Shown here piece after piece: positions 1 to 48,792 of a stretch of 48,792 nucleotides of DNA. Each line of letters opens with the position of its first letter. Position 1 is the stretch's first letter. The DNA lies in the IMG/VR virus record IMGVR_UViG_3300045243_000038, positions 1 to 48,792 of that record, one strand, 5' to 3'. A program made the position numbers and the translations under genes. The notes below the pieces were generated by a model. The model saw nothing but the letters and a program-made list of their open reading frames with translations. It was not told the origin of the DNA and ran no database searches. This DNA comes from a virus.

Positions 1-127
1 GGATTTGCTGCTGTTCTTCGAGCGGTCGGCCGACAGCAACGCCGGCTGCGTGCGAGCGGGCCGCGTATTCCCCGGGCGTCAACTCCTGCCCGAGATTTCC
101 CGGCGTCCAGGTGTCAACAGTCGTGGG
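1..127. repeat. Terminal direct repeat, left copy (circular overlap)
   Basis: This stretch is identical to 48666-48792. The repeat is 127 bp long, a typical assembler k-mer size, so it most likely marks a circular contig rather than a true terminal repeat of the virion DNA. The genome is then 48,665 bp. A single reading frame continues through the join, which supports circularity or circular permutation. Confidence 0.95.
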
Positions 128-193
128 CGGCTTCTCGCCGCCCTTCGCGTCAGCCGGGAGGTTCCCCGGCGTCCAGGTGTCCACATCGGCCAC
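1..193 (-). CDS. Giant internal/polyvalent virion protein, N-terminal part
   Basis: This is the beginning of the gene that continues, through the circle junction, at 48665 down to 43558. The GTG start at 193-191 follows the stop of the preceding gene (197-195) by one base, and a GGAGG ribosome site lies at 206-202. The joined gene is 5301 bp and encodes 1766 residues; this piece encodes residues 1-64. The N-terminus carries two copies of the peptide DTWTPGNL, 22 residues apart. The function is described under the main part at 43558-48792. A TTG codon at 48747 could be mistaken for the start if the contig is read as linear. Confidence 0.8.
   Translation of the reverse strand, partial: MADVDTWTPGNLPADAKGGEKPPTTVDTWTPGNLGQELTPGEYAARSHAAGVAVGRPLEEQQQI
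99..181 (-). repeat. 17-bp direct repeat encoding DTWTPG twice
   Basis: The sequence CCCGGCGTCCAGGTGTC occurs at 99-115 and 165-181, exactly 66 bp (22 codons) apart and in the same frame. It encodes the duplicated DTWTPG motif at the N-terminus of the giant virion protein. Confidence 0.85.
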
Positions 194-194
194 G

Positions 195-1490
195 TCAGTA
201 TCCTCCCCCGCCACTGCCGGTCGGCGGCACCATCCGTTCGAGCAGCCCCTTGAGCCGTGGGTTCAGTTCGTAGCCACCGCCCGAAGTCTGAATCATCTCC
301 GGCGTCACCTGTGTCTTCGTCTGGTCGGGTGCCGGCTCGGAGAAGTAGGAATCGTACTTCTGCTGAAGTCCGCGAATGCGATCTTCCATCGCCCGCGTCC
401 GCGTGCCCGGCGGGTGGCGCGTCATCAGTTCCTTGATTTGCGTCAGGAGTTGCGATCCCATCTGCTTGCCAGCGGGGCCGATTTGCGGGTTCTGCGCGAG
501 AGCCGACAACGACGTGTCGATCTTCCCGAGCGTTTCCTTGTGCTTTTCCATCTGAGCGGCCCGCTGGCCTTCCGGCGTGCCCGACTGGAACTTCTGCCGC
601 TGGCCTTCGAGCGCATCCATGTGCTTCTGTACCTGAGCCTGGATCGCTTCATCCGAAGGCGGCGTCTCCTGCGTCTTGGCCCACTGGTGCGCGAGCTTAA
701 CCGCCGTCTCATAGTGCGTCAGGTAGTCTTTCTCGCCAAGCCCCTTGGTGCCACCAGCGCCAGCCGCCTTTGCACCCGCCACACCTTCCTTCATGGGCTT
801 GTACGACCCGTCTTTCTGCACAAGCATCTGGTGAGCCTTCCCATTCTGCATGGCCCATTCCTCGCTCGCCGCCCGACCCTCCGGCGAGTGCGGGTCAAGC
901 CCCAGGTCCTTCGCGTACTGGTCGGCGTCGGTCCGCGCGCCCGGGTCGATGTGAATTGCGATCTTCGCGTCGGGGTCGCCCGCGAGCGCCTTGTAGCGAG
1001 CATCTTCCAGCTTGGTCATGACCTGCGTGTGCTCGGTGAGCGCCGTCTGTTGCTTGATCTTGGCTTGGTTCTCCTGTTGCTGCATCCGCTGTTGGGCGAT
1101 GTTCACATGCGTCATGCGACTCGCAATGAAGTCATCGGCCTCACGATCCGTCAGTGTCTTGCCGCGCTGGCTGTCCACCCACGCGATCGCGTTCTTGTCC
1201 TGTTGGAGCCGCATCTGCTCGGCCTGCGTCATCTCCTGCGAGTGGACCCACGCCTGCAAGTTGGCGTGCTGCTGTTGCATGGCGAGCCCGGCCTGGACAC
1301 GCTGAGCCGCCTCCGAGTCTTGCGCCTGAATCGCCCGCTGTTGGGCGTAATCCTGCCGCACACCCTCACGCTCGCGCGCCGCGATGGCGGCCTGTGCGTC
1401 GTACCCGCCTTGCGCGATGCCGGCCAACCGCTCACCGTAGGCGGCGCTGTAGGCGGTCGGGAATGACTGGCCCGCGAAGTTGATCGGCAT
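195..1490 (-). CDS. Helical virion-associated protein, unrecognised
   Basis: This 431-residue protein is not assigned to a family. It is rich in Gln, Ala and charged residues and predicted to be mostly helical (long QQ/EQ/AQ runs in residues 40-170), ending in a Gly-rich tail. The ATG at 1490 is chosen because GAGGAG lies six bases upstream; an earlier ATG at 1511 falls inside the dispersed palindrome. The gene lies directly before the giant virion protein (one base between stop and start) and after tail genes, so it is probably an internal or ejection protein of the particle. In podoviruses such helical proteins often sit next to the large inner-core proteins; that role is inference here. 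Confidence 0.75.
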   Translation of the reverse strand: MPINFAGQSFPTAYSAAYGERLAGIAQGGYDAQAAIAAREREGVRQDYAQQRAIQAQDSEAAQRVQAGLAMQQQHANLQAWVHSQEMTQAEQMRLQQDKNAIAWVDSQRGKTLTDREADDFIASRMTHVNIAQQRMQQQENQAKIKQQTALTEHTQVMTKLEDARYKALAGDPDAKIAIHIDPGARTDADQYAKDLGLDPHSPEGRAASEEWAMQNGKAHQMLVQKDGSYKPMKEGVAGAKAAGAGGTKGLGEKDYLTHYETAVKLAHQWAKTQETPPSDEAIQAQVQKHMDALEGQRQKFQSGTPEGQRAAQMEKHKETLGKIDTSLSALAQNPQIGPAGKQMGSQLLTQIKELMTRHPPGTRTRAMEDRIRGLQQKYDSYFSEPAPDQTKTQVTPEMIQTSGGGYELNPRLKGLLERMVPPTGSGGGGY

Positions 1491-1502
1491 GGCTGACTCC
1501 TC

Positions 1503-1522
1503 AACCCGCAACGTTGCGGGTT
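1503..1522. repeat. Dispersed 20-bp palindrome, copy 1 (perfect)
   Basis: AACCCGCAACGTTGCGGGTT lies between the genes ending at 1528 and starting at 1490. It directly precedes the GAGGAG ribosome site of the latter and extends to 22 bp with flanking C and G. Confidence 0.95.
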
Positions 1523-1527
1523 GTGCT

Positions 1528-1815
1528 TTAGAGCGTTCCCGCCACTTGATTCAGGATTTGCTTCTCTTGCCCACCGTTGCCGGCGTCAGCGTAAGCCGTC
1601 ATCAGGCGCGGCACCACGATATCCGTCAGCGTGGTCAGGGTCGCGGCGTCGAGATACGACAGCGCGCTACCAGCGAAATCCGCGTCCGCGAACACGCCGA
1701 GGAAGGGCCGACGCTCGGCGAGGTTCGAGAGCGTGTGGATCGCCTGAAGAAGCTGCTGACAGGCAGCAGCGGCTTGAGTTGCGAGGTTGAGCCGTTGCGG
1801 TTGCTGATTGCCCAC
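1528..1815 (-). CDS. Small protein of the tail region
   Basis: This gene encodes 95 residues from a GTG start preceded by AAGGAG six bases upstream. The protein is acidic to neutral and mostly helical, with no recognised motif. It lies between a tail-fibre-like protein and a helical virion protein in the late block, so a structural or assembly role is likely but cannot be named. Confidence 0.7.
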   Translation of the reverse strand: MGNQQPQRLNLATQAAAACQQLLQAIHTLSNLAERRPFLGVFADADFAGSALSYLDAATLTTLTDIVVPRLMTAYADAGNGGQEKQILNQVAGTL

Positions 1816-1825
1816 AGAATTCTCC

Positions 1826-2887
1826 TTACGCTGCCGGGAAGAACTTCACGTCACCAAGTTTCGCCACGATATCGTTCGTTGCCGCTCCAATGCCAGCCGC
1901 TTGGCCCGTGATCTTCAGGACTTGCGTGTTGGTGAGCGTCAGGCCCGTGACTTCAGTGTAGGCGGTGTACGCGGCCAGAGCAGCCCCTTCCGTCGTGAGT
2001 GAGACCGCGACCCTCACAACTGACGCCGACACGCGGATGCACTTCACAAAGCAATCCCACGCGGCCGACAGCGAAAGGGTGAGCGTGCCGGTGTCGAAGA
2101 CGAGCGTTCCACCGAAGTACACGCGCACCTGCCGCGTGGCCGTGCCGCTCGACACGAACACGCCGGCGTACTGGGCTTCGATCTTGTCGCCGTTCACCGA
2201 GAGCGTTGAAGCGGCGAGCGTGTCAGAGTACAGGTCCGTCTCACCGGTCGTGACGTTGCCGGCATTAACGAAGTGGTCGAAGATCGAACCGCCAACCCGA
2301 GCCGTCGAAGTTGAGCCACCGCACGGCACCGAGGCCGTGCCTCGCGCACCGTCAGCGTCTTCCTGAAACGCTAGTCGTGCCGCCGTGTCGTAAATGTAGT
2401 CTCGACGGCGACCCTTGCGTGTGGCGTCGGTCGAATCGGTCCAAGTCGTGTCGATCCCAACGATGTTGCGGCGGGCGTTCGTGGAAGTCATCTTCTGGAG
2501 TAGCAGATGCCAGAAGTCCGTCGTCGCCGCGCCCGAAAAGTCCTGACCGAGCAGGACGACGGGTCGGCCCGAGTTGTTGGTCCGGACGTAGAGCGGAGCC
2601 GGGTTGTTGGTGCCGTCGTTCGCCCCGATTTGCACGTCTTCGGGAAAGGCAATGAGCCGGGGCGACGTGCCGCTATACGCCTGAAGAACAACGACGCCGG
2701 GATAGAGCCATCGCATCCCCGAGCCGGTGTTGTCCCACTGCACGTTCTGAGCAGCAACGCCATTGGCGAGGAGCACGCGCGGAGAGCCACCCGCGAAGCC
2801 GATGTAGGTTCCCCGGACTGGCGTGGTTTCGGCGAACGGGCCGGACGCCCAGAGGAAACCGATGGTGGGGAGAAGCCCGCTCGCCAT
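1826..2887 (-). CDS. Tail fibre/spike-like protein
   Basis: This 353-residue protein is predicted to be all beta. The first half holds short hydrophobic strands with phage-structural phrases (VLLGQDFSGAATTDFWHLLL); the C-terminal part (about residues 200-350) reads like a jelly-roll receptor-binding domain (YAGVFVSSGTATRQVRVYFGG, then FDTGTLTL). That type of C-terminal domain is common in phage tail fibres and spikes. It starts three bases after the preceding stop, so translation is probably coupled. The host-binding role is inference from fold type and position. Confidence 0.6.
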   Translation of the reverse strand: MASGLLPTIGFLWASGPFAETTPVRGTYIGFAGGSPRVLLANGVAAQNVQWDNTGSGMRWLYPGVVVLQAYSGTSPRLIAFPEDVQIGANDGTNNPAPLYVRTNNSGRPVVLLGQDFSGAATTDFWHLLLQKMTSTNARRNIVGIDTTWTDSTDATRKGRRRDYIYDTAARLAFQEDADGARGTASVPCGGSTSTARVGGSIFDHFVNAGNVTTGETDLYSDTLAASTLSVNGDKIEAQYAGVFVSSGTATRQVRVYFGGTLVFDTGTLTLSLSAAWDCFVKCIRVSASVVRVAVSLTTEGAALAAYTAYTEVTGLTLTNTQVLKITGQAAGIGAATNDIVAKLGDVKFFPAA

Positions 2888-2890
2888 GTC

Positions 2891-3247
2891 TCACCCCAGG
2901 CGGTTCACGAAGCCCGAGACGAGCACCAAGTTCGCGGCGTCGGCAATCGCCTTGACGAGAAGACCGCCGTTCAAACGCAGACCCACGACGACGGGGATGG
3001 GACCGGACGACGGCGGCAGCGATACCGCCTTACACACGAGGTCGTCGGGATCGGTGACACCGCCAAAGCCAATCGTCACCGTCCGGATGTTCGTGTCGGT
3101 GTTGGTAACGAACAGGGTGATCTCATCGAACGATGTAGCCCCCGCGACAGCTGTGTGGATGAGTGTCGCGGAGCCAAGGACCGTGGCTGCGACCTTGATG
3201 GGCCGACCTGAAGTCGAGCCAGACAGGAGTAGAGGCGTGATAATCAC
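2891..3247 (-). CDS. Small beta-rich virion protein
   Basis: The protein has 118 residues and starts with a GTG that overlaps the previous stop (GTGA). Its pattern of alternating strands, including TNTDTNIRTVTIGFGG and PIPVVVGLRLNGG, resembles small beta-sandwich phage structural proteins. It lies in the tail gene cluster. A decoration or tail accessory role is plausible; no family name is claimed. Confidence 0.65.
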   Translation of the reverse strand: MIITPLLLSGSTSGRPIKVAATVLGSATLIHTAVAGATSFDEITLFVTNTDTNIRTVTIGFGGVTDPDDLVCKAVSLPPSSGPIPVVVGLRLNGGLLVKAIADAANLVLVSGFVNRLG

Positions 3248-3537
3248 CCGACGACTCCGTAACTTACACGCGAAGCGAAGGCTCGGCTGGCGAGCGCGGC
3301 CGAGGCGTCTTCAGGATGCGGCAGACGTAGGCTATCCATAAGCGCCACCTTCTGGCCGAACACTTCGGTAGCGAGCACCGATCCGCCGCTCGGACCCACG
3401 GTCCACGCCCCTTGCCCCGTCAGCACGAGATCGCCATTGAAAATGAGTGCGTCGAGAATGTCGGCGATGTGGTCGATCGCGCGCCGCACGCGAAGTTCGG
3501 CCTGTGGGGCACGGGGAACCAGAGAGAGTGTCGCCAC
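3244..3537 (-). CDS. Small virion-cluster protein
   Basis: This gene encodes 97 residues from a GTG start five bases after a dispersed palindrome, and no good Shine-Dalgarno sequence is visible. The start is kept because the frame begins immediately after the palindrome and the stop overlaps the next start as GTGA. The N-terminal half looks helical (residues 15-32) and is followed by short strands. No family recognised. Confidence 0.6.
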   Translation of the reverse strand: MATLSLVPRAPQAELRVRRAIDHIADILDALIFNGDLVLTGQGAWTVGPSGGSVLATEVFGQKVALMDSLRLPHPEDASAALASRAFASRVSYGVVG

Positions 3538-3542
3538 GGTTC

Positions 3543-3562
3543 AACTCGCAACGTTGCGGGTT
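3543..3562. repeat. Dispersed palindrome, copy 2 (one mismatch)
   Basis: AACTCGCAACGTTGCGGGTT fills nearly all of the 24-bp gap between two minus-strand genes and abuts the stop codon of the upstream one. Confidence 0.95.
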
Positions 3563-4365
3563 CACGAGAAGTCGCCGCCGCCGCTCATGCCGTAATCTGC
3601 CGGAGCGTACCCACCCGCATAGCCAACCGCCTCACGCATCGGGTACTCGGCCCCGCCGCCGCCCGTGTAGGTCGGCCCGGTCGCCCACGAACCGAGACCG
3701 CCGCCCATGCCGCCGCCCCCACCCGTGTAATCGACGCTCTCGCCGTAAGTCGGGCCGGGCGCACGAGCCATCGGGTAACCCAACTGCGGACCGGGGATGC
3801 CACCGCCACCCATGCCCATCCCACTCATGCTGCCGTAGGCACCGGGGTTGGGCGCACCGATGCCGATGGAGCCGAGGAACCCCAGCCCAGCCTCGCCGAG
3901 TTGCGTCTGAGCGAGGAGACCCTGTTGTGCGGCCCCTAGACCTGCCAGCCCAATTTGCGACTGATAGCCAGCAATGATGTTAGCGAAGGCGTTGCGGCTG
4001 GCTGTCACCTCGCGTGATCGGCTCCCCGCGATTCCCGTCTGCACACTTGACTGGATCGTGGTGTTGCCGAGACCACGGTTAATGAGGTCTTGGCTCGACT
4101 GGCCCGAGAGCGCGGTGTACTTGCGGTTGATGTCCTGCACGTTCGAGCGGTTGGCACCCCGCAGGCCGCCCAACACTGCGGCCGAGAGCGCTCCGTACTG
4201 CCCTGGCATCGCCGCCCAGCCACTTGCCGCCTGCGCGGCTGTCTGGTTGTAGAGGTTGACGCCACTCCCGATTTGCCCCTGCACGGCACCACGGTAGGCG
4301 TTGTACGCGCCCGGGTAGCTGGACGAGTAACCCGGCAGACTGAACGATCCCATCATTGCGGCCAT
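3562..4365 (-). CDS. Gly-rich virion protein
   Basis: The protein has 267 residues. The N-terminal 150 are Ala/Gln/Gly/Ser-rich and probably helical; the C-terminal 110 are a flexible Gly/Pro/Tyr/Met-rich tail (runs of GGGG). The ATG at 4365 has GGAG eight bases upstream. It follows the nozzle-like gene in the transcript, with an HNH gene inserted between them on the other strand. An internal virion or tail-accessory role is likely, but no family is recognised. Confidence 0.7.
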   Translation of the reverse strand: MAAMMGSFSLPGYSSSYPGAYNAYRGAVQGQIGSGVNLYNQTAAQAASGWAAMPGQYGALSAAVLGGLRGANRSNVQDINRKYTALSGQSSQDLINRGLGNTTIQSSVQTGIAGSRSREVTASRNAFANIIAGYQSQIGLAGLGAAQQGLLAQTQLGEAGLGFLGSIGIGAPNPGAYGSMSGMGMGGGGIPGPQLGYPMARAPGPTYGESVDYTGGGGGMGGGLGSWATGPTYTGGGGAEYPMREAVGYAGGYAPADYGMSGGGDFS

Positions 4366-4383
4366 TACTCATTCTCCACTTCG

Positions 4384-4389
4384 TATAAT
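4384..4389 (+). promoter_or_regulatory. Candidate -10 box for the HNH gene
   Basis: A perfect TATAAT stands out in this GC-rich genome and points toward the plus-strand HNH gene starting at 4455. No convincing -35 hexamer is seen at the usual spacing, so this is a weak call. Confidence 0.3.
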
Positions 4390-4454
4390 AGCGGAGCCGA
4401 GAAGATCGTGAGTCTCCCCGGCCCCTGAACACAACCCGTGTAGAGGCACGAGTC

Positions 4455-4853
4455 ATGTCCGACAATCAGTCTACGGTTGAGTACCGCCCAATTCCAGGAT
4501 TCCCCGGCTACCGTGCTGGCAACGATGGCAGTGTGTGGAGTCAGTGGAAGTGCATTGCTTTGGGCCGGCCACACGGATTTCATTGGGCTATTGGTGATGA
4601 ATGGCACCGACTGAAAACACTTACGGTTCGCAAGGGGTATCTTCAGATAACCCTTCGGCGCAACGGCAAGAGTTTTCAGAGGACAGTTCATCGTGTCGTG
4701 CTCGAATCCTTTGTTGGCCCTAAACCCAAGAAACACGAGTGTCGTCATTTCCCAGACCGCAACCCTGCGAACAACGCTCTCGTCAACCTTTCGTGGGCCA
4801 CACGCGAACAGAATGAGGCTGACAAGAAGTTCCATCGTGCCCAAAAGGTCTAA
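4455..4853 (+). CDS. NUMOD4/HNH homing endonuclease
   Basis: This 132-residue protein has the NUMOD4 motif near its N-terminus (IPGFPGYRAGNDGSVWS, residues 13-29) and an HNH nuclease core with H79, H98, N111 and N120 in the usual VHR...CRHFPDRN...NLSWATREQN arrangement. Such enzymes cut an intron-less or gene-less target and copy their own gene into it. It is the only plus-strand gene inside the late minus-strand block. Its TAA stop overlaps the TAG stop of the converging nozzle-like gene by two bases. GAGG lies before the ATG, and a TATAAT lies 65 bases upstream. The family call is strong; the activity is untested. Confidence 0.88.
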   Translation: MSDNQSTVEYRPIPGFPGYRAGNDGSVWSQWKCIALGRPHGFHWAIGDEWHRLKTLTVRKGYLQITLRRNGKSFQRTVHRVVLESFVGPKPKKHECRHFPDRNPANNALVNLSWATREQNEADKKFHRAQKV

Positions 4854-6463
4854 CGGCCGCGACGCCTGACTTTACTAACTTGGACGGGTAGGGCCGCTCT
4901 AATTGATTCGAGCGCCCAGGGACTTACACCTTTGAGCCGAATATAAATTGCGTGCCCCGCCCGGCGGATCGCCTGCGTCAAGTTCCGACCCGGCCCGAAC
5001 GTCCCACTCATCACCGGCGTTGATACTAACGCCTCTTCGGCCGTCGTACCCACAAGAATCTCATAGGTGACGGGATCGCTCACCTCCGCGAACGCACCCT
5101 GAATCGACTTCAGCATCACCTCATCCATGTTGGCCGTCAGGATGGGGCCGATGATGACTTCGCTCGCAATCGCTACCCCATCGTCGTCCTCAGCGGTGTA
5201 GACAGCAGCCCGCACATACCCATCCCACGAGCCGATGAGGCACACCCGATCCCCCGGCAGGTTGCCGTCGAGCGTCACGCAAGCGAGCGGGTTGTGGTTC
5301 TTGTTGGTGAAGCTGTCGGTCCACCACGCATTCGTCCGCAGTTCGTAGAAGAAGTGCGTCGTGGCCGCTACCGCGTCGAGTTGGGTGACCCAGACGTGCA
5401 ACCCCTGGAACCGATCATCCCACTGGAGCCGCACGCCGTTCTTGCCCGTGTCGATCGCGCGGAGGAGTTGGTCGATCGCCGTACTCACCTGCACCGGAGC
5501 CTGACCGGGTACGAGTGTGTAGATGACGCCCAAGTTCGACATGAAGTAGATCGTGCCCGTGGGGTCCATACACCACGCCTGCCCCCACGCCGCGCCAATC
5601 GAGCTCGACACGAGATCGACTTGACCGCCCGCCATCGGGTCACCACGCATCATGTAGATCGTGTGGTCGCCGAGGAAGATCAGCACGTCATCGGTGTAGG
5701 GGATCATCCCCGTCACCACGTCGCCGATCAGCCCGAGCGAGGAGTTGTTGCCAGCGACGGCCTGCGTCGCGCTGGGATCGACCGGGTTATCGTCGAAGTT
5801 CGTCGGATCGCTCACCTTCGACATGAACCAGTTCTGAGAATCTTTGATGAGGCCCGAGAGCACGGTCCGCCCGCGCCAAGTGCAGATCAGCCTTGGCTTG
5901 TTGCCATCACTATCCACTGGCAGCGTGCCGGCCGAAGCAACCCAGGTGTTGACCGTGTTGTTGGACGGGTTGTAGAAGACCCAGTTCGCACCGTCGGCGA
6001 AGTACAACTTCTGGTTGTTGGCCGCCGACTGCATGACGCCCGTAAAGTTGAGCGGCGGGTTGTTGCCCGTGTTGTTGGTCGGCGTCGTCCACGCCACGTC
6101 GCCCGGCACGGCGACGTACACATTGCCCTGACTCACCGCGACCAGAGTAACAACGCGACCGGATTGAGAACCTTGCACGGGACCACCAGTGCTGGGGTAA
6201 CCGACGCCTACGAGCACGTCGAGTTGCTGAATGAGCCAATCGGCGACGACCGCCTGCGGAATGTACTTCACCAACCCCGGCCGCGATCCGCCGCGCGTCC
6301 GCTGCTCGTGCGGCTCGAACGCCCGCACGTTGTTGCCGACCGCGCAGGTGTAAAGGACATCGCCATCGGGACCTGGGCGGCGCGGCCAGCGGTTGAAGCC
6401 GAGGGAGAGGTCGATCCCTGCCTTCGGGAAGTGGAGACTGAGGTATTGTTCGCTATCGGCCAT
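4850..6463 (-). CDS. Tail nozzle-like beta-propeller protein
   Basis: The protein has 537 residues. The start is the ATG at 6463, immediately after the palindrome; reading further upstream would translate the palindrome. The N-terminus has the phrase VGNNVRA followed by RTRGGSRPGLVKYI (about residues 42-68), typical of proteins that open with an ordered arm. The body has repeated four-strand blades (for example DVLIFLGDHTIYMMRGDP and GTIYFMSNLGVIYTL), as in the nozzle or tubular proteins of podovirus tails. It follows a shorter gene with a related N-terminus (6486-7541). The nozzle role is inferred from the blade pattern, the RPG motif and the neighbourhood. Confidence 0.65.
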   Translation of the reverse strand: MADSEQYLSLHFPKAGIDLSLGFNRWPRRPGPDGDVLYTCAVGNNVRAFEPHEQRTRGGSRPGLVKYIPQAVVADWLIQQLDVLVGVGYPSTGGPVQGSQSGRVVTLVAVSQGNVYVAVPGDVAWTTPTNNTGNNPPLNFTGVMQSAANNQKLYFADGANWVFYNPSNNTVNTWVASAGTLPVDSDGNKPRLICTWRGRTVLSGLIKDSQNWFMSKVSDPTNFDDNPVDPSATQAVAGNNSSLGLIGDVVTGMIPYTDDVLIFLGDHTIYMMRGDPMAGGQVDLVSSSIGAAWGQAWCMDPTGTIYFMSNLGVIYTLVPGQAPVQVSTAIDQLLRAIDTGKNGVRLQWDDRFQGLHVWVTQLDAVAATTHFFYELRTNAWWTDSFTNKNHNPLACVTLDGNLPGDRVCLIGSWDGYVRAAVYTAEDDDGVAIASEVIIGPILTANMDEVMLKSIQGAFAEVSDPVTYEILVGTTAEEALVSTPVMSGTFGPGRNLTQAIRRAGHAIYIRLKGVSPWALESIRAALPVQVSKVRRRGR

Positions 6464-6466
6464 CTC

Positions 6467-6486
6467 AACTCGCAACGTTGCGGGTT
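6467..6486. repeat. Dispersed palindrome, copy 3 (one mismatch)
   Basis: AACTCGCAACGTTGCGGGTT occupies essentially the whole gap between the paralogous tail genes, touching the upstream stop codon and ending three bases before the next ATG. Confidence 0.95.
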
Positions 6487-7541
6487 CACGGGTGCTTCTT
6501 GAACGTCGCGGCGACAAGCGCCGAGAACGTGCTATCGAGTTGGAAGTTGATGTTGACAGTACCCACTCCCAGCCCCAGCCGATCCGCCACGGACGCAGTA
6601 CCACCCCCACCAACCGGGTTTTGCCGCTCATTCGTCACAGGCGTCGTCGGCGGCGTGATCGTGACGCCATAACCACCCAGGGACACCACAACCACATCCC
6701 CCGTTGAAGCGGCAATGGCCCCGGTCGCAATCGTTGTCGTCACACCGTCGTTTTGTTCCGCCGTACCCGAAGCGTCGAGAACGCCGACCGTGGCTGCGCC
6801 GCTGTAGTTGAGGAGCGTCACGTTGCAGTTGTTGGCCCCTGCCGAGGGTGTTACCTGCACCGTCTTGTCATTGGCGACACCCGTTGAGACCAGAAACCAG
6901 AGTGACACGCGATCGTGGAAGTCGCCGACGTTCGACGGCGCGACGCCGGCGTGGGCATAGGAACCGGCCTGCGTATAGGGCGTGCCACCGCCGTTCGTCA
7001 CCGTGACGGTGGGATTGGGGTCACCTGCACCAGCATCTTGCGATTCCGTGGAAATGCAGGCGACAAGGAGCGAGCCGGAGGCGACGGCACTGGGCAGGAC
7101 GACCGAACCGATACCACCCCCACCGACGATGAGGCTTGCGGCCTGCTGGACGAACTTGATCGAACCCGGTCCCGGCGGCGGGCTGGCATTCTGGTTGGGT
7201 TGGTTGCCCCATCCGCCCAGCGGCACGAACTGGCCGGGATTGCGCGGATCGGGAACCCACGTTCCGTCGGGCGTGAGGAAGTTCTGGCGGAGCGCCTGTT
7301 CGGTCGGGTCCACGATGTAGTTCAAATGCTGAACGAGCTGCGCGCCGCCGGGAATCTGGCCGGCGATGTACTTCACCAGCCCCGGCCGCTGACCACCACG
7401 AGCACGCAACCCGAGCACGTCACGAGCCCGCACGTTGTTACCAACGGGCGTGGTCTGCGGGGGCTGCTCCTCGAACTCGCTGTTGAGTTCGAGACCCTTT
7501 AGGGGGAAGTCGAGGGGAACGTAGCGCTCAGCGTCGGGCAT
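6486..7541 (-). CDS. Tail protein sharing an N-terminal arm with the nozzle-like protein
   Basis: The protein has 351 residues. Its first 80 match the neighbouring 537-residue protein (both have a D-A/S-E-x-Y start, then VGNNVRA, a RARGG or RTRGG segment and RPGLVKYI). The remainder differs: a Pro/Gly-rich hinge (residues 95-130) and a beta-rich domain of Thr/Val/Gly strands resembling phage fibre or adhesin domains. The shared arm suggests both attach to the same partner in the virion, one as nozzle and one as appendage; that is inference. The start is three bases after the previous stop. Confidence 0.65.
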   Translation of the reverse strand: MPDAERYVPLDFPLKGLELNSEFEEQPPQTTPVGNNVRARDVLGLRARGGQRPGLVKYIAGQIPGGAQLVQHLNYIVDPTEQALRQNFLTPDGTWVPDPRNPGQFVPLGGWGNQPNQNASPPPGPGSIKFVQQAASLIVGGGGIGSVVLPSAVASGSLLVACISTESQDAGAGDPNPTVTVTNGGGTPYTQAGSYAHAGVAPSNVGDFHDRVSLWFLVSTGVANDKTVQVTPSAGANNCNVTLLNYSGAATVGVLDASGTAEQNDGVTTTIATGAIAASTGDVVVVSLGGYGVTITPPTTPVTNERQNPVGGGGTASVADRLGLGVGTVNINFQLDSTFSALVAATFKKHP

Positions 7542-7544
7542 GTG

Positions 7545-7823
7545 TCAATCCGTGGTCTGATCCCAGATGAGCCCCAGCGTCGCCAGTTGGTCAAGTAGGT
7601 TATCGAGCGCTTGATTGCCGCCGGTGCAGCCGGTGACGGTGGGTTTGATGATCGGCGCGAACCCGTAGAAGCCGAGTTTCGAGAGATCAGAGCCGATGAT
7701 GACGTAACTGCCACCGCCGGCTTCCTCTTCGGGATAAGCCTGAAAAACTACTTCCCGGTCGTCCCCACTCCTCGCTTCAATCGCCGCTCGCACGACGACA
7801 GGTTCACTGTAAAAGGTTGCCAT
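7545..7823 (-). CDS. Small fibre-type virion protein
   Basis: This 92-residue protein ends with a pattern common in short phage fibre or head-fibre proteins: a strand (SYVIIGSDLSKLGFYG), then PIIKPTVTG and a helix (ALDNLLDQLATLGLI). The last part looks like a trimerising helix. It sits between tail genes. The family is suggested from memory of such sequences only. Confidence 0.6.
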   Translation of the reverse strand: MATFYSEPVVVRAAIEARSGDDREVVFQAYPEEEAGGGSYVIIGSDLSKLGFYGFAPIIKPTVTGCTGGNQALDNLLDQLATLGLIWDQTTD

Positions 7824-7844
7824 CGGAATCCCTGGGCTGGCCGT

Positions 7845-8162
7845 TCAAGTAAGACTCCAAGCTCCACCCGTCGAGTCACCGACGTAGGCGCTATCGAGGG
7901 TAAACGTCGTCGGTGTTGGCGTCGAGAGTAGCGCATGGTTCACATTATAATCCGTGCGCGACGTTCCACTGATAGTGACATCCGGTATGCCAGTTATCCC
8001 GTGCGGCGCGGCTGTCGTCACGAGCAGTGAAAATGGATCGCCACCATTTTGAACAATGGTCAGAATCGTGTGGGCAGCATCAACGCCACCTCCCGACTGC
8101 CCGACCGGCCGCTTGACCCGCACCGGCCGCTTCAGGCGTCTCGTTCGCACGGCCGTCTCCAC
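7845..8162 (-). CDS. Small beta-domain tail protein
   Basis: The protein has 105 residues from the GTG at 8162, chosen because GAGG lies six bases upstream and the preceding gene stops at 8171; a longer frame exists but would overlap that gene. The N-terminal 25 residues are Arg-rich. The rest resembles the small Ig-like or tail-completion domains that carry a HGITGIPDVTISGT-type turn followed by TFTLDSAYVG. A virion role is likely. Confidence 0.55.
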   Translation of the reverse strand: METAVRTRRLKRPVRVKRPVGQSGGGVDAAHTILTIVQNGGDPFSLLVTTAAPHGITGIPDVTISGTSRTDYNVNHALLSTPTPTTFTLDSAYVGDSTGGAWSLT

Positions 8163-8170
8163 ACGACACC

Positions 8171-8806
8171 TCAGTACATGGCGACAAGCGCGTTGCAACT
8201 CGTGGCAACGCCGCCCGTCGTGAAGGTCAGTTCGAGCTTCTGAAACCCCTTCATGTCCACGACAAGGCACCCGGCATTGGCATCATTGGCCGGCGAGTTG
8301 ATGTCGATGTTTTGCCCGTCCTTCCCGCTCGTACCGACAACAGCGATGGTGTCAGCAAAAAGTTCCGTGGCGAGTACCACCCCGCCGGCCGCACCGTGAG
8401 CGTTAGCCGACACCGTACAGAGGACTTCACACAGAAGCACCGGAATCCACACGGCGTCGGAGACTTCCGGCGGGTACTTGCCGTGCGGCTTCTGCCGGTC
8501 ATAGGCGATGCGCCAGCCGATGACTCGCACCGAGAACGTGTTGTTGTCGGCCCCCACGGCGAACGGGCAGATGATGACAAGGTTCTCGGCAAGGCCACCT
8601 TCGGCCGGGTCAGTGAGGTCGAAGACGGCACTGGTGGTCTGTGCCGCTGCATCGCCGATTCCGGTTGGCTCCGTCACCACACCCGCAGCCGACACCCCCG
8701 CAAGAACACCTTGGCGCGTGGGGAAGCCGTTGTCCGTCGTGTTGGTGCGCCGGGCACGGGTGAAATACTTCGAGAGTGTCTGAAGTGCTACTTGGTTGTC
8801 GGCCAC
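8171..8806 (-). CDS. Virion protein, unrecognised
   Basis: The protein has 211 residues. The GTG start has GGAGGG seven bases upstream, just after the palindrome at 8828. The sequence is strand-rich with long hydrophobic stretches (ENLVIICPFAVG, AVWIPVLLCEVLCTVSA) but no signal peptide, and ends in a strand pair. Position among tail genes suggests a structural protein, such as a decoration or connector accessory. No family is recognised. Confidence 0.65.
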   Translation of the reverse strand: MADNQVALQTLSKYFTRARRTNTTDNGFPTRQGVLAGVSAAGVVTEPTGIGDAAAQTTSAVFDLTDPAEGGLAENLVIICPFAVGADNNTFSVRVIGWRIAYDRQKPHGKYPPEVSDAVWIPVLLCEVLCTVSANAHGAAGGVVLATELFADTIAVVGTSGKDGQNIDINSPANDANAGCLVVDMKGFQKLELTFTTGGVATSCNALVAMY

Positions 8807-8827
8807 GGCTCACCCTCCGGCTGGGTC

Positions 8828-8847
8828 AACTCGCAACGTTGCGGGTT
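8828..8847. repeat. Dispersed palindrome, copy 4 (one mismatch)
   Basis: AACTCGCAACGTTGCGGGTT fills the gap between the membrane-protein gene ending at 8849 and the GTG start at 8806, just upstream of that start's GGAGGG. Confidence 0.95.
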
Positions 8848-8848
8848 G

Positions 8849-9154
8849 TCACTTCTGCGGAACGACCGGCGGGATCGCGGGCATTGGCACCGGAGCGGCC
8901 GGAGCGCACGGGCTCGCCACCACGACGGCTGCACCACACGAGCTAGCACCGCGAGTTCCGGTCAGGAATCGCGGGAACAGCATCGGTCGGCTCTCGGCAC
9001 CGAGAGCCGCGCGACGGTGTTCGACCACTCGCAGCAAGGGACCGGCTTGCGCCGAGAGTGCGCACACGAGCGAGCCCAGGATGAACACCAGGACCGCCAA
9101 GAAGGCGGTGAAAAGGAACCCAAGGTTCCGGTCGAGATCACGGATCAATCCCAT
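8849..9154 (-). CDS. Small membrane protein of the lysis-like group
   Basis: This 101-residue protein starts at the ATG at 9154, with GGAG six bases upstream. Residues 11-32 form one strong membrane helix (LGFLFTAFLAVLVFILGSLVC). The following region has several Arg and Cys residues, and the C-terminus is Pro-rich. With its neighbours it forms a row of short membrane proteins beside a secreted peptidase, as in phage lysis cassettes. A spanin or holin accessory role is possible; nothing in the sequence decides. Confidence 0.6.
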   Translation of the reverse strand: MGLIRDLDRNLGFLFTAFLAVLVFILGSLVCALSAQAGPLLRVVEHRRAALGAESRPMLFPRFLTGTRGASSCGAAVVVASPCAPAAPVPMPAIPPVVPQK

Positions 9155-9323
9155 CGTTAACTCCTGTGATGGTGTTCTTGAAGTCTTCCACCCACGCATC
9201 GTCGACCAACAGCGCTGCGAACGGCAGCACGGCTACGCAGAGAGCCAGAAGTCCCAAGATGACGAGAAAGTACCACCAGTTCGTCTCGAAGCACCAGTTG
9301 TACTCGGGATCGCCTCCGGACAT
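9138..9323 (-). CDS. Short membrane protein overlapping the peptidase gene
   Basis: The protein has 61 residues with a single membrane helix (YFLVILGLLALCVAVLPFAALL, about residues 17-38) and an acidic C-terminus. The ATG at 9323 has GAGG seven bases upstream. The gene begins inside the 3' end of the peptidase gene in another frame, overlapping it by 91 bp, and its own end overlaps the next start by 17 bp. Such nesting is typical of phage lysis genes. A holin-like or spanin-like function is inference. Confidence 0.6.
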   Translation of the reverse strand: MSGGDPEYNWCFETNWWYFLVILGLLALCVAVLPFAALLVDDAWVEDFKNTITGVNDGIDP

Positions 9324-10588
9324 GGCATCCTCGCTGGCGGGGGAGCGGGCGGCGGCACGGGCGGGAACGGAGGAACCGGCGGGATCGGGATGTTGAGGCC
9401 CAGGTCCTTCATCAGTTGAAAGATCGAGGTCTCGATCATCTGGATATTTTTGCTCTGGATCGACATCCACAGCATGAGCACATCCATCATGATCGCCTGC
9501 CAGTTGGGCGCTGCCCCATAGGTCGCCTTCAGGGCCGCCAACATCCGGTCGTGCGCGGCCTGATGCACGGCATCGAGCTGCGGCACGCCGGGCGTCACGG
9601 CCACCAGCACACCGTTCTGGTAGGTCAACGTGCCGCTAAACCCCACGCCGGGCACGGGCGGCTGCGGTGGGACCGGGGGGATTGGCGGAATCGGTGGGAT
9701 CGGCGGCACGGGAGGAGCCGGCGGGAGCATTCCGACCGTGGTGGGGTTCCGCACGTAGGCTTCCGCACAGGTTCCGTCAATCCAATCCTGATCGACAAAA
9801 CCGACCGTATTCCACGTGTAGAGGATGTAGCCGAAGCGGTCGGCGGGCACTGCGGCCGGCAACGGCTGGCCCATCGCCTGATAGCAGAAGGCCGCCGACC
9901 CGTACCCAAAGAGGGGTACACAGTGGTCCGTGTTGGGATAGTCCCCCTTGCCTAACCCGTACCAACCCGACTTGTTCCCGGCCCCGCTCGGCAGCGCGTT
10001 GGCGTCGATGGCGATGTTCACCGGCCCGACGTACAACGCCGCGCTCAAATCGGCCGTCTTCGTGTAATCCACCGAGTAGTAGGAGCCTTCCCGGTATGTC
10101 GCACCACCCACGCTCATGCCCGTCTTTTGCATCACGTCCATGACTTCGGTGAGCGTTGCCCCATTCAGCCAACCGTGCTTCCGCGCGAAGGCGATCACCT
10201 CAGCATCCGTGGCGCACACTTCCTTGTCCGCACCAAGACAGCGGGTTGACCACGCGGCGAGGCTCGCCGCCGTCTGCGCACTCACGCAGTCGCCGTACTG
10301 GTTGTTGCCCCAATAGCTCGTCTTGGGCGGCACGGCGGCGAATTTGTCGGGCGCGGCGAACGCCGGACGAAACTGCGGGACCGCCATCATCTTCGCATTG
10401 GTGGTCCGCTTCGCGCCGCGAGGGAAGCCCTTGGCTGGCGCGGGTGCCGGCTGCGGGGCGGGCTGTGTCGCAACGATCAGGTGTTTCCCGGTGGGGTCGT
10501 TGAACCACTCGACGCCCGGGGGCTGCGCCGGCGCGGCGGCCAGCGGCAGGACGAAGAGACCCAGAACGAGGAACATAACACGGCGCAT
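9233..10588 (-). CDS. Secreted papain-like cysteine peptidase
   Basis: The protein has 451 residues from the ATG at 10588 (GAGGG upstream). Residues 1-21 are a signal peptide (MRRVMFLVLGLFVLPLAAAPA). The papain-type catalytic set is visible: C101 in NNQYGDCVSAQ, H222 in YPNTDHCVPLFGYG and N260 in YTWNTVGFVD. The domain (about 85-290) is followed by a stiff repeat of PP(I/V)PPIPP, a short helical domain, and a second Pro-rich stretch. The last 30 residues share DNA with the following membrane-protein gene. It could act in lysis or on protein-rich layers of a planctomycete envelope; it could also be a virion or surface enzyme. The fold is fairly sure, the role is inferred. Confidence 0.75.
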   Translation of the reverse strand: MRRVMFLVLGLFVLPLAAAPAQPPGVEWFNDPTGKHLIVATQPAPQPAPAPAKGFPRGAKRTTNAKMMAVPQFRPAFAAPDKFAAVPPKTSYWGNNQYGDCVSAQTAASLAAWSTRCLGADKEVCATDAEVIAFARKHGWLNGATLTEVMDVMQKTGMSVGGATYREGSYYSVDYTKTADLSAALYVGPVNIAIDANALPSGAGNKSGWYGLGKGDYPNTDHCVPLFGYGSAAFCYQAMGQPLPAAVPADRFGYILYTWNTVGFVDQDWIDGTCAEAYVRNPTTVGMLPPAPPVPPIPPIPPIPPVPPQPPVPGVGFSGTLTYQNGVLVAVTPGVPQLDAVHQAAHDRMLAALKATYGAAPNWQAIMMDVLMLWMSIQSKNIQMIETSIFQLMKDLGLNIPIPPVPPFPPVPPPAPPPARMPCPEAIPSTTGASRRTGGTFSSSWDFWLSA

Positions 10589-10602
10589 GAAACCCTCAGT
10601 GG

Positions 10603-10875
10603 TTAGTTGACGACTGTGACGATCCCCGCCATCTTGGGGTCGCCGTCCGCGTGGTAAGGGTAGGTGCCGGCGGCCGAGAACGTCCGACTCCACGACACCG
10701 CACCCGAAACGAATATCTGATCCGACTTCGTGCCATCATCGAAGACGATTGTGTGCGGCGGCGCGGTGCGGTTCGTCCACTTGACGAACTGATCCACGCG
10801 AGCGATCACCTCGGCGGGTGAATACCGGCCAACGGTGATCTCGACTTCGACAGGGGGAATGACGGCGGGGTTCAC
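10603..10875 (-). CDS. Cupredoxin-like protein lacking copper ligands
   Basis: The protein has 90 residues from a GTG at 10875. The fold signature of plastocyanin-type domains is clear: FVKWTNRTAPPHTIVFDDG, then FSAAGTYPYHADGDPKMAGIVTVV. In copper-binding relatives the last loop reads Y-x-(Y)-H-C-x-x-H-P-x-M. Here the Cys is Ala and the His is Asp, while the first His (in PPHT) and the Met remain, so normal type 1 copper binding looks lost. There is no signal peptide. It stands between a holin-like gene and the secreted peptidase. A protein-binding rather than redox role is likely; this is inference. Confidence 0.7.
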   Translation of the reverse strand: MNPAVIPPVEVEITVGRYSPAEVIARVDQFVKWTNRTAPPHTIVFDDGTKSDQIFVSGAVSWSRTFSAAGTYPYHADGDPKMAGIVTVVN

Positions 10876-10883
10876 AAGACACC

Positions 10884-11087
10884 TCACGGTCCTGACCACG
10901 AACCTTTCGCCGGTCCATAGCCGAACAGACCAGCAACGGCCAACAACACGATCAGCCCGAACGCGATCCAGACGACAGTTCGCACAATTTCGATCACGGC
11001 GAGTTTCGTCATCGCCCAGTCCAGAAAAAGAGCGATGATCGCACCCACCACAACAATCACCACCAGTTGCAGAAGTTTGCCGATCAT
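10884..11087 (-). CDS. Holin-like two-helix membrane protein
   Basis: This 67-residue protein has two hydrophobic segments (residues 5-23 and 35-56) joined by a short charged turn, and a short polar end. Size and topology fit a small holin. Its ATG overlaps the previous stop as ATGA. With the coiled-coil membrane protein before it and the secreted peptidase after it, it makes up a plausible lysis cassette. Function is predicted from topology and context only. Confidence 0.65.
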   Translation of the reverse strand: MIGKLLQLVVIVVVGAIIALFLDWAMTKLAVIEIVRTVVWIAFGLIVLLAVAGLFGYGPAKGSWSGP

Positions 11088-11356
11088 AGATCACTCTGTT
11101 CGCTTGGAGGATGCACAGCTTCAGTTCTCACCTTCTCGCGTTCAGCCAGAGTCGCGGTTGCCGTGGCTTCACTCCGCGTCGTCGCCACCAAGGCGTCCTT
11201 CATCGAGTTTGTGGCCGTCTCGATTTTCTGCACATTCGTCTCGATCCGCCTTGTCCTCAAGTACAAGACCGCCAACCCGATCAGTGCTGGGATCGAGTTG
11301 ATAAAAGCAGTAACCAACTTGTCCAAGATTTCAACAACGCTGGCGAGGGCGAACAT
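11084..11356 (-). CDS. Membrane-anchored coiled-coil protein (spanin-like)
   Basis: The protein has 90 residues. ATG 11356 is preferred over the adjacent GTG 11359 because GGAG then lies six bases away. A hydrophobic helix (about residues 17-34, FINSIPALIGLAVLYL) is followed by a long charged helix (residues 38-85) with heptad-like spacing, ending in a polar tail. This is the outline of an inner-membrane spanin subunit, though a different accessory role cannot be excluded. It is translationally coupled to the holin-like gene. Confidence 0.6.
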   Translation of the reverse strand: MFALASVVEILDKLVTAFINSIPALIGLAVLYLRTRRIETNVQKIETATNSMKDALVATTRSEATATATLAEREKVRTEAVHPPSEQSDL

Positions 11357-11383
11357 CACCTACTCCTTTTCACGCTTTCCACC

Positions 11384-11403
11384 AACCCGCAACGTTGCGG
11401 GTT
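11384..11403. repeat. Dispersed palindrome, copy 5 (perfect)
   Basis: AACCCGCAACGTTGCGGGTT lies in the gap between the spike gene (stop at 11407) and the spanin-like gene. Confidence 0.95.
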
Positions 11404-11406
11404 GGC

Positions 11407-12978
11407 TCACGGCCGCAGTTGCGATTCCAGATGCTTGACCCGGGCCACCAGTTGTTGCAGCGCCCCCATCATGAGCGGAACCAAATGCTCGTACTCGACA
11501 GTCCAGTTCCCGTGGTCAGGGTTGTCGCACTTCATCCCGGCCCGACACTTCGGGCAGTTCTTCCCGCCCCCGGCGTTGACCACCCACGGGAAGGCGTCGA
11601 TCGTCTCCTGCGCGATGAAGCCGATGTAACGACCCCGGCTGTTGGGGCCGAAGTCTTCGTTGCCGTCAGTGGGCAGATCGTAGGTGTACTCCACGAGCCG
11701 GGGGGCATGGGCCAGGGCGTCGAGCGCATCCCCCTTCCACGCTACCACATCTTTCTTCACGCGCACATCCGACGTGACGTTGATCGAGGCGTTGCCGATG
11801 AAGTAGGCCACCGTGCCGGCCCCGTGGCTCGCCTGCGTGAAGGAAGCGTTCGTCACGTCCGTTGTCGTGAACGCCGTGCAGATGATGGAGCCTGCGGCCG
11901 TCACGTTTGTTGGGGCAGCACCGAGCGAGGTCAAGACGCCGGTGCCCGTGATCCGGAACCGCTCGGTCACCGCCGGCTTGAAGATGATGTTGCCCGCCAG
12001 TGGCGAGCCGCCCGTGCCGACCGCTCCCGTCTGAACGATGGTATCGCCGGACACCCCGCCCGTCTGCGTGCCGTTGCCACCAGAGCCCGAACCGATGGTG
12101 AACGAACCCGACGCGCCACCCGTATTGCCGGAGCCACCGGACGCCGCGCCGCCCGGTCCCGACAAGATCGAGACCGCCCCCGACGCGCCGCCGACATTCG
12201 TACCCGTCGTTGCCGTGATCGCCCCACCCGCTCCGGTGGCAACCGTCAGGGTGCCCGACGCGCCACCCGTGCCCGTGCCCGAGACGGCACCGGAAACGGC
12301 ACCGCCCGCCCCGGTCGTCTCGGCAAAGGCACCGCCGGCACCGCCGGTCGAGGTGACGGTTGCTACCGATTCGGCACCACCGGCCCCCTGTGTGATCGTG
12401 AACGCACCGCCCGCACCGCCCGTGGCGGCCGTGACAGCGGCCGTTGCCACACCACCGGCACCGCTCACCAGTGAATAACCGCCGCCGACCCCACCGACGC
12501 CCGTGGTGGCAATCGTGCTGTTGCCGCCAACGCCACCCGTGGCCGTCAACTCGGCGGTCTGCGCCGTGCCCGGCGAGGTGGCAACGGCCGCAGGCGTTGA
12601 GGGAGTCGGCAGGGCGATGGTCGAGTTCGACAGGAAGTAGGCATCGGCCAGCCGCCAGAGGGAGTTGACGGCGATGAACTGGTAGAACTGGTTGGCGGCC
12701 GAGATCGTGAACGTCGTGTCGCCATTGGCGTTGTACCCGCCCGTCACGGTGACGGTGATCGTGCCGGCGACGACCTTCCCGGTGATCGTGATGATGTCGC
12801 CGTCGGCGGTCGGGGCCGGCAACGTCCGCGTCTCGGCACCCGCCGAGGTCAGGGCACAGACGGCCGGCGAACGGTCAATCCCCAAGACGCCGCCGATGGT
12901 GCCGGCGTTGCCCGGATCGACCAACTGCATGTACAGGTTAGCTTTGTGCCCGTCTTGGAGAATACGTCGAGCCGACAT
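11407..12978 (-). CDS. Tail spike/fibre with peptidase S74 chaperone domain
   Basis: The protein has 523 residues with AGGAGG upstream of its ATG. Residues 1-130 form a strand-rich head domain. Residues 140-330 consist of Gly/Ala/Thr/Ser-rich repeats built on GGAGG or GGASG turns every 20-25 residues, as in trimeric phage fibres. The C-terminal 121 residues are an S74-type intramolecular chaperone: SDVRVKKDV (catalytic-type Ser403 followed by Lys), RYIGFIAQETIDAFP, and a closing amphipathic helix. These domains trimerise the fibre and then cut themselves off. An unusual Cys cluster (CPKCRAGMKC) is inserted in the domain and may bind zinc. Confidence 0.85.
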   Translation of the reverse strand: MSARRILQDGHKANLYMQLVDPGNAGTIGGVLGIDRSPAVCALTSAGAETRTLPAPTADGDIITITGKVVAGTITVTVTGGYNANGDTTFTISAANQFYQFIAVNSLWRLADAYFLSNSTIALPTPSTPAAVATSPGTAQTAELTATGGVGGNSTIATTGVGGVGGGYSLVSGAGGVATAAVTAATGGAGGAFTITQGAGGAESVATVTSTGGAGGAFAETTGAGGAVSGAVSGTGTGGASGTLTVATGAGGAITATTGTNVGGASGAVSILSGPGGAASGGSGNTGGASGSFTIGSGSGGNGTQTGGVSGDTIVQTGAVGTGGSPLAGNIIFKPAVTERFRITGTGVLTSLGAAPTNVTAAGSIICTAFTTTDVTNASFTQASHGAGTVAYFIGNASINVTSDVRVKKDVVAWKGDALDALAHAPRLVEYTYDLPTDGNEDFGPNSRGRYIGFIAQETIDAFPWVVNAGGGKNCPKCRAGMKCDNPDHGNWTVEYEHLVPLMMGALQQLVARVKHLESQLRP

Positions 12979-13032
12979 GGGGTTCCTCCTGGCAAGCCCG
13001 AAGGCCGCACGAGAACCGGGAAGCCATCCGTG

Positions 13033-13866
13033 TTAGGGAAGCACTCCGTTGAAGGTCGTCGGGCCGAGGTAGCCGAGTTCGTACATCCACCCCTCGCGCC
13101 CGAACTGAGCACCACGCCGCCAATCGGAGCGGTCGTAATTCTTGCCCAGCGTCTTCGGCTGGTGCCGGCGGTCATAGTTGATGCTTGCGGCCAGCGCCCG
13201 CAGGTAGTTCGCGTTCTCCGGTCCCGGTTGGTTATCGAGGAAGAGTTCGGCCGCCGCTCGGGCCGCCGCCTTGAACGTCTCCGCGTGTGCCGCACCGCCG
13301 TAGGGGAACGGGTTCAGGCTCGTGAGGTAGTCTGGCAGGATCGAGTATCGCACCCGCAGTGTGTAATCCTCCGTCGCCTGCGGATAAACGTACAACTCGC
13401 TCCGGCTGCTCCGCGTCGCCGTCGTGCCCTTCAGAATCCGTTCGGCCGCCATGATCGGCCTACCCGTGGCACTCGGCACCATCGCGTACCGCTCGTCCAG
13501 TTGCGCCTCACTGACGATGGGGACCGGCATGAACAAGCCGCCCTGCGGACTCGTCACCCGCGAGACCGCAAACTCGCCCTCGAACCCGCCGAAGTCGTCG
13601 GGCAGGTGCGAGCTACGCGTACCTGTCAGGAACGGGATGTCGGCGGCGGGCCGCAGGAACGACCACTGGTAAGCCGTGTCGCGGGGATCGACACTGGCTT
13701 GAAAGTAAATGTTCCGCAGGCACGTCTCGACGCACGACTTGATGTCGCGCTGCTTGGCTGGTGTCCACGCCTCTTCGTCGTTATCCGGTCCTCTGCCCCA
13801 GCCCAAAAACCAACCAACCTCCCCTTGGAGGTCGGTGAGTTTCAGCGCTAGGGTGGACTCAGGCAC
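13033..13866 (-). CDS. Head-tail adaptor/connector protein
   Basis: The protein has 277 residues. The GTG start at 13866 follows GAGGAG next to a palindrome. The composition and phrases (EVGWFLGWGR near the N-terminus, WSFLRP, HLPDDFGGFEGEFAV, YVYPQATEDYTLRVRYSILPDYL, then a helical C-terminus) match the neck or adaptor proteins that attach below the portal in podovirus-like phages. It lies between the capsid genes and the spike and lysis genes. The exact ring (adaptor or stopper) cannot be told from sequence alone. Confidence 0.65.
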   Translation of the reverse strand: MPESTLALKLTDLQGEVGWFLGWGRGPDNDEEAWTPAKQRDIKSCVETCLRNIYFQASVDPRDTAYQWSFLRPAADIPFLTGTRSSHLPDDFGGFEGEFAVSRVTSPQGGLFMPVPIVSEAQLDERYAMVPSATGRPIMAAERILKGTTATRSSRSELYVYPQATEDYTLRVRYSILPDYLTSLNPFPYGGAAHAETFKAAARAAAELFLDNQPGPENANYLRALAASINYDRRHQPKTLGKNYDRSDWRRGAQFGREGWMYELGYLGPTTFNGVLP

Positions 13867-13877
13867 TCCAACTCCTC

Positions 13878-13897
13878 AACCCGCAACGTTGCGGGTT
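13878..13897. repeat. Dispersed palindrome, copy 6 (perfect)
   Basis: AACCCGCAACGTTGCGGGTT overlaps the stop of the gene ending at 13897 and abuts the GAGGAG of the adaptor gene. Confidence 0.95.
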
Positions 13898-14364
13898 CAC
13901 TCGTCCTCGTCCGGCGTGTTGTCTTCCGGCGGCAGTTCCGGATCGGGCGGGTTCACCGGCCGCGCACCGGCCGCTTCGATCACCGAGACGAGCCACGCCA
14001 TGTCCGGCACGAGCCGGGCCGGCACCGAGGGGATGAACAGGTTCCGCTTCACCTCGTCCGGGTTGTCGAGCGCCAGTTCGGTGAAGAACGACTTGATCTC
14101 CCCGAACTTGGTAATGTCGGCACCCTTCAGGTCAACGCCCTTGTCCACCAGTTCGCAGAGCCACAGGCACTCCGACACGACCAACCCGGCCAGCCGGCGG
14201 ATGACGCGCTCCTCAACGTCCTTGTGCTTCACCCGGCCGCCGTAGAGCCGCACGAGTTCCGCACTCCGGCGGCGGATGTCCAAGTACCGCTCCTTCGGCT
14301 TCTTGACGATCTTTTCCCGCTTGGGCTGCTGTTCAGCCGCCGGAAGCATTTCGGCAGAGGCCAT
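13897..14364 (-). CDS. Helical protein of the structural block
   Basis: The protein has 155 residues: a basic N-terminal 30 (KREKIVKKPKERY), a helical middle with few Gly or Pro residues, and an acidic Pro-rich tail ending EDNTPDEDE. No family is recognised. It begins three bases after the preceding stop. An assembly or structural role is inferred from position. Confidence 0.65.
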   Translation of the reverse strand: MASAEMLPAAEQQPKREKIVKKPKERYLDIRRRSAELVRLYGGRVKHKDVEERVIRRLAGLVVSECLWLCELVDKGVDLKGADITKFGEIKSFFTELALDNPDEVKRNLFIPSVPARLVPDMAWLVSVIEAAGARPVNPPDPELPPEDNTPDEDE

Positions 14365-14367
14365 GAC

Positions 14368-14823
14368 TCAGTACCCGCCCTTCGTGCTCTGGTAGGAGAA
14401 GTGGGTGGACCCACCGCTCTTGGTCGAGTGTTTGCCCGTGTGATGCGCGCCGATCTTGCCGGACGCCCCGTGGGTCGAACCCTTGCGACCCTTCTTTCGC
14501 ATCCGCATCCCGGCCTTCATCTTGCCGGTCGGCCCTTTCTGCTTGGACGTGCCCACCTGCGTCACGTCCGCCGTGCCTTCCGACGACGACACCTTGCTGC
14601 TACCATCGGGAGCAGACGGCCGACCGGGACCGGGCGTGGTGGTCGGGTAACGGTAGAGACCCTTGTTCGGCCCCTTGCCCTTTGAGCTGCGTGCCATCGT
14701 CTTCCCCTTCTTGCCGACGTGGGCTGGGAGCTTGCCAGGGTTATCGAACCCATGCTTCTTGACCCACGCGTGCCCGAACTTGGCGTTCAAGTAGGCACGC
14801 TGGGCTTGCGACTTCGCCGGCAT
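14368..14823 (-). CDS. Basic low-complexity protein with MPAKSQAQ start
   Basis: The protein has 151 residues. The start MPAKSQAQRAYLNAKFGHAW resembles small phage proteins of the DUF3008 type. The rest is Lys/Gly/Ser/Thr-rich and strongly basic, ending in His/Ser/Thr repeats. A DNA-binding or internal head protein is possible. GGGAG lies five bases before the ATG and is part of a long inverted repeat in the leader (14828-14912), so translation may be controlled by RNA folding. Confidence 0.65.
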   Translation of the reverse strand: MPAKSQAQRAYLNAKFGHAWVKKHGFDNPGKLPAHVGKKGKTMARSSKGKGPNKGLYRYPTTTPGPGRPSAPDGSSKVSSSEGTADVTQVGTSKQKGPTGKMKAGMRMRKKGRKGSTHGASGKIGAHHTGKHSTKSGGSTHFSYQSTKGGY

Positions 14824-14827
14824 GAAA

Positions 14828-14912
14828 ACTCCCGGCTGACGGGGCGGCTATCGGGTGACACGCCCGGGGGGCCGAAAGCGCTTGGCCCCTCCGTCGTCCC
14901 CGGGCCGGGAGT
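14828..14912 (-). promoter_or_regulatory. Structured 5' leader hiding a ribosome site
   Basis: Nine-base arms ACTCCCGGC (14828-14836) and GCCGGGAGT (14904-14912) can pair. On the minus-strand transcript the arm next to the start codon contains the GGGAG of the gene at 14823. Inside is a second hairpin, GGGGCC (14868-14873) with GGCCCC (14884-14889), loop of ten bases. The arrangement resembles a translational switch; the trigger is unknown. Confidence 0.5.
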
Positions 14913-14913
14913 G

Positions 14914-15177
14914 TCAACTCGCAACGTTGCGGGTTGAGCCAGGGGGAGCCGGCGAGCAATAACTGTAAACCTCAAGCGCCGCGTCCGCCGCCTTTTCACC
15001 ACCAAGGCCGGCATCGCAAAGCTTCTTGATGGCACCACACACCTTGTCGATCTCGGTGGCGAAGTCCAACCCAGCCGGCGGCGGCTCCGGATCGGGCGTC
15101 GGGTCGGGCGTCGGATCATCCGGCCCCAGATCATCCAGTTCGGTCGGTGCCGTCTTCGTCGCCTTCTTCTTCGACAT
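14914..15177 (-). CDS. Small acidic/Pro-rich protein ending in the palindrome
   Basis: The protein has 87 residues. The N-terminus is Lys-rich, then comes a stretch of Asp/Pro repeats (PDPTPDPEPPP), then a helical region with three Cys residues. Its last seven residues (STRNVAS) and stop codon are encoded by a copy of the dispersed palindrome. GGAG lies before the ATG. Function unknown; the gene precedes the leader of the basic protein. Confidence 0.65.
   Translation of the reverse strand: MSKKKATKTAPTELDDLGPDDPTPDPTPDPEPPPAGLDFATEIDKVCGAIKKLCDAGLGGEKAADAALEVYSYCSPAPPGSTRNVAS
14916..14935. repeat. Dispersed palindrome, copy 7 (one mismatch)
   Basis: AACTCGCAACGTTGCGGGTT forms the last codons of the minus-strand gene ending at 14914 and supplies part of its stop. 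Confidence 0.95.
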
Positions 15178-15189
15178 GGTTCACTCCGG

Positions 15190-16044
15190 TTAGAACGTAA
15201 GTTGCGCCGCACGCCACCAGTCAATCGACGCCGTGCCGGGCGACGTGCCGGCGGCGTTCAGGCCCGCGATCACGAGACCCATCGTCACGTCGTTCGGGAA
15301 GTCCGTGCCCTGCGCCACCGGGATGTTCTTCGACCCCGAGAGCCGCACACCGTCCTGGTAGAAGGACAGCATGTTGGTGCCGGGGAAGTCCTTGTCGGTG
15401 CCCCGCTTGAACTTGAACGCGATCTTCGTGAACGTCGCGGCCACAAGCGCCACGGCGTCGGTCTGCACGTTGACCGCCGTAACGCCATTGGCCTTGTAGA
15501 CCGTGTTCATGATCGCACCGCCCGTACCCGCAACCGTGCGAGCCGTCTCGGGGCGGAAGAAGCCCACGAGGTTCTGATCGGCGATGGCACCGGCCGCCGT
15601 GATGGGAACGATGTTCGTCAGGACCGCATCTTCCATCATCCCCACGAATAGGTCCGTCTTCGTGTCGGCGATGGTCGAGACCGCGATCCGCGCCTCGAAC
15701 CACAGTTCGCGCGTCGAGCGGTCGATCCGGAACGGCGTTGAGAGCGTGCGGATCGACGCGCCTTCGTTGTCGTCGTCCGAGCCGAACGTCCAGACGCCGC
15801 CCTGTGTGGTCGTGTCAGGGTTGATGCCCGTGCCGCCCGTCGAGGAGAACTGAGCGTAGCCGTGCTCGGCAGCCCAGTTGCCTTCCGTTGTGGCAAGCGT
15901 CTTGAAAAACGACGTGAAATCGTCCCAAAAGTAGTAGCCGGGAACGATGCCTTCCATGAGTTCGTTCCACGGGCAGTCGCCCCAGACGGTCCCCGACGGG
16001 ACACGGCTCGTGTCGAGACCGGCGAAGCGAGCGTTGCCAGACAT
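15190..16044 (-). CDS. Beta-sandwich virion protein
   Basis: The protein has 284 residues, with GAGGGG six bases before its ATG. It is strand-rich with a lectin-like or jelly-roll rhythm (ELWFEARIAV, LFVGMMED, FTKIAFKFKRG, MLSFYQDGVRL, VTMGLVIAGLNA). It follows the major capsid gene directly, a usual place for a capsid decoration or minor capsid protein. That assignment is inference. Confidence 0.65.
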   Translation of the reverse strand: MSGNARFAGLDTSRVPSGTVWGDCPWNELMEGIVPGYYFWDDFTSFFKTLATTEGNWAAEHGYAQFSSTGGTGINPDTTTQGGVWTFGSDDDNEGASIRTLSTPFRIDRSTRELWFEARIAVSTIADTKTDLFVGMMEDAVLTNIVPITAAGAIADQNLVGFFRPETARTVAGTGGAIMNTVYKANGVTAVNVQTDAVALVAATFTKIAFKFKRGTDKDFPGTNMLSFYQDGVRLSGSKNIPVAQGTDFPNDVTMGLVIAGLNAAGTSPGTASIDWWRAAQLTF

Positions 16045-16103
16045 TGCGAACCCCTCTCAAACACCGCGAGTGGACACCCCTCCGAATATCGTGGGGCTAG
16101 TCA

Positions 16104-17162
16104 TCACGGCATGGTGGTGTCAGTGGCGAGCACGCACTGGCGACGGCGGTTGCGGCATTGCGTGTTAAACCGGCTGACGTTGTGGACGGTGTGAACCGTG
16201 GGCTGGTTGGGGTTCACCGGGACGGGGATTTCCTTCATCCACCACTCCCGGAGCCGCATGGCGAAGATTTCGCCCCAGTTGAGCCCGTACACCGGGTTGG
16301 TCGTGTCCTTGTCGAGTTCCTTCACGAAGCACACCGGGGCACGGCGGAACTGCACCTTGCCGTCCATCGGTGCCACGTCTTCGCCCAAGTTCTCGTTCTG
16401 CGCTTCAAGGATTTCCTCGAACGTGCCCAAGACCGGGTAGTTCGTGTACCACCCGTAGTCGTCGCCGAGGTTGTACACCGGCATGTCGTCCACGAGCGGC
16501 ATGAAGTCGGTGTAGACCGCCGCGCGGCGCATCTTGCGGATCAAGTCTTCCTTGGCGACGGTGCCGTACTGCGTCGCGTAGTTCCGCCAGCGCGGGTAGG
16601 TCGTCGAACTGAGAGAGCCGACCGTGGTGAAGCCCGAGGGCACCGTGCCGTTGAAACCGTCGTTGTTGGCCGAGGACGCGGCCGTGTTGCTCTTCACCAC
16701 CCAGTACGGGATCGGGAAGAAGTCAAGATCATTGGAGGCCGAGGGCGTGGCCCACAACAGTTGCTCCATCTTCACGATGAAGTCACCGAAGGCGGACAAC
16801 CGCCGCACCTGCATGATATCCACGATCTTCGACGCGCCCGAGTTCATCACCTCTTCCGCGCCTTCGATTGCCCAGTTGAACGTCATGCCGCGCCACGGCA
16901 CCTCGCCGAAGGTCATCACGTTCGGGATGTTGACGACGGCGGTGAAGCCGAGCGGCACGGAGCGGGCCGAGCCGTTCGTGTCGAACATGACGTTCCAGCG
17001 CACCGTGGGGCCGCTATCCCACGTCACCTTCTTCTGGCGGAAGATGCGCTTGAGCGCGATGGTGTTCTGGTAGTCGGACGCGAGATCGGTGAACTTGAGC
17101 CGCCCGAGTTCCGGTAGTGATACGGAAATGAGGTCGGCGATGTTGGACGCCTGAAGCGACAT
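16104..17162 (-). CDS. Major capsid protein
   Basis: The protein has 352 residues. Hallmark phrases include SNIADLISVSLPELGRLKFTD at the N-terminus, RQKKVTWDSGPTVRWNVMFD, SGASKIVDIMQVRR, FFPIPYWVV, LSSTTYPRWRNYATQYG, KEDLIRKMRRAA, LVDDMPVYNLGDDYGWYTNY and a C-terminal FNTQCRNRRRQCVL. This is the pattern of an HK97-fold-type coat protein I associate with uncultured podovirus-like phages. It follows the putative scaffold gene. GGGAG lies nine bases from the ATG. The assignment rests on pattern and gene order. Confidence 0.85.
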   Translation of the reverse strand: MSLQASNIADLISVSLPELGRLKFTDLASDYQNTIALKRIFRQKKVTWDSGPTVRWNVMFDTNGSARSVPLGFTAVVNIPNVMTFGEVPWRGMTFNWAIEGAEEVMNSGASKIVDIMQVRRLSAFGDFIVKMEQLLWATPSASNDLDFFPIPYWVVKSNTAASSANNDGFNGTVPSGFTTVGSLSSTTYPRWRNYATQYGTVAKEDLIRKMRRAAVYTDFMPLVDDMPVYNLGDDYGWYTNYPVLGTFEEILEAQNENLGEDVAPMDGKVQFRRAPVCFVKELDKDTTNPVYGLNWGEIFAMRLREWWMKEIPVPVNPNQPTVHTVHNVSRFNTQCRNRRRQCVLATDTTMP

Positions 17163-17190
17163 CGCGGAGGCTCCCTTGCGTAAGGGTCAC

Positions 17191-17210
17191 AACCCGCAAC
17201 GTTGCGGGTT
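17191..17210. repeat. Dispersed palindrome, copy 8 (perfect)
   Basis: AACCCGCAACGTTGCGGGTT lies in the 120-bp gap between the putative scaffold and capsid genes. Confidence 0.95.
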
Positions 17211-17282
17211 GACAGTTCACCAGCCGTGCGCCCCGGTCGTTAGTACGACCGCCTGGATGGGCGTCGGCTCCGGTCCAAAGAC

Positions 17283-18239
17283 CTAATCGTTGCCGGGCAG
17301 ATCATCATTCTCGTCCGACGTGCCGACGTGGCCGGGGTCCAAGCCCCGCTCCCGCATGTACCCGGCAACCTTCTGCTTGGCGGCCTGGACGCCCTTCGGC
17401 TCGGGCGCGCCGTTGCGGTTCGAGGGCTTGGCGATTGAGCCATCCGCCCACTCGTCGACCGTCTTGCTCACCTTGGGCTTGGGCTTCGGAGTTGGCGCAG
17501 GCGTGTCCCCGTAGGTCGGGGCGGGCGTCTGCTCGGGATCGGCTTCCGCCTTCTTGGGCGCGCCGCAGAGCGACCGCACGGCAGCCGTCAGCTTGTCACG
17601 AATCGCGCGGCCCGAATCGTCCTGAGTAATCTGTGCCGCCGCGAAGATGCGGTTCCGCCGCTCCTGATGCTCCTTCGCCACTTCCGGGAGCGTACCGCGA
17701 CCGAACAGGTGTTCGTACCCACCATCGGCGAGGCCAGCGAATGTGTCTTCGACGTGTTCCAAGAATGTGCGGTCGGTACGGTCCTTGTCTTTCTTCTCCA
17801 TCTCCGCGATCTTCTCAGCCGACTTCTTCTCGGCTTCCTGCGCCCGCTTGTGCATCGCGCGCATGGTGCGAGCCATCCGCGCGTCGATGTAGTTGTCCCG
17901 CTCCATCGCGTCGATGTCGGCCAACTCCGGATCGGCCGGCGGCGTCGGCGTGGGAGCCGGCGTGTCCACCTTCGGCGCGGCGTGTCGCGGCTGCGACTGC
18001 TGTTCGGCCGCCACGCGGGCCTGCTCGAAGTGGATTTCCGCCATCAACTCTTCGCCCGACATGCGGTCGATGTCGGGTTGGGGAATCCCGTAGCTCGTGG
18101 CGAGTCTCACGAGCCGGGGACTGTGAACTGCCTTTTTCGGCTCATCCGGCGGGGGCGGTTTGGGGGCCGCTGGTGGTGTGCGTGTGGAGGTGACTGGCTC
18201 GCTTGTGCCTGGGAGATCGTCGTCTTCTGGCGCTGGCAT
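17283..18239 (-). CDS. Putative capsid scaffolding protein
   Basis: The protein has 318 residues, highly charged and mostly helical, with a Pro-rich acidic N-terminus, a long Glu/Lys helix (residues 130-165, AEKKSAEKIAEMEKKDKD) and a charged C-terminus that contains a basic helix (PKGVQAAKQKVAGYMRERGL). Size, charge and position directly before the capsid gene fit a scaffold. No protease is seen nearby. GGAG lies seven bases before the ATG. Confidence 0.7.
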   Translation of the reverse strand: MPAPEDDDLPGTSEPVTSTRTPPAAPKPPPPDEPKKAVHSPRLVRLATSYGIPQPDIDRMSGEELMAEIHFEQARVAAEQQSQPRHAAPKVDTPAPTPTPPADPELADIDAMERDNYIDARMARTMRAMHKRAQEAEKKSAEKIAEMEKKDKDRTDRTFLEHVEDTFAGLADGGYEHLFGRGTLPEVAKEHQERRNRIFAAAQITQDDSGRAIRDKLTAAVRSLCGAPKKAEADPEQTPAPTYGDTPAPTPKPKPKVSKTVDEWADGSIAKPSNRNGAPEPKGVQAAKQKVAGYMRERGLDPGHVGTSDENDDLPGND

Positions 18240-18337
18240 CGGATTGCTCCTGTGCCAGCCACACTAGGCTTGTGACGTGCCGCACCGCAAGAACGCGATG
18301 CCATCACATCATCGAGCGGAAATAATTCGCGGTGCGT

Positions 18338-18595
18338 TCAGACGGGCAAAAGTAGCTCGTTCCAGAGGTCTTGAACGGGAATGTGGTAACACTCCGCGAT
18401 CTTGTAAGCCAGCCGCAAGGGCGGGTCTTTACTGCCGTGTTCGAGGCGGTTCAAGTAAGTGTCGCTAATGCCGATTTGCTCGGCCGCTTCCTTGAGCGTC
18501 AGCTTCAGGTTGAGTCGAACAGTTTGCAGGCGGGTGCGCCAGAATCGACCCTGACGCTCACCAGCAAGCGTATCGGTCTGGGTGTGTGGTCCCAT
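18338..18595 (-). CDS. XRE-family helix-turn-helix regulator
   Basis: The protein has 85 residues. A Cro/CI-type HTH occupies about residues 24-78: KLTLKEAAEQIGISDTYLNRLEHG followed by a third helix (PLRLAYKIAECYHI). GGGAG lies six bases before the ATG. It is placed in the late block between virion genes and the scaffold, not in the divergent control region. It is one of several candidates to bind the dispersed palindrome; its own leader starts just after a copy at 18613. Confidence 0.85.
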   Translation of the reverse strand: MGPHTQTDTLAGERQGRFWRTRLQTVRLNLKLTLKEAAEQIGISDTYLNRLEHGSKDPPLRLAYKIAECYHIPVQDLWNELLLPV

Positions 18596-18612
18596 CGCCG
18601 GCTCCCGTGGTC

Positions 18613-18632
18613 AACCCGCAACGTTGCGGGTT
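18613..18632. repeat. Dispersed palindrome, copy 9 (perfect)
   Basis: AACCCGCAACGTTGCGGGTT lies in the gap upstream of the XRE regulator, 17 bases before its start codon. Confidence 0.95.
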
Positions 18633-18636
18633 GGGC

Positions 18637-19008
18637 TCAGGTGTTACAGATCAGGTATTCCATCTGGCAAGCGCCTGTGTCGGCTATCGCAAACGGGACT
18701 TGCGCCCCACTGCCAAGCCGGCCACACCAGAACTCGCCGGGCAGGAGTTTGGCGAACTTGGCCCCGCCCGTCGCCACCCGCAATTCGATGAAGTTCGTGA
18801 GATCGCGGTTGATGAAGATTGCCCAACCCGGCGTCGTCACCTCGCCGAGCACGACAGCCTCTTCCGCAGTGCCAATGTTTTGTTTGTTGTGGATGAACTT
18901 CTTGGACGCGACCGTGGCGACAAGCGTTGCGAGCGGCGTCAGGGAAACATCCGCGTTCTCGCTGTCAGCATAGGTGAGCGAGGCGGTAGGTGTGATTTCA
19001 TTCGCCAC
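18637..19008 (-). CDS. Virion-cluster protein
   Basis: The protein has 123 residues and a GTG start with GAGG nine bases upstream. Strand-rich; phrases such as TPTASLTYADSENADVSL at the N-terminus and GWAIFINRDLTNFIELRVATGG in the middle are typical of small phage structural proteins. No family claimed. It ends just before the palindrome at 18613. Confidence 0.65.
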   Translation of the reverse strand: MANEITPTASLTYADSENADVSLTPLATLVATVASKKFIHNKQNIGTAEEAVVLGEVTTPGWAIFINRDLTNFIELRVATGGAKFAKLLPGEFWCGRLGSGAQVPFAIADTGACQMEYLICNT

Positions 19009-19017
19009 GGGCGCACC

Positions 19018-19131
19018 TCAGTTGAAGTAGCAATCGCGGGAGTACAGGCTGCGAAGTAACCCCATCTGGATCGGAGTATCCCACCCCATCATCAGCCACC
19101 ACCACGGGTAGATCGTCACCGAGCACTTCAT
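19018..19131 (-). CDS. 37-residue Trp-rich peptide
   Basis: A short gene whose ATG overlaps the stop of the previous gene (ATGA) and whose frame ends ten bases before the next start. The peptide is aromatic and hydrophobic (YPWWWLMMGW). Close packing on both sides supports it as real. It may associate with membranes or other proteins; function unknown. Confidence 0.55.
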   Translation of the reverse strand: MKCSVTIYPWWWLMMGWDTPIQMGLLRSLYSRDCYFN

Positions 19132-19481
19132 GACTCGAAGCCGTTGTTGAAGTGGTAACCTTCCAGCTTCCGCAGTTTCTTGTACGCCTTCGCGTCGGGG
19201 ATGATCGCCCGGCCCGAGTTCGGACTGTACTCGACGTTGACCCCGTGCCGCTTGTTGCGGGCGTTCGCCTGTTCGACTTGCTTGGGGTGGACGGCGCAGG
19301 CATCGGACATCATCGGCCAGCAGCCCGAGCGGTGACCGAAGTTCGGCATCCCCTCGCGGTCGGGGAACGCTTCGGCGAACTCTTCCTCCGACACCTCCTT
19401 GCCGTCGATGAAGTAGGTGAGACAGTCTACCCACTCGCCCGCGTCATTGAGCCGACGCTTGTTCTCGATGCGGCCGTTCAT
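19128..19481 (-). CDS. Conserved-type small phage protein
   Basis: The protein has 117 residues from the ATG at 19481 (GGAG six bases upstream). The central part GCWPMMSDACAVHPKQVEQANARNKRHGVNVEYSPN resembles small phage proteins seen near portal genes. It lies immediately after the portal and the small gene behind it. Function unknown. Confidence 0.7.
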   Translation of the reverse strand: MNGRIENKRRLNDAGEWVDCLTYFIDGKEVSEEEFAEAFPDREGMPNFGHRSGCWPMMSDACAVHPKQVEQANARNKRHGVNVEYSPNSGRAIIPDAKAYKKLRKLEGYHFNNGFES

Positions 19482-19528
19482 TTCCCACTCCTGATCGCTC
19501 CGGCGATGTTCGCCCCGGCCTTCTTCAG

Positions 19529-19765
19529 TTAATGGTTGTAATCCCGATCCGGCTCCGAGCCGTAGTAGTCTTCCGCGATCTTCGCGCACCGCTCGCGTTC
19601 TTCCTCACGAGCCATCTTCGCTTCCTGTTCGAGATAGGCTTTGATCTTGAAAACCGCTGACGCTGTGGGATCGGCCACCCCGTCAGAGGCGTCGGTAATT
19701 CCCCACTCATTCACGAGATCGCGTGCGCATCCTTCCGGCGTCAGTCTCGGGTCTCGTTCACTCAT
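19529..19765 (-). CDS. Small helical protein behind the portal
   Basis: The protein has 78 residues, and its start overlaps the portal stop as ATGA. The helix AYLEQEAKMAREEERERCAKIAEDYYG is typical of short phage proteins with an EEERE(R)CA(K)IAE pattern; the role of these is unknown. Confidence 0.65.
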   Translation of the reverse strand: MSERDPRLTPEGCARDLVNEWGITDASDGVADPTASAVFKIKAYLEQEAKMAREEERERCAKIAEDYYGSEPDRDYNH

Positions 19766-21591
19766 TGCTCATTCCCCTTCCCGTTCTGGCCCGCTGCCAT
19801 CAACTGCGTGCGCAGGTCGTTCGCCTTCGCCGCTGGGCTATTCTGCCCCACACTGACCCGCGTGTACGTCCCGCCGTTCATGGCCGGCGAGCGCGGCCCG
19901 ATCCCCGAGTCGGAACCGGACGGCGCATTCGTGGCGTCTTCGCCCATCGGCTCGGCGTACTTGAACACCTTCTGCACGTCGGGCTCGTCCCCGTACTTGG
20001 CCTTGAGATCGAGGTACGCGTTGATGTCGAACTGCACGCCCTGAGACTGAAGCAACTGCATGAGCGGCGTCATCTCCGCGACGACGGAGGTGAGGAACTG
20101 ACTCCGCTGCTGGGGCGTCGTGTGCGCCAGCGAGTAAGGATCGACCTTGAGGTTGGGGAGCGGCCCCTGCCGCATCGTCGCGCCCTGAGCCGAGAGGTTC
20201 AGGAAGTTCTCACTCGTGGGGTCGAACGGGTGCAACTTCCGCGAGATCGAGTAGTCGGTCCCGGGAATGCCGCGCGACGTGTCGTAAGTCTTTGTCGGGT
20301 GGTGCCAGCCGTACCAGCAGAAGGCTTTCATCACCGAGGCCACGCCACTCACCACAGTACCCTGCATATCCGCCACACCGGCCCCGGCGTTTTCGTTGAG
20401 CATCTTGTCTTGTGCGGCCGTGCGGCTCTGCGGGGCACGACCACCCAGGAGCGCCATGTTGCCGCCGATGTACTCGGCCTTCTGCATCAGGTCTTGCACA
20501 AAGAGTTGCAGGATTTGTGCTGGCCCACCGTAAGCTACTTCCTTCGCCTCACTCGCATTGTCGCACTGAATGATATCGCCATCGTTGGCCTGCTTGATCC
20601 GCCCGGCGTCGTCCATCGCAGCCCCACGAACCGGCAACACACTCTTGTAACGGTCCACCTCATCCACGAGTTTCCGGTAGGTCCGGTTGACCGCCAAGTG
20701 CAAGTCCATCAAGTCCATGACCGGCGACTTCGGCATCACGTTGCCGGGCACAACGCCGAAGCCGAGGAGGTGGTAGGGACCGCAGTACGGGCCGATCCAC
20801 TTTTGGACACGCAGGGGCTTGACCCGAACCCCATCGGCCGGCAGTCCGCCGTCATCGAGCAGGGTAACGACGAGCCGGTGGCGCGGCAGGTAGATTTCCC
20901 ACAGGTCAACGTACTCCTCGAACTCCTGACTTGAGCCTCGCGTGCCGCGACCGATGACGTTGACCCGGAAATCACCCTCCGCGTTAGTATCTCCACGGCT
21001 TGAAGGATGCAACTCCTCACCACGGCCGCGTCGATAGAGTTTCTTGGCAACGTCCAGCGGTACGCGGTAGCGGTGACCACAGTAGGAGAACTCCGACGGG
21101 TCGCGGGCGTAGAGATCGCATACCCAGTCATCGAGATCAACCACCGACGCCAGCGGTTCACCCACCGACACCTCCGCGTCCGTCATCGAGAGATCGTCGG
21201 GACTGGCGAGTGCCACCTTCAAGATGCCGACCGAGAAGAGTGCGTCGATCACCCACCGCCTGAGCGTGTCGCCTAGGTTCGTCCGCTCGGCTTCTTCGTT
21301 CAACCACTGTTGCATCTGATCGACCGCCGGCCGCGCCTTGGCGTCGAAGGTCGAGAGCATGACGCGCGGTTCCTTGGCGACGAGCGCACGCGACATGACC
21401 GAAACGTAAAGGCCGATCAGGTTGACGGGAACTTGGGCCGTCGTACCACCACGCGAGTAGTGGTAGCCGACATACTGCTTGACCGCATCCTCGCGCTCCC
21501 GGCGAAAGGTTTCCAGAGACAGGCGGTCGGCCCGCACGGCGTCGCGGAGCCGCACAAGGTCAATTTCAGGGGGAAGGCTGTAGCGAGCCAC
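19762..21591 (-). CDS. Portal protein
   Basis: The protein has 609 residues from a GTG start with GAGG four bases upstream. It is placed two genes after the large terminase and has portal-like features: a helical N-terminus with YVGYHYSRGG, EPRVMLST, a long mixed wing domain (residues 140-270), a helical stem region (MDLHLAVNRTYRKLVDEVDRYKS), the Gln/Ser-rich segment ALLGGRAPQSRTAAQDKML, and a flexible acidic C-terminus. Length is somewhat above typical T7-type connectors. It forms the dodecameric ring through which DNA enters and leaves the head. Confidence 0.8.
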   Translation of the reverse strand: MARYSLPPEIDLVRLRDAVRADRLSLETFRREREDAVKQYVGYHYSRGGTTAQVPVNLIGLYVSVMSRALVAKEPRVMLSTFDAKARPAVDQMQQWLNEEAERTNLGDTLRRWVIDALFSVGILKVALASPDDLSMTDAEVSVGEPLASVVDLDDWVCDLYARDPSEFSYCGHRYRVPLDVAKKLYRRGRGEELHPSSRGDTNAEGDFRVNVIGRGTRGSSQEFEEYVDLWEIYLPRHRLVVTLLDDGGLPADGVRVKPLRVQKWIGPYCGPYHLLGFGVVPGNVMPKSPVMDLMDLHLAVNRTYRKLVDEVDRYKSVLPVRGAAMDDAGRIKQANDGDIIQCDNASEAKEVAYGGPAQILQLFVQDLMQKAEYIGGNMALLGGRAPQSRTAAQDKMLNENAGAGVADMQGTVVSGVASVMKAFCWYGWHHPTKTYDTSRGIPGTDYSISRKLHPFDPTSENFLNLSAQGATMRQGPLPNLKVDPYSLAHTTPQQRSQFLTSVVAEMTPLMQLLQSQGVQFDINAYLDLKAKYGDEPDVQKVFKYAEPMGEDATNAPSGSDSGIGPRSPAMNGGTYTRVSVGQNSPAAKANDLRTQLMAAGQNGKGNEQ

Positions 21592-21597
21592 GTTACC

Positions 21598-21834
21598 TCA
21601 ACTCGCAACGTTGCGGGTTGACTCCAACAACTCCGCAGCTTCACGCCCAGGTTGTTCGAGCCACCCGAGGTCAAGTGTGACGCCCCAGTTATACCACCCC
21701 CGCTTGCCCCACTTTTCGAGGATGTACCAGCATCGCTTGTGGTTGATGCCCGAGGACGCGATCACCTGTCGCACGTCGCGGCCCGCTGGCCGGTTTGCAA
21801 TGAGTAGCAACAATCTGGCTTCGTCGTCTTTCAC
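21598..21834 (-). CDS. Winged-helix protein between terminase and portal
   Basis: The protein has 78 residues. The GTG start overlaps the terminase stop as GTGA with GAGGAG upstream; an earlier ATG in this frame would lie deep within the terminase gene. The sequence reads as a winged helix-turn-helix (EARLLLLIANRPAGRDVRQVI, then SSGINHKRCWYILEKWGKRGW). The last seven residues (STRNVAS) and stop are encoded by the palindrome at 21600. Placed next to terL, it could be a terminase accessory or small subunit, or a regulator. Confidence 0.65.
   Translation of the reverse strand: MKDDEARLLLLIANRPAGRDVRQVIASSGINHKRCWYILEKWGKRGWYNWGVTLDLGWLEQPGREAAELLESTRNVAS
21600..21619. repeat. Dispersed palindrome, copy 10 (one mismatch)
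   Basis: AACTCGCAACGTTGCGGGTT forms the end of the winged-helix gene and lies nine bases before the portal start. Confidence 0.95.
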
Positions 21835-23684
21835 GCCCAACTCCTCGCCCGACCCAAAGCGTTCTGCCGCGCCCACCAGTCCACCGAGAACACCGGAACG
21901 TCCTGCTCGTCCAGTTCGCGCGCCTGAGCCGCCTTCTTGGCCGCACCCATCTCCTTCGCCAGCATCCAGCCCAGAGCGTCCGCGATCACCATGTCCCCGT
22001 GACTCGACGCCTTGGCGGTCACGTCGTCCGTCGTATCGCTCTTGCCGTGAACCACTTCCTGCCCGACATCGTACCGGAATTCGAGCGTTTCGAGCAAGGA
22101 ACTTTCCGACGGGTTCAGGTAGTCGCCCTTTTCGAGCGCCTTCCTGTAGTCGGAGAGGAGGCTGTACTTGGCACCCGTGCGGTTGGGTGCCCAGCCGTAG
22201 TTATCGCTCATCTTCGTGTTGGCCTGCCACTGGTCGCGCGGCCTGATCCAGCAGTTGCGGTAGCCCGTCTTCAAGACGCTTTCCCCGAACTTGTAACCCA
22301 CCGCACCGGCCGTCTCCCACACAATCTGTGCTCCCCGCTCCTCTTCGTCCTTGAGGAGCCAGCACAAGGCCACCGCCAAGGGGCCGAAGTCCTTGGGGTC
22401 GATCCGGTTGTCACTCCACTCCAAGACCTTGATCCCCTTCGGGCCGTCGAACCCCGAATACGTCGAGGGCGTCGCGCCCGTGCCGGCCGCCACGTCCGTA
22501 CCCGCCGTGTACTTGGACGGCGGCAACCGACCGTTGGAGTCGGGCCGTATCCACAACTTCAGCCGCCCGCGCGTCTCGGGGATGAGCCCCTTGAACCGGC
22601 CCGTGTCCGGGTCATAGTCGAGCTCGCCCCGCCACACCGGCTCCCGGCTGTAACGCCTCACATGGTCCCGGATGGAGATGGGGTCGAAGAACTGGAATGA
22701 GGAACCGGCGGGGTCGATGTCGAGATGCATCGCCACGTCGCGCCGATTACCACGTTCGATACATTCTGCGTCGTACCACGGTGATCGCAGGCCGGGACAA
22801 GGACCACCCGTAGGCGACCCGTCCAGAATAAAGTTATAGCCCGGTTTGTGCTCGTATCCGGGGTCGAGGTATTCGACATTGCCGGGCACCTTCGGGTTGA
22901 ACTTGTACAAGCCCTGCTTGTACCGGGGATGAAGCGTCCAATGCAGGACGATCTTGAACTGATCCGGCCGCGTGCAGAGGTCATAGAACGCACCACCAAC
23001 CCCGTAGTGCGTCCCGATGTAGAGCGACGGCCCCACGTCCTTCAACTGCCCCAGAATCTTGTAGTCGTCGCGGTACTTCGAGAACTCGTCGTTCATGATC
23101 GCCGTCGCGCGCCCGCCGACACCCGATCGCTGCGTCGTCCCAACGCCCGACAAGGCACTCTTGCTATCCGGGTAACGGATGAGCAGCTTCTTGCGGGCGA
23201 AGTCGCCCCGGAGCCAGCCGGGCAACTTGTCGTTGATGAACTGCACCTTCTCAAAGAGCGAGTCCATGTCGCCCGAGGTGTCCACCGCCGCCTGCGTGTG
23301 ACTCATCACCAAGAACTTCTTCATCTCGTGGAACCGCGCCGCCCAGTCCTGTAGGAAGAGCGCCATCCACGTCGCGCCCATCTTGCGGCTCTTCTCCCAC
23401 ACCACACCACGCCGGTCCACGAACAACCGCTGCATCGTCCGCTGAAGCGTGTCTTCCTGCCACGGCCACGGGATGAATAACCCCACCTCCCGACCCACGT
23501 TGTCGGGGTTGTACTGCCACGCGAAGACGCGGAGGTAGAAGAGAAAGTCGTCCCGGCACGCCCGCTTGAGATCATCCCGCACGAGTTTGGACTTGGCGGC
23601 CTTCTTTAACCACTCCAAGCGGTACTCTCTGTTGCCCGCAAAGTCGGTTGGGACAGCCAGATACCGGCGACCGGGCGAAAGCAT
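21831..23684 (-). CDS. terL: Terminase large subunit
   Basis: The protein has 617 residues from the ATG at 23684; frames further upstream would run through the tRNA-like element. The ATPase shows a variant Walker A (WEKSRKMGATW, about residues 96-106) and an acidic motif (AIMNDEFSKYRDD). The nuclease part has TAGTDVAAGTGATPSTYSGFD, WETAGAVGYKFGESVL and the final Asp in SSHGDMVIADALGWML. This motor cuts and packages the genome. Signals for headful versus site-specific cutting cannot be read from the sequence, but a circular assembly fits headful packaging. Confidence 0.92.
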   Translation of the reverse strand: MLSPGRRYLAVPTDFAGNREYRLEWLKKAAKSKLVRDDLKRACRDDFLFYLRVFAWQYNPDNVGREVGLFIPWPWQEDTLQRTMQRLFVDRRGVVWEKSRKMGATWMALFLQDWAARFHEMKKFLVMSHTQAAVDTSGDMDSLFEKVQFINDKLPGWLRGDFARKKLLIRYPDSKSALSGVGTTQRSGVGGRATAIMNDEFSKYRDDYKILGQLKDVGPSLYIGTHYGVGGAFYDLCTRPDQFKIVLHWTLHPRYKQGLYKFNPKVPGNVEYLDPGYEHKPGYNFILDGSPTGGPCPGLRSPWYDAECIERGNRRDVAMHLDIDPAGSSFQFFDPISIRDHVRRYSREPVWRGELDYDPDTGRFKGLIPETRGRLKLWIRPDSNGRLPPSKYTAGTDVAAGTGATPSTYSGFDGPKGIKVLEWSDNRIDPKDFGPLAVALCWLLKDEEERGAQIVWETAGAVGYKFGESVLKTGYRNCWIRPRDQWQANTKMSDNYGWAPNRTGAKYSLLSDYRKALEKGDYLNPSESSLLETLEFRYDVGQEVVHGKSDTTDDVTAKASSHGDMVIADALGWMLAKEMGAAKKAAQARELDEQDVPVFSVDWWARQNALGRARSWA

Positions 23685-23704
23685 GGTTACTCGAATAATG
23701 TTAG

Positions 23705-23789
23705 TGCGACTGCGCGGATTTGAACCGCCACTCCTACAGGTGCCGCTTGCGCGGTCCAGCCGGTGTGTCACCGCAACACCTACAGTCGC
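23705..23789 (-). tRNA. tRNA-like element, class II size, no clear anticodon
   Basis: This 85-nt sequence fills the gap between the gene ending at 23797 and terL. It has a perfect seven-base acceptor stem (GCGACTG with CAGTCGC), U8-A9, a D-arm (GGTG or GGTGT with matching CACC), a T-arm with loop TTCAAAT and four good pairs, and a short variable-arm hairpin (CCTGTAGG). In place of an anticodon arm, the strongest local fold is CCGC-GCAA-GCGG, a GNRA tetraloop hairpin; no seven-base loop with five paired bases is found. No CCA is encoded. It may be a decayed tRNA or a tRNA mimic. Confidence 0.4.
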
Positions 23790-23796
23790 CGAGCCA

Positions 23797-24141
23797 TCAC
23801 ACCCCACTCCCCGTGATCTTCCCACCCGCCGTCGTGTTCGAGAGGCCCGTCGAGCCGTCAAAGTCAAATGGCAACTCCCCCGAAAGCCCGTATTTGCTGG
23901 CGAGCGGGATCAGTGGCCCGAGCTCCACAACCACTCGCTGAAGTTCCGCCTTCCGACTCCGTAACTCACTCTTCGCCGCGATCCGCTCGACATGACCCTG
24001 TAACTCAACCCGCAACGTTGCGAGTTCACCCAACAGCCGCAGTATCCCACCCGCCAACGGCGAGCGCATCCCCACCCGCATACCATCACCGCCCCCATCC
24101 CAGTGCGCTTCCGCCCACGCCTTGAGTTCTTCGTCCGTCAT
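23797..24141 (-). CDS. Small protein with an in-frame palindrome
   Basis: The protein has 114 residues; the start overlaps the previous stop (ATGA). It has an acidic N-terminus, a helical middle containing the palindrome-encoded ATLRVE at about residues 41-46, and a Gly-rich tail. No family recognised. It directly precedes the tRNA-like element and terL. Confidence 0.6.
   Translation of the reverse strand: MTDEELKAWAEAHWDGGGDGMRVGMRSPLAGGILRLLGELATLRVELQGHVERIAAKSELRSRKAELQRVVVELGPLIPLASKYGLSGELPFDFDGSTGLSNTTAGGKITGSGV
24007..24026. repeat. Dispersed palindrome, copy 11 (one mismatch, inside gene)
   Basis: AACCCGCAACGTTGCGAGTT lies in frame in the gene 23797-24141, read on the minus strand as codons for ATLRV. 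Confidence 0.92.
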
Positions 24142-24299
24142 GGCCGCACCGGGGTCTGGGGAATGGCCTCACCCGCCGGCAACACCGGCACCTGCACAGG
24201 CACCACCGGAGCCGGCGGCGTCGCCAACGGGTCTTCCGGAAGGGGATCGAGCGGTGCGGGACACTCCCGCCGCTCCAACTCCTCGCAACGCAGCCTCAT
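24138..24299 (-). CDS. Pro-rich 53-residue protein
   Basis: A short gene joined on both sides by ATGA overlaps, which is the main support for it. The N-terminus is charged with two Cys residues (MRLRCEELERREC); the remainder is Pro/Val-rich (PAPVVPVQVPVLPAG). Function unknown. Confidence 0.55.
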   Translation of the reverse strand: MRLRCEELERRECPAPLDPLPEDPLATPPAPVVPVQVPVLPAGEAIPQTPVRP

Positions 24300-24496
24300 G
24301 AGCCCATCCTCCGCACCTTAAGTTTCTCCGTCTCGTCCTTCATCCGCGCCGTCTCGTCCTTCATCCACTGCTGACACGCGGGACAGCTATCCATGTGATC
24401 CATCAAGCCCATCAACTCGTCATCGCTCACCTCCGACAGGTTCCGGAGCGCCGCGTACCGCTGCGCCCGAGAACACACCGCCTCTTCATCCGTCAT
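24296..24496 (-). CDS. Small protein with an anti-sigma-like zinc motif
   Basis: The protein has 66 residues from the ATG at 24496 (GAGG nine bases upstream). The sequence ELMGLMDHMDSCPACQQWM has H-x3-C-x2-C spacing, as in zf-HC2 anti-sigma factors, followed by a charged helix with a repeated MKDETA/E unit. It could bind zinc and touch the host sigma factor; no direct evidence. Confidence 0.55.
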   Translation of the reverse strand: MTDEEAVCSRAQRYAALRNLSEVSDDELMGLMDHMDSCPACQQWMKDETARMKDETEKLKVRRMGS

Positions 24497-24577
24497 CGCG
24501 CGAACCCTCTTGAAGCCCCCGGTATCATTCAGATAGCCCACTAACCCCCAACACCCCGCGTGCAATCATGAATGACC

Positions 24578-24901
24578 TCACCCTGATCCGCCTCCTCCTG
24601 TCCCCGACCCTGACGCTCCACGAGGCTGCTCGGCTGGTTCCCCAGAACGAATCGCCGCCGCCAACTCCCGCACATCCCCACACCACGGGAAATCCTCTCG
24701 TTCAGGATCACCCTCCACAAACTTCGCACACCGCTCCCGCTCGGCCCTGACCGCCGCCTCCACAAATACCTCTATCGCACTCGCTATCGCCGGAGCCGGG
24801 TCGATCAAGCGTCCCCCACCCTGCACCTCACCATCTACCATCAGCCGCCGTGCCAAGAGCCGCCGATTCTGTAGCCCCTTCACCAACTCAAGTGCCGTCA
24901 T
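24578..24901 (-). CDS. Small hypothetical protein
   Basis: The protein has 107 residues. GGAGGG lies six bases before the ATG. A helical AAVRAERERCAKFVEG segment (as in other small phage proteins, including the one at 19529-19765) is followed by a Gly/Ser-rich tail. Function unknown; second or third gene of the late transcript. Confidence 0.6.
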   Translation of the reverse strand: MTALELVKGLQNRRLLARRLMVDGEVQGGGRLIDPAPAIASAIEVFVEAAVRAERERCAKFVEGDPEREDFPWCGDVRELAAAIRSGEPAEQPRGASGSGTGGGGSG

Positions 24902-24904
24902 GAC

Positions 24905-25195
24905 TCACCCTCCACGAGGCCCGCCGCCTGTCCCTTGCCCGACAACGAACAGCTCCGGCAGCACCTCAACCCCACCCAACTCCCCCACCGAAGGCTCCAA
25001 CTGCCGATGACTGTGACGGTAGTTCCCATTCCAGTCGCACACCGCCTCGTCCCACACCTCACGACTCTTGAGCGCAATCACGAGCGCCCGCCCCGTCCGC
25101 TTGCACCACTCGGCAATCGACTCCTTCACCCCGTCCAACTCGCAAATGTCCACCGTCCCGTCATCGTTCAGCCGCACCCGCAACTCAAGTACCAT
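24905..25195 (-). CDS. Small hypothetical protein
   Basis: The protein has 96 residues, with GGAGG six bases before the ATG. Residues 1-55 look alpha/beta (MVLELRVRLNDDGTVDICEL, then RALVIALKS); the C-terminus is Gly-rich. It overlaps the preceding zinc-ribbon gene by 11 bp. No family recognised. Confidence 0.6.
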   Translation of the reverse strand: MVLELRVRLNDDGTVDICELDGVKESIAEWCKRTGRALVIALKSREVWDEAVCDWNGNYRHSHRQLEPSVGELGGVEVLPELFVVGQGTGGGPRGG

Positions 25196-25400
25196 CGCCC
25201 ACCTCCCCCCGCATCGCCTCCAACCGCGCCAACAACTCCATCGTCACCGGGTCGTTCAACGGCTCCTCCGGCGGTGGATTCGGATGCGTCGGCAACGGAC
25301 CTGGATCGGCCCCCGCATCTATAATCCTCCGACACGTCCTACAGACCTGACCCGTCACGTTCGCCCACCGCTCCCCACAACGCTTGCACCTCACCTTCAT
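25185..25400 (-). CDS. Zinc-ribbon protein, first gene of the late block
   Basis: The protein has 71 residues from the ATG at 25400 with GGAGGGG seven bases upstream. Two CxxC pairs (MKVRCKRCGERW... VCRTCRR) form a zinc ribbon, followed by a Pro-rich linker and a short helix. It is the most upstream recognised minus-strand gene, so it could be an early regulator of the late block. Confidence 0.65.
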   Translation of the reverse strand: MKVRCKRCGERWANVTGQVCRTCRRIIDAGADPGPLPTHPNPPPEEPLNDPVTMELLARLEAMRGEVGDGT

Positions 25401-25505
25401 CGCTAATCCCCTCCACTCTTCTAACCCCCACTCCACCGCTCCACCACTGCAAATCCACTCCAAACCTCCGAATCCCCGAACTCACGCGCCGCCTCAACCC
25501 CCACA

Positions 25506-25576
25506 GTAAGCCGGTAACTTACCCCGGATCAGCTTTCGGCTTACCCACGCAAACCCTTACGCTGTAAGCGAGTAAT
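25506..25576. promoter_or_regulatory. Cluster of GTAAG/CTTAC half sites
   Basis: GTAAGCCG (25506) and CGGCTTAC (25537) face each other around GTAACTTAC (25514). A second inverted pair CTTAC-GCT-GTAAG follows at 25556-25568, and GTAAT at 25572. Clustering of such half sites in the divergent region suggests operators. Confidence 0.45.
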
Positions 25577-25684
25577 AGGCTTCTCCCCACGCCCCCATTC
25601 GCCGGGGGAGGGTCGGCAAACTTCTGGCGGACCCCGGCGGCCCTCCGGCGCGGCTCGCCCCGCACGGCGACCCGGCGCGCCCTC

Positions 25685-25704
25685 AACCCGCAACGATGCG
25701 AGTT
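25685..25704. repeat. Dispersed palindrome, copy 12 (degenerate)
   Basis: AACCCGCAACGATGCGAGTT departs from the palindrome at two positions and lies in the control region about 80 bp upstream of the TTGACA element. Confidence 0.85.
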
Positions 25705-25786
25705 GCGGCAGAGCAAACCCACGACGCGCAAGGCGAATCAACACGCACGCGGCAGCGGTGCGAGAGCGGGGCGACAACGAGACGGC

Positions 25787-25811
25787 TTGACAGCGGGGCA
25801 TAGGTAGTGCA
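25787..25811 (+). promoter_or_regulatory. Promoter-like element TTGACA-N8-TAGGTAG
   Basis: TTGACA (25787-25792), an eight-base spacer and TAGGTAGTGCA. The same layout, with TAGGTAGGGCA, recurs at 28729-28753. It precedes the first early gene. No standard -10 box is visible, so the real promoter form is uncertain. Confidence 0.5.
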
Positions 25812-25876
25812 GGGTTGCGGGGCTGACCGGCGACCTGGGGATGTTAGACGTGTGACCGCGTGCGAGGGGGGACGTG

Positions 25877-26062
25877 ATGACCGCGATTCAACGGCTCTAC
25901 GGCGAGTTTCGGCGGCGGGGGTTGCGTGCGTGCTACGCGCTGGTTGCGGCGCGTCTGGTGCTCGCTCACTCGCCTATGTGCGAGGATCGGTACACTCTGG
26001 ACGCGGTAGCTCGCTCGGTGCGCGCGTGGTCTCCGCACATGGTTCTCACCTACGGCTCTTGA
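25877..26062 (+). CDS. Small protein, first early gene
   Basis: The protein has 61 residues. A purine-rich GGGGGG lies five bases before the ATG. Sequence is helical and mildly basic (LYGEFRRRGLRACYALVAARLVL). Not recognised. As first gene after the control region it could be an early host-takeover protein. Confidence 0.55.
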   Translation: MTAIQRLYGEFRRRGLRACYALVAARLVLAHSPMCEDRYTLDAVARSVRAWSPHMVLTYGS

Positions 26063-26081
26063 CGGTGCTCTAGTGGTAGTG

Positions 26082-26100
26082 GGGCCGCTGGGTGCGGCCC
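26082..26100 (+). terminator. GGGCCGC/GCGGCCC hairpin 1
   Basis: Seven-base arms GGGCCGC (26082-26088) and GCGGCCC (26094-26100) with loop TGGGT. No T run follows. It is followed by TAACTCGTG, as is the related hairpin at 26340-26362, so it may be an attenuator or RNA-processing site rather than a terminator. Confidence 0.4.
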
Positions 26101-26131
26101 GGATCGGTGTAACTCGTGCGGGGGGCCGGTG

Positions 26132-26326
26132 ATGCGGAACAATCGGTTTCGTCGCGGTTCGGGTTGCTACGTCTGTTCCTCTTGCGGCAAGCGCACGCGA
26201 GATGTGAACCGTGAGGAATGACAAGCGGGGTTGTGTGCGGAGTGTTATGAACGCGCAGGGGACGAGAACGCGGTATCTGACGGGATCATGACGCAAGAGC
26301 AATTTGATGCCAAGTGGAAGCGCTGA
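26132..26326 (+). pseudogene. Zinc-ribbon gene interrupted by in-frame TGA
   Basis: From the ATG at 26132 the frame gives 29 codons, a TGA at 26219-26221, and then 34 more codons to a final TGA at 26326. Both halves belong to one protein type: the first has GCYVCSSCGKRTRDVNREE, the second GLCAECYERAGDEN and MTQEQFDAKWK; together they make a complete four-Cys zinc ribbon of 63 residues. The interrupting codon is followed by C, a leaky context for UGA. It is either a nonsense mutation, readthrough, or sequence error; readthrough would restore the zinc site. Confidence 0.6.
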
Positions 26327-26339
26327 AGCAATGATACAA

Positions 26340-26362
26340 GGGCCGCGCGTGGTGTGCGGCCC
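26340..26362 (+). terminator. GGGCCGC/GCGGCCC hairpin 2
   Basis: Same arms as the hairpin at 26082 with a nine-base loop, again followed by TAACTCGTG. Located between the interrupted zinc-ribbon gene and the gene at 26394. No T run follows. Confidence 0.4.
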
Positions 26363-26374
26363 GCCTAACTCGTG

Positions 26375-26387
26375 ACTCTGGGAGGGT
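26375..26387 (+). promoter_or_regulatory. Start-site hairpin element, copy 1
   Basis: ACTCTGGGAGGGT, with ACTCT able to pair with AGGGT (one G-U), lies seven bases before the ATG at 26394. It contains the ribosome site. Confidence 0.6.
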
Positions 26388-26393
26388 TTGGCG

Positions 26394-26603
26394 ATGGCTA
26401 AGGTGTATCCGCACAAGGTAGGGATTGTCACGATGCCGAGCGGACGGCACTACGCTTACGCGGCGCGGGCGGACGGGTCGCACGATTGGGCCGGCCCATG
26501 GCGCGAATGGGATCAGCGCGACAAGGCTATCCGCGACCTCGCGGGCTGGCTTGAGGATCACGGGTACGTTCACCCAATGACTCACGACGTTGCGGCCAAG
26601 TGA
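26394..26603 (+). CDS. Small early protein
   Basis: The protein has 69 residues. A strand-helix pattern (YPHKVGIVTMPSGRHYAYAARADG then RDKAIRDLAGWLEDHGY) is visible. The translation start lies behind one of the repeated hairpin elements. Not assigned to a family. Confidence 0.65.
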   Translation: MAKVYPHKVGIVTMPSGRHYAYAARADGSHDWAGPWREWDQRDKAIRDLAGWLEDHGYVHPMTHDVAAK

Positions 26604-26661
26604 CCTCGCCTACGCTCCCCGGTGGCGCGGGGGGTATGGGCGCGGCCAATCCGGCAACGCA

Positions 26662-26670
26662 ACTCTGGAG
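26662..26670 (+). promoter_or_regulatory. Start-site element, short copy 2
   Basis: ACTCTGGAG is a shortened form of the repeated leader, with no clear hairpin. It ends just before the first of two ATG codons at 26671 and 26677. Confidence 0.5.
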
Positions 26671-26676
26671 ATGACG

Positions 26677-26850
26677 ATGTATCAGATTAAGTGCGAATGT
26701 GGGTATGAGATTCACGTGGTTGGCAAGGGCGAACAAGGGTTGTGCCGGGTGGTCAAGGCTACCGGCGGCGAGCAGACCGTCCGATTCCACGGCACCTACG
26801 CCGAGTGCGAAAAGTGGCTGGCGGACCGGGCCGTGAAAGTGCTGTCTTGA
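26677..26850 (+). CDS. Small Cys-containing early protein
   Basis: The protein has 57 residues. ATG 26677 is six bases after GGAG; ATG 26671 touches it and is less likely. KCECGYEIHVVGKG at the N-terminus forms a half zinc-ribbon or knuckle (CxC), followed by a strand-rich section. Function unknown. Confidence 0.6.
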   Translation: MYQIKCECGYEIHVVGKGEQGLCRVVKATGGEQTVRFHGTYAECEKWLADRAVKVLS

Positions 26851-26895
26851 CACCCGGCCCTTCTGTAGCGGCCGTTTCGCATCCTACTGGCATAC

Positions 26896-26915
26896 AACCC
26901 GCAACGTTGCGGGTT
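26896..26915. repeat. Dispersed palindrome, copy 13 (perfect)
   Basis: AACCCGCAACGTTGCGGGTT abuts the hairpin element of the gene at 26934, so the two repeat types lie side by side. Confidence 0.95.
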
Positions 26916-26930
26916 CACTCTGGGAGAGTG
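26916..26930 (+). promoter_or_regulatory. Start-site hairpin element, copy 3
   Basis: CACTCTGGGAGAGTG is a perfect inverted repeat (CACTCT/AGAGTG). With a five-pair stem, the loop UGGGA displays GGA. The ATG follows three bases later. Confidence 0.65.
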
Positions 26931-26933
26931 GTT

Positions 26934-27140
26934 ATGCTGGCTGATCGTCTGCCGTGGTCGCACGGCGAAAAGCAACGCTTGGAAGACGTGTTAAACGACG
27001 TTTGGGCGGCCGTGTTCGCCATGTTCGACGGTGAGCCGCAATTGTCCGGTGAGACGGCCGGCGCGATTGCCACGGCTGCGGAGAACGCGGCCCGGTCCGC
27101 CTACCTGACGGCCGTGTTCGGCGCGGGGGTGACGTCGTGA
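26934..27140 (+). CDS. Small helical early protein
   Basis: The protein has 68 residues starting three bases after the hairpin element. Mostly helical (HGEKQRLEDVLNDVWAAVFAMF and ETAGAIATAAENAARSAYL). Its stop overlaps the GTG start of the HNH gene. Function unknown. Confidence 0.6.
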   Translation: MLADRLPWSHGEKQRLEDVLNDVWAAVFAMFDGEPQLSGETAGAIATAAENAARSAYLTAVFGAGVTS

Positions 27141-27724
27141 GTAACCTTGCCGAGTATCCACCCTTCCCAGTTATGAGCGGAATCGAATTCCGGCACATTC
27201 CGAACTGGTCCGGCTATGCTGCCGGTTCCGATGGATCAATCATCGGTTGTCGCCCTCGCAACGGGCGCGGCCGGTTCACCAGTTGGCGCACCAAATCGGC
27301 AAGTTGGTCGGGGCCGGAACGATGCCGCTACCTCTGTGCCACTCTCTACGCTGGTCCGGGCCGCCTCAAGAGGATGAAGGTTCATCGACTCGTCTGCATG
27401 GCGTTTCACGGTCCGCGTCCAGTGGGCATGGTAGCTACGCACTTTCCCGATCCTGACCGGCGGAACAACCGCGCCGACAACGTGTCGTGGCGCTCGCAGA
27501 GTGACAACATTCGAGATGCTGTCCGACAAGGAACGCACGCACGAAAAGGCGGGGGTCGGAGAGGTGAACAGCACAACATGGCGAAGCTGACCGAAACACA
27601 AGTCCGCCAAATCAGGAAATGCGCGAAGCGGGAAGCCTCAACCACTTTGGCAGCGCGCTACGGAGTTACCCCCGCCTGCATTTGTAGCATCCTCAAGCGG
27701 AAGACGTGGAGGCACCTAGTTTGA
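27137..27724 (+). CDS. NUMOD4/HNH endonuclease with C-terminal HTH
   Basis: The protein has 195 residues from a GTG that overlaps the previous stop; an ATG at 27173 is an alternative just before the first motif. NUMOD4 (EFRHIPNWSGYAAGSDGSII) is followed by an HNH core (MKVHRLVCMAFHGPRP...THFPDPDRRNNRADNVSWRSQSDN). The last 50 residues form a helix-turn-helix (LTETQVRQIRKCAK, then TTLAARYGVTPACICSILKRKTW), as found in DNA-recognition tails of homing enzymes. It lies in the transcript direction of the early block. Confidence 0.87.
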   Translation: MSNLAEYPPFPVMSGIEFRHIPNWSGYAAGSDGSIIGCRPRNGRGRFTSWRTKSASWSGPERCRYLCATLYAGPGRLKRMKVHRLVCMAFHGPRPVGMVATHFPDPDRRNNRADNVSWRSQSDNIRDAVRQGTHARKGGGRRGEQHNMAKLTETQVRQIRKCAKREASTTLAARYGVTPACICSILKRKTWRHLV

Positions 27725-27814
27725 AGCGCCAGGCAAAACGAAAGAAAAGGTAACCCCGTGGAAATGCTCGTCCTACTTGCGGCCGTGTGCCGCTACCTGA
27801 TGGAGAGGTGAACC

Positions 27815-28021
27815 GTGCTTCTGCTCAGCAACAGCACAACCGCGCGGCTCGAAGCCTACGCCCGCGCGCTGGGGCATGACCTGAGTATCCTCAAAAGCCC
27901 CCAGAACGCGGCCGGCGTGTGGTTCGTCACTCGCGTTAGTGGCAAGGTACTAACCCATTGGATTTCGCTTGGCTGGACCGTGGCCGAAGCGAAGGAACGT
28001 TTGCAGCGCTGGCACAACTAA
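27815..28021 (+). CDS. Small hypothetical protein
   Basis: The protein has 68 residues from a GTG with GAGAGG upstream. Sequence pattern helix-strand-strand-helix, with a C-terminal TVAEAKERLQRWHN helix. In the 90 bp before it a 17-codon frame (27758-27811) with AAAGG upstream could encode a hydrophobic leader peptide, but support is weak. Confidence 0.6.
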   Translation: MLLLSNSTTARLEAYARALGHDLSILKSPQNAAGVWFVTRVSGKVLTHWISLGWTVAEAKERLQRWHN

Positions 28022-28035
28022 CCCGAGGTAAACCC

Positions 28036-28431
28036 ATGCCCGATCTCTACTGCGAACACTGCGGGGCCGGTCCCGATTGCTCCGTCTGCGGCCGGGGTTG
28101 TGCGCCCGCCACTTACAGCCCGTGGGTGCGCTGGGGCATCCGGCGCGACATGCCGCGCGTTCTCCTGATCGAGCGCGAGACGGGGGGCGCGTGGTCGGAG
28201 GATGATTTCCTGTTTCACCTCGCAGAGCGGAACAAAATCCTGATCGTGGCCGAAGGGCCAGCGGGCGAGGTGACAGGCTTCGCCGTGTACCACCTGCAAG
28301 AGTACGCCATCGCCGTGCTCGACATGGCCGCGCTCGACCCTGCGGCGCGGGCTGCGATCCTGGCGAAGCTCGCGTACAAGGGCGAGCAACACCGCCGACC
28401 GCTCGTGTGGTCGGATGGCGCACCGTTCTAA
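28036..28431 (+). CDS. RimI-like acetyltransferase fold lacking the CoA loop
   Basis: The protein has 131 residues from the ATG at 28036. The N-terminal 22 residues are Cys-rich (CEHCGAGPDCSVCGRGC). From residue 33 the sequence matches the RimI-type pattern (WGIRRDMPRVLLIERETGGAWSEDDF, LAERNKILIVAEGP, VTGFAVYHL, then AVLDMAALDP, AKLAYKGEQHRR). In active enzymes the segment after the central strand carries R/Q-x-x-G-x-G/A for acetyl-CoA; here the region reads AALDPAARAAILAKL with no such loop. It is therefore probably inactive as an acetyltransferase and may bind a substrate or partner instead. The relationship is fairly clear, the function is inferred. Confidence 0.65.
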   Translation: MPDLYCEHCGAGPDCSVCGRGCAPATYSPWVRWGIRRDMPRVLLIERETGGAWSEDDFLFHLAERNKILIVAEGPAGEVTGFAVYHLQEYAIAVLDMAALDPAARAAILAKLAYKGEQHRRPLVWSDGAPF

Positions 28432-28443
28432 CTCTGGGAGGGT
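28431..28443 (+). promoter_or_regulatory. Start-site hairpin element, copy 4
   Basis: ACTCTGGGAGGGT, followed by TTGGCG and the ATG at 28450. The 20 bases up to the start are identical to those of copy 1 (26375), showing duplication of the whole leader. Confidence 0.65.
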
Positions 28444-28449
28444 TTGGCG

Positions 28450-28680
28450 ATGTCGTACAGCGTTTGGATTTATGGCCCGGGAATCGGCTGGTGGTTGCAC
28501 GAGGAGGGTTACGACAACCTCACCGACGCAAGCGCTGGGCTGGTGGATGCCATCGAGCACGGGCCGGACGCTTGGACTGGCGGCGCGGTGGTTCCCGACG
28601 GCGGGTTCCCGATGCCGATGTGTATGAACTGCAAAACGCGACCTGATGTTAGCAAGAAGCCAAAGCGGACAGCAAAGTAA
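28450..28680 (+). CDS. Small early protein
   Basis: The protein has 76 residues. An aromatic N-terminus (YSVWIYGPGIGWWLHEEGY) and a basic C-terminus with CMNCK are visible. The start lies behind a repeated hairpin element. Not recognised. Confidence 0.6.
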   Translation: MSYSVWIYGPGIGWWLHEEGYDNLTDASAGLVDAIEHGPDAWTGGAVVPDGGFPMPMCMNCKTRPDVSKKPKRTAK

Positions 28681-28710
28681 CGCCCGGCGCGAACTTGGAA
28701 AATCCGCACC

Positions 28711-28730
28711 AACCCGCAACGTTGCGGGTT
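28711..28730. repeat. Dispersed palindrome, copy 14 (perfect, overlaps promoter element)
   Basis: AACCCGCAACGTTGCGGGTT ends with the TT that begins a TTGACA hexamer, so a protein bound here would cover the -35 position. Confidence 0.95.
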
Positions 28731-28753
28731 GACAGGATCGGATAGGTAGGGCA
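28729..28753 (+). promoter_or_regulatory. Promoter-like element TTGACA-N8-TAGGTAG, second copy
   Basis: TTGACA (28729-28734), eight bases, TAGGTAGGGCA (28743-28753), matching the element at 25787. It sits in a 154-bp gap and points at the gene at 28835. Its first two bases belong to the palindrome at 28711. Confidence 0.5.
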
Positions 28754-28817
28754 TCATTCCACACCGCCGCACGACAAGGCGCAAGCCTGCGGCACACCTA
28801 AGCCCCTTCGCGGGGCG

Positions 28818-28832
28818 CACTCTGGGAGAGTG
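28818..28832 (+). promoter_or_regulatory. Start-site hairpin element, copy 5
   Basis: CACTCTGGGAGAGTG, identical to copy 3, with the ATG two bases downstream at 28835. A GCCCC-TTCGC-GGGGC hairpin lies immediately upstream (28802-28816). Confidence 0.65.
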
Positions 28833-28834
28833 AG

Positions 28835-29320
28835 ATGGCCAGTTCCACGAAAGAGCGCGGTCGCATCGTTCAAAGTGGCATGGGTGGGTTTCTCAACCCG
28901 CCGGGCCATCCCGAACACACGCAATCCGTCGAGACGGACTTGCACCGCCGGCCGGAAAACAGGGGCGGTATGAGCCTGTCGGCGGCCGTGGCCTGCGATT
29001 GGCTGGACGACGCGACCCGAGCGGCAGCGCGAACGATCCTCAAGACTTGGGAGGCGAATAAGCCCGCCCTCAACAACCCCGAGGTGCAAGAGTGGGTCCG
29101 GCAAGTGCTCGGCTACTTCCGGGGCTGCTATCGCAATCCCGAGGCCGGGGCCGAGGAGTGGAACGCCGGCAAGCTGACCATCGACCAGAAGCGTAACCCG
29201 CTCGACAAGCCCGAGGATCACACGGGCGTTAACCTGATCCGCGAGTTCTATCCGGAGTTCGTCCCGACCGCCGAGCAGTTCGGCGAAGCGTACTGGGGCA
29301 AGAAGCCCGAGGCGAAGTAA
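28835..29320 (+). CDS. Early protein, unrecognised
   Basis: The protein has 161 residues. A disordered, basic N-terminal 45 is followed by a helical region (AAVACDWLDDATRAAARTILKTWEANK and EVQEWVRQVLGYFRGCY) and a charged C-terminus. It is the first gene after the second promoter-like element. No family recognised. Confidence 0.65.
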   Translation: MASSTKERGRIVQSGMGGFLNPPGHPEHTQSVETDLHRRPENRGGMSLSAAVACDWLDDATRAAARTILKTWEANKPALNNPEVQEWVRQVLGYFRGCYRNPEAGAEEWNAGKLTIDQKRNPLDKPEDHTGVNLIREFYPEFVPTAEQFGEAYWGKKPEAK

Positions 29321-29334
29321 CCCCCAGCCCCCAC

Positions 29335-29350
29335 GCCCGCCCCGGCGGGC
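29335..29350 (+). terminator. GC hairpin after the gene at 29320
   Basis: GCCCGC (29335-29340) pairs with GCGGGC (29345-29350), loop CCCG. Only TT follows, so termination would be weak. Confidence 0.35.
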
Positions 29351-29372
29351 TTACCCCCACGGAGTTCCACAC

Positions 29373-29756
29373 ATGCGCGAGACTTTCCATTCTGGCCCGC
29401 TCAACGATCCTGCGTTCGCCCACCTCGACGCCCGCCACTCGCAGCCGGCTTACCGGCTCGTCGAACGGTTCGTGATCCACACTACGCCCGAGCTGTGCGG
29501 CGAGTTGTGGAAGCCGGTCGGCCCGTTCACCCGGGCGAGCGCCCGGCGGATCGTCGTCCGCGAATTGACGGGTGGGCCGGTGATCTTCGACACCGACGAA
29601 TGTTATGACGTGGGCAACGCGAGCAACAAGTTGGAATTGTGGCTTGCGGCCGAAGAGCAGAAAGCGAAGATGCGCGATCCGGCTTACACTCCGACCGTCG
29701 GTGAAGCCCTCGCCGATCCGGCTGGCTTCGTGGAAGGCATGACCGAGGCCAAGTGA
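29373..29756 (+). CDS. Early protein, unrecognised
   Basis: The protein has 127 residues, alpha/beta in appearance (PAYRLVERFVIHTTPELCGELW, ARRIVVRELTGGPVIFDTDECYD, then a charged helix). The ATG at 29373 is preceded by CGGAG. Its TGA overlaps a possible GTG start of the next gene. No family recognised. Confidence 0.6.
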   Translation: MRETFHSGPLNDPAFAHLDARHSQPAYRLVERFVIHTTPELCGELWKPVGPFTRASARRIVVRELTGGPVIFDTDECYDVGNASNKLELWLAAEEQKAKMRDPAYTPTVGEALADPAGFVEGMTEAK

Positions 29757-29866
29757 GCAGGCGCGGTGGGCCTTCTCCCCCGCTGTGTGCCGTGGCGGTC
29801 GCTGTGGACGCGACCGGGCCAACCCGAGTTCCACCGGGCGCAGGATCGTTCCCTGCAACGGCACCT

Positions 29867-30478
29867 ATGCTGATTCCCAGCGGATTTCTTGAAGCCATCA
29901 ACGCCCAACCGTGGGACGACACCGCGCGCCTCGCTGCGGCCGACTGGTGCGCCGAGCACAAGTTGACCATCGCCGAACAGCAGTTGAGATTGGGTCCGCC
30001 GCCTTTGGGGCTGGCATTTCTTTCCGGCTACGGCTCCGGCTACGGCTCCGGCGACGGCTCCGGCGACGGCTACGGCTACGGCTACGGCGACGGCTACGGC
30101 TCCGGCGACGGCTACGGCGACGGCTCCGGCTACGGCTACGGCTACGGCTACGGCTCCGGCGACGGCTACGGCGACGGCGACGGCGACGGCTTACTCACAC
30201 TCGGAGGGCGTGTTGTGCCAGAAGTCGAAAAGAACCAACTGATCGTCCTGCCCCACGGCTGGGTCATCTGCGGCTATGTGGCCGCACAGACCGGCCCGTA
30301 CTCGTTCCGCGTCCAAAATGCGGTCGTCATCTGCCGCACCGGCGGCGTGCCGTGGGATGAACTCGCGGACGGCAAGCGGCGCGATTCGGCCACTTACCGC
30401 AAGTGGGGCGACATCACCATCGGCCCGCAGTTCGTCATGAGCCGAGAGTGGAAGGGCAAACTACCCGAGGTGAAGTAA
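29867..30478 (+). CDS. TIGR02996-type protein with Gly-Tyr/Ser/Asp repeats
   Basis: The protein has 203 residues from the ATG at 29867. Residues 1-40 match the TIGR02996 repeat-companion domain (FLEAINAQPWDDTARLAAADWCAEH). A 55-residue run of alternating GY, GS and GD pairs follows, and a unique C-terminal domain of about 95 residues (QLIVLPHGWVICGYVAAQ... VWDELADGKRRDSATYRKWG). This architecture is characteristic of Gemmata genomes. A GTG at 29753, overlapping the previous stop, would add 38 residues of poor quality and is less likely. Function unknown. Confidence 0.75.
   Translation: MLIPSGFLEAINAQPWDDTARLAAADWCAEHKLTIAEQQLRLGPPPLGLAFLSGYGSGYGSGDGSGDGYGYGYGDGYGSGDGYGDGSGYGYGYGYGSGDGYGDGDGDGLLTLGGRVVPEVEKNQLIVLPHGWVICGYVAAQTGPYSFRVQNAVVICRTGGVPWDELADGKRRDSATYRKWGDITIGPQFVMSREWKGKLPEVK
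30026..30190 (+). repeat. Hexanucleotide repeat tract GGCTAC/GGCTCC/GGCGAC
   Basis: About 27 units of GGC plus TAC, TCC or GAC in changing order encode the Gly-Tyr/Ser/Asp repeat. Such tracts expand and shrink by slippage, so length should differ between strains. Confidence 0.9.
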
Positions 30479-30651
30479 TGCCACTCGTGATCCGCCGCCG
30501 CATCGGCCAATCGGTCAAGATCGGCGACGTAACCGTGAAGCTCGACAAGATCAGCAACCGCATTGCGGTCCTGGTGATCGACGCCCCCGCATCGGTCCGC
30601 GTGCTGCGGAGCGAACTGCTCGACAAGCCCAAACCCAAAGGTGAGCAATGA
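30478..30651 (+). CDS. csrA: CsrA-type RNA-binding translational regulator
   Basis: The protein has 57 residues from an ATG that overlaps the previous stop as TAATG. The whole CsrA core is present: LVIRRRIGQSVKIGD, VTVKLDKISNRIAVLVIDAP, then SVRVLRSEL, with R44 in the place of the RNA-contacting Arg of bacterial CsrA. CsrA dimers bind GGA in hairpin loops near ribosome sites and block or help translation. In this genome five early start sites carry a hairpin with GGA in the loop. A short Lys/Pro-rich tail follows the fold. Host CsrA mimicry or phage self-regulation are both possible. Confidence 0.85.
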   Translation: MPLVIRRRIGQSVKIGDVTVKLDKISNRIAVLVIDAPASVRVLRSELLDKPKPKGEQ

Positions 30652-30860
30652 GCCGCGAACGAGCCGATCCTGCTTTCCCCGAACGGTGCGACGCGGGCGT
30701 TGACCGCCCCGGCATGACGCTCCGCGACTGGTTCGCGGGGCAAGCCCTCGCGGGCATGCTGGCCGCACCCGGCAACGTCGCGGAAATGGACTGCGGCGAG
30801 CGCGCCCGGTATGCCTACCTCAACGCCGACGCCATGCTCAAAGCACGTGAAGGAGCCTGA
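30648..30860 (+). CDS. Small conserved-type phage protein
   Basis: The protein has 70 residues, start overlapping the csrA stop (ATGA). GMTLRDWFAGQALAGMLA and ARYAYLNADAMLKAR are typical of a small protein widely found in phages of many hosts; its function is not known. Confidence 0.75.
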   Translation: MSRERADPAFPERCDAGVDRPGMTLRDWFAGQALAGMLAAPGNVAEMDCGERARYAYLNADAMLKAREGA

Positions 30861-30862
30861 CC

Positions 30863-31078
30863 ATGCCGCTGATCGATTGTGGCTACTGCGGTGGCTCGGG
30901 CGGTGGCGACGGTCCGCTTCTCGTCTGCCCACACTGCAAGGGCGGCGGGCGCGTCTTCGTGCCAGAGCCGGAACCGGAGCGCGAGGACGACGAGCCGGCC
31001 GATCCCGACGCTACACCCGTTATGCGCGGCGACGATCCCGACGACTTTATCAGCGGTCCGCCCGGCGGGGAGGGTTGA
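30863..31078 (+). CDS. DnaJ-type double zinc-finger protein
   Basis: The protein has 71 residues. Two CxxC motifs (CGYCGGSG, then CPHCKGGG) of the DnaJ cysteine-rich type are followed by an acidic Pro/Glu/Asp tail. It lacks a J domain. It may be a zinc-binding adaptor. Confidence 0.7.
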   Translation: MPLIDCGYCGGSGGGDGPLLVCPHCKGGGRVFVPEPEPEREDDEPADPDATPVMRGDDPDDFISGPPGGEG

Positions 31079-31081
31079 GCA

Positions 31082-31324
31082 ATGGCGTGTCTCACCTGCG
31101 GCCATGCCCTGATGACGCTCGACGTGTGGGATTGGTGCCCGCGCTGCGGCACAGTCCAGACGATCACCGGCCTAGACCCCATGCGCCCGTGTCTCGTGGA
31201 GCGTTGTCGGAAGTTCGAGGAGGAACACAACGGCACCGCATCATTCGATGCCGAAGTCCACGAAGCTTTGCGCAGGCTCGGCATCGCCGAATCCATCAAC
31301 CTTCCGGAGAACCGACCCCAATGA
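31082..31324 (+). CDS. Small zinc-ribbon protein
   Basis: The protein has 80 residues. MACLTCGHAL and WCPRCGTVQ give a CxxC...CxxC ribbon in the first 25 residues; a helical C-terminus follows (AEVHEALRRLGIAESI). It overlaps the ERF gene start by four bases. Confidence 0.7.
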   Translation: MACLTCGHALMTLDVWDWCPRCGTVQTITGLDPMRPCLVERCRKFEEEHNGTASFDAEVHEALRRLGIAESINLPENRPQ

Positions 31325-32082
31325 CCCCGAGCATGAACCCCACGCCCGATGAGCGCGAACAGTTCGAGCGCGAGGCCATCGACAACGACCCAGCCCAACC
31401 CGCAACGTTGCGGGTTGTCGATCGCTCACCCATCGAACTGATCGACGCGGCAATCCAGAAGGGGCTTGACCCGCAGAAGATTCTCGACTGGCACGAGCGG
31501 ATCGAGCGGGGACGCGCTCAGGCCGCCTACGCCGTCGCCATGAACGCTTGCCAGCAGGAGTTACCCGTCGTCCTGCACGACGCGCAGAACTCGTTCCTGA
31601 ACTCGACCTACGCGAGCCTTGAGGGTATCCAGAAGCAAATCAAGATGCTCTGCCTCAAACACGGCTTCAGCCTGTCGTGGGGGGAAGACAGCAGCCCCCG
31701 GCCCGGCTTCGTGCGAATCATCTGCAACGTCATGCACACGGCCGGACACGTTGAGCGGTTCCAAGGCGATTACCCGCTCGATGGGGCCGGGGCGAAGGGC
31801 GGCGCGAACATGAACGCGCTGCAAGGGCGCGTGTCGAGCAACACCTACGCCCAGCGAGACATGCTGCGGTCGATCTTCAATCTGACGATCGCGGGAAAGG
31901 ATCATGACGGGAACGAGTATGTCACGCCCGATGAGATCGCGGCGCTCAACGAACTGATCGGGAAAACGGGAACCGACCTCAAGCGGTTCCTCGCGTGGGC
32001 GGGGGCGGAAACGCTCGACAAGTTGCCTCGGCGGCGGTTCGCCGAGGCGGTCTCGATGCTCGGAAAGAAGGTGAAAACGTGA
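31321..32082 (+). CDS. erf: ERF-family single-strand annealing protein
   Basis: The protein has 253 residues from the ATG at 31321. The ERF core spans about residues 45-195: MNACQQELPVVLHDAQNSFLNSTYASLEGIQKQIKMLCLKHGFSLSWG, GFVRIICNVMHTAGHVERF, then GAKGGANMNALQGRVSSNTYAQRDMLRSIFNL. ERF proteins pair complementary strands in phage recombination and replication. The palindrome encodes residues 27-32 (PATLRV) in the linker before the core. It is followed by a DEDDy exonuclease and a YqaJ-type exonuclease. Confidence 0.88.
   Translation: MTPSMNPTPDEREQFEREAIDNDPAQPATLRVVDRSPIELIDAAIQKGLDPQKILDWHERIERGRAQAAYAVAMNACQQELPVVLHDAQNSFLNSTYASLEGIQKQIKMLCLKHGFSLSWGEDSSPRPGFVRIICNVMHTAGHVERFQGDYPLDGAGAKGGANMNALQGRVSSNTYAQRDMLRSIFNLTIAGKDHDGNEYVTPDEIAALNELIGKTGTDLKRFLAWAGAETLDKLPRRRFAEAVSMLGKKVKT
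31397..31416. repeat. Dispersed palindrome, copy 15 (perfect, inside ERF gene)
   Basis: AACCCGCAACGTTGCGGGTT lies in frame in the N-terminal linker of the ERF protein, read as PATLRV. Confidence 0.95.
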
Positions 32083-32276
32083 ACGGATTGACCAAGCGAG
32101 AACACATCGCTGCCCTCATCATGGCCGGGTTTGCCGCCGAACCGACAACGGGTGTGGTGGATGAGCCACCCTGCCATCATCCGACAACCGAAGCCGCAGC
32201 AAAACGGTGCGCCGAAGTCGCGGTTATTTGGGCTGATGCCTTGATCGCTGAACTCAACAAGGAAACGAAGTCATGA
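32079..32276 (+). CDS. Small hypothetical protein in the recombination cluster
   Basis: The protein has 65 residues from a GTG overlapping the ERF stop (GTGA). Helical with a His/Cys-containing loop (PPCHHPTTEAAAKRCAEVAVIWADALIAEL). Common type of small phage protein beside recombination genes; no function known. Confidence 0.65.
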   Translation: MNGLTKREHIAALIMAGFAAEPTTGVVDEPPCHHPTTEAAAKRCAEVAVIWADALIAELNKETKS

Positions 32277-32854
32277 TCGATCACATCGTTGTTGACGTGG
32301 AAATCCAGAAGACGATTGAGGAGACGCCCGGCGGGTGGGAAGCCACCGACAAGCTCGGGGTGGCTGTGGCGTGTGTGTGGGAGTTCCGAGGCGAGCGGAT
32401 GCGCGTCTACGGCCCCGAGGACGTTCCCGCCTTGCGGGCGCGGCTCCTGAAGGCCGACCGTATCAGCGGCTTCAACATCTGGAAGTTCGATTTCCCGGTC
32501 ATCTGGGGCATCCCCGGCACTGAGCGGGTCAAGGAACTGCTCCCCAAGACTGATGACATCCTTCGCCGAATCTGGATCGAGCTAATGCTTGACCCGGATC
32601 GCTGGACCCGAGATCACGGCGGCTGGTCGCTCGACAAGACGGCAATCGGCACGCTCGGCGTCGGCAAGATCGGCAACGGTGCCGATGCCCCCAAGTGGTT
32701 CCAGGCCGGGCAGATTCAGCGGGTGGTGAACTACTGCTGTGACGATGTGGCGCTTGAACGCGACCTCACCCTCTTCATCGACCGCTACGGGTATGTGGCT
32801 CACAGCCAAACGCACAAGCAACTCTTTCTCTCGCACTGGGAAGGGGGCAAGTAA
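32273..32854 (+). CDS. DEDDy-type 3'-5' exonuclease
   Basis: The protein has 193 residues. Exo I is D8-x-E10 (VVDVEIQK), Exo II is N68...D73 (GFNIWKFDFP) and Exo III is Y154-x3-D158 (YCCDDVALERDL), the layout of DnaQ/PolB-type proofreading nucleases. No polymerase domain is attached. ATGA overlap before and TAATG after show tight coupling with ERF and YqaJ neighbours, which suggests a role in DNA end processing. Confidence 0.8.
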   Translation: MIDHIVVDVEIQKTIEETPGGWEATDKLGVAVACVWEFRGERMRVYGPEDVPALRARLLKADRISGFNIWKFDFPVIWGIPGTERVKELLPKTDDILRRIWIELMLDPDRWTRDHGGWSLDKTAIGTLGVGKIGNGADAPKWFQAGQIQRVVNYCCDDVALERDLTLFIDRYGYVAHSQTHKQLFLSHWEGGK

Positions 32855-33483
32855 TGACGATCATCGACTGCATCCAGTACGATCCGTCGTGGTGGGAGGC
32901 TCGCCGGGGCATCCCCACCGCCAGCGGGTTCGACCGCATCATCACGCCGACCGGCAAGCCCAGCGCTCAGGCCGATGGGTACATTGACGAACTGATTGGG
33001 GATTTGGTTGACCTGCGGCCGAACGCCTTCAGCGAACGCGGCCGGATGGGCACGCCGGAGATGCAGGCCGGCCGCGACGCCGAGCCGGCCGCTCGTGCGT
33101 GGTACGCGCTCGAAAGTGGCGCGGACGTGAAGCAAGTCGGTTTCTGCCTCTCCGACTGCGGGCGCTTCGGCTGCTCACCTGATGGGCTCGTGGGTGATGA
33201 TGGGGTGTTGGAATTGAAATGTCCCATGCTCAAGACGCAATCGAGCTATCTCCGCAAGGCCGAGTTGCCGAACGACTACCGGCCCCAGGTTCACGGGCAC
33301 TTACTCGTCACGGGGCGGAAGTGGGTTGATTTCATGAGTTACGCACCGGGCCTGCCCACGTTCCGCGTCACGGTCGTTCCGGACGAGTACACCGCCAAGC
33401 TCAAGGCCGCGCTCGATGAGTTCCTTGTGCGGTACGCGGAAGCGCTGGCGAAGTTCAACATCAAGCCGAGGTGGCAGGCGTGA
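32854..33483 (+). CDS. YqaJ-type recombination exonuclease
   Basis: The protein has 209 residues. The lambda-exonuclease-like fold is visible: WWEARRGIPTASGFDRIITP, then D110 (SPDGLV), E120-x-K122 (LELKCP) and Q145 (YRPQVHGHLL). It resects a strand to give the single-stranded DNA that the ERF protein anneals, so the two genes form a two-part recombinase. Confidence 0.88.
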   Translation: MTIIDCIQYDPSWWEARRGIPTASGFDRIITPTGKPSAQADGYIDELIGDLVDLRPNAFSERGRMGTPEMQAGRDAEPAARAWYALESGADVKQVGFCLSDCGRFGCSPDGLVGDDGVLELKCPMLKTQSSYLRKAELPNDYRPQVHGHLLVTGRKWVDFMSYAPGLPTFRVTVVPDEYTAKLKAALDEFLVRYAEALAKFNIKPRWQA

Positions 33484-33743
33484 GCAACCTCAATGCTCCC
33501 TTACCAGAACACTCCTTCAACGAAATCAGCGAGGCAATTGGCGTGCTGGTCGGGGCCGCCGTACTTTGTCGCATTCGGGATAAGGCCCAAGCCGAAACAG
33601 TTATCAGGCGACTTGCAACCGCGATACTGCACAAGACCGAATTGCACGAGGACGCCAACCCGGGGCAACTCACCAACGCCGAGGCACGAGCGGCCATCCT
33701 CGCAGCCTGTGACACGCTCAAGGACTATTTGGAAGCCGCATGA
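33480..33743 (+). CDS. Small helical hypothetical protein
   Basis: The protein has 87 residues; the GTG overlaps the previous stop. Helical throughout (EISEAIGVLVGAAVLCRI, ETVIRRLATAILHKTEL, ARAAILAACDTLKDYLEA). Could be a subunit or accessory of the recombination set; not recognised. Confidence 0.65.
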   Translation: MSNLNAPLPEHSFNEISEAIGVLVGAAVLCRIRDKAQAETVIRRLATAILHKTELHEDANPGQLTNAEARAAILAACDTLKDYLEAA

Positions 33744-34156
33744 CCACCACCTACGCCTCACCGCCCGGCTTCCACCGGCACCGCTGCCCCAACCCGGCGT
33801 GCGGGCTGGTGTGGAAACATCGGCACGGTGGCATTGATGACCACCTCTGTCCAGCATGCCGCGCTCGACAGTGGGATGTTTACACCGGCCCCGCGCACCC
33901 CGGCACCCGCGACCCCATGCGCCCGATCCGAAAGGATTCACCCGTGAGCGCTCCCCAGTGGCTTCCCGTCGTCGGTGGCCCGATGGACGGCCGCGACTTC
34001 TGGCTCTCGGACAACCCCCGCGTCGGCCAGATCGTTCGGCTCGGCTCTCAAGCCGAGGCCAAACACGAAGGCGTTTATCGTGTGGCAGAAGCCAGCATGA
34101 GCGGCACGGTCCAAGTTGAGTGGAATCCTCTCGACTTTGGCGACGACGAAGAGTAG
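33740..34156 (+). CDS. Zinc-binding protein with variable C-terminus
   Basis: The protein has 138 residues. An N-terminal ribbon (HRCPNPACGLVWKHRH... LCPACRAR) is followed by a domain reading QWLPVVGGPMDGRDFWLSDN and VEWNPLDFG, a pattern found in many short phage and bacterial proteins of unknown role. It overlaps the preceding stop by four bases. Confidence 0.65.
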   Translation: MTTTYASPPGFHRHRCPNPACGLVWKHRHGGIDDHLCPACRARQWDVYTGPAHPGTRDPMRPIRKDSPVSAPQWLPVVGGPMDGRDFWLSDNPRVGQIVRLGSQAEAKHEGVYRVAEASMSGTVQVEWNPLDFGDDEE

Positions 34157-34164
34157 CGTCACTC

Positions 34165-34184
34165 AACCCGCAACGTTGCGGGTT
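34165..34184. repeat. Dispersed palindrome, copy 16 (perfect)
   Basis: AACCCGCAACGTTGCGGGTT lies 26 bases before the start of the ParB-like gene, in a 54-bp gap. Confidence 0.95.
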
Positions 34185-34210
34185 GGCACTTCTCAACACC
34201 CGAGGCACTT

Positions 34211-35029
34211 ATGGCCGCCACAACCACACTCAAGTTCGACGAGATCGTACTGCACCCCGACCTGCAAGGCCGCAAGCGGATCAGCGACGAGCACGTTGAC
34301 GACATCGCCGAGGCCGTCGAGAAGCGAAAGAAAATCAAGAGGCCGCGCGTGATCCGCGTAACCGACCGCGACAATCAGGTGTTCGCCATCGATCAGCACC
34401 GGGTCAAAGCCTACGGCAAGGTGCAGAAGGTGGTGCCGGTCGTGCTGTTCGAGGGTACTTGGCAGGACGCCCGCGACATGGCGATGTCCTCGAACGTCGA
34501 GCACACCGCGCTCAAGCTCACCACCGACGACAAAGAGCGGATGGTGCGGGAGGCGCTGACGGACCACAACAACTGGTCTGACGGCAAGGTGGCGAAGCAC
34601 ACGGGCACATCGCACACGTTCGTCGCCGAGGTTCGTAAGTCGATCCCCAAGGCCGCCGCCACAACCGAGCGGGTGGGCAGCGACAACAAGGTGCGCCGCA
34701 CGCCCAGCCGCAACGGCGCGACCGTGGGCGGCCGGGGCAAGCGCGGTGGGAAGCCTGATGGGGAAGCCTCAACCCGCAACGCTGCGAGTTCGTTCGACTG
34801 GAAGTTGCTTGAGCAACACTTCGGCTGGCTCAAGCGGGCCGTCGATAACCTGTCGGACTTGGCACTCGCGGCGAGCCTGCCGGCCGGAAAGGAGGGTGAG
34901 GAGCCGGACAAGGAAAAGGTGACCCGTGCCAAGGGGATCGTCAAGGACGAGACGAAGAAGACGCACGCGGCCCTGAACGGGTTCCTGGTGCAAGTGGAGC
35001 GGTGGAAGAGGCGGATTACCCAAACCTGA
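34211..35029 (+). CDS. ParB-like DNA-binding protein
   Basis: The protein has 272 residues. Residues 8-95 look like the ParB/sulfiredoxin domain (FDEIVLHPDLQGRKRISDEHVDDIAEAV, NQVFAIDQHRVKAYG, VPVVLFEGTWQDARDMAMSSNVEH). Residues 105-150 form a helix-turn-helix (DDKERMVREALTDH, SDGKVAKHTGTSHTFVAEVRKS). A linker follows, containing a degenerate palindrome copy, and a charged C-terminus. No ParA gene is found. It may bind the dispersed palindrome, organise the phage genome or act as a nuclease-like regulator. Confidence 0.75.
   Translation: MAATTTLKFDEIVLHPDLQGRKRISDEHVDDIAEAVEKRKKIKRPRVIRVTDRDNQVFAIDQHRVKAYGKVQKVVPVVLFEGTWQDARDMAMSSNVEHTALKLTTDDKERMVREALTDHNNWSDGKVAKHTGTSHTFVAEVRKSIPKAAATTERVGSDNKVRRTPSRNGATVGGRGKRGGKPDGEASTRNAASSFDWKLLEQHFGWLKRAVDNLSDLALAASLPAGKEGEEPDKEKVTRAKGIVKDETKKTHAALNGFLVQVERWKRRITQT
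34771..34790. repeat. Dispersed palindrome, copy 17 (degenerate, inside ParB-like gene)
   Basis: AACCCGCAACGCTGCGAGTT lies in the linker of the ParB-like gene, read as TRNAAS. Confidence 0.85.
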
Positions 35030-35039
35030 AGGAGAGACG

Positions 35040-35222
35040 ATGGCGCAAGGCGAGTTTACCAAGGCCGAATGCGACCACGCGGAACTCTGCCTCCAAGACG
35101 TGATGGAGGCGGTGCCAAAGAAGAAGGCTCGTGAACTGATCGGTAAGTTCAACGACCTGTTCCTGTTCATCGCAGCGGCGAAGAAGGCGGCTCCCCAAAC
35201 ACCCAAGGCGAAGGAGAAGTGA
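35040..35222 (+). CDS. Small helical protein
   Basis: The protein has 60 residues with GGAG before the ATG. Helical (TKAECDHAELCLQDVMEAVP, ARELIGKFNDLFLFIAAAKKA) with a Lys/Pro-rich end. Unknown function. Confidence 0.65.
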   Translation: MAQGEFTKAECDHAELCLQDVMEAVPKKKARELIGKFNDLFLFIAAAKKAAPQTPKAKEK

Positions 35223-35223
35223 C

Positions 35224-35544
35224 ATGACCCGCAAGCGAGCCGGGGCGGTGGATGATCACCCGCAAATCCCGGAGATGCAGGACGAGAAGGACGACGCGCT
35301 CATTGCCGCCGCCAAGCGCTACAACAAGACCTACAACACGATGCGCGACGCGTCGGCCGATTTGCAGGCCAAGGAAGAGGCCGTCAAGAAGATCATGCAC
35401 GAGCGCAACATCCAGAAGTACCGCTACGGGAAGTTGCTCGTGACGCTCGAAAACAAGGAAAAACTCAAGGTCAAGACCGACGTGGAAGACGAGCCGCCGC
35501 CGGCCGAGGGTGAAGCGGAGAGCAACGGCGAAGCCGAGGAGTAA
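35224..35544 (+). CDS. Charged coiled-coil protein
   Basis: The protein has 106 residues. A long charged helix (residues 20-70, DDALIAAAKRYNKTYNTMRDASADLQAKEEAVKKI) is followed by strands and an acidic tail. Similar small proteins precede helicase genes in phages; role unknown. Confidence 0.65.
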   Translation: MTRKRAGAVDDHPQIPEMQDEKDDALIAAAKRYNKTYNTMRDASADLQAKEEAVKKIMHERNIQKYRYGKLLVTLENKEKLKVKTDVEDEPPPAEGEAESNGEAEE

Positions 35545-35547
35545 GTC

Positions 35548-37188
35548 GTGGCTGACTGGCCTTGGCAGCAACGCTCCTGTGATCTCGTCCTGGCCGCCAT
35601 CGCTCGCGGCCAGCGGCGAGTCGTTCTGACGCTCCCGACCGGCATGGGCAAGACGCGCGTTGCGTCCATGCTGGTCGGGCGCTGGCTGGCGGACGGTTTG
35701 GATTCGATCCTCTTCACCAACCGGCGGCTCCTGATCGACCAGCTATCCGACATGATGAATAAGGCCGGCATCCCGCACGGGCTTCGTGCCGCCGGCCATC
35801 ACCCCGAACATCACCACCCGTTCCAGATCGCCAGCTTGCCCACCGAGCATTCCCGCGTGGTCAAGGCGAAGACGTGGGAGACGACGCCGGCCAAGCGTGT
35901 GCTCGTGGATGAAGCGCACTTGCACACGAACAACATGGCCCAGCGGATCATCGGCCTGTACATGGAGCAAGGCGCATCGGTGGTCTACCTGACCGCAACA
36001 CCGATCGGTATGGGCGACGTGGCCGACGAGTTGATTCAACCCAGTTCGCTCGCTGAAGGCCGCGCTCACGGGGCGCTCGTCCTGGCTCGCCACTTCGGGC
36101 CGGACGAACCCGACCTGAAGCAGATCGGCTCGGTGACGTGGAATGATGACAGCGACAAAACCAAATCGCGGCGACTGGTAGGATCGGTGGACGAGCACGG
36201 TGAGCCAGACGTGAAGCTCGTGAAGCTCTACGGCCGCGTCTACGCCAACTGGAAGACGCTCAACCCAGACGGCAAGCCGACGATCCTGTTCGCGCCGGGG
36301 GTGAAGGAGAGCGTGTGGTTCGCCCAGCAGTTCGCGGCTCGCGGCGTGCGAGCGGCCCACATCGACGGCGAAGACGTGTGGGTGGACGGGGAATTCCTTC
36401 GGAGTAGCCGCGCAACCCGCGAGGAGGTGTTGGGTGAAAGTCGAACTGGAACCATCGGTGTTCTATGCAATCGCTTTGTGCTGCGAGAGGGCATTGATGC
36501 GCCGTGGCTTGCTCACGGCATCCTTGCTACCGTGTTTGGAAGCCTCCAATCATACCTCCAATCCGGAGGACGGCTCCTTCGTGCTCACCCTGGTCTGGAA
36601 ACCGTTACCATCCAAGATCACGGAGGGAATTGGTATCGCCACGGAAGCCTCAACGCCGAGCGGACTTGGAACCTCGACTTCACCGCCAACACCCTCGCCG
36701 GGCTGAGGGAAGATCGGATGCGCGAGAAGTTGGACGCCGAGCCCTTCAGATGCCCGCAGTGCGCCATGATCCTCGCCACCCGCCGCTGCCTCAACTGCGG
36801 GTACGTCGTGCCCGTAGGAGTCAAGAGCCGGCCCGTGGTAACGAGTGAGGGGGAGTTGAAGGAACAACGCGGCGACATCTTCCCACCGCGCAGGCGTCGC
36901 ACCCAGCGCGACACGGTGAAGAACTGGACGACGGCATGGTTCCGGGCGTATCAGGCCGGGATGACGTTCCGGCAGGCCGAAACGCTCTTCGCCCGCGAGC
37001 ACTACTACTACCCCGAACGCAACCTGGCGCTCATGCCCAAGGCACACGGCGACTGGTGGCGGCGCGTGAGGGAGGTGGAGAACGACGAACTGATCGGCCC
37101 CGTGCCCGCAACCGTGGCGGGCTGGCGTGCGAAGAAGGAAAACCCGGAACCCGCAACGTTGCGGGTTGAAGGTGAGGAGGATTTCTAA
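35548..37188 (+). CDS. SF2 DEAD/DEAH-type helicase
   Basis: The protein has 546 residues from a GTG with GAGGAG upstream. Motif I is LPTGMGKT (29-36), motif II DEAH (121-124), motif III TATP (149-152), with later motifs in REGIDAPWLAHGILA and QSGGRLLRAHPG. A four-Cys zinc finger follows (C402, C405, C414, C417), then a basic, helical C-terminus. The penultimate residues are palindrome-encoded (PATLRV). It probably unwinds DNA in phage replication, which would otherwise rely on host enzymes, since no polymerase is encoded. Confidence 0.87.
   Translation: MADWPWQQRSCDLVLAAIARGQRRVVLTLPTGMGKTRVASMLVGRWLADGLDSILFTNRRLLIDQLSDMMNKAGIPHGLRAAGHHPEHHHPFQIASLPTEHSRVVKAKTWETTPAKRVLVDEAHLHTNNMAQRIIGLYMEQGASVVYLTATPIGMGDVADELIQPSSLAEGRAHGALVLARHFGPDEPDLKQIGSVTWNDDSDKTKSRRLVGSVDEHGEPDVKLVKLYGRVYANWKTLNPDGKPTILFAPGVKESVWFAQQFAARGVRAAHIDGEDVWVDGEFLRSSRATREEVLGESRTGTIGVLCNRFVLREGIDAPWLAHGILATVFGSLQSYLQSGGRLLRAHPGLETVTIQDHGGNWYRHGSLNAERTWNLDFTANTLAGLREDRMREKLDAEPFRCPQCAMILATRRCLNCGYVVPVGVKSRPVVTSEGELKEQRGDIFPPRRRRTQRDTVKNWTTAWFRAYQAGMTFRQAETLFAREHYYYPERNLALMPKAHGDWWRRVREVENDELIGPVPATVAGWRAKKENPEPATLRVEGEEDF
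37148..37167. repeat. Dispersed palindrome, copy 18 (perfect, inside helicase gene)
   Basis: AACCCGCAACGTTGCGGGTT lies in frame six codons before the helicase stop, encoding PATLRV. Confidence 0.95.
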
Positions 37189-37394
37189 TGGCGAAGACTG
37201 GTGTGGAGGAATTGGCTGAGTGGCTGCATGAGGCCGCTCGTCCAACCCTACTTGAACAGGGTATCGAAACCAAAGCGTTCAAGAAGCTCATGCCCGAACA
37301 CAAAAAGCGGTATTTCGCCGTCGCGCGTCAACTGCTCGAAAACTCTCCGGCTGTTCTCCGCAAAGCTGTGCGGGAACTCGAATCACTGGCGTAA
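37188..37394 (+). CDS. Small helical protein after the helicase
   Basis: The protein has 68 residues; start overlaps the helicase stop as TAATG. Fully helical (GVEELAEWLHEAARPTLLEQG, RYFAVARQLLENSPAVLRKAVRELESL). Unknown. Confidence 0.65.
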   Translation: MAKTGVEELAEWLHEAARPTLLEQGIETKAFKKLMPEHKKRYFAVARQLLENSPAVLRKAVRELESLA

Positions 37395-37405
37395 GGAGGC
37401 ATCTA

Positions 37406-37621
37406 GTGGCAACCTGTTCTAGCTGCGGCGCGGAGATCATCTGGGCAAAGACGGAGAGCGGCAAGGCCATGCCGCTCGACGCCGCCCCGAGCGCCAGCGG
37501 CAACCTGATCCTCACCGATGGCGTGGTGAAGCACGTCGGGCGCGGTTTTGTGGGCTGCTCGAAGTACACGAGTCACTTTGCGACTTGTGCCCAGGCCGAC
37601 CAACACAGGAAGAAAACATGA
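37406..37621 (+). CDS. Small Cys/His phage protein
   Basis: The protein has 71 residues from a GTG with GGAGG upstream. CSSCGAEIIWAKTESGKAMPLDAAP and YTSHFATCAQADQHR are typical of a small protein family common in phage genomes, likely zinc-binding. Function not known. Confidence 0.72.
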   Translation: MATCSSCGAEIIWAKTESGKAMPLDAAPSASGNLILTDGVVKHVGRGFVGCSKYTSHFATCAQADQHRKKT

Positions 37622-37944
37622 ACGCTGTCTTCTGGCAAGACCGGCTCTGCATCATACTCCCGGATGGAGTGTGGATGATGTCGCGCGTCGGAGTCTACAG
37701 CGATTTCGACTTCACAGCGCCCGGTGAAGACGGAGCCGTGGCCGGCAACTTCAATGCTCTCATCACCGGCTCGGGCGAGTTGGACAAGAAGGGGTCAACA
37801 ACCGTGCGGCTCTGTCCCGTGGACGACGACCGGCTTCTCTTCGTCCAAGCAACCGGAGACGTGTTCGTAATGGTCGGCAACCCCAAATCCCGACGCGGCT
37901 TTGCATCACTCGTAGACCTACCTTCAGCCCCCAAGGGCGTATGA
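37618..37944 (+). CDS. Small hypothetical protein
   Basis: The protein has 108 residues, start overlapping the preceding stop (ATGA). Strand-rich (WQDRLCIILPDGVWMMSRVGVY, ALITGSGELDKKGSTTVRL, RLLFVQATGDVFVMVG). Not recognised. Confidence 0.62.
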   Translation: MNAVFWQDRLCIILPDGVWMMSRVGVYSDFDFTAPGEDGAVAGNFNALITGSGELDKKGSTTVRLCPVDDDRLLFVQATGDVFVMVGNPKSRRGFASLVDLPSAPKGV

Positions 37945-38198
37945 ACCGCGAAGAATTCATTCGCCGCTGGCGCGACAAACTCGCCGGCATGATCGCTCTG
38001 GGCGGTGCCGAGATCAGGCGATCGCTCTCCGGCGCGGTCATGTCGGATGAGGTGATCGGCCGGGCGCTCACCAACATCGCTACGGCGGTCGATGTGACGT
38101 TGGGCGCGATGTTCGACTCCCTGAACCCACCCAAGCCGCCGGCCTCAATCACCACACCGGCCAATGGGCAACAACCGAAGAAGGAAGGTGTGAAGTGA
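37941..38198 (+). CDS. Small helical protein
   Basis: The protein has 85 residues; ATGA overlap. Helical N-terminal half (EEFIRRWRDKLAGMIALGGAEIRRSL), Pro-rich end. Unknown. Confidence 0.62.
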   Translation: MNREEFIRRWRDKLAGMIALGGAEIRRSLSGAVMSDEVIGRALTNIATAVDVTLGAMFDSLNPPKPPASITTPANGQQPKKEGVK

Positions 38199-38428
38199 GC
38201 CGCCACAACCGCGAACGCAAACGCCCTCCCAAGAGCCTCACCGTTGAGGAACAGCAACAGCGCCACACCGAGCGGGCCGAGGCCCACCGGAAGCGCTACC
38301 CCGTCGCCCCGACCTATCGGGACGACAGCCCCCACCCCTACGAAGGAGAACCCAGTGTCAAACCCAGCAAGCCCCAAAAGCCAGCCCGGCCAGGCCGAGG
38401 CTTCCGCCACTCCGGCAAGCGGCGGTAA
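38195..38428 (+). CDS. Basic Pro-rich small protein
   Basis: The protein has 77 residues; GTG overlaps the previous stop. Very basic and Pro-rich (RHNRERKRPPKS, then KPSKPQKPARPGRG), probably disordered and possibly nucleic-acid binding. Its 3' end overlaps the next gene by 74 bp. Confidence 0.55.
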   Translation: MSRHNRERKRPPKSLTVEEQQQRHTERAEAHRKRYPVAPTYRDDSPHPYEGEPSVKPSKPQKPARPGRGFRHSGKRR

Positions 38429-38660
38429 GAAGAAGTCGGACAAGCCGCACGCTGCGCCCGATCCGGAGTTGAAGGCCATGCGCCGGATCAACGCCATCCT
38501 CGCCGACCTCGATCCCGACACAGCGACGCGCGTGAGCCAATATGTCCTTGAACGGGCCATACAGCGACGGCAGGAAGCCAACCGGCTCAAGTACCACGAG
38601 ATCGGCCCCACAACTCCCACAATGAACCGCCCACACGGAGGCCAGATCGGTGCCCAGTAG
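38355..38660 (+). CDS. Small protein overlapping the basic gene
   Basis: The protein has 101 residues from the GTG at 38355 with AAGGAG six bases upstream; this start is supported although it overlaps the previous gene. Disordered Ser/Pro/Lys-rich N-terminus, then a helix (KAMRRINAILADLDPDTATRVSQYVLERAIQRRQEAN). Unknown. Confidence 0.6.
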   Translation: MSNPASPKSQPGQAEASATPASGGKKKSDKPHAAPDPELKAMRRINAILADLDPDTATRVSQYVLERAIQRRQEANRLKYHEIGPTTPTMNRPHGGQIGAQ

Positions 38661-39084
38661 GGATGAACTGATCCGCGCGGCGATGGACAAGCAACTCGCC
38701 GCCGGTCTCGAAGTCAAGGTCACCGGCGTCAACGCCGATGCGCTACTCGCCGGCACCACCAACCCGCAACGTTGCGGGTTGGGGCCACTGCCCGACGATA
38801 TCAGTGAAAAGGATTTCCAGGCCAAGGTGCGGCAGTACGCCCACGAGCGCGGCTGGGAATGCTACCACACGCACGATTCCCGCAAGAGCGACCCCGGCTT
38901 CCCCGACTGCGTGTTCGCCCGCGACTTCGGGCCGGTGCGGCTCATCGTCGCCGAGCTCAAAGTGCCGCCCGGCAAGCCCTCGGCGGCACAGCGGAAGTGG
39001 CTCAAGCTGTTCGAGGGAGCCGGCGTACCGGCGTACCTCTGGTATCCCCACGACTGGAACGAACTCGTGAAGGTGCTGACATGA
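38650..39084 (+). CDS. VRR-NUC nuclease
   Basis: The protein has 144 residues. The VRR-NUC fold spans about residues 54-142: EKDFQAKVRQYAHERGWECYHTHDSRKSDPGFPDCVFARD, then RLIVAELKVPPGKPSAAQRKWL and AYLWYPHDWNELV, with the PD-(D/E)xK residues D (FPDCV), E and K (AELK). Such enzymes cut branched or flap DNA. The palindrome lies in the N-terminal linker (NPQRCG). Confidence 0.85.
   Translation: MPSRDELIRAAMDKQLAAGLEVKVTGVNADALLAGTTNPQRCGLGPLPDDISEKDFQAKVRQYAHERGWECYHTHDSRKSDPGFPDCVFARDFGPVRLIVAELKVPPGKPSAAQRKWLKLFEGAGVPAYLWYPHDWNELVKVLT
38761..38780. repeat. Dispersed palindrome, copy 19 (perfect, inside nuclease gene)
   Basis: AACCCGCAACGTTGCGGGTT lies in frame, here read as NPQRCG, a frame different from the PATLRV copies. 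Confidence 0.95.
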
Positions 39085-39401
39085 CACACCTCGAATTCCG
39101 CTCCATCATGCTCAGCCGCATCAGGAAGATACAAGACACGCTCGACGCCAAGGGCAAGGAATACGCCAGCGACGACGACCGCCTGCACAACTTCAAACAG
39201 GCGGCCATGCTGCTCGACGGCAAAGCGCCAATGGCCCTACTCGGGATGCTCGTGAAGCACTGGGTTTCAATCCAAGACATCATCCGGAATGTCCAGCAGA
39301 AAGACGTGTGGCCCGCTCCGGCTCTGGTAGATGAAAAGATCGGTGATGCGATCAATTACCTCATCCTGCTCGAAGCCCTCTTGTTGGAGACTCGCCCATG
39401 A
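39081..39401 (+). CDS. MazG-like helical protein (tentative)
   Basis: The protein has 106 residues; ATGA overlap. All-helical: FRSIMLSRIRKIQDTLDAKGKEYASDDDRLHNFKQAA and KHWVSIQDIIRN ... EKIGDAINYLILLEALLLE. The KG-x-EYA...D-R-x-x-N-F-K pattern recalls nucleotide-modification-associated or MazG-like pyrophosphohydrolase folds, but catalytic residues are not certain. Confidence 0.6.
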   Translation: MTHLEFRSIMLSRIRKIQDTLDAKGKEYASDDDRLHNFKQAAMLLDGKAPMALLGMLVKHWVSIQDIIRNVQQKDVWPAPALVDEKIGDAINYLILLEALLLETRP

Positions 39402-40228
39402 ACCCCACGCCCGATCCCGAACAGCTCGTCACCCTGGTTGAAGCCTCAGCCATCGTCAGCCGCCGCCTCGGCACGCTCCACTCCTACGTCGAGAACGGAC
39501 TGCTCGTCCCGCGCGGCAAGCGGCCACGCGACTACCCCGGCAACCCGCACAACATCTTCCGGTTGGGCGACGTACTCGCCCTGCCATTCGCCTTCATCAA
39601 CCCGGTTACTTACACCCCGCCCACCGGCTTCATCTCCCTCGCCCAAGCGGCCAAACGAATCGGGATCGGCCGCCAAGCGACCAGACAACGCATCATCAAC
39701 GGCAAACTCGCCGGCATGGGCGTGCCGCTCTCCCCCATGCGGAAACTCTGGTTCGCCTCGGTGGAAGCCGTCGAGCAGGCCGCGTCAGTCGGGCGGCTAC
39801 GGAAACGCTCGCCACTCAAACCCGACTCCATCGCTCAACGGATGCTCGCCGTGATCGCCGAGCGGCCGGGGGTGACGACACCCGAGTTGATCGAGGCGAT
39901 GGGGTTCCGAGCCGATTCCAGCCAGCAGCACAACCTCCGCTCCACACTCACTCACTTTCTGGAAGCGGGACGGCTCCGGCGCGTGTTCGCCGAGCTTACC
40001 ATCGTCGGCCACTGGGCGCGGCGGCAGAAGATCGGCCGCTGGTGGCTTGTGGAGGCTCAGGCAGCGTTATCGGAGCCGGAAGTGGCTCCCAGGCCACCCG
40101 AGTTCCCCGAACGGCCCCTGCTTGCGCCCAGGGATTCTGTGTGCCTTCATGCCCGGCGCGAATTGTGGGAGCGAATGGGGCGAGTGTGGCCGAAGAATTT
40201 GGTTGCAAGCGCACGGGAGGTGGGGTAA
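39398..40228 (+). CDS. Multi-HTH DNA-binding protein
   Basis: The protein has 276 residues. Two MerR/HTH_17-like domains (residues 10-60, TLVEASAIVSRRLGTLHSYVENG; residues 78-130, ISLAQAAKRIGIGRQATRQRIING) are followed by a winged helix (145-200, SIAQRMLAVIAERPGVTTPELIEAMGF). It ends the main early run and a strong hairpin follows. It is a likely regulator and one candidate reader of the palindrome array. Confidence 0.72.
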   Translation: MNPTPDPEQLVTLVEASAIVSRRLGTLHSYVENGLLVPRGKRPRDYPGNPHNIFRLGDVLALPFAFINPVTYTPPTGFISLAQAAKRIGIGRQATRQRIINGKLAGMGVPLSPMRKLWFASVEAVEQAASVGRLRKRSPLKPDSIAQRMLAVIAERPGVTTPELIEAMGFRADSSQQHNLRSTLTHFLEAGRLRRVFAELTIVGHWARRQKIGRWWLVEAQAALSEPEVAPRPPEFPERPLLAPRDSVCLHARRELWERMGRVWPKNLVASAREVG

Positions 40229-40235
40229 AACCAAG

Positions 40236-40262
40236 CCGCCTTCAGGGGTTACCTGAAGGCGG
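40236..40262 (+). terminator. Strong hairpin after the HTH gene
   Basis: Perfect 11-bp arms CCGCCTTCAGG (40236-40246) and CCTGAAGGCGG (40252-40262), loop GGTTA, beginning eight bases after the stop. TTAGTG follows rather than a T run. The best terminator candidate in the early block. Confidence 0.65.
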
Positions 40263-40264
40263 TT

Positions 40265-40625
40265 AGTGTCCAGCCGGTGACGCGGCTCGACGGGGAAACG
40301 GCAGGCTCATCCTACGCCACCGCCCCACGTCTGGCAACTCCAATCCGGCCGAACACAAAAGTCGCTCCTGTGCCACCCGGTAACCGCCGGGAACGAAATA
40401 TCAGGGGACGGGTTCTCAACCCTTCAAGGCCAAGGCGTAAGCCGAAACCGATGGTTCGGGTCGATCCCCGTGGGCGGGTAGCGGCATATGTCCCCCGACC
40501 TCCTTGATTTTAAGGGGGGTTGGGGGGTTGTACCGAACGGTGTAGGCAATCCGCCGCAGGCGGTTGCCGAGTCTCGAAACGCTCGCGCGTGTGGTACGCT
40601 CGAAGACAGCCCCGAGGGATGTGAG
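40265..40625 (+). promoter_or_regulatory. Intergenic region before the cupin-like gene
   Basis: No convincing gene is seen; an Arg/Pro-rich 76-codon frame (40277-40507) lacks a ribosome site. The region contains GTAAGCCGAAA at 40437-40447, an 11-mer also found in the divergent control region (25534-25544, other strand), and a run TTTTAAGGGGGG near 40510. It may hold a promoter or replication-related site. Confidence 0.4.
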
Positions 40626-41081
40626 ATGAACTGGCTCCTCGCCAAACTGTTCGGCCCACCCGAGGAGATCAACGGGCACGGCCGCTGCCCGACCTACCTC
40701 TATCGCTGGGCGATTCTGCGGCTCTTGGGGTGTGCCGTCTACATCCACCGCTTTGTCGGCGACGACTGGTCACTGGACTTGCACGACCATCCCAAGCGGT
40801 TCATCTCGATTGGCCTGTGGGGGAGTTACGTCGAGCACACGCCGAAGGGGGCGAAGAGGTTCCGCGCGCCGTGGCTGCGGACCTTCCCGGCGAAGCACAT
40901 TCACCGCGTCACAGTAGACAAAAGGCAGGAGTGTTGGACGCTGGTGATCGTCTTCCGGGGCTATCGGCAGTGGGGATTCTGGCATTTGGGGCGCTGGATA
41001 CACTGGAAGAGTTACGTTCGTGGGGCCGATGCTAACATTGCCGACAAGCAGGCGGTGTGTCAGGGCATCGGAGAAGAGTAG
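40626..41081 (+). CDS. Cupin-like phage protein
   Basis: The protein has 151 residues from the ATG at 40626 (GAGGG upstream). TYLYRWAILRLLGCAVYIHRF, DLHDHPKRFISIGLWGSY, RAPWLRTFPAKHIHRVTV and CWTLVIVFRGYRQWGFW fit a small cupin barrel with His residues (HDH, HIHR) that could bind a metal. Similar proteins are frequent in phage genomes; the substrate is unknown. It begins a group of accessory genes after the terminator. Confidence 0.72.
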   Translation: MNWLLAKLFGPPEEINGHGRCPTYLYRWAILRLLGCAVYIHRFVGDDWSLDLHDHPKRFISIGLWGSYVEHTPKGAKRFRAPWLRTFPAKHIHRVTVDKRQECWTLVIVFRGYRQWGFWHLGRWIHWKSYVRGADANIADKQAVCQGIGEE

Positions 41082-41083
41082 GC

Positions 41084-41103
41084 AACTCGCAACGTTGCGG
41101 GTT
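41084..41103. repeat. Dispersed palindrome, copy 20 (one mismatch)
   Basis: AACTCGCAACGTTGCGGGTT lies two bases after the cupin-like gene. Confidence 0.95.
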
Positions 41104-41148
41104 GGCAGTTCATAGTGACCGTTATTTTCCTCTGAAGGAGGCCGGATC

Positions 41149-41574
41149 ATGCCAGACCTGGATCAGAAGAGAATCGCCAGCATTCTTGGCTCAACCTTCG
41201 AGCCGTTGGGATCGCGGTCCCCGGTTCAGGCTTACATCAAAGGCAAGGCCAAGATGTCGAAGAAGGCGAAACGGAAACCTTCCCGGAAATATAGGGCGCG
41301 GAGTCGGTCGCTCCTATTCGACCTGCCCGGGAAGCCCGGGGCGACGCGCGCCGTGAACGTTCGCAGCATCACTGAGGCTATGCGGTTCATCAGCCAGGGT
41401 GATCCCGTCACGACCGCGGGCGGCGGTGGCTCGCTGACCGTCTGGCGGGACAATAACGGCGACTGGCGCGCGGAGTTCGACCGATTCCGCGTCCCGCTGG
41501 ATCAGCGAACGCTTCCGACCAAGGGTAGCATCCGCAAATGGCTCCGGCGGTGGTGGCCGAAGTTGGGACGCTGA
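41149..41574 (+). CDS. Basic accessory protein
   Basis: The protein has 141 residues, with GGAGG upstream. Basic middle (KGKAKMSKKAKRKPSRKYRARSRS), then strands and a final Trp/Arg-rich helix (SIRKWLRRWWPKLGR). Not recognised. Likely an accessory or host-derived gene. Confidence 0.6.
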   Translation: MPDLDQKRIASILGSTFEPLGSRSPVQAYIKGKAKMSKKAKRKPSRKYRARSRSLLFDLPGKPGATRAVNVRSITEAMRFISQGDPVTTAGGGGSLTVWRDNNGDWRAEFDRFRVPLDQRTLPTKGSIRKWLRRWWPKLGR

Positions 41575-41639
41575 GGCGGTCGTGAATTGCTGAACAGTTC
41601 GTAACAGATATTCCAAGACGTTGTACCAGGAGGCGAATC

Positions 41640-42179
41640 ATGCTGACCGAAGAGTGCTGGGCTGAACTCCGGCGGTTGCATTCCGAGATGGTTCAGGCGC
41701 GAATCGAGGCGGCGTCTCACCACCCCTGGAGATCGCGGGACGGTCGGCCGCAAGACCCGGACGCGCCCCGGAGGGCGGAAGCCGCCGCCGAGGACGCATT
41801 CGCCGCCGCACTCCGGGACGCCGGCCCCGACATCATGGACGAGATCGACCGCTTCCGCGTCGGCGACGCTGTGCGGCAGAGTCAGGTCGAGGAGGCGTTG
41901 CGGGGCGAATTAACTTCGACCGGAGAAGTTGTCGGTTCCCTTCAGGTGCGGGTCGCGGACCTGACGGCGGCGTTGCGCCGCGTGGTCGTGGCCTACCTGC
42001 CTCCCGACGCACTGGCCGAGCCGCTTCCGGAGACCGAGTTGGCCGATGCGATGATTGCGGCGTCTGCCTTGCTGGTCGAGCCGCCTGAGAGTGGCCCGTG
42101 TCCCGAATGCGCGAAACACCCTGGCGACCATCTGCGTTGCCCGCACAGGGCGCTCCTTGCGGTTTTCAAGAGTGATTGA
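41640..42179 (+). CDS. Helical accessory protein with C-terminal Cys cluster
   Basis: The protein has 179 residues with AGGAGG upstream. Long helices (CWAELRRLHSEMVQARIEAA, RRAEAAAEDAFAAALRDAGPDIMDEIDRF, VADLTAALRRVVVAYL) end in CPECAKHPGDHLRCPHR, a possible zinc site. Looks host-derived; unknown function. Confidence 0.6.
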   Translation: MLTEECWAELRRLHSEMVQARIEAASHHPWRSRDGRPQDPDAPRRAEAAAEDAFAAALRDAGPDIMDEIDRFRVGDAVRQSQVEEALRGELTSTGEVVGSLQVRVADLTAALRRVVVAYLPPDALAEPLPETELADAMIAASALLVEPPESGPCPECAKHPGDHLRCPHRALLAVFKSD

Positions 42180-42271
42180 CCCGCGTGTGTCTCGAAGTGA
42201 TTCAGGCGGCAAGCACAATACATAAGCCACCTTAGAAGACGCGAAGACCCTTTAGAAATGTGAGGCACGAC

Positions 42272-42511
42272 ATGGCCCCCGCGAACACCTTGTCCGACCG
42301 CCGGCCCCTCCGCTTCGAGGGCCGCTACCTCTGGCACCCGCAGCCGGCCGATGCGCCGGACGAGAACCAGTACGACTACCTGCCGCCCGACGTGTTCGCG
42401 CGGCTGGACGGGTACATTCCGCGCCCGAACCCCCGGGTGAGTGCGTTCGTGAAGGCGTACCGCACGCGGGTCGAGGCGATGGCGGCACTGGCGCGGGCGC
42501 AGTCCCAGTAA
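42272..42511 (+). CDS. Small accessory protein
   Basis: The protein has 79 residues. The ATG at 42272 has GAGG six bases upstream. Aromatic, charged N-terminus (LRFEGRYLWHPQPADAPDENQYDYLPPDVF) and a C-terminal helix. Not recognised. The 92 bp before it are less GC-rich and may contain a promoter. Confidence 0.6.
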   Translation: MAPANTLSDRRPLRFEGRYLWHPQPADAPDENQYDYLPPDVFARLDGYIPRPNPRVSAFVKAYRTRVEAMAALARAQSQ

Positions 42512-42541
42512 CCCCACCACCACCCCACCCGGGGCCGACGC

Positions 42542-42712
42542 ATGACCGCGACCACACGCGACGAACGTGAGGCCAAGCTGCGCGAAGCCTGCGAGTGGGT
42601 CGCGCGGACCGTCATCCTGTACGGCGGCAGCGAGTACACCGCCCATCTTTGCGCCGCGGAGTTCGGGCGCGGCGTCCGCGAGGCATGGGCCAAGCAGGAG
42701 AGCGCGAAGTGA
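42542..42712 (+). CDS. 56-residue helical protein
   Basis: A short gene whose stop overlaps the next start as GTGA. Two helices (DEREAKLREACEWVARTVI, YTAHLCAAEFGRGVREAWAKQ). Too short to be listed by most gene finders; packing on both sides supports it. Confidence 0.5.
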   Translation: MTATTRDEREAKLREACEWVARTVILYGGSEYTAHLCAAEFGRGVREAWAKQESAK

Positions 42713-43536
42713 CCGCGACCCGCACCGACGACCGGCCTCTCTCCACCGAGGACGCGATGCTGGCCGCCATCGCGGCACAGCCGGACGACGACGCGGCGCG
42801 GCTTGTCTACGCGGACTTCTTGGATGAGCGCGGGGAGGGCGACGATGCCGACCGGGCCGAGTTCATCAGGCTGCAAATCTCACTGGTCGGCCATCCTGTC
42901 CACCACAAAGCCGAAACCGGCTGTCCACTTCGCCGCCGCGAACGCGCCCTCCTCGCCGCCAACCCCGCGTGGAGCCGGTGCGAATGCCCGGCGTGTGGGG
43001 GCGAGGGTCACAGACGACCGGGGCCGCTTTGCGTTGTGTGCGAGGGGACTGGTGACCTGTTCGTGCGGCGCGGCGACGCCTGGACACCTCGCACCCTCGA
43101 CCGCCGCCGCTTCCCGCTGCTGGGCGTGGGCTGTCGCCTTGAGGAACTGGCGGTGGAGGAGACGGGCGAGTGCGGGCGATGCCGAAGATTGCTTCGTCCC
43201 CAACCCGGTTCACATTGTCCCGACTGTTCCGGGCGCGGCACCGTCCCCTCCCCGTGGGCGCGGGCCGTGGTCGGGGCGGTGCCGATGCTGCGAGCGCTGG
43301 TGATCAGCGACCGGGCACCGGAGGACACTGGGAGTCGTGAATGGGCGTTTGTGCGAGAGGAGCCAGCACGACCAGCGCTCCGTGCTTATTATCTACCGGC
43401 GCTCATATTCGATCAACTCAAGGGTTGGCATCGAGAGAGTGAGGGGTTTGGAATCCGGTACTGGCACGACCGCGCTGCCGCCCTCGACGCGCTGGCCTGC
43501 GCCGCCGCCCGGTTCGCACGTGGGGTCGGGTCGTGA
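42709..43536 (+). CDS. TIGR02996 domain protein with DnaJ-type zinc fingers
   Basis: The protein has 275 residues from a GTG. Residues 14-60 are a clear TIGR02996 domain (EDAMLAAIAAQPDDDAARLVYADFLDERGEGDDADRAEFIRLQI). Then come zinc-finger pairs of the DnaJ type (CECPACGGEGHRRPGPLCVVCEGTGDLF and CGRCRRLL... CPDCSGRG), and an alpha/beta C-terminus. TIGR02996 is strongly linked to Gemmata, so this points to the host. Its stop codon is followed by a palindrome that separates it from the converging giant gene. Confidence 0.78.
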   Translation: MTATRTDDRPLSTEDAMLAAIAAQPDDDAARLVYADFLDERGEGDDADRAEFIRLQISLVGHPVHHKAETGCPLRRRERALLAANPAWSRCECPACGGEGHRRPGPLCVVCEGTGDLFVRRGDAWTPRTLDRRRFPLLGVGCRLEELAVEETGECGRCRRLLRPQPGSHCPDCSGRGTVPSPWARAVVGAVPMLRALVISDRAPEDTGSREWAFVREEPARPALRAYYLPALIFDQLKGWHRESEGFGIRYWHDRAAALDALACAAARFARGVGS

Positions 43537-43555
43537 ACTCGCAACGTTGCGGGTT
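43536..43555. repeat. Dispersed palindrome, copy 21 (one mismatch)
   Basis: AACTCGCAACGTTGCGGGTT fills the 21-bp gap between the converging ends of the early and late blocks. Confidence 0.95.
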
Positions 43556-43557
43556 GG

Positions 43558-46500
43558 TCATTTCCCCATCGGTCGCACCGGCACAGTCATTTCGCGGTGC
43601 GGCGCACCCGGAGCCTGACCCCGGAACTTGACGCCGAAGGGACCGAGCATCTTCATTGCCCGCTCCTCAGCGGGCACCTCCTTGCGCGGAGCCTTCAACC
43701 CCACTTCCTTATTCACAAGCGGTTCGACCCACGATTCCAGAACGGGGTTCACCTGGAATAGCCCCGCGTAGGCATTGAGCATCTTCTGGCTCTCACCCAG
43801 CTTGACATCGGCCTTCGGTGCCACCTGAGCACCGAGCGTGTTCTTGCCGGTGAACCCCGTGTAGAGCGCCGCCGGCAGTGGGCCGACCGCCGGGTGAATG
43901 ACCGCGTGTGCCATATCGTCAACGGCGTGGTCGAAGGCATCGCCCTTCGTCGCCCCCTTGGCGAGCGCCCCCGCCCGCTGCTGTTCGGCCAGAGCGAGTA
44001 GCCCCGTCTCGCGCATTCCGCGCGTGACACCGATCAGCCCGCCGAGGTCGAGGTAACTGGTCTTCCCGTCCTTGCCGGTCCCCACCTTGATCCCCGTCAG
44101 CGGAGTCTTGTCGTCGCCATCCCAGCGACCCCAAAGCACCATGTTGAGACCAGCGGCGAGAGCAGGCAGGAGGGCCGTGCGGAAGATCATCTCGGCGCGA
44201 AGTTTGAGATCGGCTTCCCGAGAAGTCGTCCGGTAGCCGTGGCTCCCCGCGAGCGACCGCAACCCCTGGACGTAGAAGTTCGTCCCCGCCGTGGCGAAGG
44301 GGCCGATCCCCGTGTCTCGTAGCCATGCGACCATCCGGCTCTGCGTCGCCTTGTTGTAGTTCCCGAGTTGGTTGATGAAGTCGCGGCGAGCGCCTTCCGA
44401 AGCGTCCACCCCCTCGCGCTTGGAGATCACATCGAAGGCGTGGTCGGCGGTGAGCCGCATGGCCCGGTCCACCACCGTCATCGTCTTGCCAAGGAAGTCG
44501 GTCACCCAGTTGATCGGGTTGTACTTGCCACCGGGCAAAAGGTGTTCACTCTCGAACCCGTGTTCCTTCATGGCCCCCATCTCGGCCAGTTCAGCCACCC
44601 GCTTCATCAAGTCTTTGTCACCCGTCATGAGCCGCCTCACGTTGCGGATGAACCCAATCGGATTCATCCCCGGCCGCGTGAGGAGAGTAAACAAGTTGCG
44701 AACGTGGTAAGTAAACTCTATTGTCGATGCCAAAACAGCCTTGGCGAGCACCGCAGCAAAGGGCAACCGCGACGGCGGATCATTGCCCACACCCAAGGCT
44801 TGCTTGATGTCCTTGAACGTGTCGGGATGCACCCAAAGATCGGTCTGCCCCGCCGTGGCTTCCTGTGTGCCCTTGGGTGGCCTGACTTCGGGCAACTTCT
44901 CCCAACCTTCGGGACCGCCTTCCTGGGGCGTTGACCACTTCCCAATGCCTTCTGAGACGAGTGTACGGTAGAGCGAAGCCTTGGCCGCGTTCGGCACAAG
45001 CGACTGTAGGTCCGCTTCGATGATCCGGCCTAGATCAATCTCGTAGTGGCCCGTACCCTGGAACTCCTTCGACTGCCCGAGCTTCCGGGCACGGTGAGCG
45101 GTGAGGCTCCCGCGTGCCGAGCCGCCGGGCGAGTTGAACCGCTCCGCACCTTCGGGGAGCGCGAGCCGGTAGATCGGCCGACCCGGTATCTGCGTCGGGC
45201 CGCTGATCGCGTCTTCGTCGGCTAACCCCTGCGACTTGCGGAAGTAGTCTTCCTTCAGCGGGACGTACTCCTTCTGGTAGCGCTGGATCGCTTCCTGTAC
45301 CCACGGCTCGTTCCGCAAGGCTTGGTAGTCGGCCTCGCTCTTGAACGGGTTGGCCTCGAACTCTTCCGGCGTGCGGCCGCTGCGGATGATGGTTCCGACC
45401 TTTGCGGCAGCTTTCCGGGATGCTTCCGCCGAGGCCATCCGCTTGTCGCGCTCCGCGATGAGATCGGCCAGCCGATCCTTTGCACCAATCCTTCGAGCGG
45501 CTTTGATTTGCTCACGGATCACGGCCAGTGCCCGTTCTTCAGCAGCGGCGTTGCCGAGGTGGTATTCGCGGGCGTGCCGCAATGAGTCCTCGACCATGAC
45601 GCCACCCACCGCGTCTCGGTGGTAGGCGCTCGCGTGCTCGGGATCGGTGAGGATGCGATCCAGCATGTTCGGCGTCATCTCGCGGGCGAAGTGCCCAGCC
45701 GAACCCACCCGTGCAATCTGATCGGCGCTCTTCTCGCTCAGGCGGTTCGTGGCCGGCGACACTTGACCGGCGAGCTTACCCCACCAGTCGCTAAACGTCT
45801 GCCACCAGCGCCGCCCGCTCTCGGCGGCGTGTTCGGCGGTGGCTGGATCGAGCGGTCGCATGGCACCGGGACTGCCCGGTGTGCCCGGCGACGTGGCAGC
45901 GGCATTCTCCGCAATCTTGCCCGCGATCATCGCGGTGGCCGATGCCTCCGTGGCTGTCGGTCGTTGCCGGGGCGGAATCCTGTGTAGAGCACGCCCACCA
46001 CCCATTTGCTCTTGCTGTCGATAGCGCATCTCCAACACCCGCTGTTGAGCTTCACGCGCCACTGCATTTGCCGCCGTCTCGCCAAAGAGTTTGACCGCAT
46101 CCTTGCGGAGCGTTTCATAAGTCACCTCGCTACTCGCCGCCCGCTCAGCGTCCCGCACGCTCTCGCCAGCCATGAGCGCCTTGACACCTTCCTTCCGCGC
46201 ATCCGACAGGCCCGACTCGTCGATCAGCCGCTCGTGCTCGGGATCGAGAACGCGATCCGTTTCACTCTCGGTGACGACCGGCCGGTTCACGTCCACATCC
46301 GCCCCGGCCTCGCGGTAGGCTTCAACGACTTCCGGCGGCTCGGCTCGCCGTTCCTCTTTCGTCATCGTGTCCCAAAGGTGTTGCGCGGCCTGCGCATCAA
46401 AGGCAGACTGAGGCCGAGCCGGGGTTTCGGCAGGCGCACCTTCGGTGTCTTGGCGAACCCCAGGAGGTGCGGCAGGTGTCCGCTCTTGAGGAGCGCGACC

Positions 46501-48792
46501 TTGTGTGCCGGCTTCAATGCCTTGAACAAAGCCGTCGCGTACCTTCGCTTGTACGTCCTCAACCACGGGTCGCGCAACTCCGGCAGGTTCCCCTCCATGA
46601 ACCCCGGCGCGTCCTGTGTCGCTTGGTATCCGAGCGGCGGCATCATTCACCTCTTTCGTAGTTTCGGGCTTGGGTTCAACCCGCAACGTTGCGGGTTCGT
46701 GTCCTCGTCGAGCAGCTTCCCCAACATGCAATTCAATCGGTTCCAGACCCCTTGCCGCACGCTCTTGGTTGGCCTGTTCCACAAGCCCCCTCAAACGCTC
46801 GAACTGTGGCCCTTCCGCCGGCCCTCGGTACTTGATCGCCGACAGGGCCGGGTGTATGTACATCGGGGCTTGTGCCCCGATCTGCACGTCCCGCTCACCC
46901 CGGTTGACGACATCACCTTCCCCGCCGAGCCGGTCGTTGCGGAATTCGATCTGAACATGGCCCTTGTATCCGGCGTTCCCCTCGAAATTCCGACTGAACC
47001 ACTTACCCGCGAACTGGTTACCCACCAATTCACGCACGGCAGCATCTACGTTGTCGGCGGCACCCTTCGAGTCCGGCACCCGGTAGTAGCGTTCGGCGGC
47101 CTCCCCAGGCTTCACAGGAGCCGCAATCCCACCCGTGGCAGTGATATTCCCCGTCTGAACGCTCCGAGGGCGTGGCGGGCCTTCTGGGGGCTGTGGCACG
47201 TCAGGGGGCTGTTCGGGCGGACGATTCGGCTGACGCATCAATTCGTCCCGAACGGCATCGAGATTCTTCTGAATGTCGATGCGTTCCCGACGTGCTCGGC
47301 GTAGTTCGGTCTCGGCTTTGGCGAAAGCGTCCTGCGCGTCGCCCGGGGCATTGAGCACTTGGGCACGCTGGCGGGCCGAACGCTCTGAACGCTCCGCAGC
47401 GGCTACTCGCTCGTCAGACTTGTTGCGGAGTTCGGTCAGCCGGTCCGAGCGGGCGCGAGGATCAGCGGGCAGTTGTTCGGCTTCAACTCGCAACGTTGCG
47501 GGTTGGCTCTCCTCGAACTTCTTTGCGCGTCGCATGACATCCGCGATCCGTTCCGTGAGTGACGACGGCTGCTCGGTCCCCGGCACCTTCATCTTCGCCA
47601 ACACCTCGGCGGCGTCGGGCTGGTTGGCATTGATGACATCGGCAACGCGTTTCCCGAACTCGGCGAGCGCAGCCCCGGCCATGTCGGGCGGCAGGCCGGT
47701 GGCCTTGAGTTTGTCGATATCTTCCTTCGCGCTCTTGAGTGCGTCGTGAGCCGCGCCCACGTCTAGCTCGCCCGCGATCCTGTCGGACGCCTTGTGCAGT
47801 CCCGTGAAGGCTGCGAAGGTGAGGAACTGACCCACCCCCTGTTTCAGCGCCTCGCCTTCCTTGCCGGCCATCAGGTTCTCGAACGTCCCATACCCCGTAC
47901 TGATCTTCCAGGTGTCGGGTGTGAGGAACTTGTCCGCGAAGTTGGTGGCGCTATCGACCGCCCCCTGTTCGAGCACGCCAGCCCCAGCCTTCGCCATCGC
48001 ACCGCCGAAGCCCTTCCGCGTGATCCCTTGCTGGAACTTGTTGAGGACGAGCAGGTTGGCGTACCCGTGCAGCCCGGCCGCCGAGAGACCGCGCCAGTCC
48101 GAGGGGTCGCGCCCCTGTGCGATGTTCTTCTCCTTCGCCTCTTCCCAGTACATGCTCGGCATGGTGGGCAGGAGTGCGGCCGTGCGTCCGAGGTTGGCCC
48201 GGGAGATGAGGGCCGCTTCCTCGCCGGTCGCACCACCCGCCGCTGCTAAACCGCGACCGAGCGAGCCGGGAGCCACGGCACCAAGGCCACGCAGAGCGGC
48301 CGAGCCGACGACGGCTTCCTGCGCCATCTTGGGAACACTCAGGATGCCGTGAGCAATTTCGGCGGCATCGCGCGAACCGAAGATGGTGCCTTCCTTCGCC
48401 ACTTGCTGAAGGTACTCGTAGCGTGCGATCCGCTCCGCGTCGCCGGGATTGGGTGAGCCGTCCTTGTAGCGCTTGAGCGCCGCCTGATACTTGCTCGTGC
48501 CCTTGGCGTCGAAGAGGTCGGCAAGACCCAGCCCGGATCGCAAGAACTCACCGCCGGTGTCCGCCGCACCGAACCCCTGTTCCTTCTGCTTCTGGCGGGC
48601 GAGGTCGAGTTCGTAGGATTGCCCGAGCCGCTTGACGGCTTCCTGCCCGAACCCCTTGGCCTTCAGGATTTGCTGCTGTTCTTCGAGCGGTCGGCCGACA
48701 GCAACGCCGGCTGCGTGCGAGCGGGCCGCGTATTCCCCGGGCGTCAACTCCTGCCCGAGATTTCCCGGCGTCCAGGTGTCAACAGTCGTGGG
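43558..48792 (-). CDS. Giant internal/polyvalent virion protein, main part
   Basis: Together with 1-193 this gene encodes 1766 residues; this window part holds residues 23-1766. The N-terminal third is helical and charged (for example EQQQILKAKGF and ALKSAKEDIDKLKATG). The middle has long Arg/Glu/Gln helices, Pro-rich linkers and a small alpha/beta domain (near RYYRVPDSKG, GYKGHVQIEFRND). The C-terminal third holds hydrophobic helices (TYHVRNLFTLLTRPG, RTALLPALAAGLNMVLWGRW) and a conserved-looking domain (LDLGGLIGVTRGMRETGLLALAEQQ). Size, position as last late gene and composition fit a podovirus inner-core or ejection protein, or a large polyvalent protein delivered with DNA. Two palindromes lie in frame. 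Confidence 0.78.
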   Translation of the reverse strand, partial: PTTVDTWTPGNLGQELTPGEYAARSHAAGVAVGRPLEEQQQILKAKGFGQEAVKRLGQSYELDLARQKQKEQGFGAADTGGEFLRSGLGLADLFDAKGTSKYQAALKRYKDGSPNPGDAERIARYEYLQQVAKEGTIFGSRDAAEIAHGILSVPKMAQEAVVGSAALRGLGAVAPGSLGRGLAAAGGATGEEAALISRANLGRTAALLPTMPSMYWEEAKEKNIAQGRDPSDWRGLSAAGLHGYANLLVLNKFQQGITRKGFGGAMAKAGAGVLEQGAVDSATNFADKFLTPDTWKISTGYGTFENLMAGKEGEALKQGVGQFLTFAAFTGLHKASDRIAGELDVGAAHDALKSAKEDIDKLKATGLPPDMAGAALAEFGKRVADVINANQPDAAEVLAKMKVPGTEQPSSLTERIADVMRRAKKFEESQPATLRVEAEQLPADPRARSDRLTELRNKSDERVAAAERSERSARQRAQVLNAPGDAQDAFAKAETELRRARRERIDIQKNLDAVRDELMRQPNRPPEQPPDVPQPPEGPPRPRSVQTGNITATGGIAAPVKPGEAAERYYRVPDSKGAADNVDAAVRELVGNQFAGKWFSRNFEGNAGYKGHVQIEFRNDRLGGEGDVVNRGERDVQIGAQAPMYIHPALSAIKYRGPAEGPQFERLRGLVEQANQERAARGLEPIELHVGEAARRGHEPATLRVEPKPETTKEVNDAAARIPSDTGRAGVHGGEPAGVARPVVEDVQAKVRDGFVQGIEAGTQGRAPQERTPAAPPGVRQDTEGAPAETPARPQSAFDAQAAQHLWDTMTKEERRAEPPEVVEAYREAGADVDVNRPVVTESETDRVLDPEHERLIDESGLSDARKEGVKALMAGESVRDAERAASSEVTYETLRKDAVKLFGETAANAVAREAQQRVLEMRYRQQEQMGGGRALHRIPPRQRPTATEASATAMIAGKIAENAAATSPGTPGSPGAMRPLDPATAEHAAESGRRWWQTFSDWWGKLAGQVSPATNRLSEKSADQIARVGSAGHFAREMTPNMLDRILTDPEHASAYHRDAVGGVMVEDSLRHAREYHLGNAAAEERALAVIREQIKAARRIGAKDRLADLIAERDKRMASAEASRKAAAKVGTIIRSGRTPEEFEANPFKSEADYQALRNEPWVQEAIQRYQKEYVPLKEDYFRKSQGLADEDAISGPTQIPGRPIYRLALPEGAERFNSPGGSARGSLTAHRARKLGQSKEFQGTGHYEIDLGRIIEADLQSLVPNAAKASLYRTLVSEGIGKWSTPQEGGPEGWEKLPEVRPPKGTQEATAGQTDLWVHPDTFKDIKQALGVGNDPPSRLPFAAVLAKAVLASTIEFTYHVRNLFTLLTRPGMNPIGFIRNVRRLMTGDKDLMKRVAELAEMGAMKEHGFESEHLLPGGKYNPINWVTDFLGKTMTVVDRAMRLTADHAFDVISKREGVDASEGARRDFINQLGNYNKATQSRMVAWLRDTGIGPFATAGTNFYVQGLRSLAGSHGYRTTSREADLKLRAEMIFRTALLPALAAGLNMVLWGRWDGDDKTPLTGIKVGTGKDGKTSYLDLGGLIGVTRGMRETGLLALAEQQRAGALAKGATKGDAFDHAVDDMAHAVIHPAVGPLPAALYTGFTGKNTLGAQVAPKADVKLGESQKMLNAYAGLFQVNPVLESWVEPLVNKEVGLKAPRKEVPAEERAMKMLGPFGVKFRGQAPGAPHREMTVPVRPMGK
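46678..46697. repeat. Dispersed palindrome, copy 22 (perfect, inside giant gene)
   Basis: AACCCGCAACGTTGCGGGTT is read in frame as PATLRV near residue 722, flanked by Glu/Pro/Lys linker sequence. Confidence 0.95.
47485..47504. repeat. Dispersed palindrome, copy 23 (one mismatch, inside giant gene)
   Basis: AACTCGCAACGTTGCGGGTT is read in frame as PATLRV near residue 453, between charged helices. Confidence 0.95.
48666..48792. repeat. Terminal direct repeat, right copy
   Basis: Identical to 1-127; see the left copy. Bases here are counted twice if the contig is treated as linear. Confidence 0.95.

Follow-up and report, generated by a model that had tools for sequence, protein, structure and literature searches.

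Evenly Spaced, Phage-Specific Palindromes as Probable Binding Sites of a ParB-Like Protein in a Viral Genome

In the case of B. subtilis spo0J, the parS sequence is located within the parB gene itself. The phage-plasmid N15 carries the centromere sites of its sop system as inverted repeats dispersed on the phage genome, and KorB of plasmid RK2 works together with KorA/OA and IncC. Known ParB-type dimers load at their site, close with CTP and slide (PMC8429893, PMC11790492). The 16-bp NBS sites of Noc are scattered round the Bacillus chromosome and are not clustered at the origin (PMC8429893), and KorB, a CTP clamp of the ParB family, exerts silencing across distances above 1 kb (PMC11790492). 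The stoperators of cluster A mycobacteriophages, up to 30 per genome, are asymmetric 13-bp sequences aligned mostly in one direction relative to transcription, and their sequence is phage-specific and tracks the cognate protein (PMC6550527). No report of phage palindrome arrays such as those described below was found in the literature (open-licence papers).

The DNA analysed here, a viral sequence of 48,792 bp (IMG/VR record IMGVR_UViG_3300045243_000038, hereafter the window), carries 23 copies of the 20-bp palindrome AACYCGCAACGTTGCGRGTT, detected by direct sequence scan at every position given in an earlier note on this DNA. Twelve copies are perfect, nine carry one change (AACTCG on the plus strand in eight, the other orientation in the copy at 24007) and two carry two changes (25685 and 34771). 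The next-best 20-mers in the window show six mismatches, and 0.00 copies with two or fewer mismatches are expected by chance in order-2 Markov sequence. The leftward-transcribed structural half includes the copies starting at 1503, 3543, 6467, 8828, 11384, 13878, 14916, 17191, 18613, 21600 and 24007 (1503..24026). These are followed by the copies at 25685 (degenerate), 26896, 28711, 31397, 34165, 34771 (degenerate), 37148, 38761 and 41084 (25685..41103), the rightward, early-type genes starting at about 26 kb. The last stretch (43536..47504) includes the copies at 43536, 46678 and 47485, the latter two being inside a giant leftward gene (43558-48747). Other genes on the plus strand include those for a CsrA-family protein (30478-30651; Pfam CsrA, E=1.2e-9) and for a protein containing an extended tract of GYGSGD-type repeats (29867-30478).

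A direct terminal repeat of 127 bp (1..127, identical to 48666-48792) shows that the genome is closed and 48,665 bp long. The circular gaps between the copies range from 606 to 3142 bp, with a mean of 2116 bp and a CV of 0.33. In 20,000 random placements neither this evenness nor so small a largest gap was reached, in agreement with the earlier claim that the spacing is too even for chance. The result was unchanged when 14 sites in the null were constrained to intergenic or gene-edge positions. The same note had placed fourteen copies in intergenic gaps. Judged by gene calls from a simple purpose-made caller, 11 copies are wholly intergenic, 3 lie across a gene end and 9 are within genes; intergenic and gene-edge copies together make up 14 of 23, against 15.6% of positions (P=1e-6). 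Several gene-internal copies are in the same reading frame (..ATLRV.. five times).

Among 84,980 bacterial and archaeal genomes (257 Gb), two matches to the palindrome were detected, each isolated and with terminator-like flanks, A- and T-rich in one case and preceded by an A-run in the other. A host-type iterated palindrome of the HIP1 type, once suggested as a precedent, is thus not supported. Within IMG/VR one other contig (L004) has the window palindrome, in six copies. The absence of position conservation in related phages had been named beforehand as refuting a regulatory array; the outcome was the opposite, four of the six L004 copies being located at places syntenic with the window. 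At two of the syntenic places the flanks are 0.72-0.79 identical (random pairs, 0.72) and at a third 0.78-0.80, slightly above background, and at all three the site is identical at 19-20 of 20 positions. Since the sites were kept at this level while the flanks diverged to or near background, they are under selection, whatever their binder. The comparison with L004 also showed a sharp mosaicism: terminase-adjacent ORFs (L004 747-1592, window 23797-24681) are 80-96% identical, the terminases just 32%. A relaxed pattern matched contigs L005-L010, which were set aside as lone palindromes sharing the GCAACGTTGC core, without a ParB-like gene. Single perfect 20-bp palindromes with this core are located in unrelated viruses at L006 1386, L009 5220, L010 11358 and L007 8166.

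Relatives of the window phage were collected by terminase and then scanned for dispersed palindromes, with site thresholds set per genome. Dispersed palindromes were found in roughly a dozen of them, each phage having its own and the sequences being unrelated: 22 copies of GTGGGGAATTCCCCAC in G007 (37 kb), 14 of ATGCGCAAGNCTTGCGCAT in G005 (15 kb), 12-18 of GGGCGTCACSGTGACGCCC in G010, 10-11 of GGTAGATCANNNTGATCTACC in G014, 11-14 of GAGGGTGYMTCAANTTGAKRCACCCTC in G025, eight of CAGGTGAG-N8-CTCACCTG in G022, and smaller copy numbers in G008, G009, G011, G012, G023, G024 and G003. The expected numbers are near zero (0.33 for G010 and 0.17 for the two-copy pattern of G003). Two candidates were not counted as arrays, the pattern of G020 (expected count 2.83) and the repeated element of G013, which is located near the contig ends and is not dispersed. 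Among 99 unrelated control viral loci, three showed a palindrome family, one of them being the G005 record itself. The evenness of spacing is significant in the window (G000) and G007, weak in G006, G010, G012 and G014, and not significant in the others. The inverted repeats of G022 (L232-L234), G023 (L235-L237) and G020 (L226-L228) have an asymmetric G-run/C-run centre, present in both orientations, in contrast to the fully symmetric sites elsewhere. An unrelated large virus (85-kb record) carries 7 and 4 copies of GACCCC-N3-GGGGTC (L094, 627-7581; L060, 11364-13347), with even-looking spacing, no ParB-like gene and an RNA-like TTCG loop.

One gene is tied to the sites in these phages. The window encodes on its plus strand a ParB-like protein of 272 residues (34211..35029), consisting of a ParB_N-like domain, an HTH and a C-terminal domain, which is the proposed binder of the palindrome. 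A perfect copy (34165..34184) is located 26 bp upstream of its start codon and is possibly an autoregulatory site, and the degenerate copy at 34771..34790 lies within the gene, at codon 188 in the linker after the HTH. Neither the XRE nor the ParB protein could be pointed to as the binder by presence in all array phages, as single-sequence and HTH_3 searches found neither to be shared. A scan of viral sequences with the window ParB gave no match, and one with an alignment of the G012, G014 and G025 proteins matched only those three. It was only the clustering of all predicted proteins that revealed the ParB-like family, a divergent one. With a uniform site call, the copy inside the window gene (G000) has a counterpart within the ParB-like gene of 8 other phages, G003, G009, G012, G014, G022, G023, G024 and G025, while in G010 the site is located 7 bp past the stop codon of this gene and in G011 about 45 bp upstream of the gene. 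An internal site is thus present in 9 of 11 genomes (expected 1.98, P=2e-6) and a site within 100 bp in 11 of 11 (expected 2.4, P=6e-9). Of the 28 gene families tested the ParB-like family alone stands out, the next giving P=0.42 and 0.016, respectively, and the test for internal sites is conservative because the null places sites uniformly and the sites prefer gene gaps. The suggestion of multiple ParB sites as a precedent is supported by this result, the ParB-like family being the only one tied to sites in the other phages.

Similarity between the ParB-like proteins tracks similarity between the sites (Mantel r=0.55, p=0.007, ten genomes), a signal driven mainly by one clade whose genomes may resemble each other in other genes. 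The sites of G012, G014 and G025 have a YCA-N3-TGR centre in common with several viruses of the fresh set described below. No ParB-like gene was found in the 37-kb contig of the array phage G007, which is possibly incomplete, or in the fragments G005, G006 and G008, and no clear internal palindrome was found in the ParB-like gene of G001, G020, G031, W02, W04 or W05-W10. G031, which has its own ParB-like gene, carries near-matches to classical bacterial parS at 17068 and 35545 (L255-L256; TGTTTCATATGAAACA and TGTTTCATTTGAAACA).

On sequence and model grounds, the window protein is assigned to the ParB superfamily. It matches the ParB-like PHROG 1033 with E=2.7e-10, and the family profile A3 matches Noc (6e-12, best), Spo0J (7e-9) and KorB (8e-4) in the PDB, as well as ParB. 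AlphaFold modelled the window protein with moderate confidence (pLDDT 72.7, pTM 0.44), and the top 34 Foldseek matches of the model all belong to the ParB family (ParB 6e-8; KorB also a strong match). As a single sequence the protein gave no Pfam ParB_N match, and this Pfam family alone is too insensitive here. The window protein is divergent, being 12-20% identical to the other members, and was joined to them by profile and fold only. An HTH DNA-binding domain follows the N domain in alignment A3 (helices 105-144 in the model), and the family alignment shows Box II/III-like motifs, a likeness at the level of motifs.

Sixteen records of more distant ParB-like relatives in named phages, none used in forming the idea, were examined as a fresh set. 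A long palindrome inside the own ParB-like gene, usually in a single copy, was detected in seven of the sixteen: W01 (Methanoculleus virus Blf4), W03 (Dulem virus 33), MT836101, MT836946, MT838641, MT839531 and MT837290. These palindromes are 20-31 bp in length and rank 1-3 among the inverted repeats of their records, and the YCA-N3-TGR centre recurs in many internal palindromes. No such palindrome was found in the Heliusvirales-type records (W02, W05-W09), W04 or W10. MT835519 has a three-copy palindrome family with one copy at the parB-like gene, and G027, a relative lacking an array, has a perfect 22-bp palindrome within its ParB-like gene.

Taken together, the 23 palindromes are probably specific binding and loading sites, similar to parS, NBS or OB, for the ParB-like protein of the phage itself. 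Counting against this reading are the divergence of the window protein, the G007 array without a ParB-like gene in its contig, the ParB-like genes with no clear internal palindrome and the dominance of one clade in the Mantel signal. If it behaves like ParB, Noc and KorB, the protein would bind the dyad as a dimer, take up CTP, shut into a clamp and slide along adjacent DNA. We infer that the ancestral site may have been a single one inside the parB-like gene, as retained in many bacterial and archaeal viruses, that it was multiplied into an array in the group to which the window phage belongs, and that site and protein could have changed specificity together. Because a site is present every 2.1 kb or so and no gap exceeds 3.1 kb, no stretch of the genome would be out of reach of sliding clamps, an arrangement better suited to a general coat or organiser than to control of a single promoter. 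The most likely role of the protein would be coating or compaction of phage DNA during replication, and KorB-like silencing may be its output. The proposal in full, namely that a ParA-independent ParB-type CTP clamp coats or compacts the whole phage genome in lytic infection from an even, self-specific array, which arose by multiplication of an ancestral parS within the parB-like gene, site and protein having changed together so fast that relatives share no site sequence, is offered tentatively, as falling somewhat short of an even chance.

The main alternative concerns another role for the same ParB-like machinery. Clamps sliding from the sites could silence distant promoters in the manner of KorB, thereby timing the early and late genes. 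The concentration of palindromes in gene gaps and the place of KorB among the top fold and profile matches are consistent with such global silencing, whereas the even spacing, and the fact that some copies lie deep within long genes, point to coverage of the genome and away from promoter control. Silencing as the principal role is a serious candidate, though on balance not the expected one, and coating or compaction is favoured.

A different binder is assumed if the array is one of operators or stoperators, at which a phage repressor such as the 85-residue XRE-type HTH protein (18338..18595, minus strand; HTH_3, E=3e-12) blocks transcription from the gene-gap palindromes. The perfect copy at 18613 is located 17 bp upstream of the XRE start, the spread over gene gaps is of a density similar to that of stoperators, and the palindrome sequence differs phage by phage. 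The palindromes are, however, symmetric with no fixed direction, the XRE protein was found only in the window among the array phages, no integrase was found in array phages (above the family cut-off only in the array-less G017, G027 and G029), and the tie to the ParB-like gene would be left unexplained, making this reading unlikely. Of the stoperator precedent proposed in the earlier note, the spread-out layout holds, and the asymmetry and orientation of known stoperators do not, nor was an integrase found to go with it. Another, small protein (21598..21834, minus strand), the end of whose gene carries copy 21600, had been labelled winged-helix and gave no Pfam match.

Partition, in which the same binder would use the copies as several centromeres to maintain the phage in a plasmid-like carrier state, could draw on the ParB family itself and on the single internal site of many viruses, which resembles a centromere, but ParA (PF13614) was absent in all 15 phages searched and centromere sites are usually clustered rather than evenly spread. 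The lack of both ParA and integrase in the array phages argues against classical partition and integrated lysogeny alike, and partition is judged a poor candidate. RNA hairpins serving as terminators or processing signals are very improbable, since the strong folding of perfect copies (-14.6 kcal/mol) is offset by a T-tract after 0 of 23 copies, a C-A mismatch on the transcribed strand that weakens 7 of 9 variant copies to -5.1 kcal/mol, and a palindrome centre as conserved as the arms. A host-type iterated palindrome or mobile REP-like element, for which the several in-frame copies within proteins (..PATLRV..) would be expected, has next to no likelihood given the two isolated matches in the 84,980 genomes, the different sequence in each phage and the conservation of copies where the flanks diverged to background.

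For the preferred reading as sites of the ParB-like protein, several consequences follow. Phages that lack ParA can carry ParB-like genes, whose function is usually left open, and a probable site inside the gene, multiplied across the whole genome in one phage group, makes this function directly testable. Many pairs of a ParB and its specific site thereby become available from nature, and the findings suggest that CTP-dependent clamps may help phages to organise or mark the DNA of their own genomes.

Among the described systems, N15 sop differs from the array in having few sites, SopA and a prophage state. Tens of sites per phage genome and a phage-specific sequence are shared with the stoperators, which serve the immunity repressor of temperate phages, whereas the window sites are symmetric and unoriented. 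The ParB fold and the palindromic, parS-like sites are as in ParABS, and the location of parS in or near the par locus has its parallel in the 11 of 11 genomes above; unlike ParABS, there is no ParA, and the window sites are spread genome-wide. KorB and its OB sites are alike in the dispersed palindromes on one mobile genome, in the ParB-family clamp (CTP use here being by analogy), in a protein that is not solely a centromere binder and in the strong fold match to the window protein, but no ParA-type partner was found in the array phages, and the sites are far more numerous and more evenly spaced. In contrast to Noc, the protein would act on a phage genome with a site every 2 kb, the array phage relatives have wholly different site sequences, and an N-terminal amphipathic membrane helix is absent from the model, which starts with a strand (3-8; moderate confidence). 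In common with Noc and NBS, the window combines a ParB-family protein with dispersed sites, Noc being the best PDB profile match.
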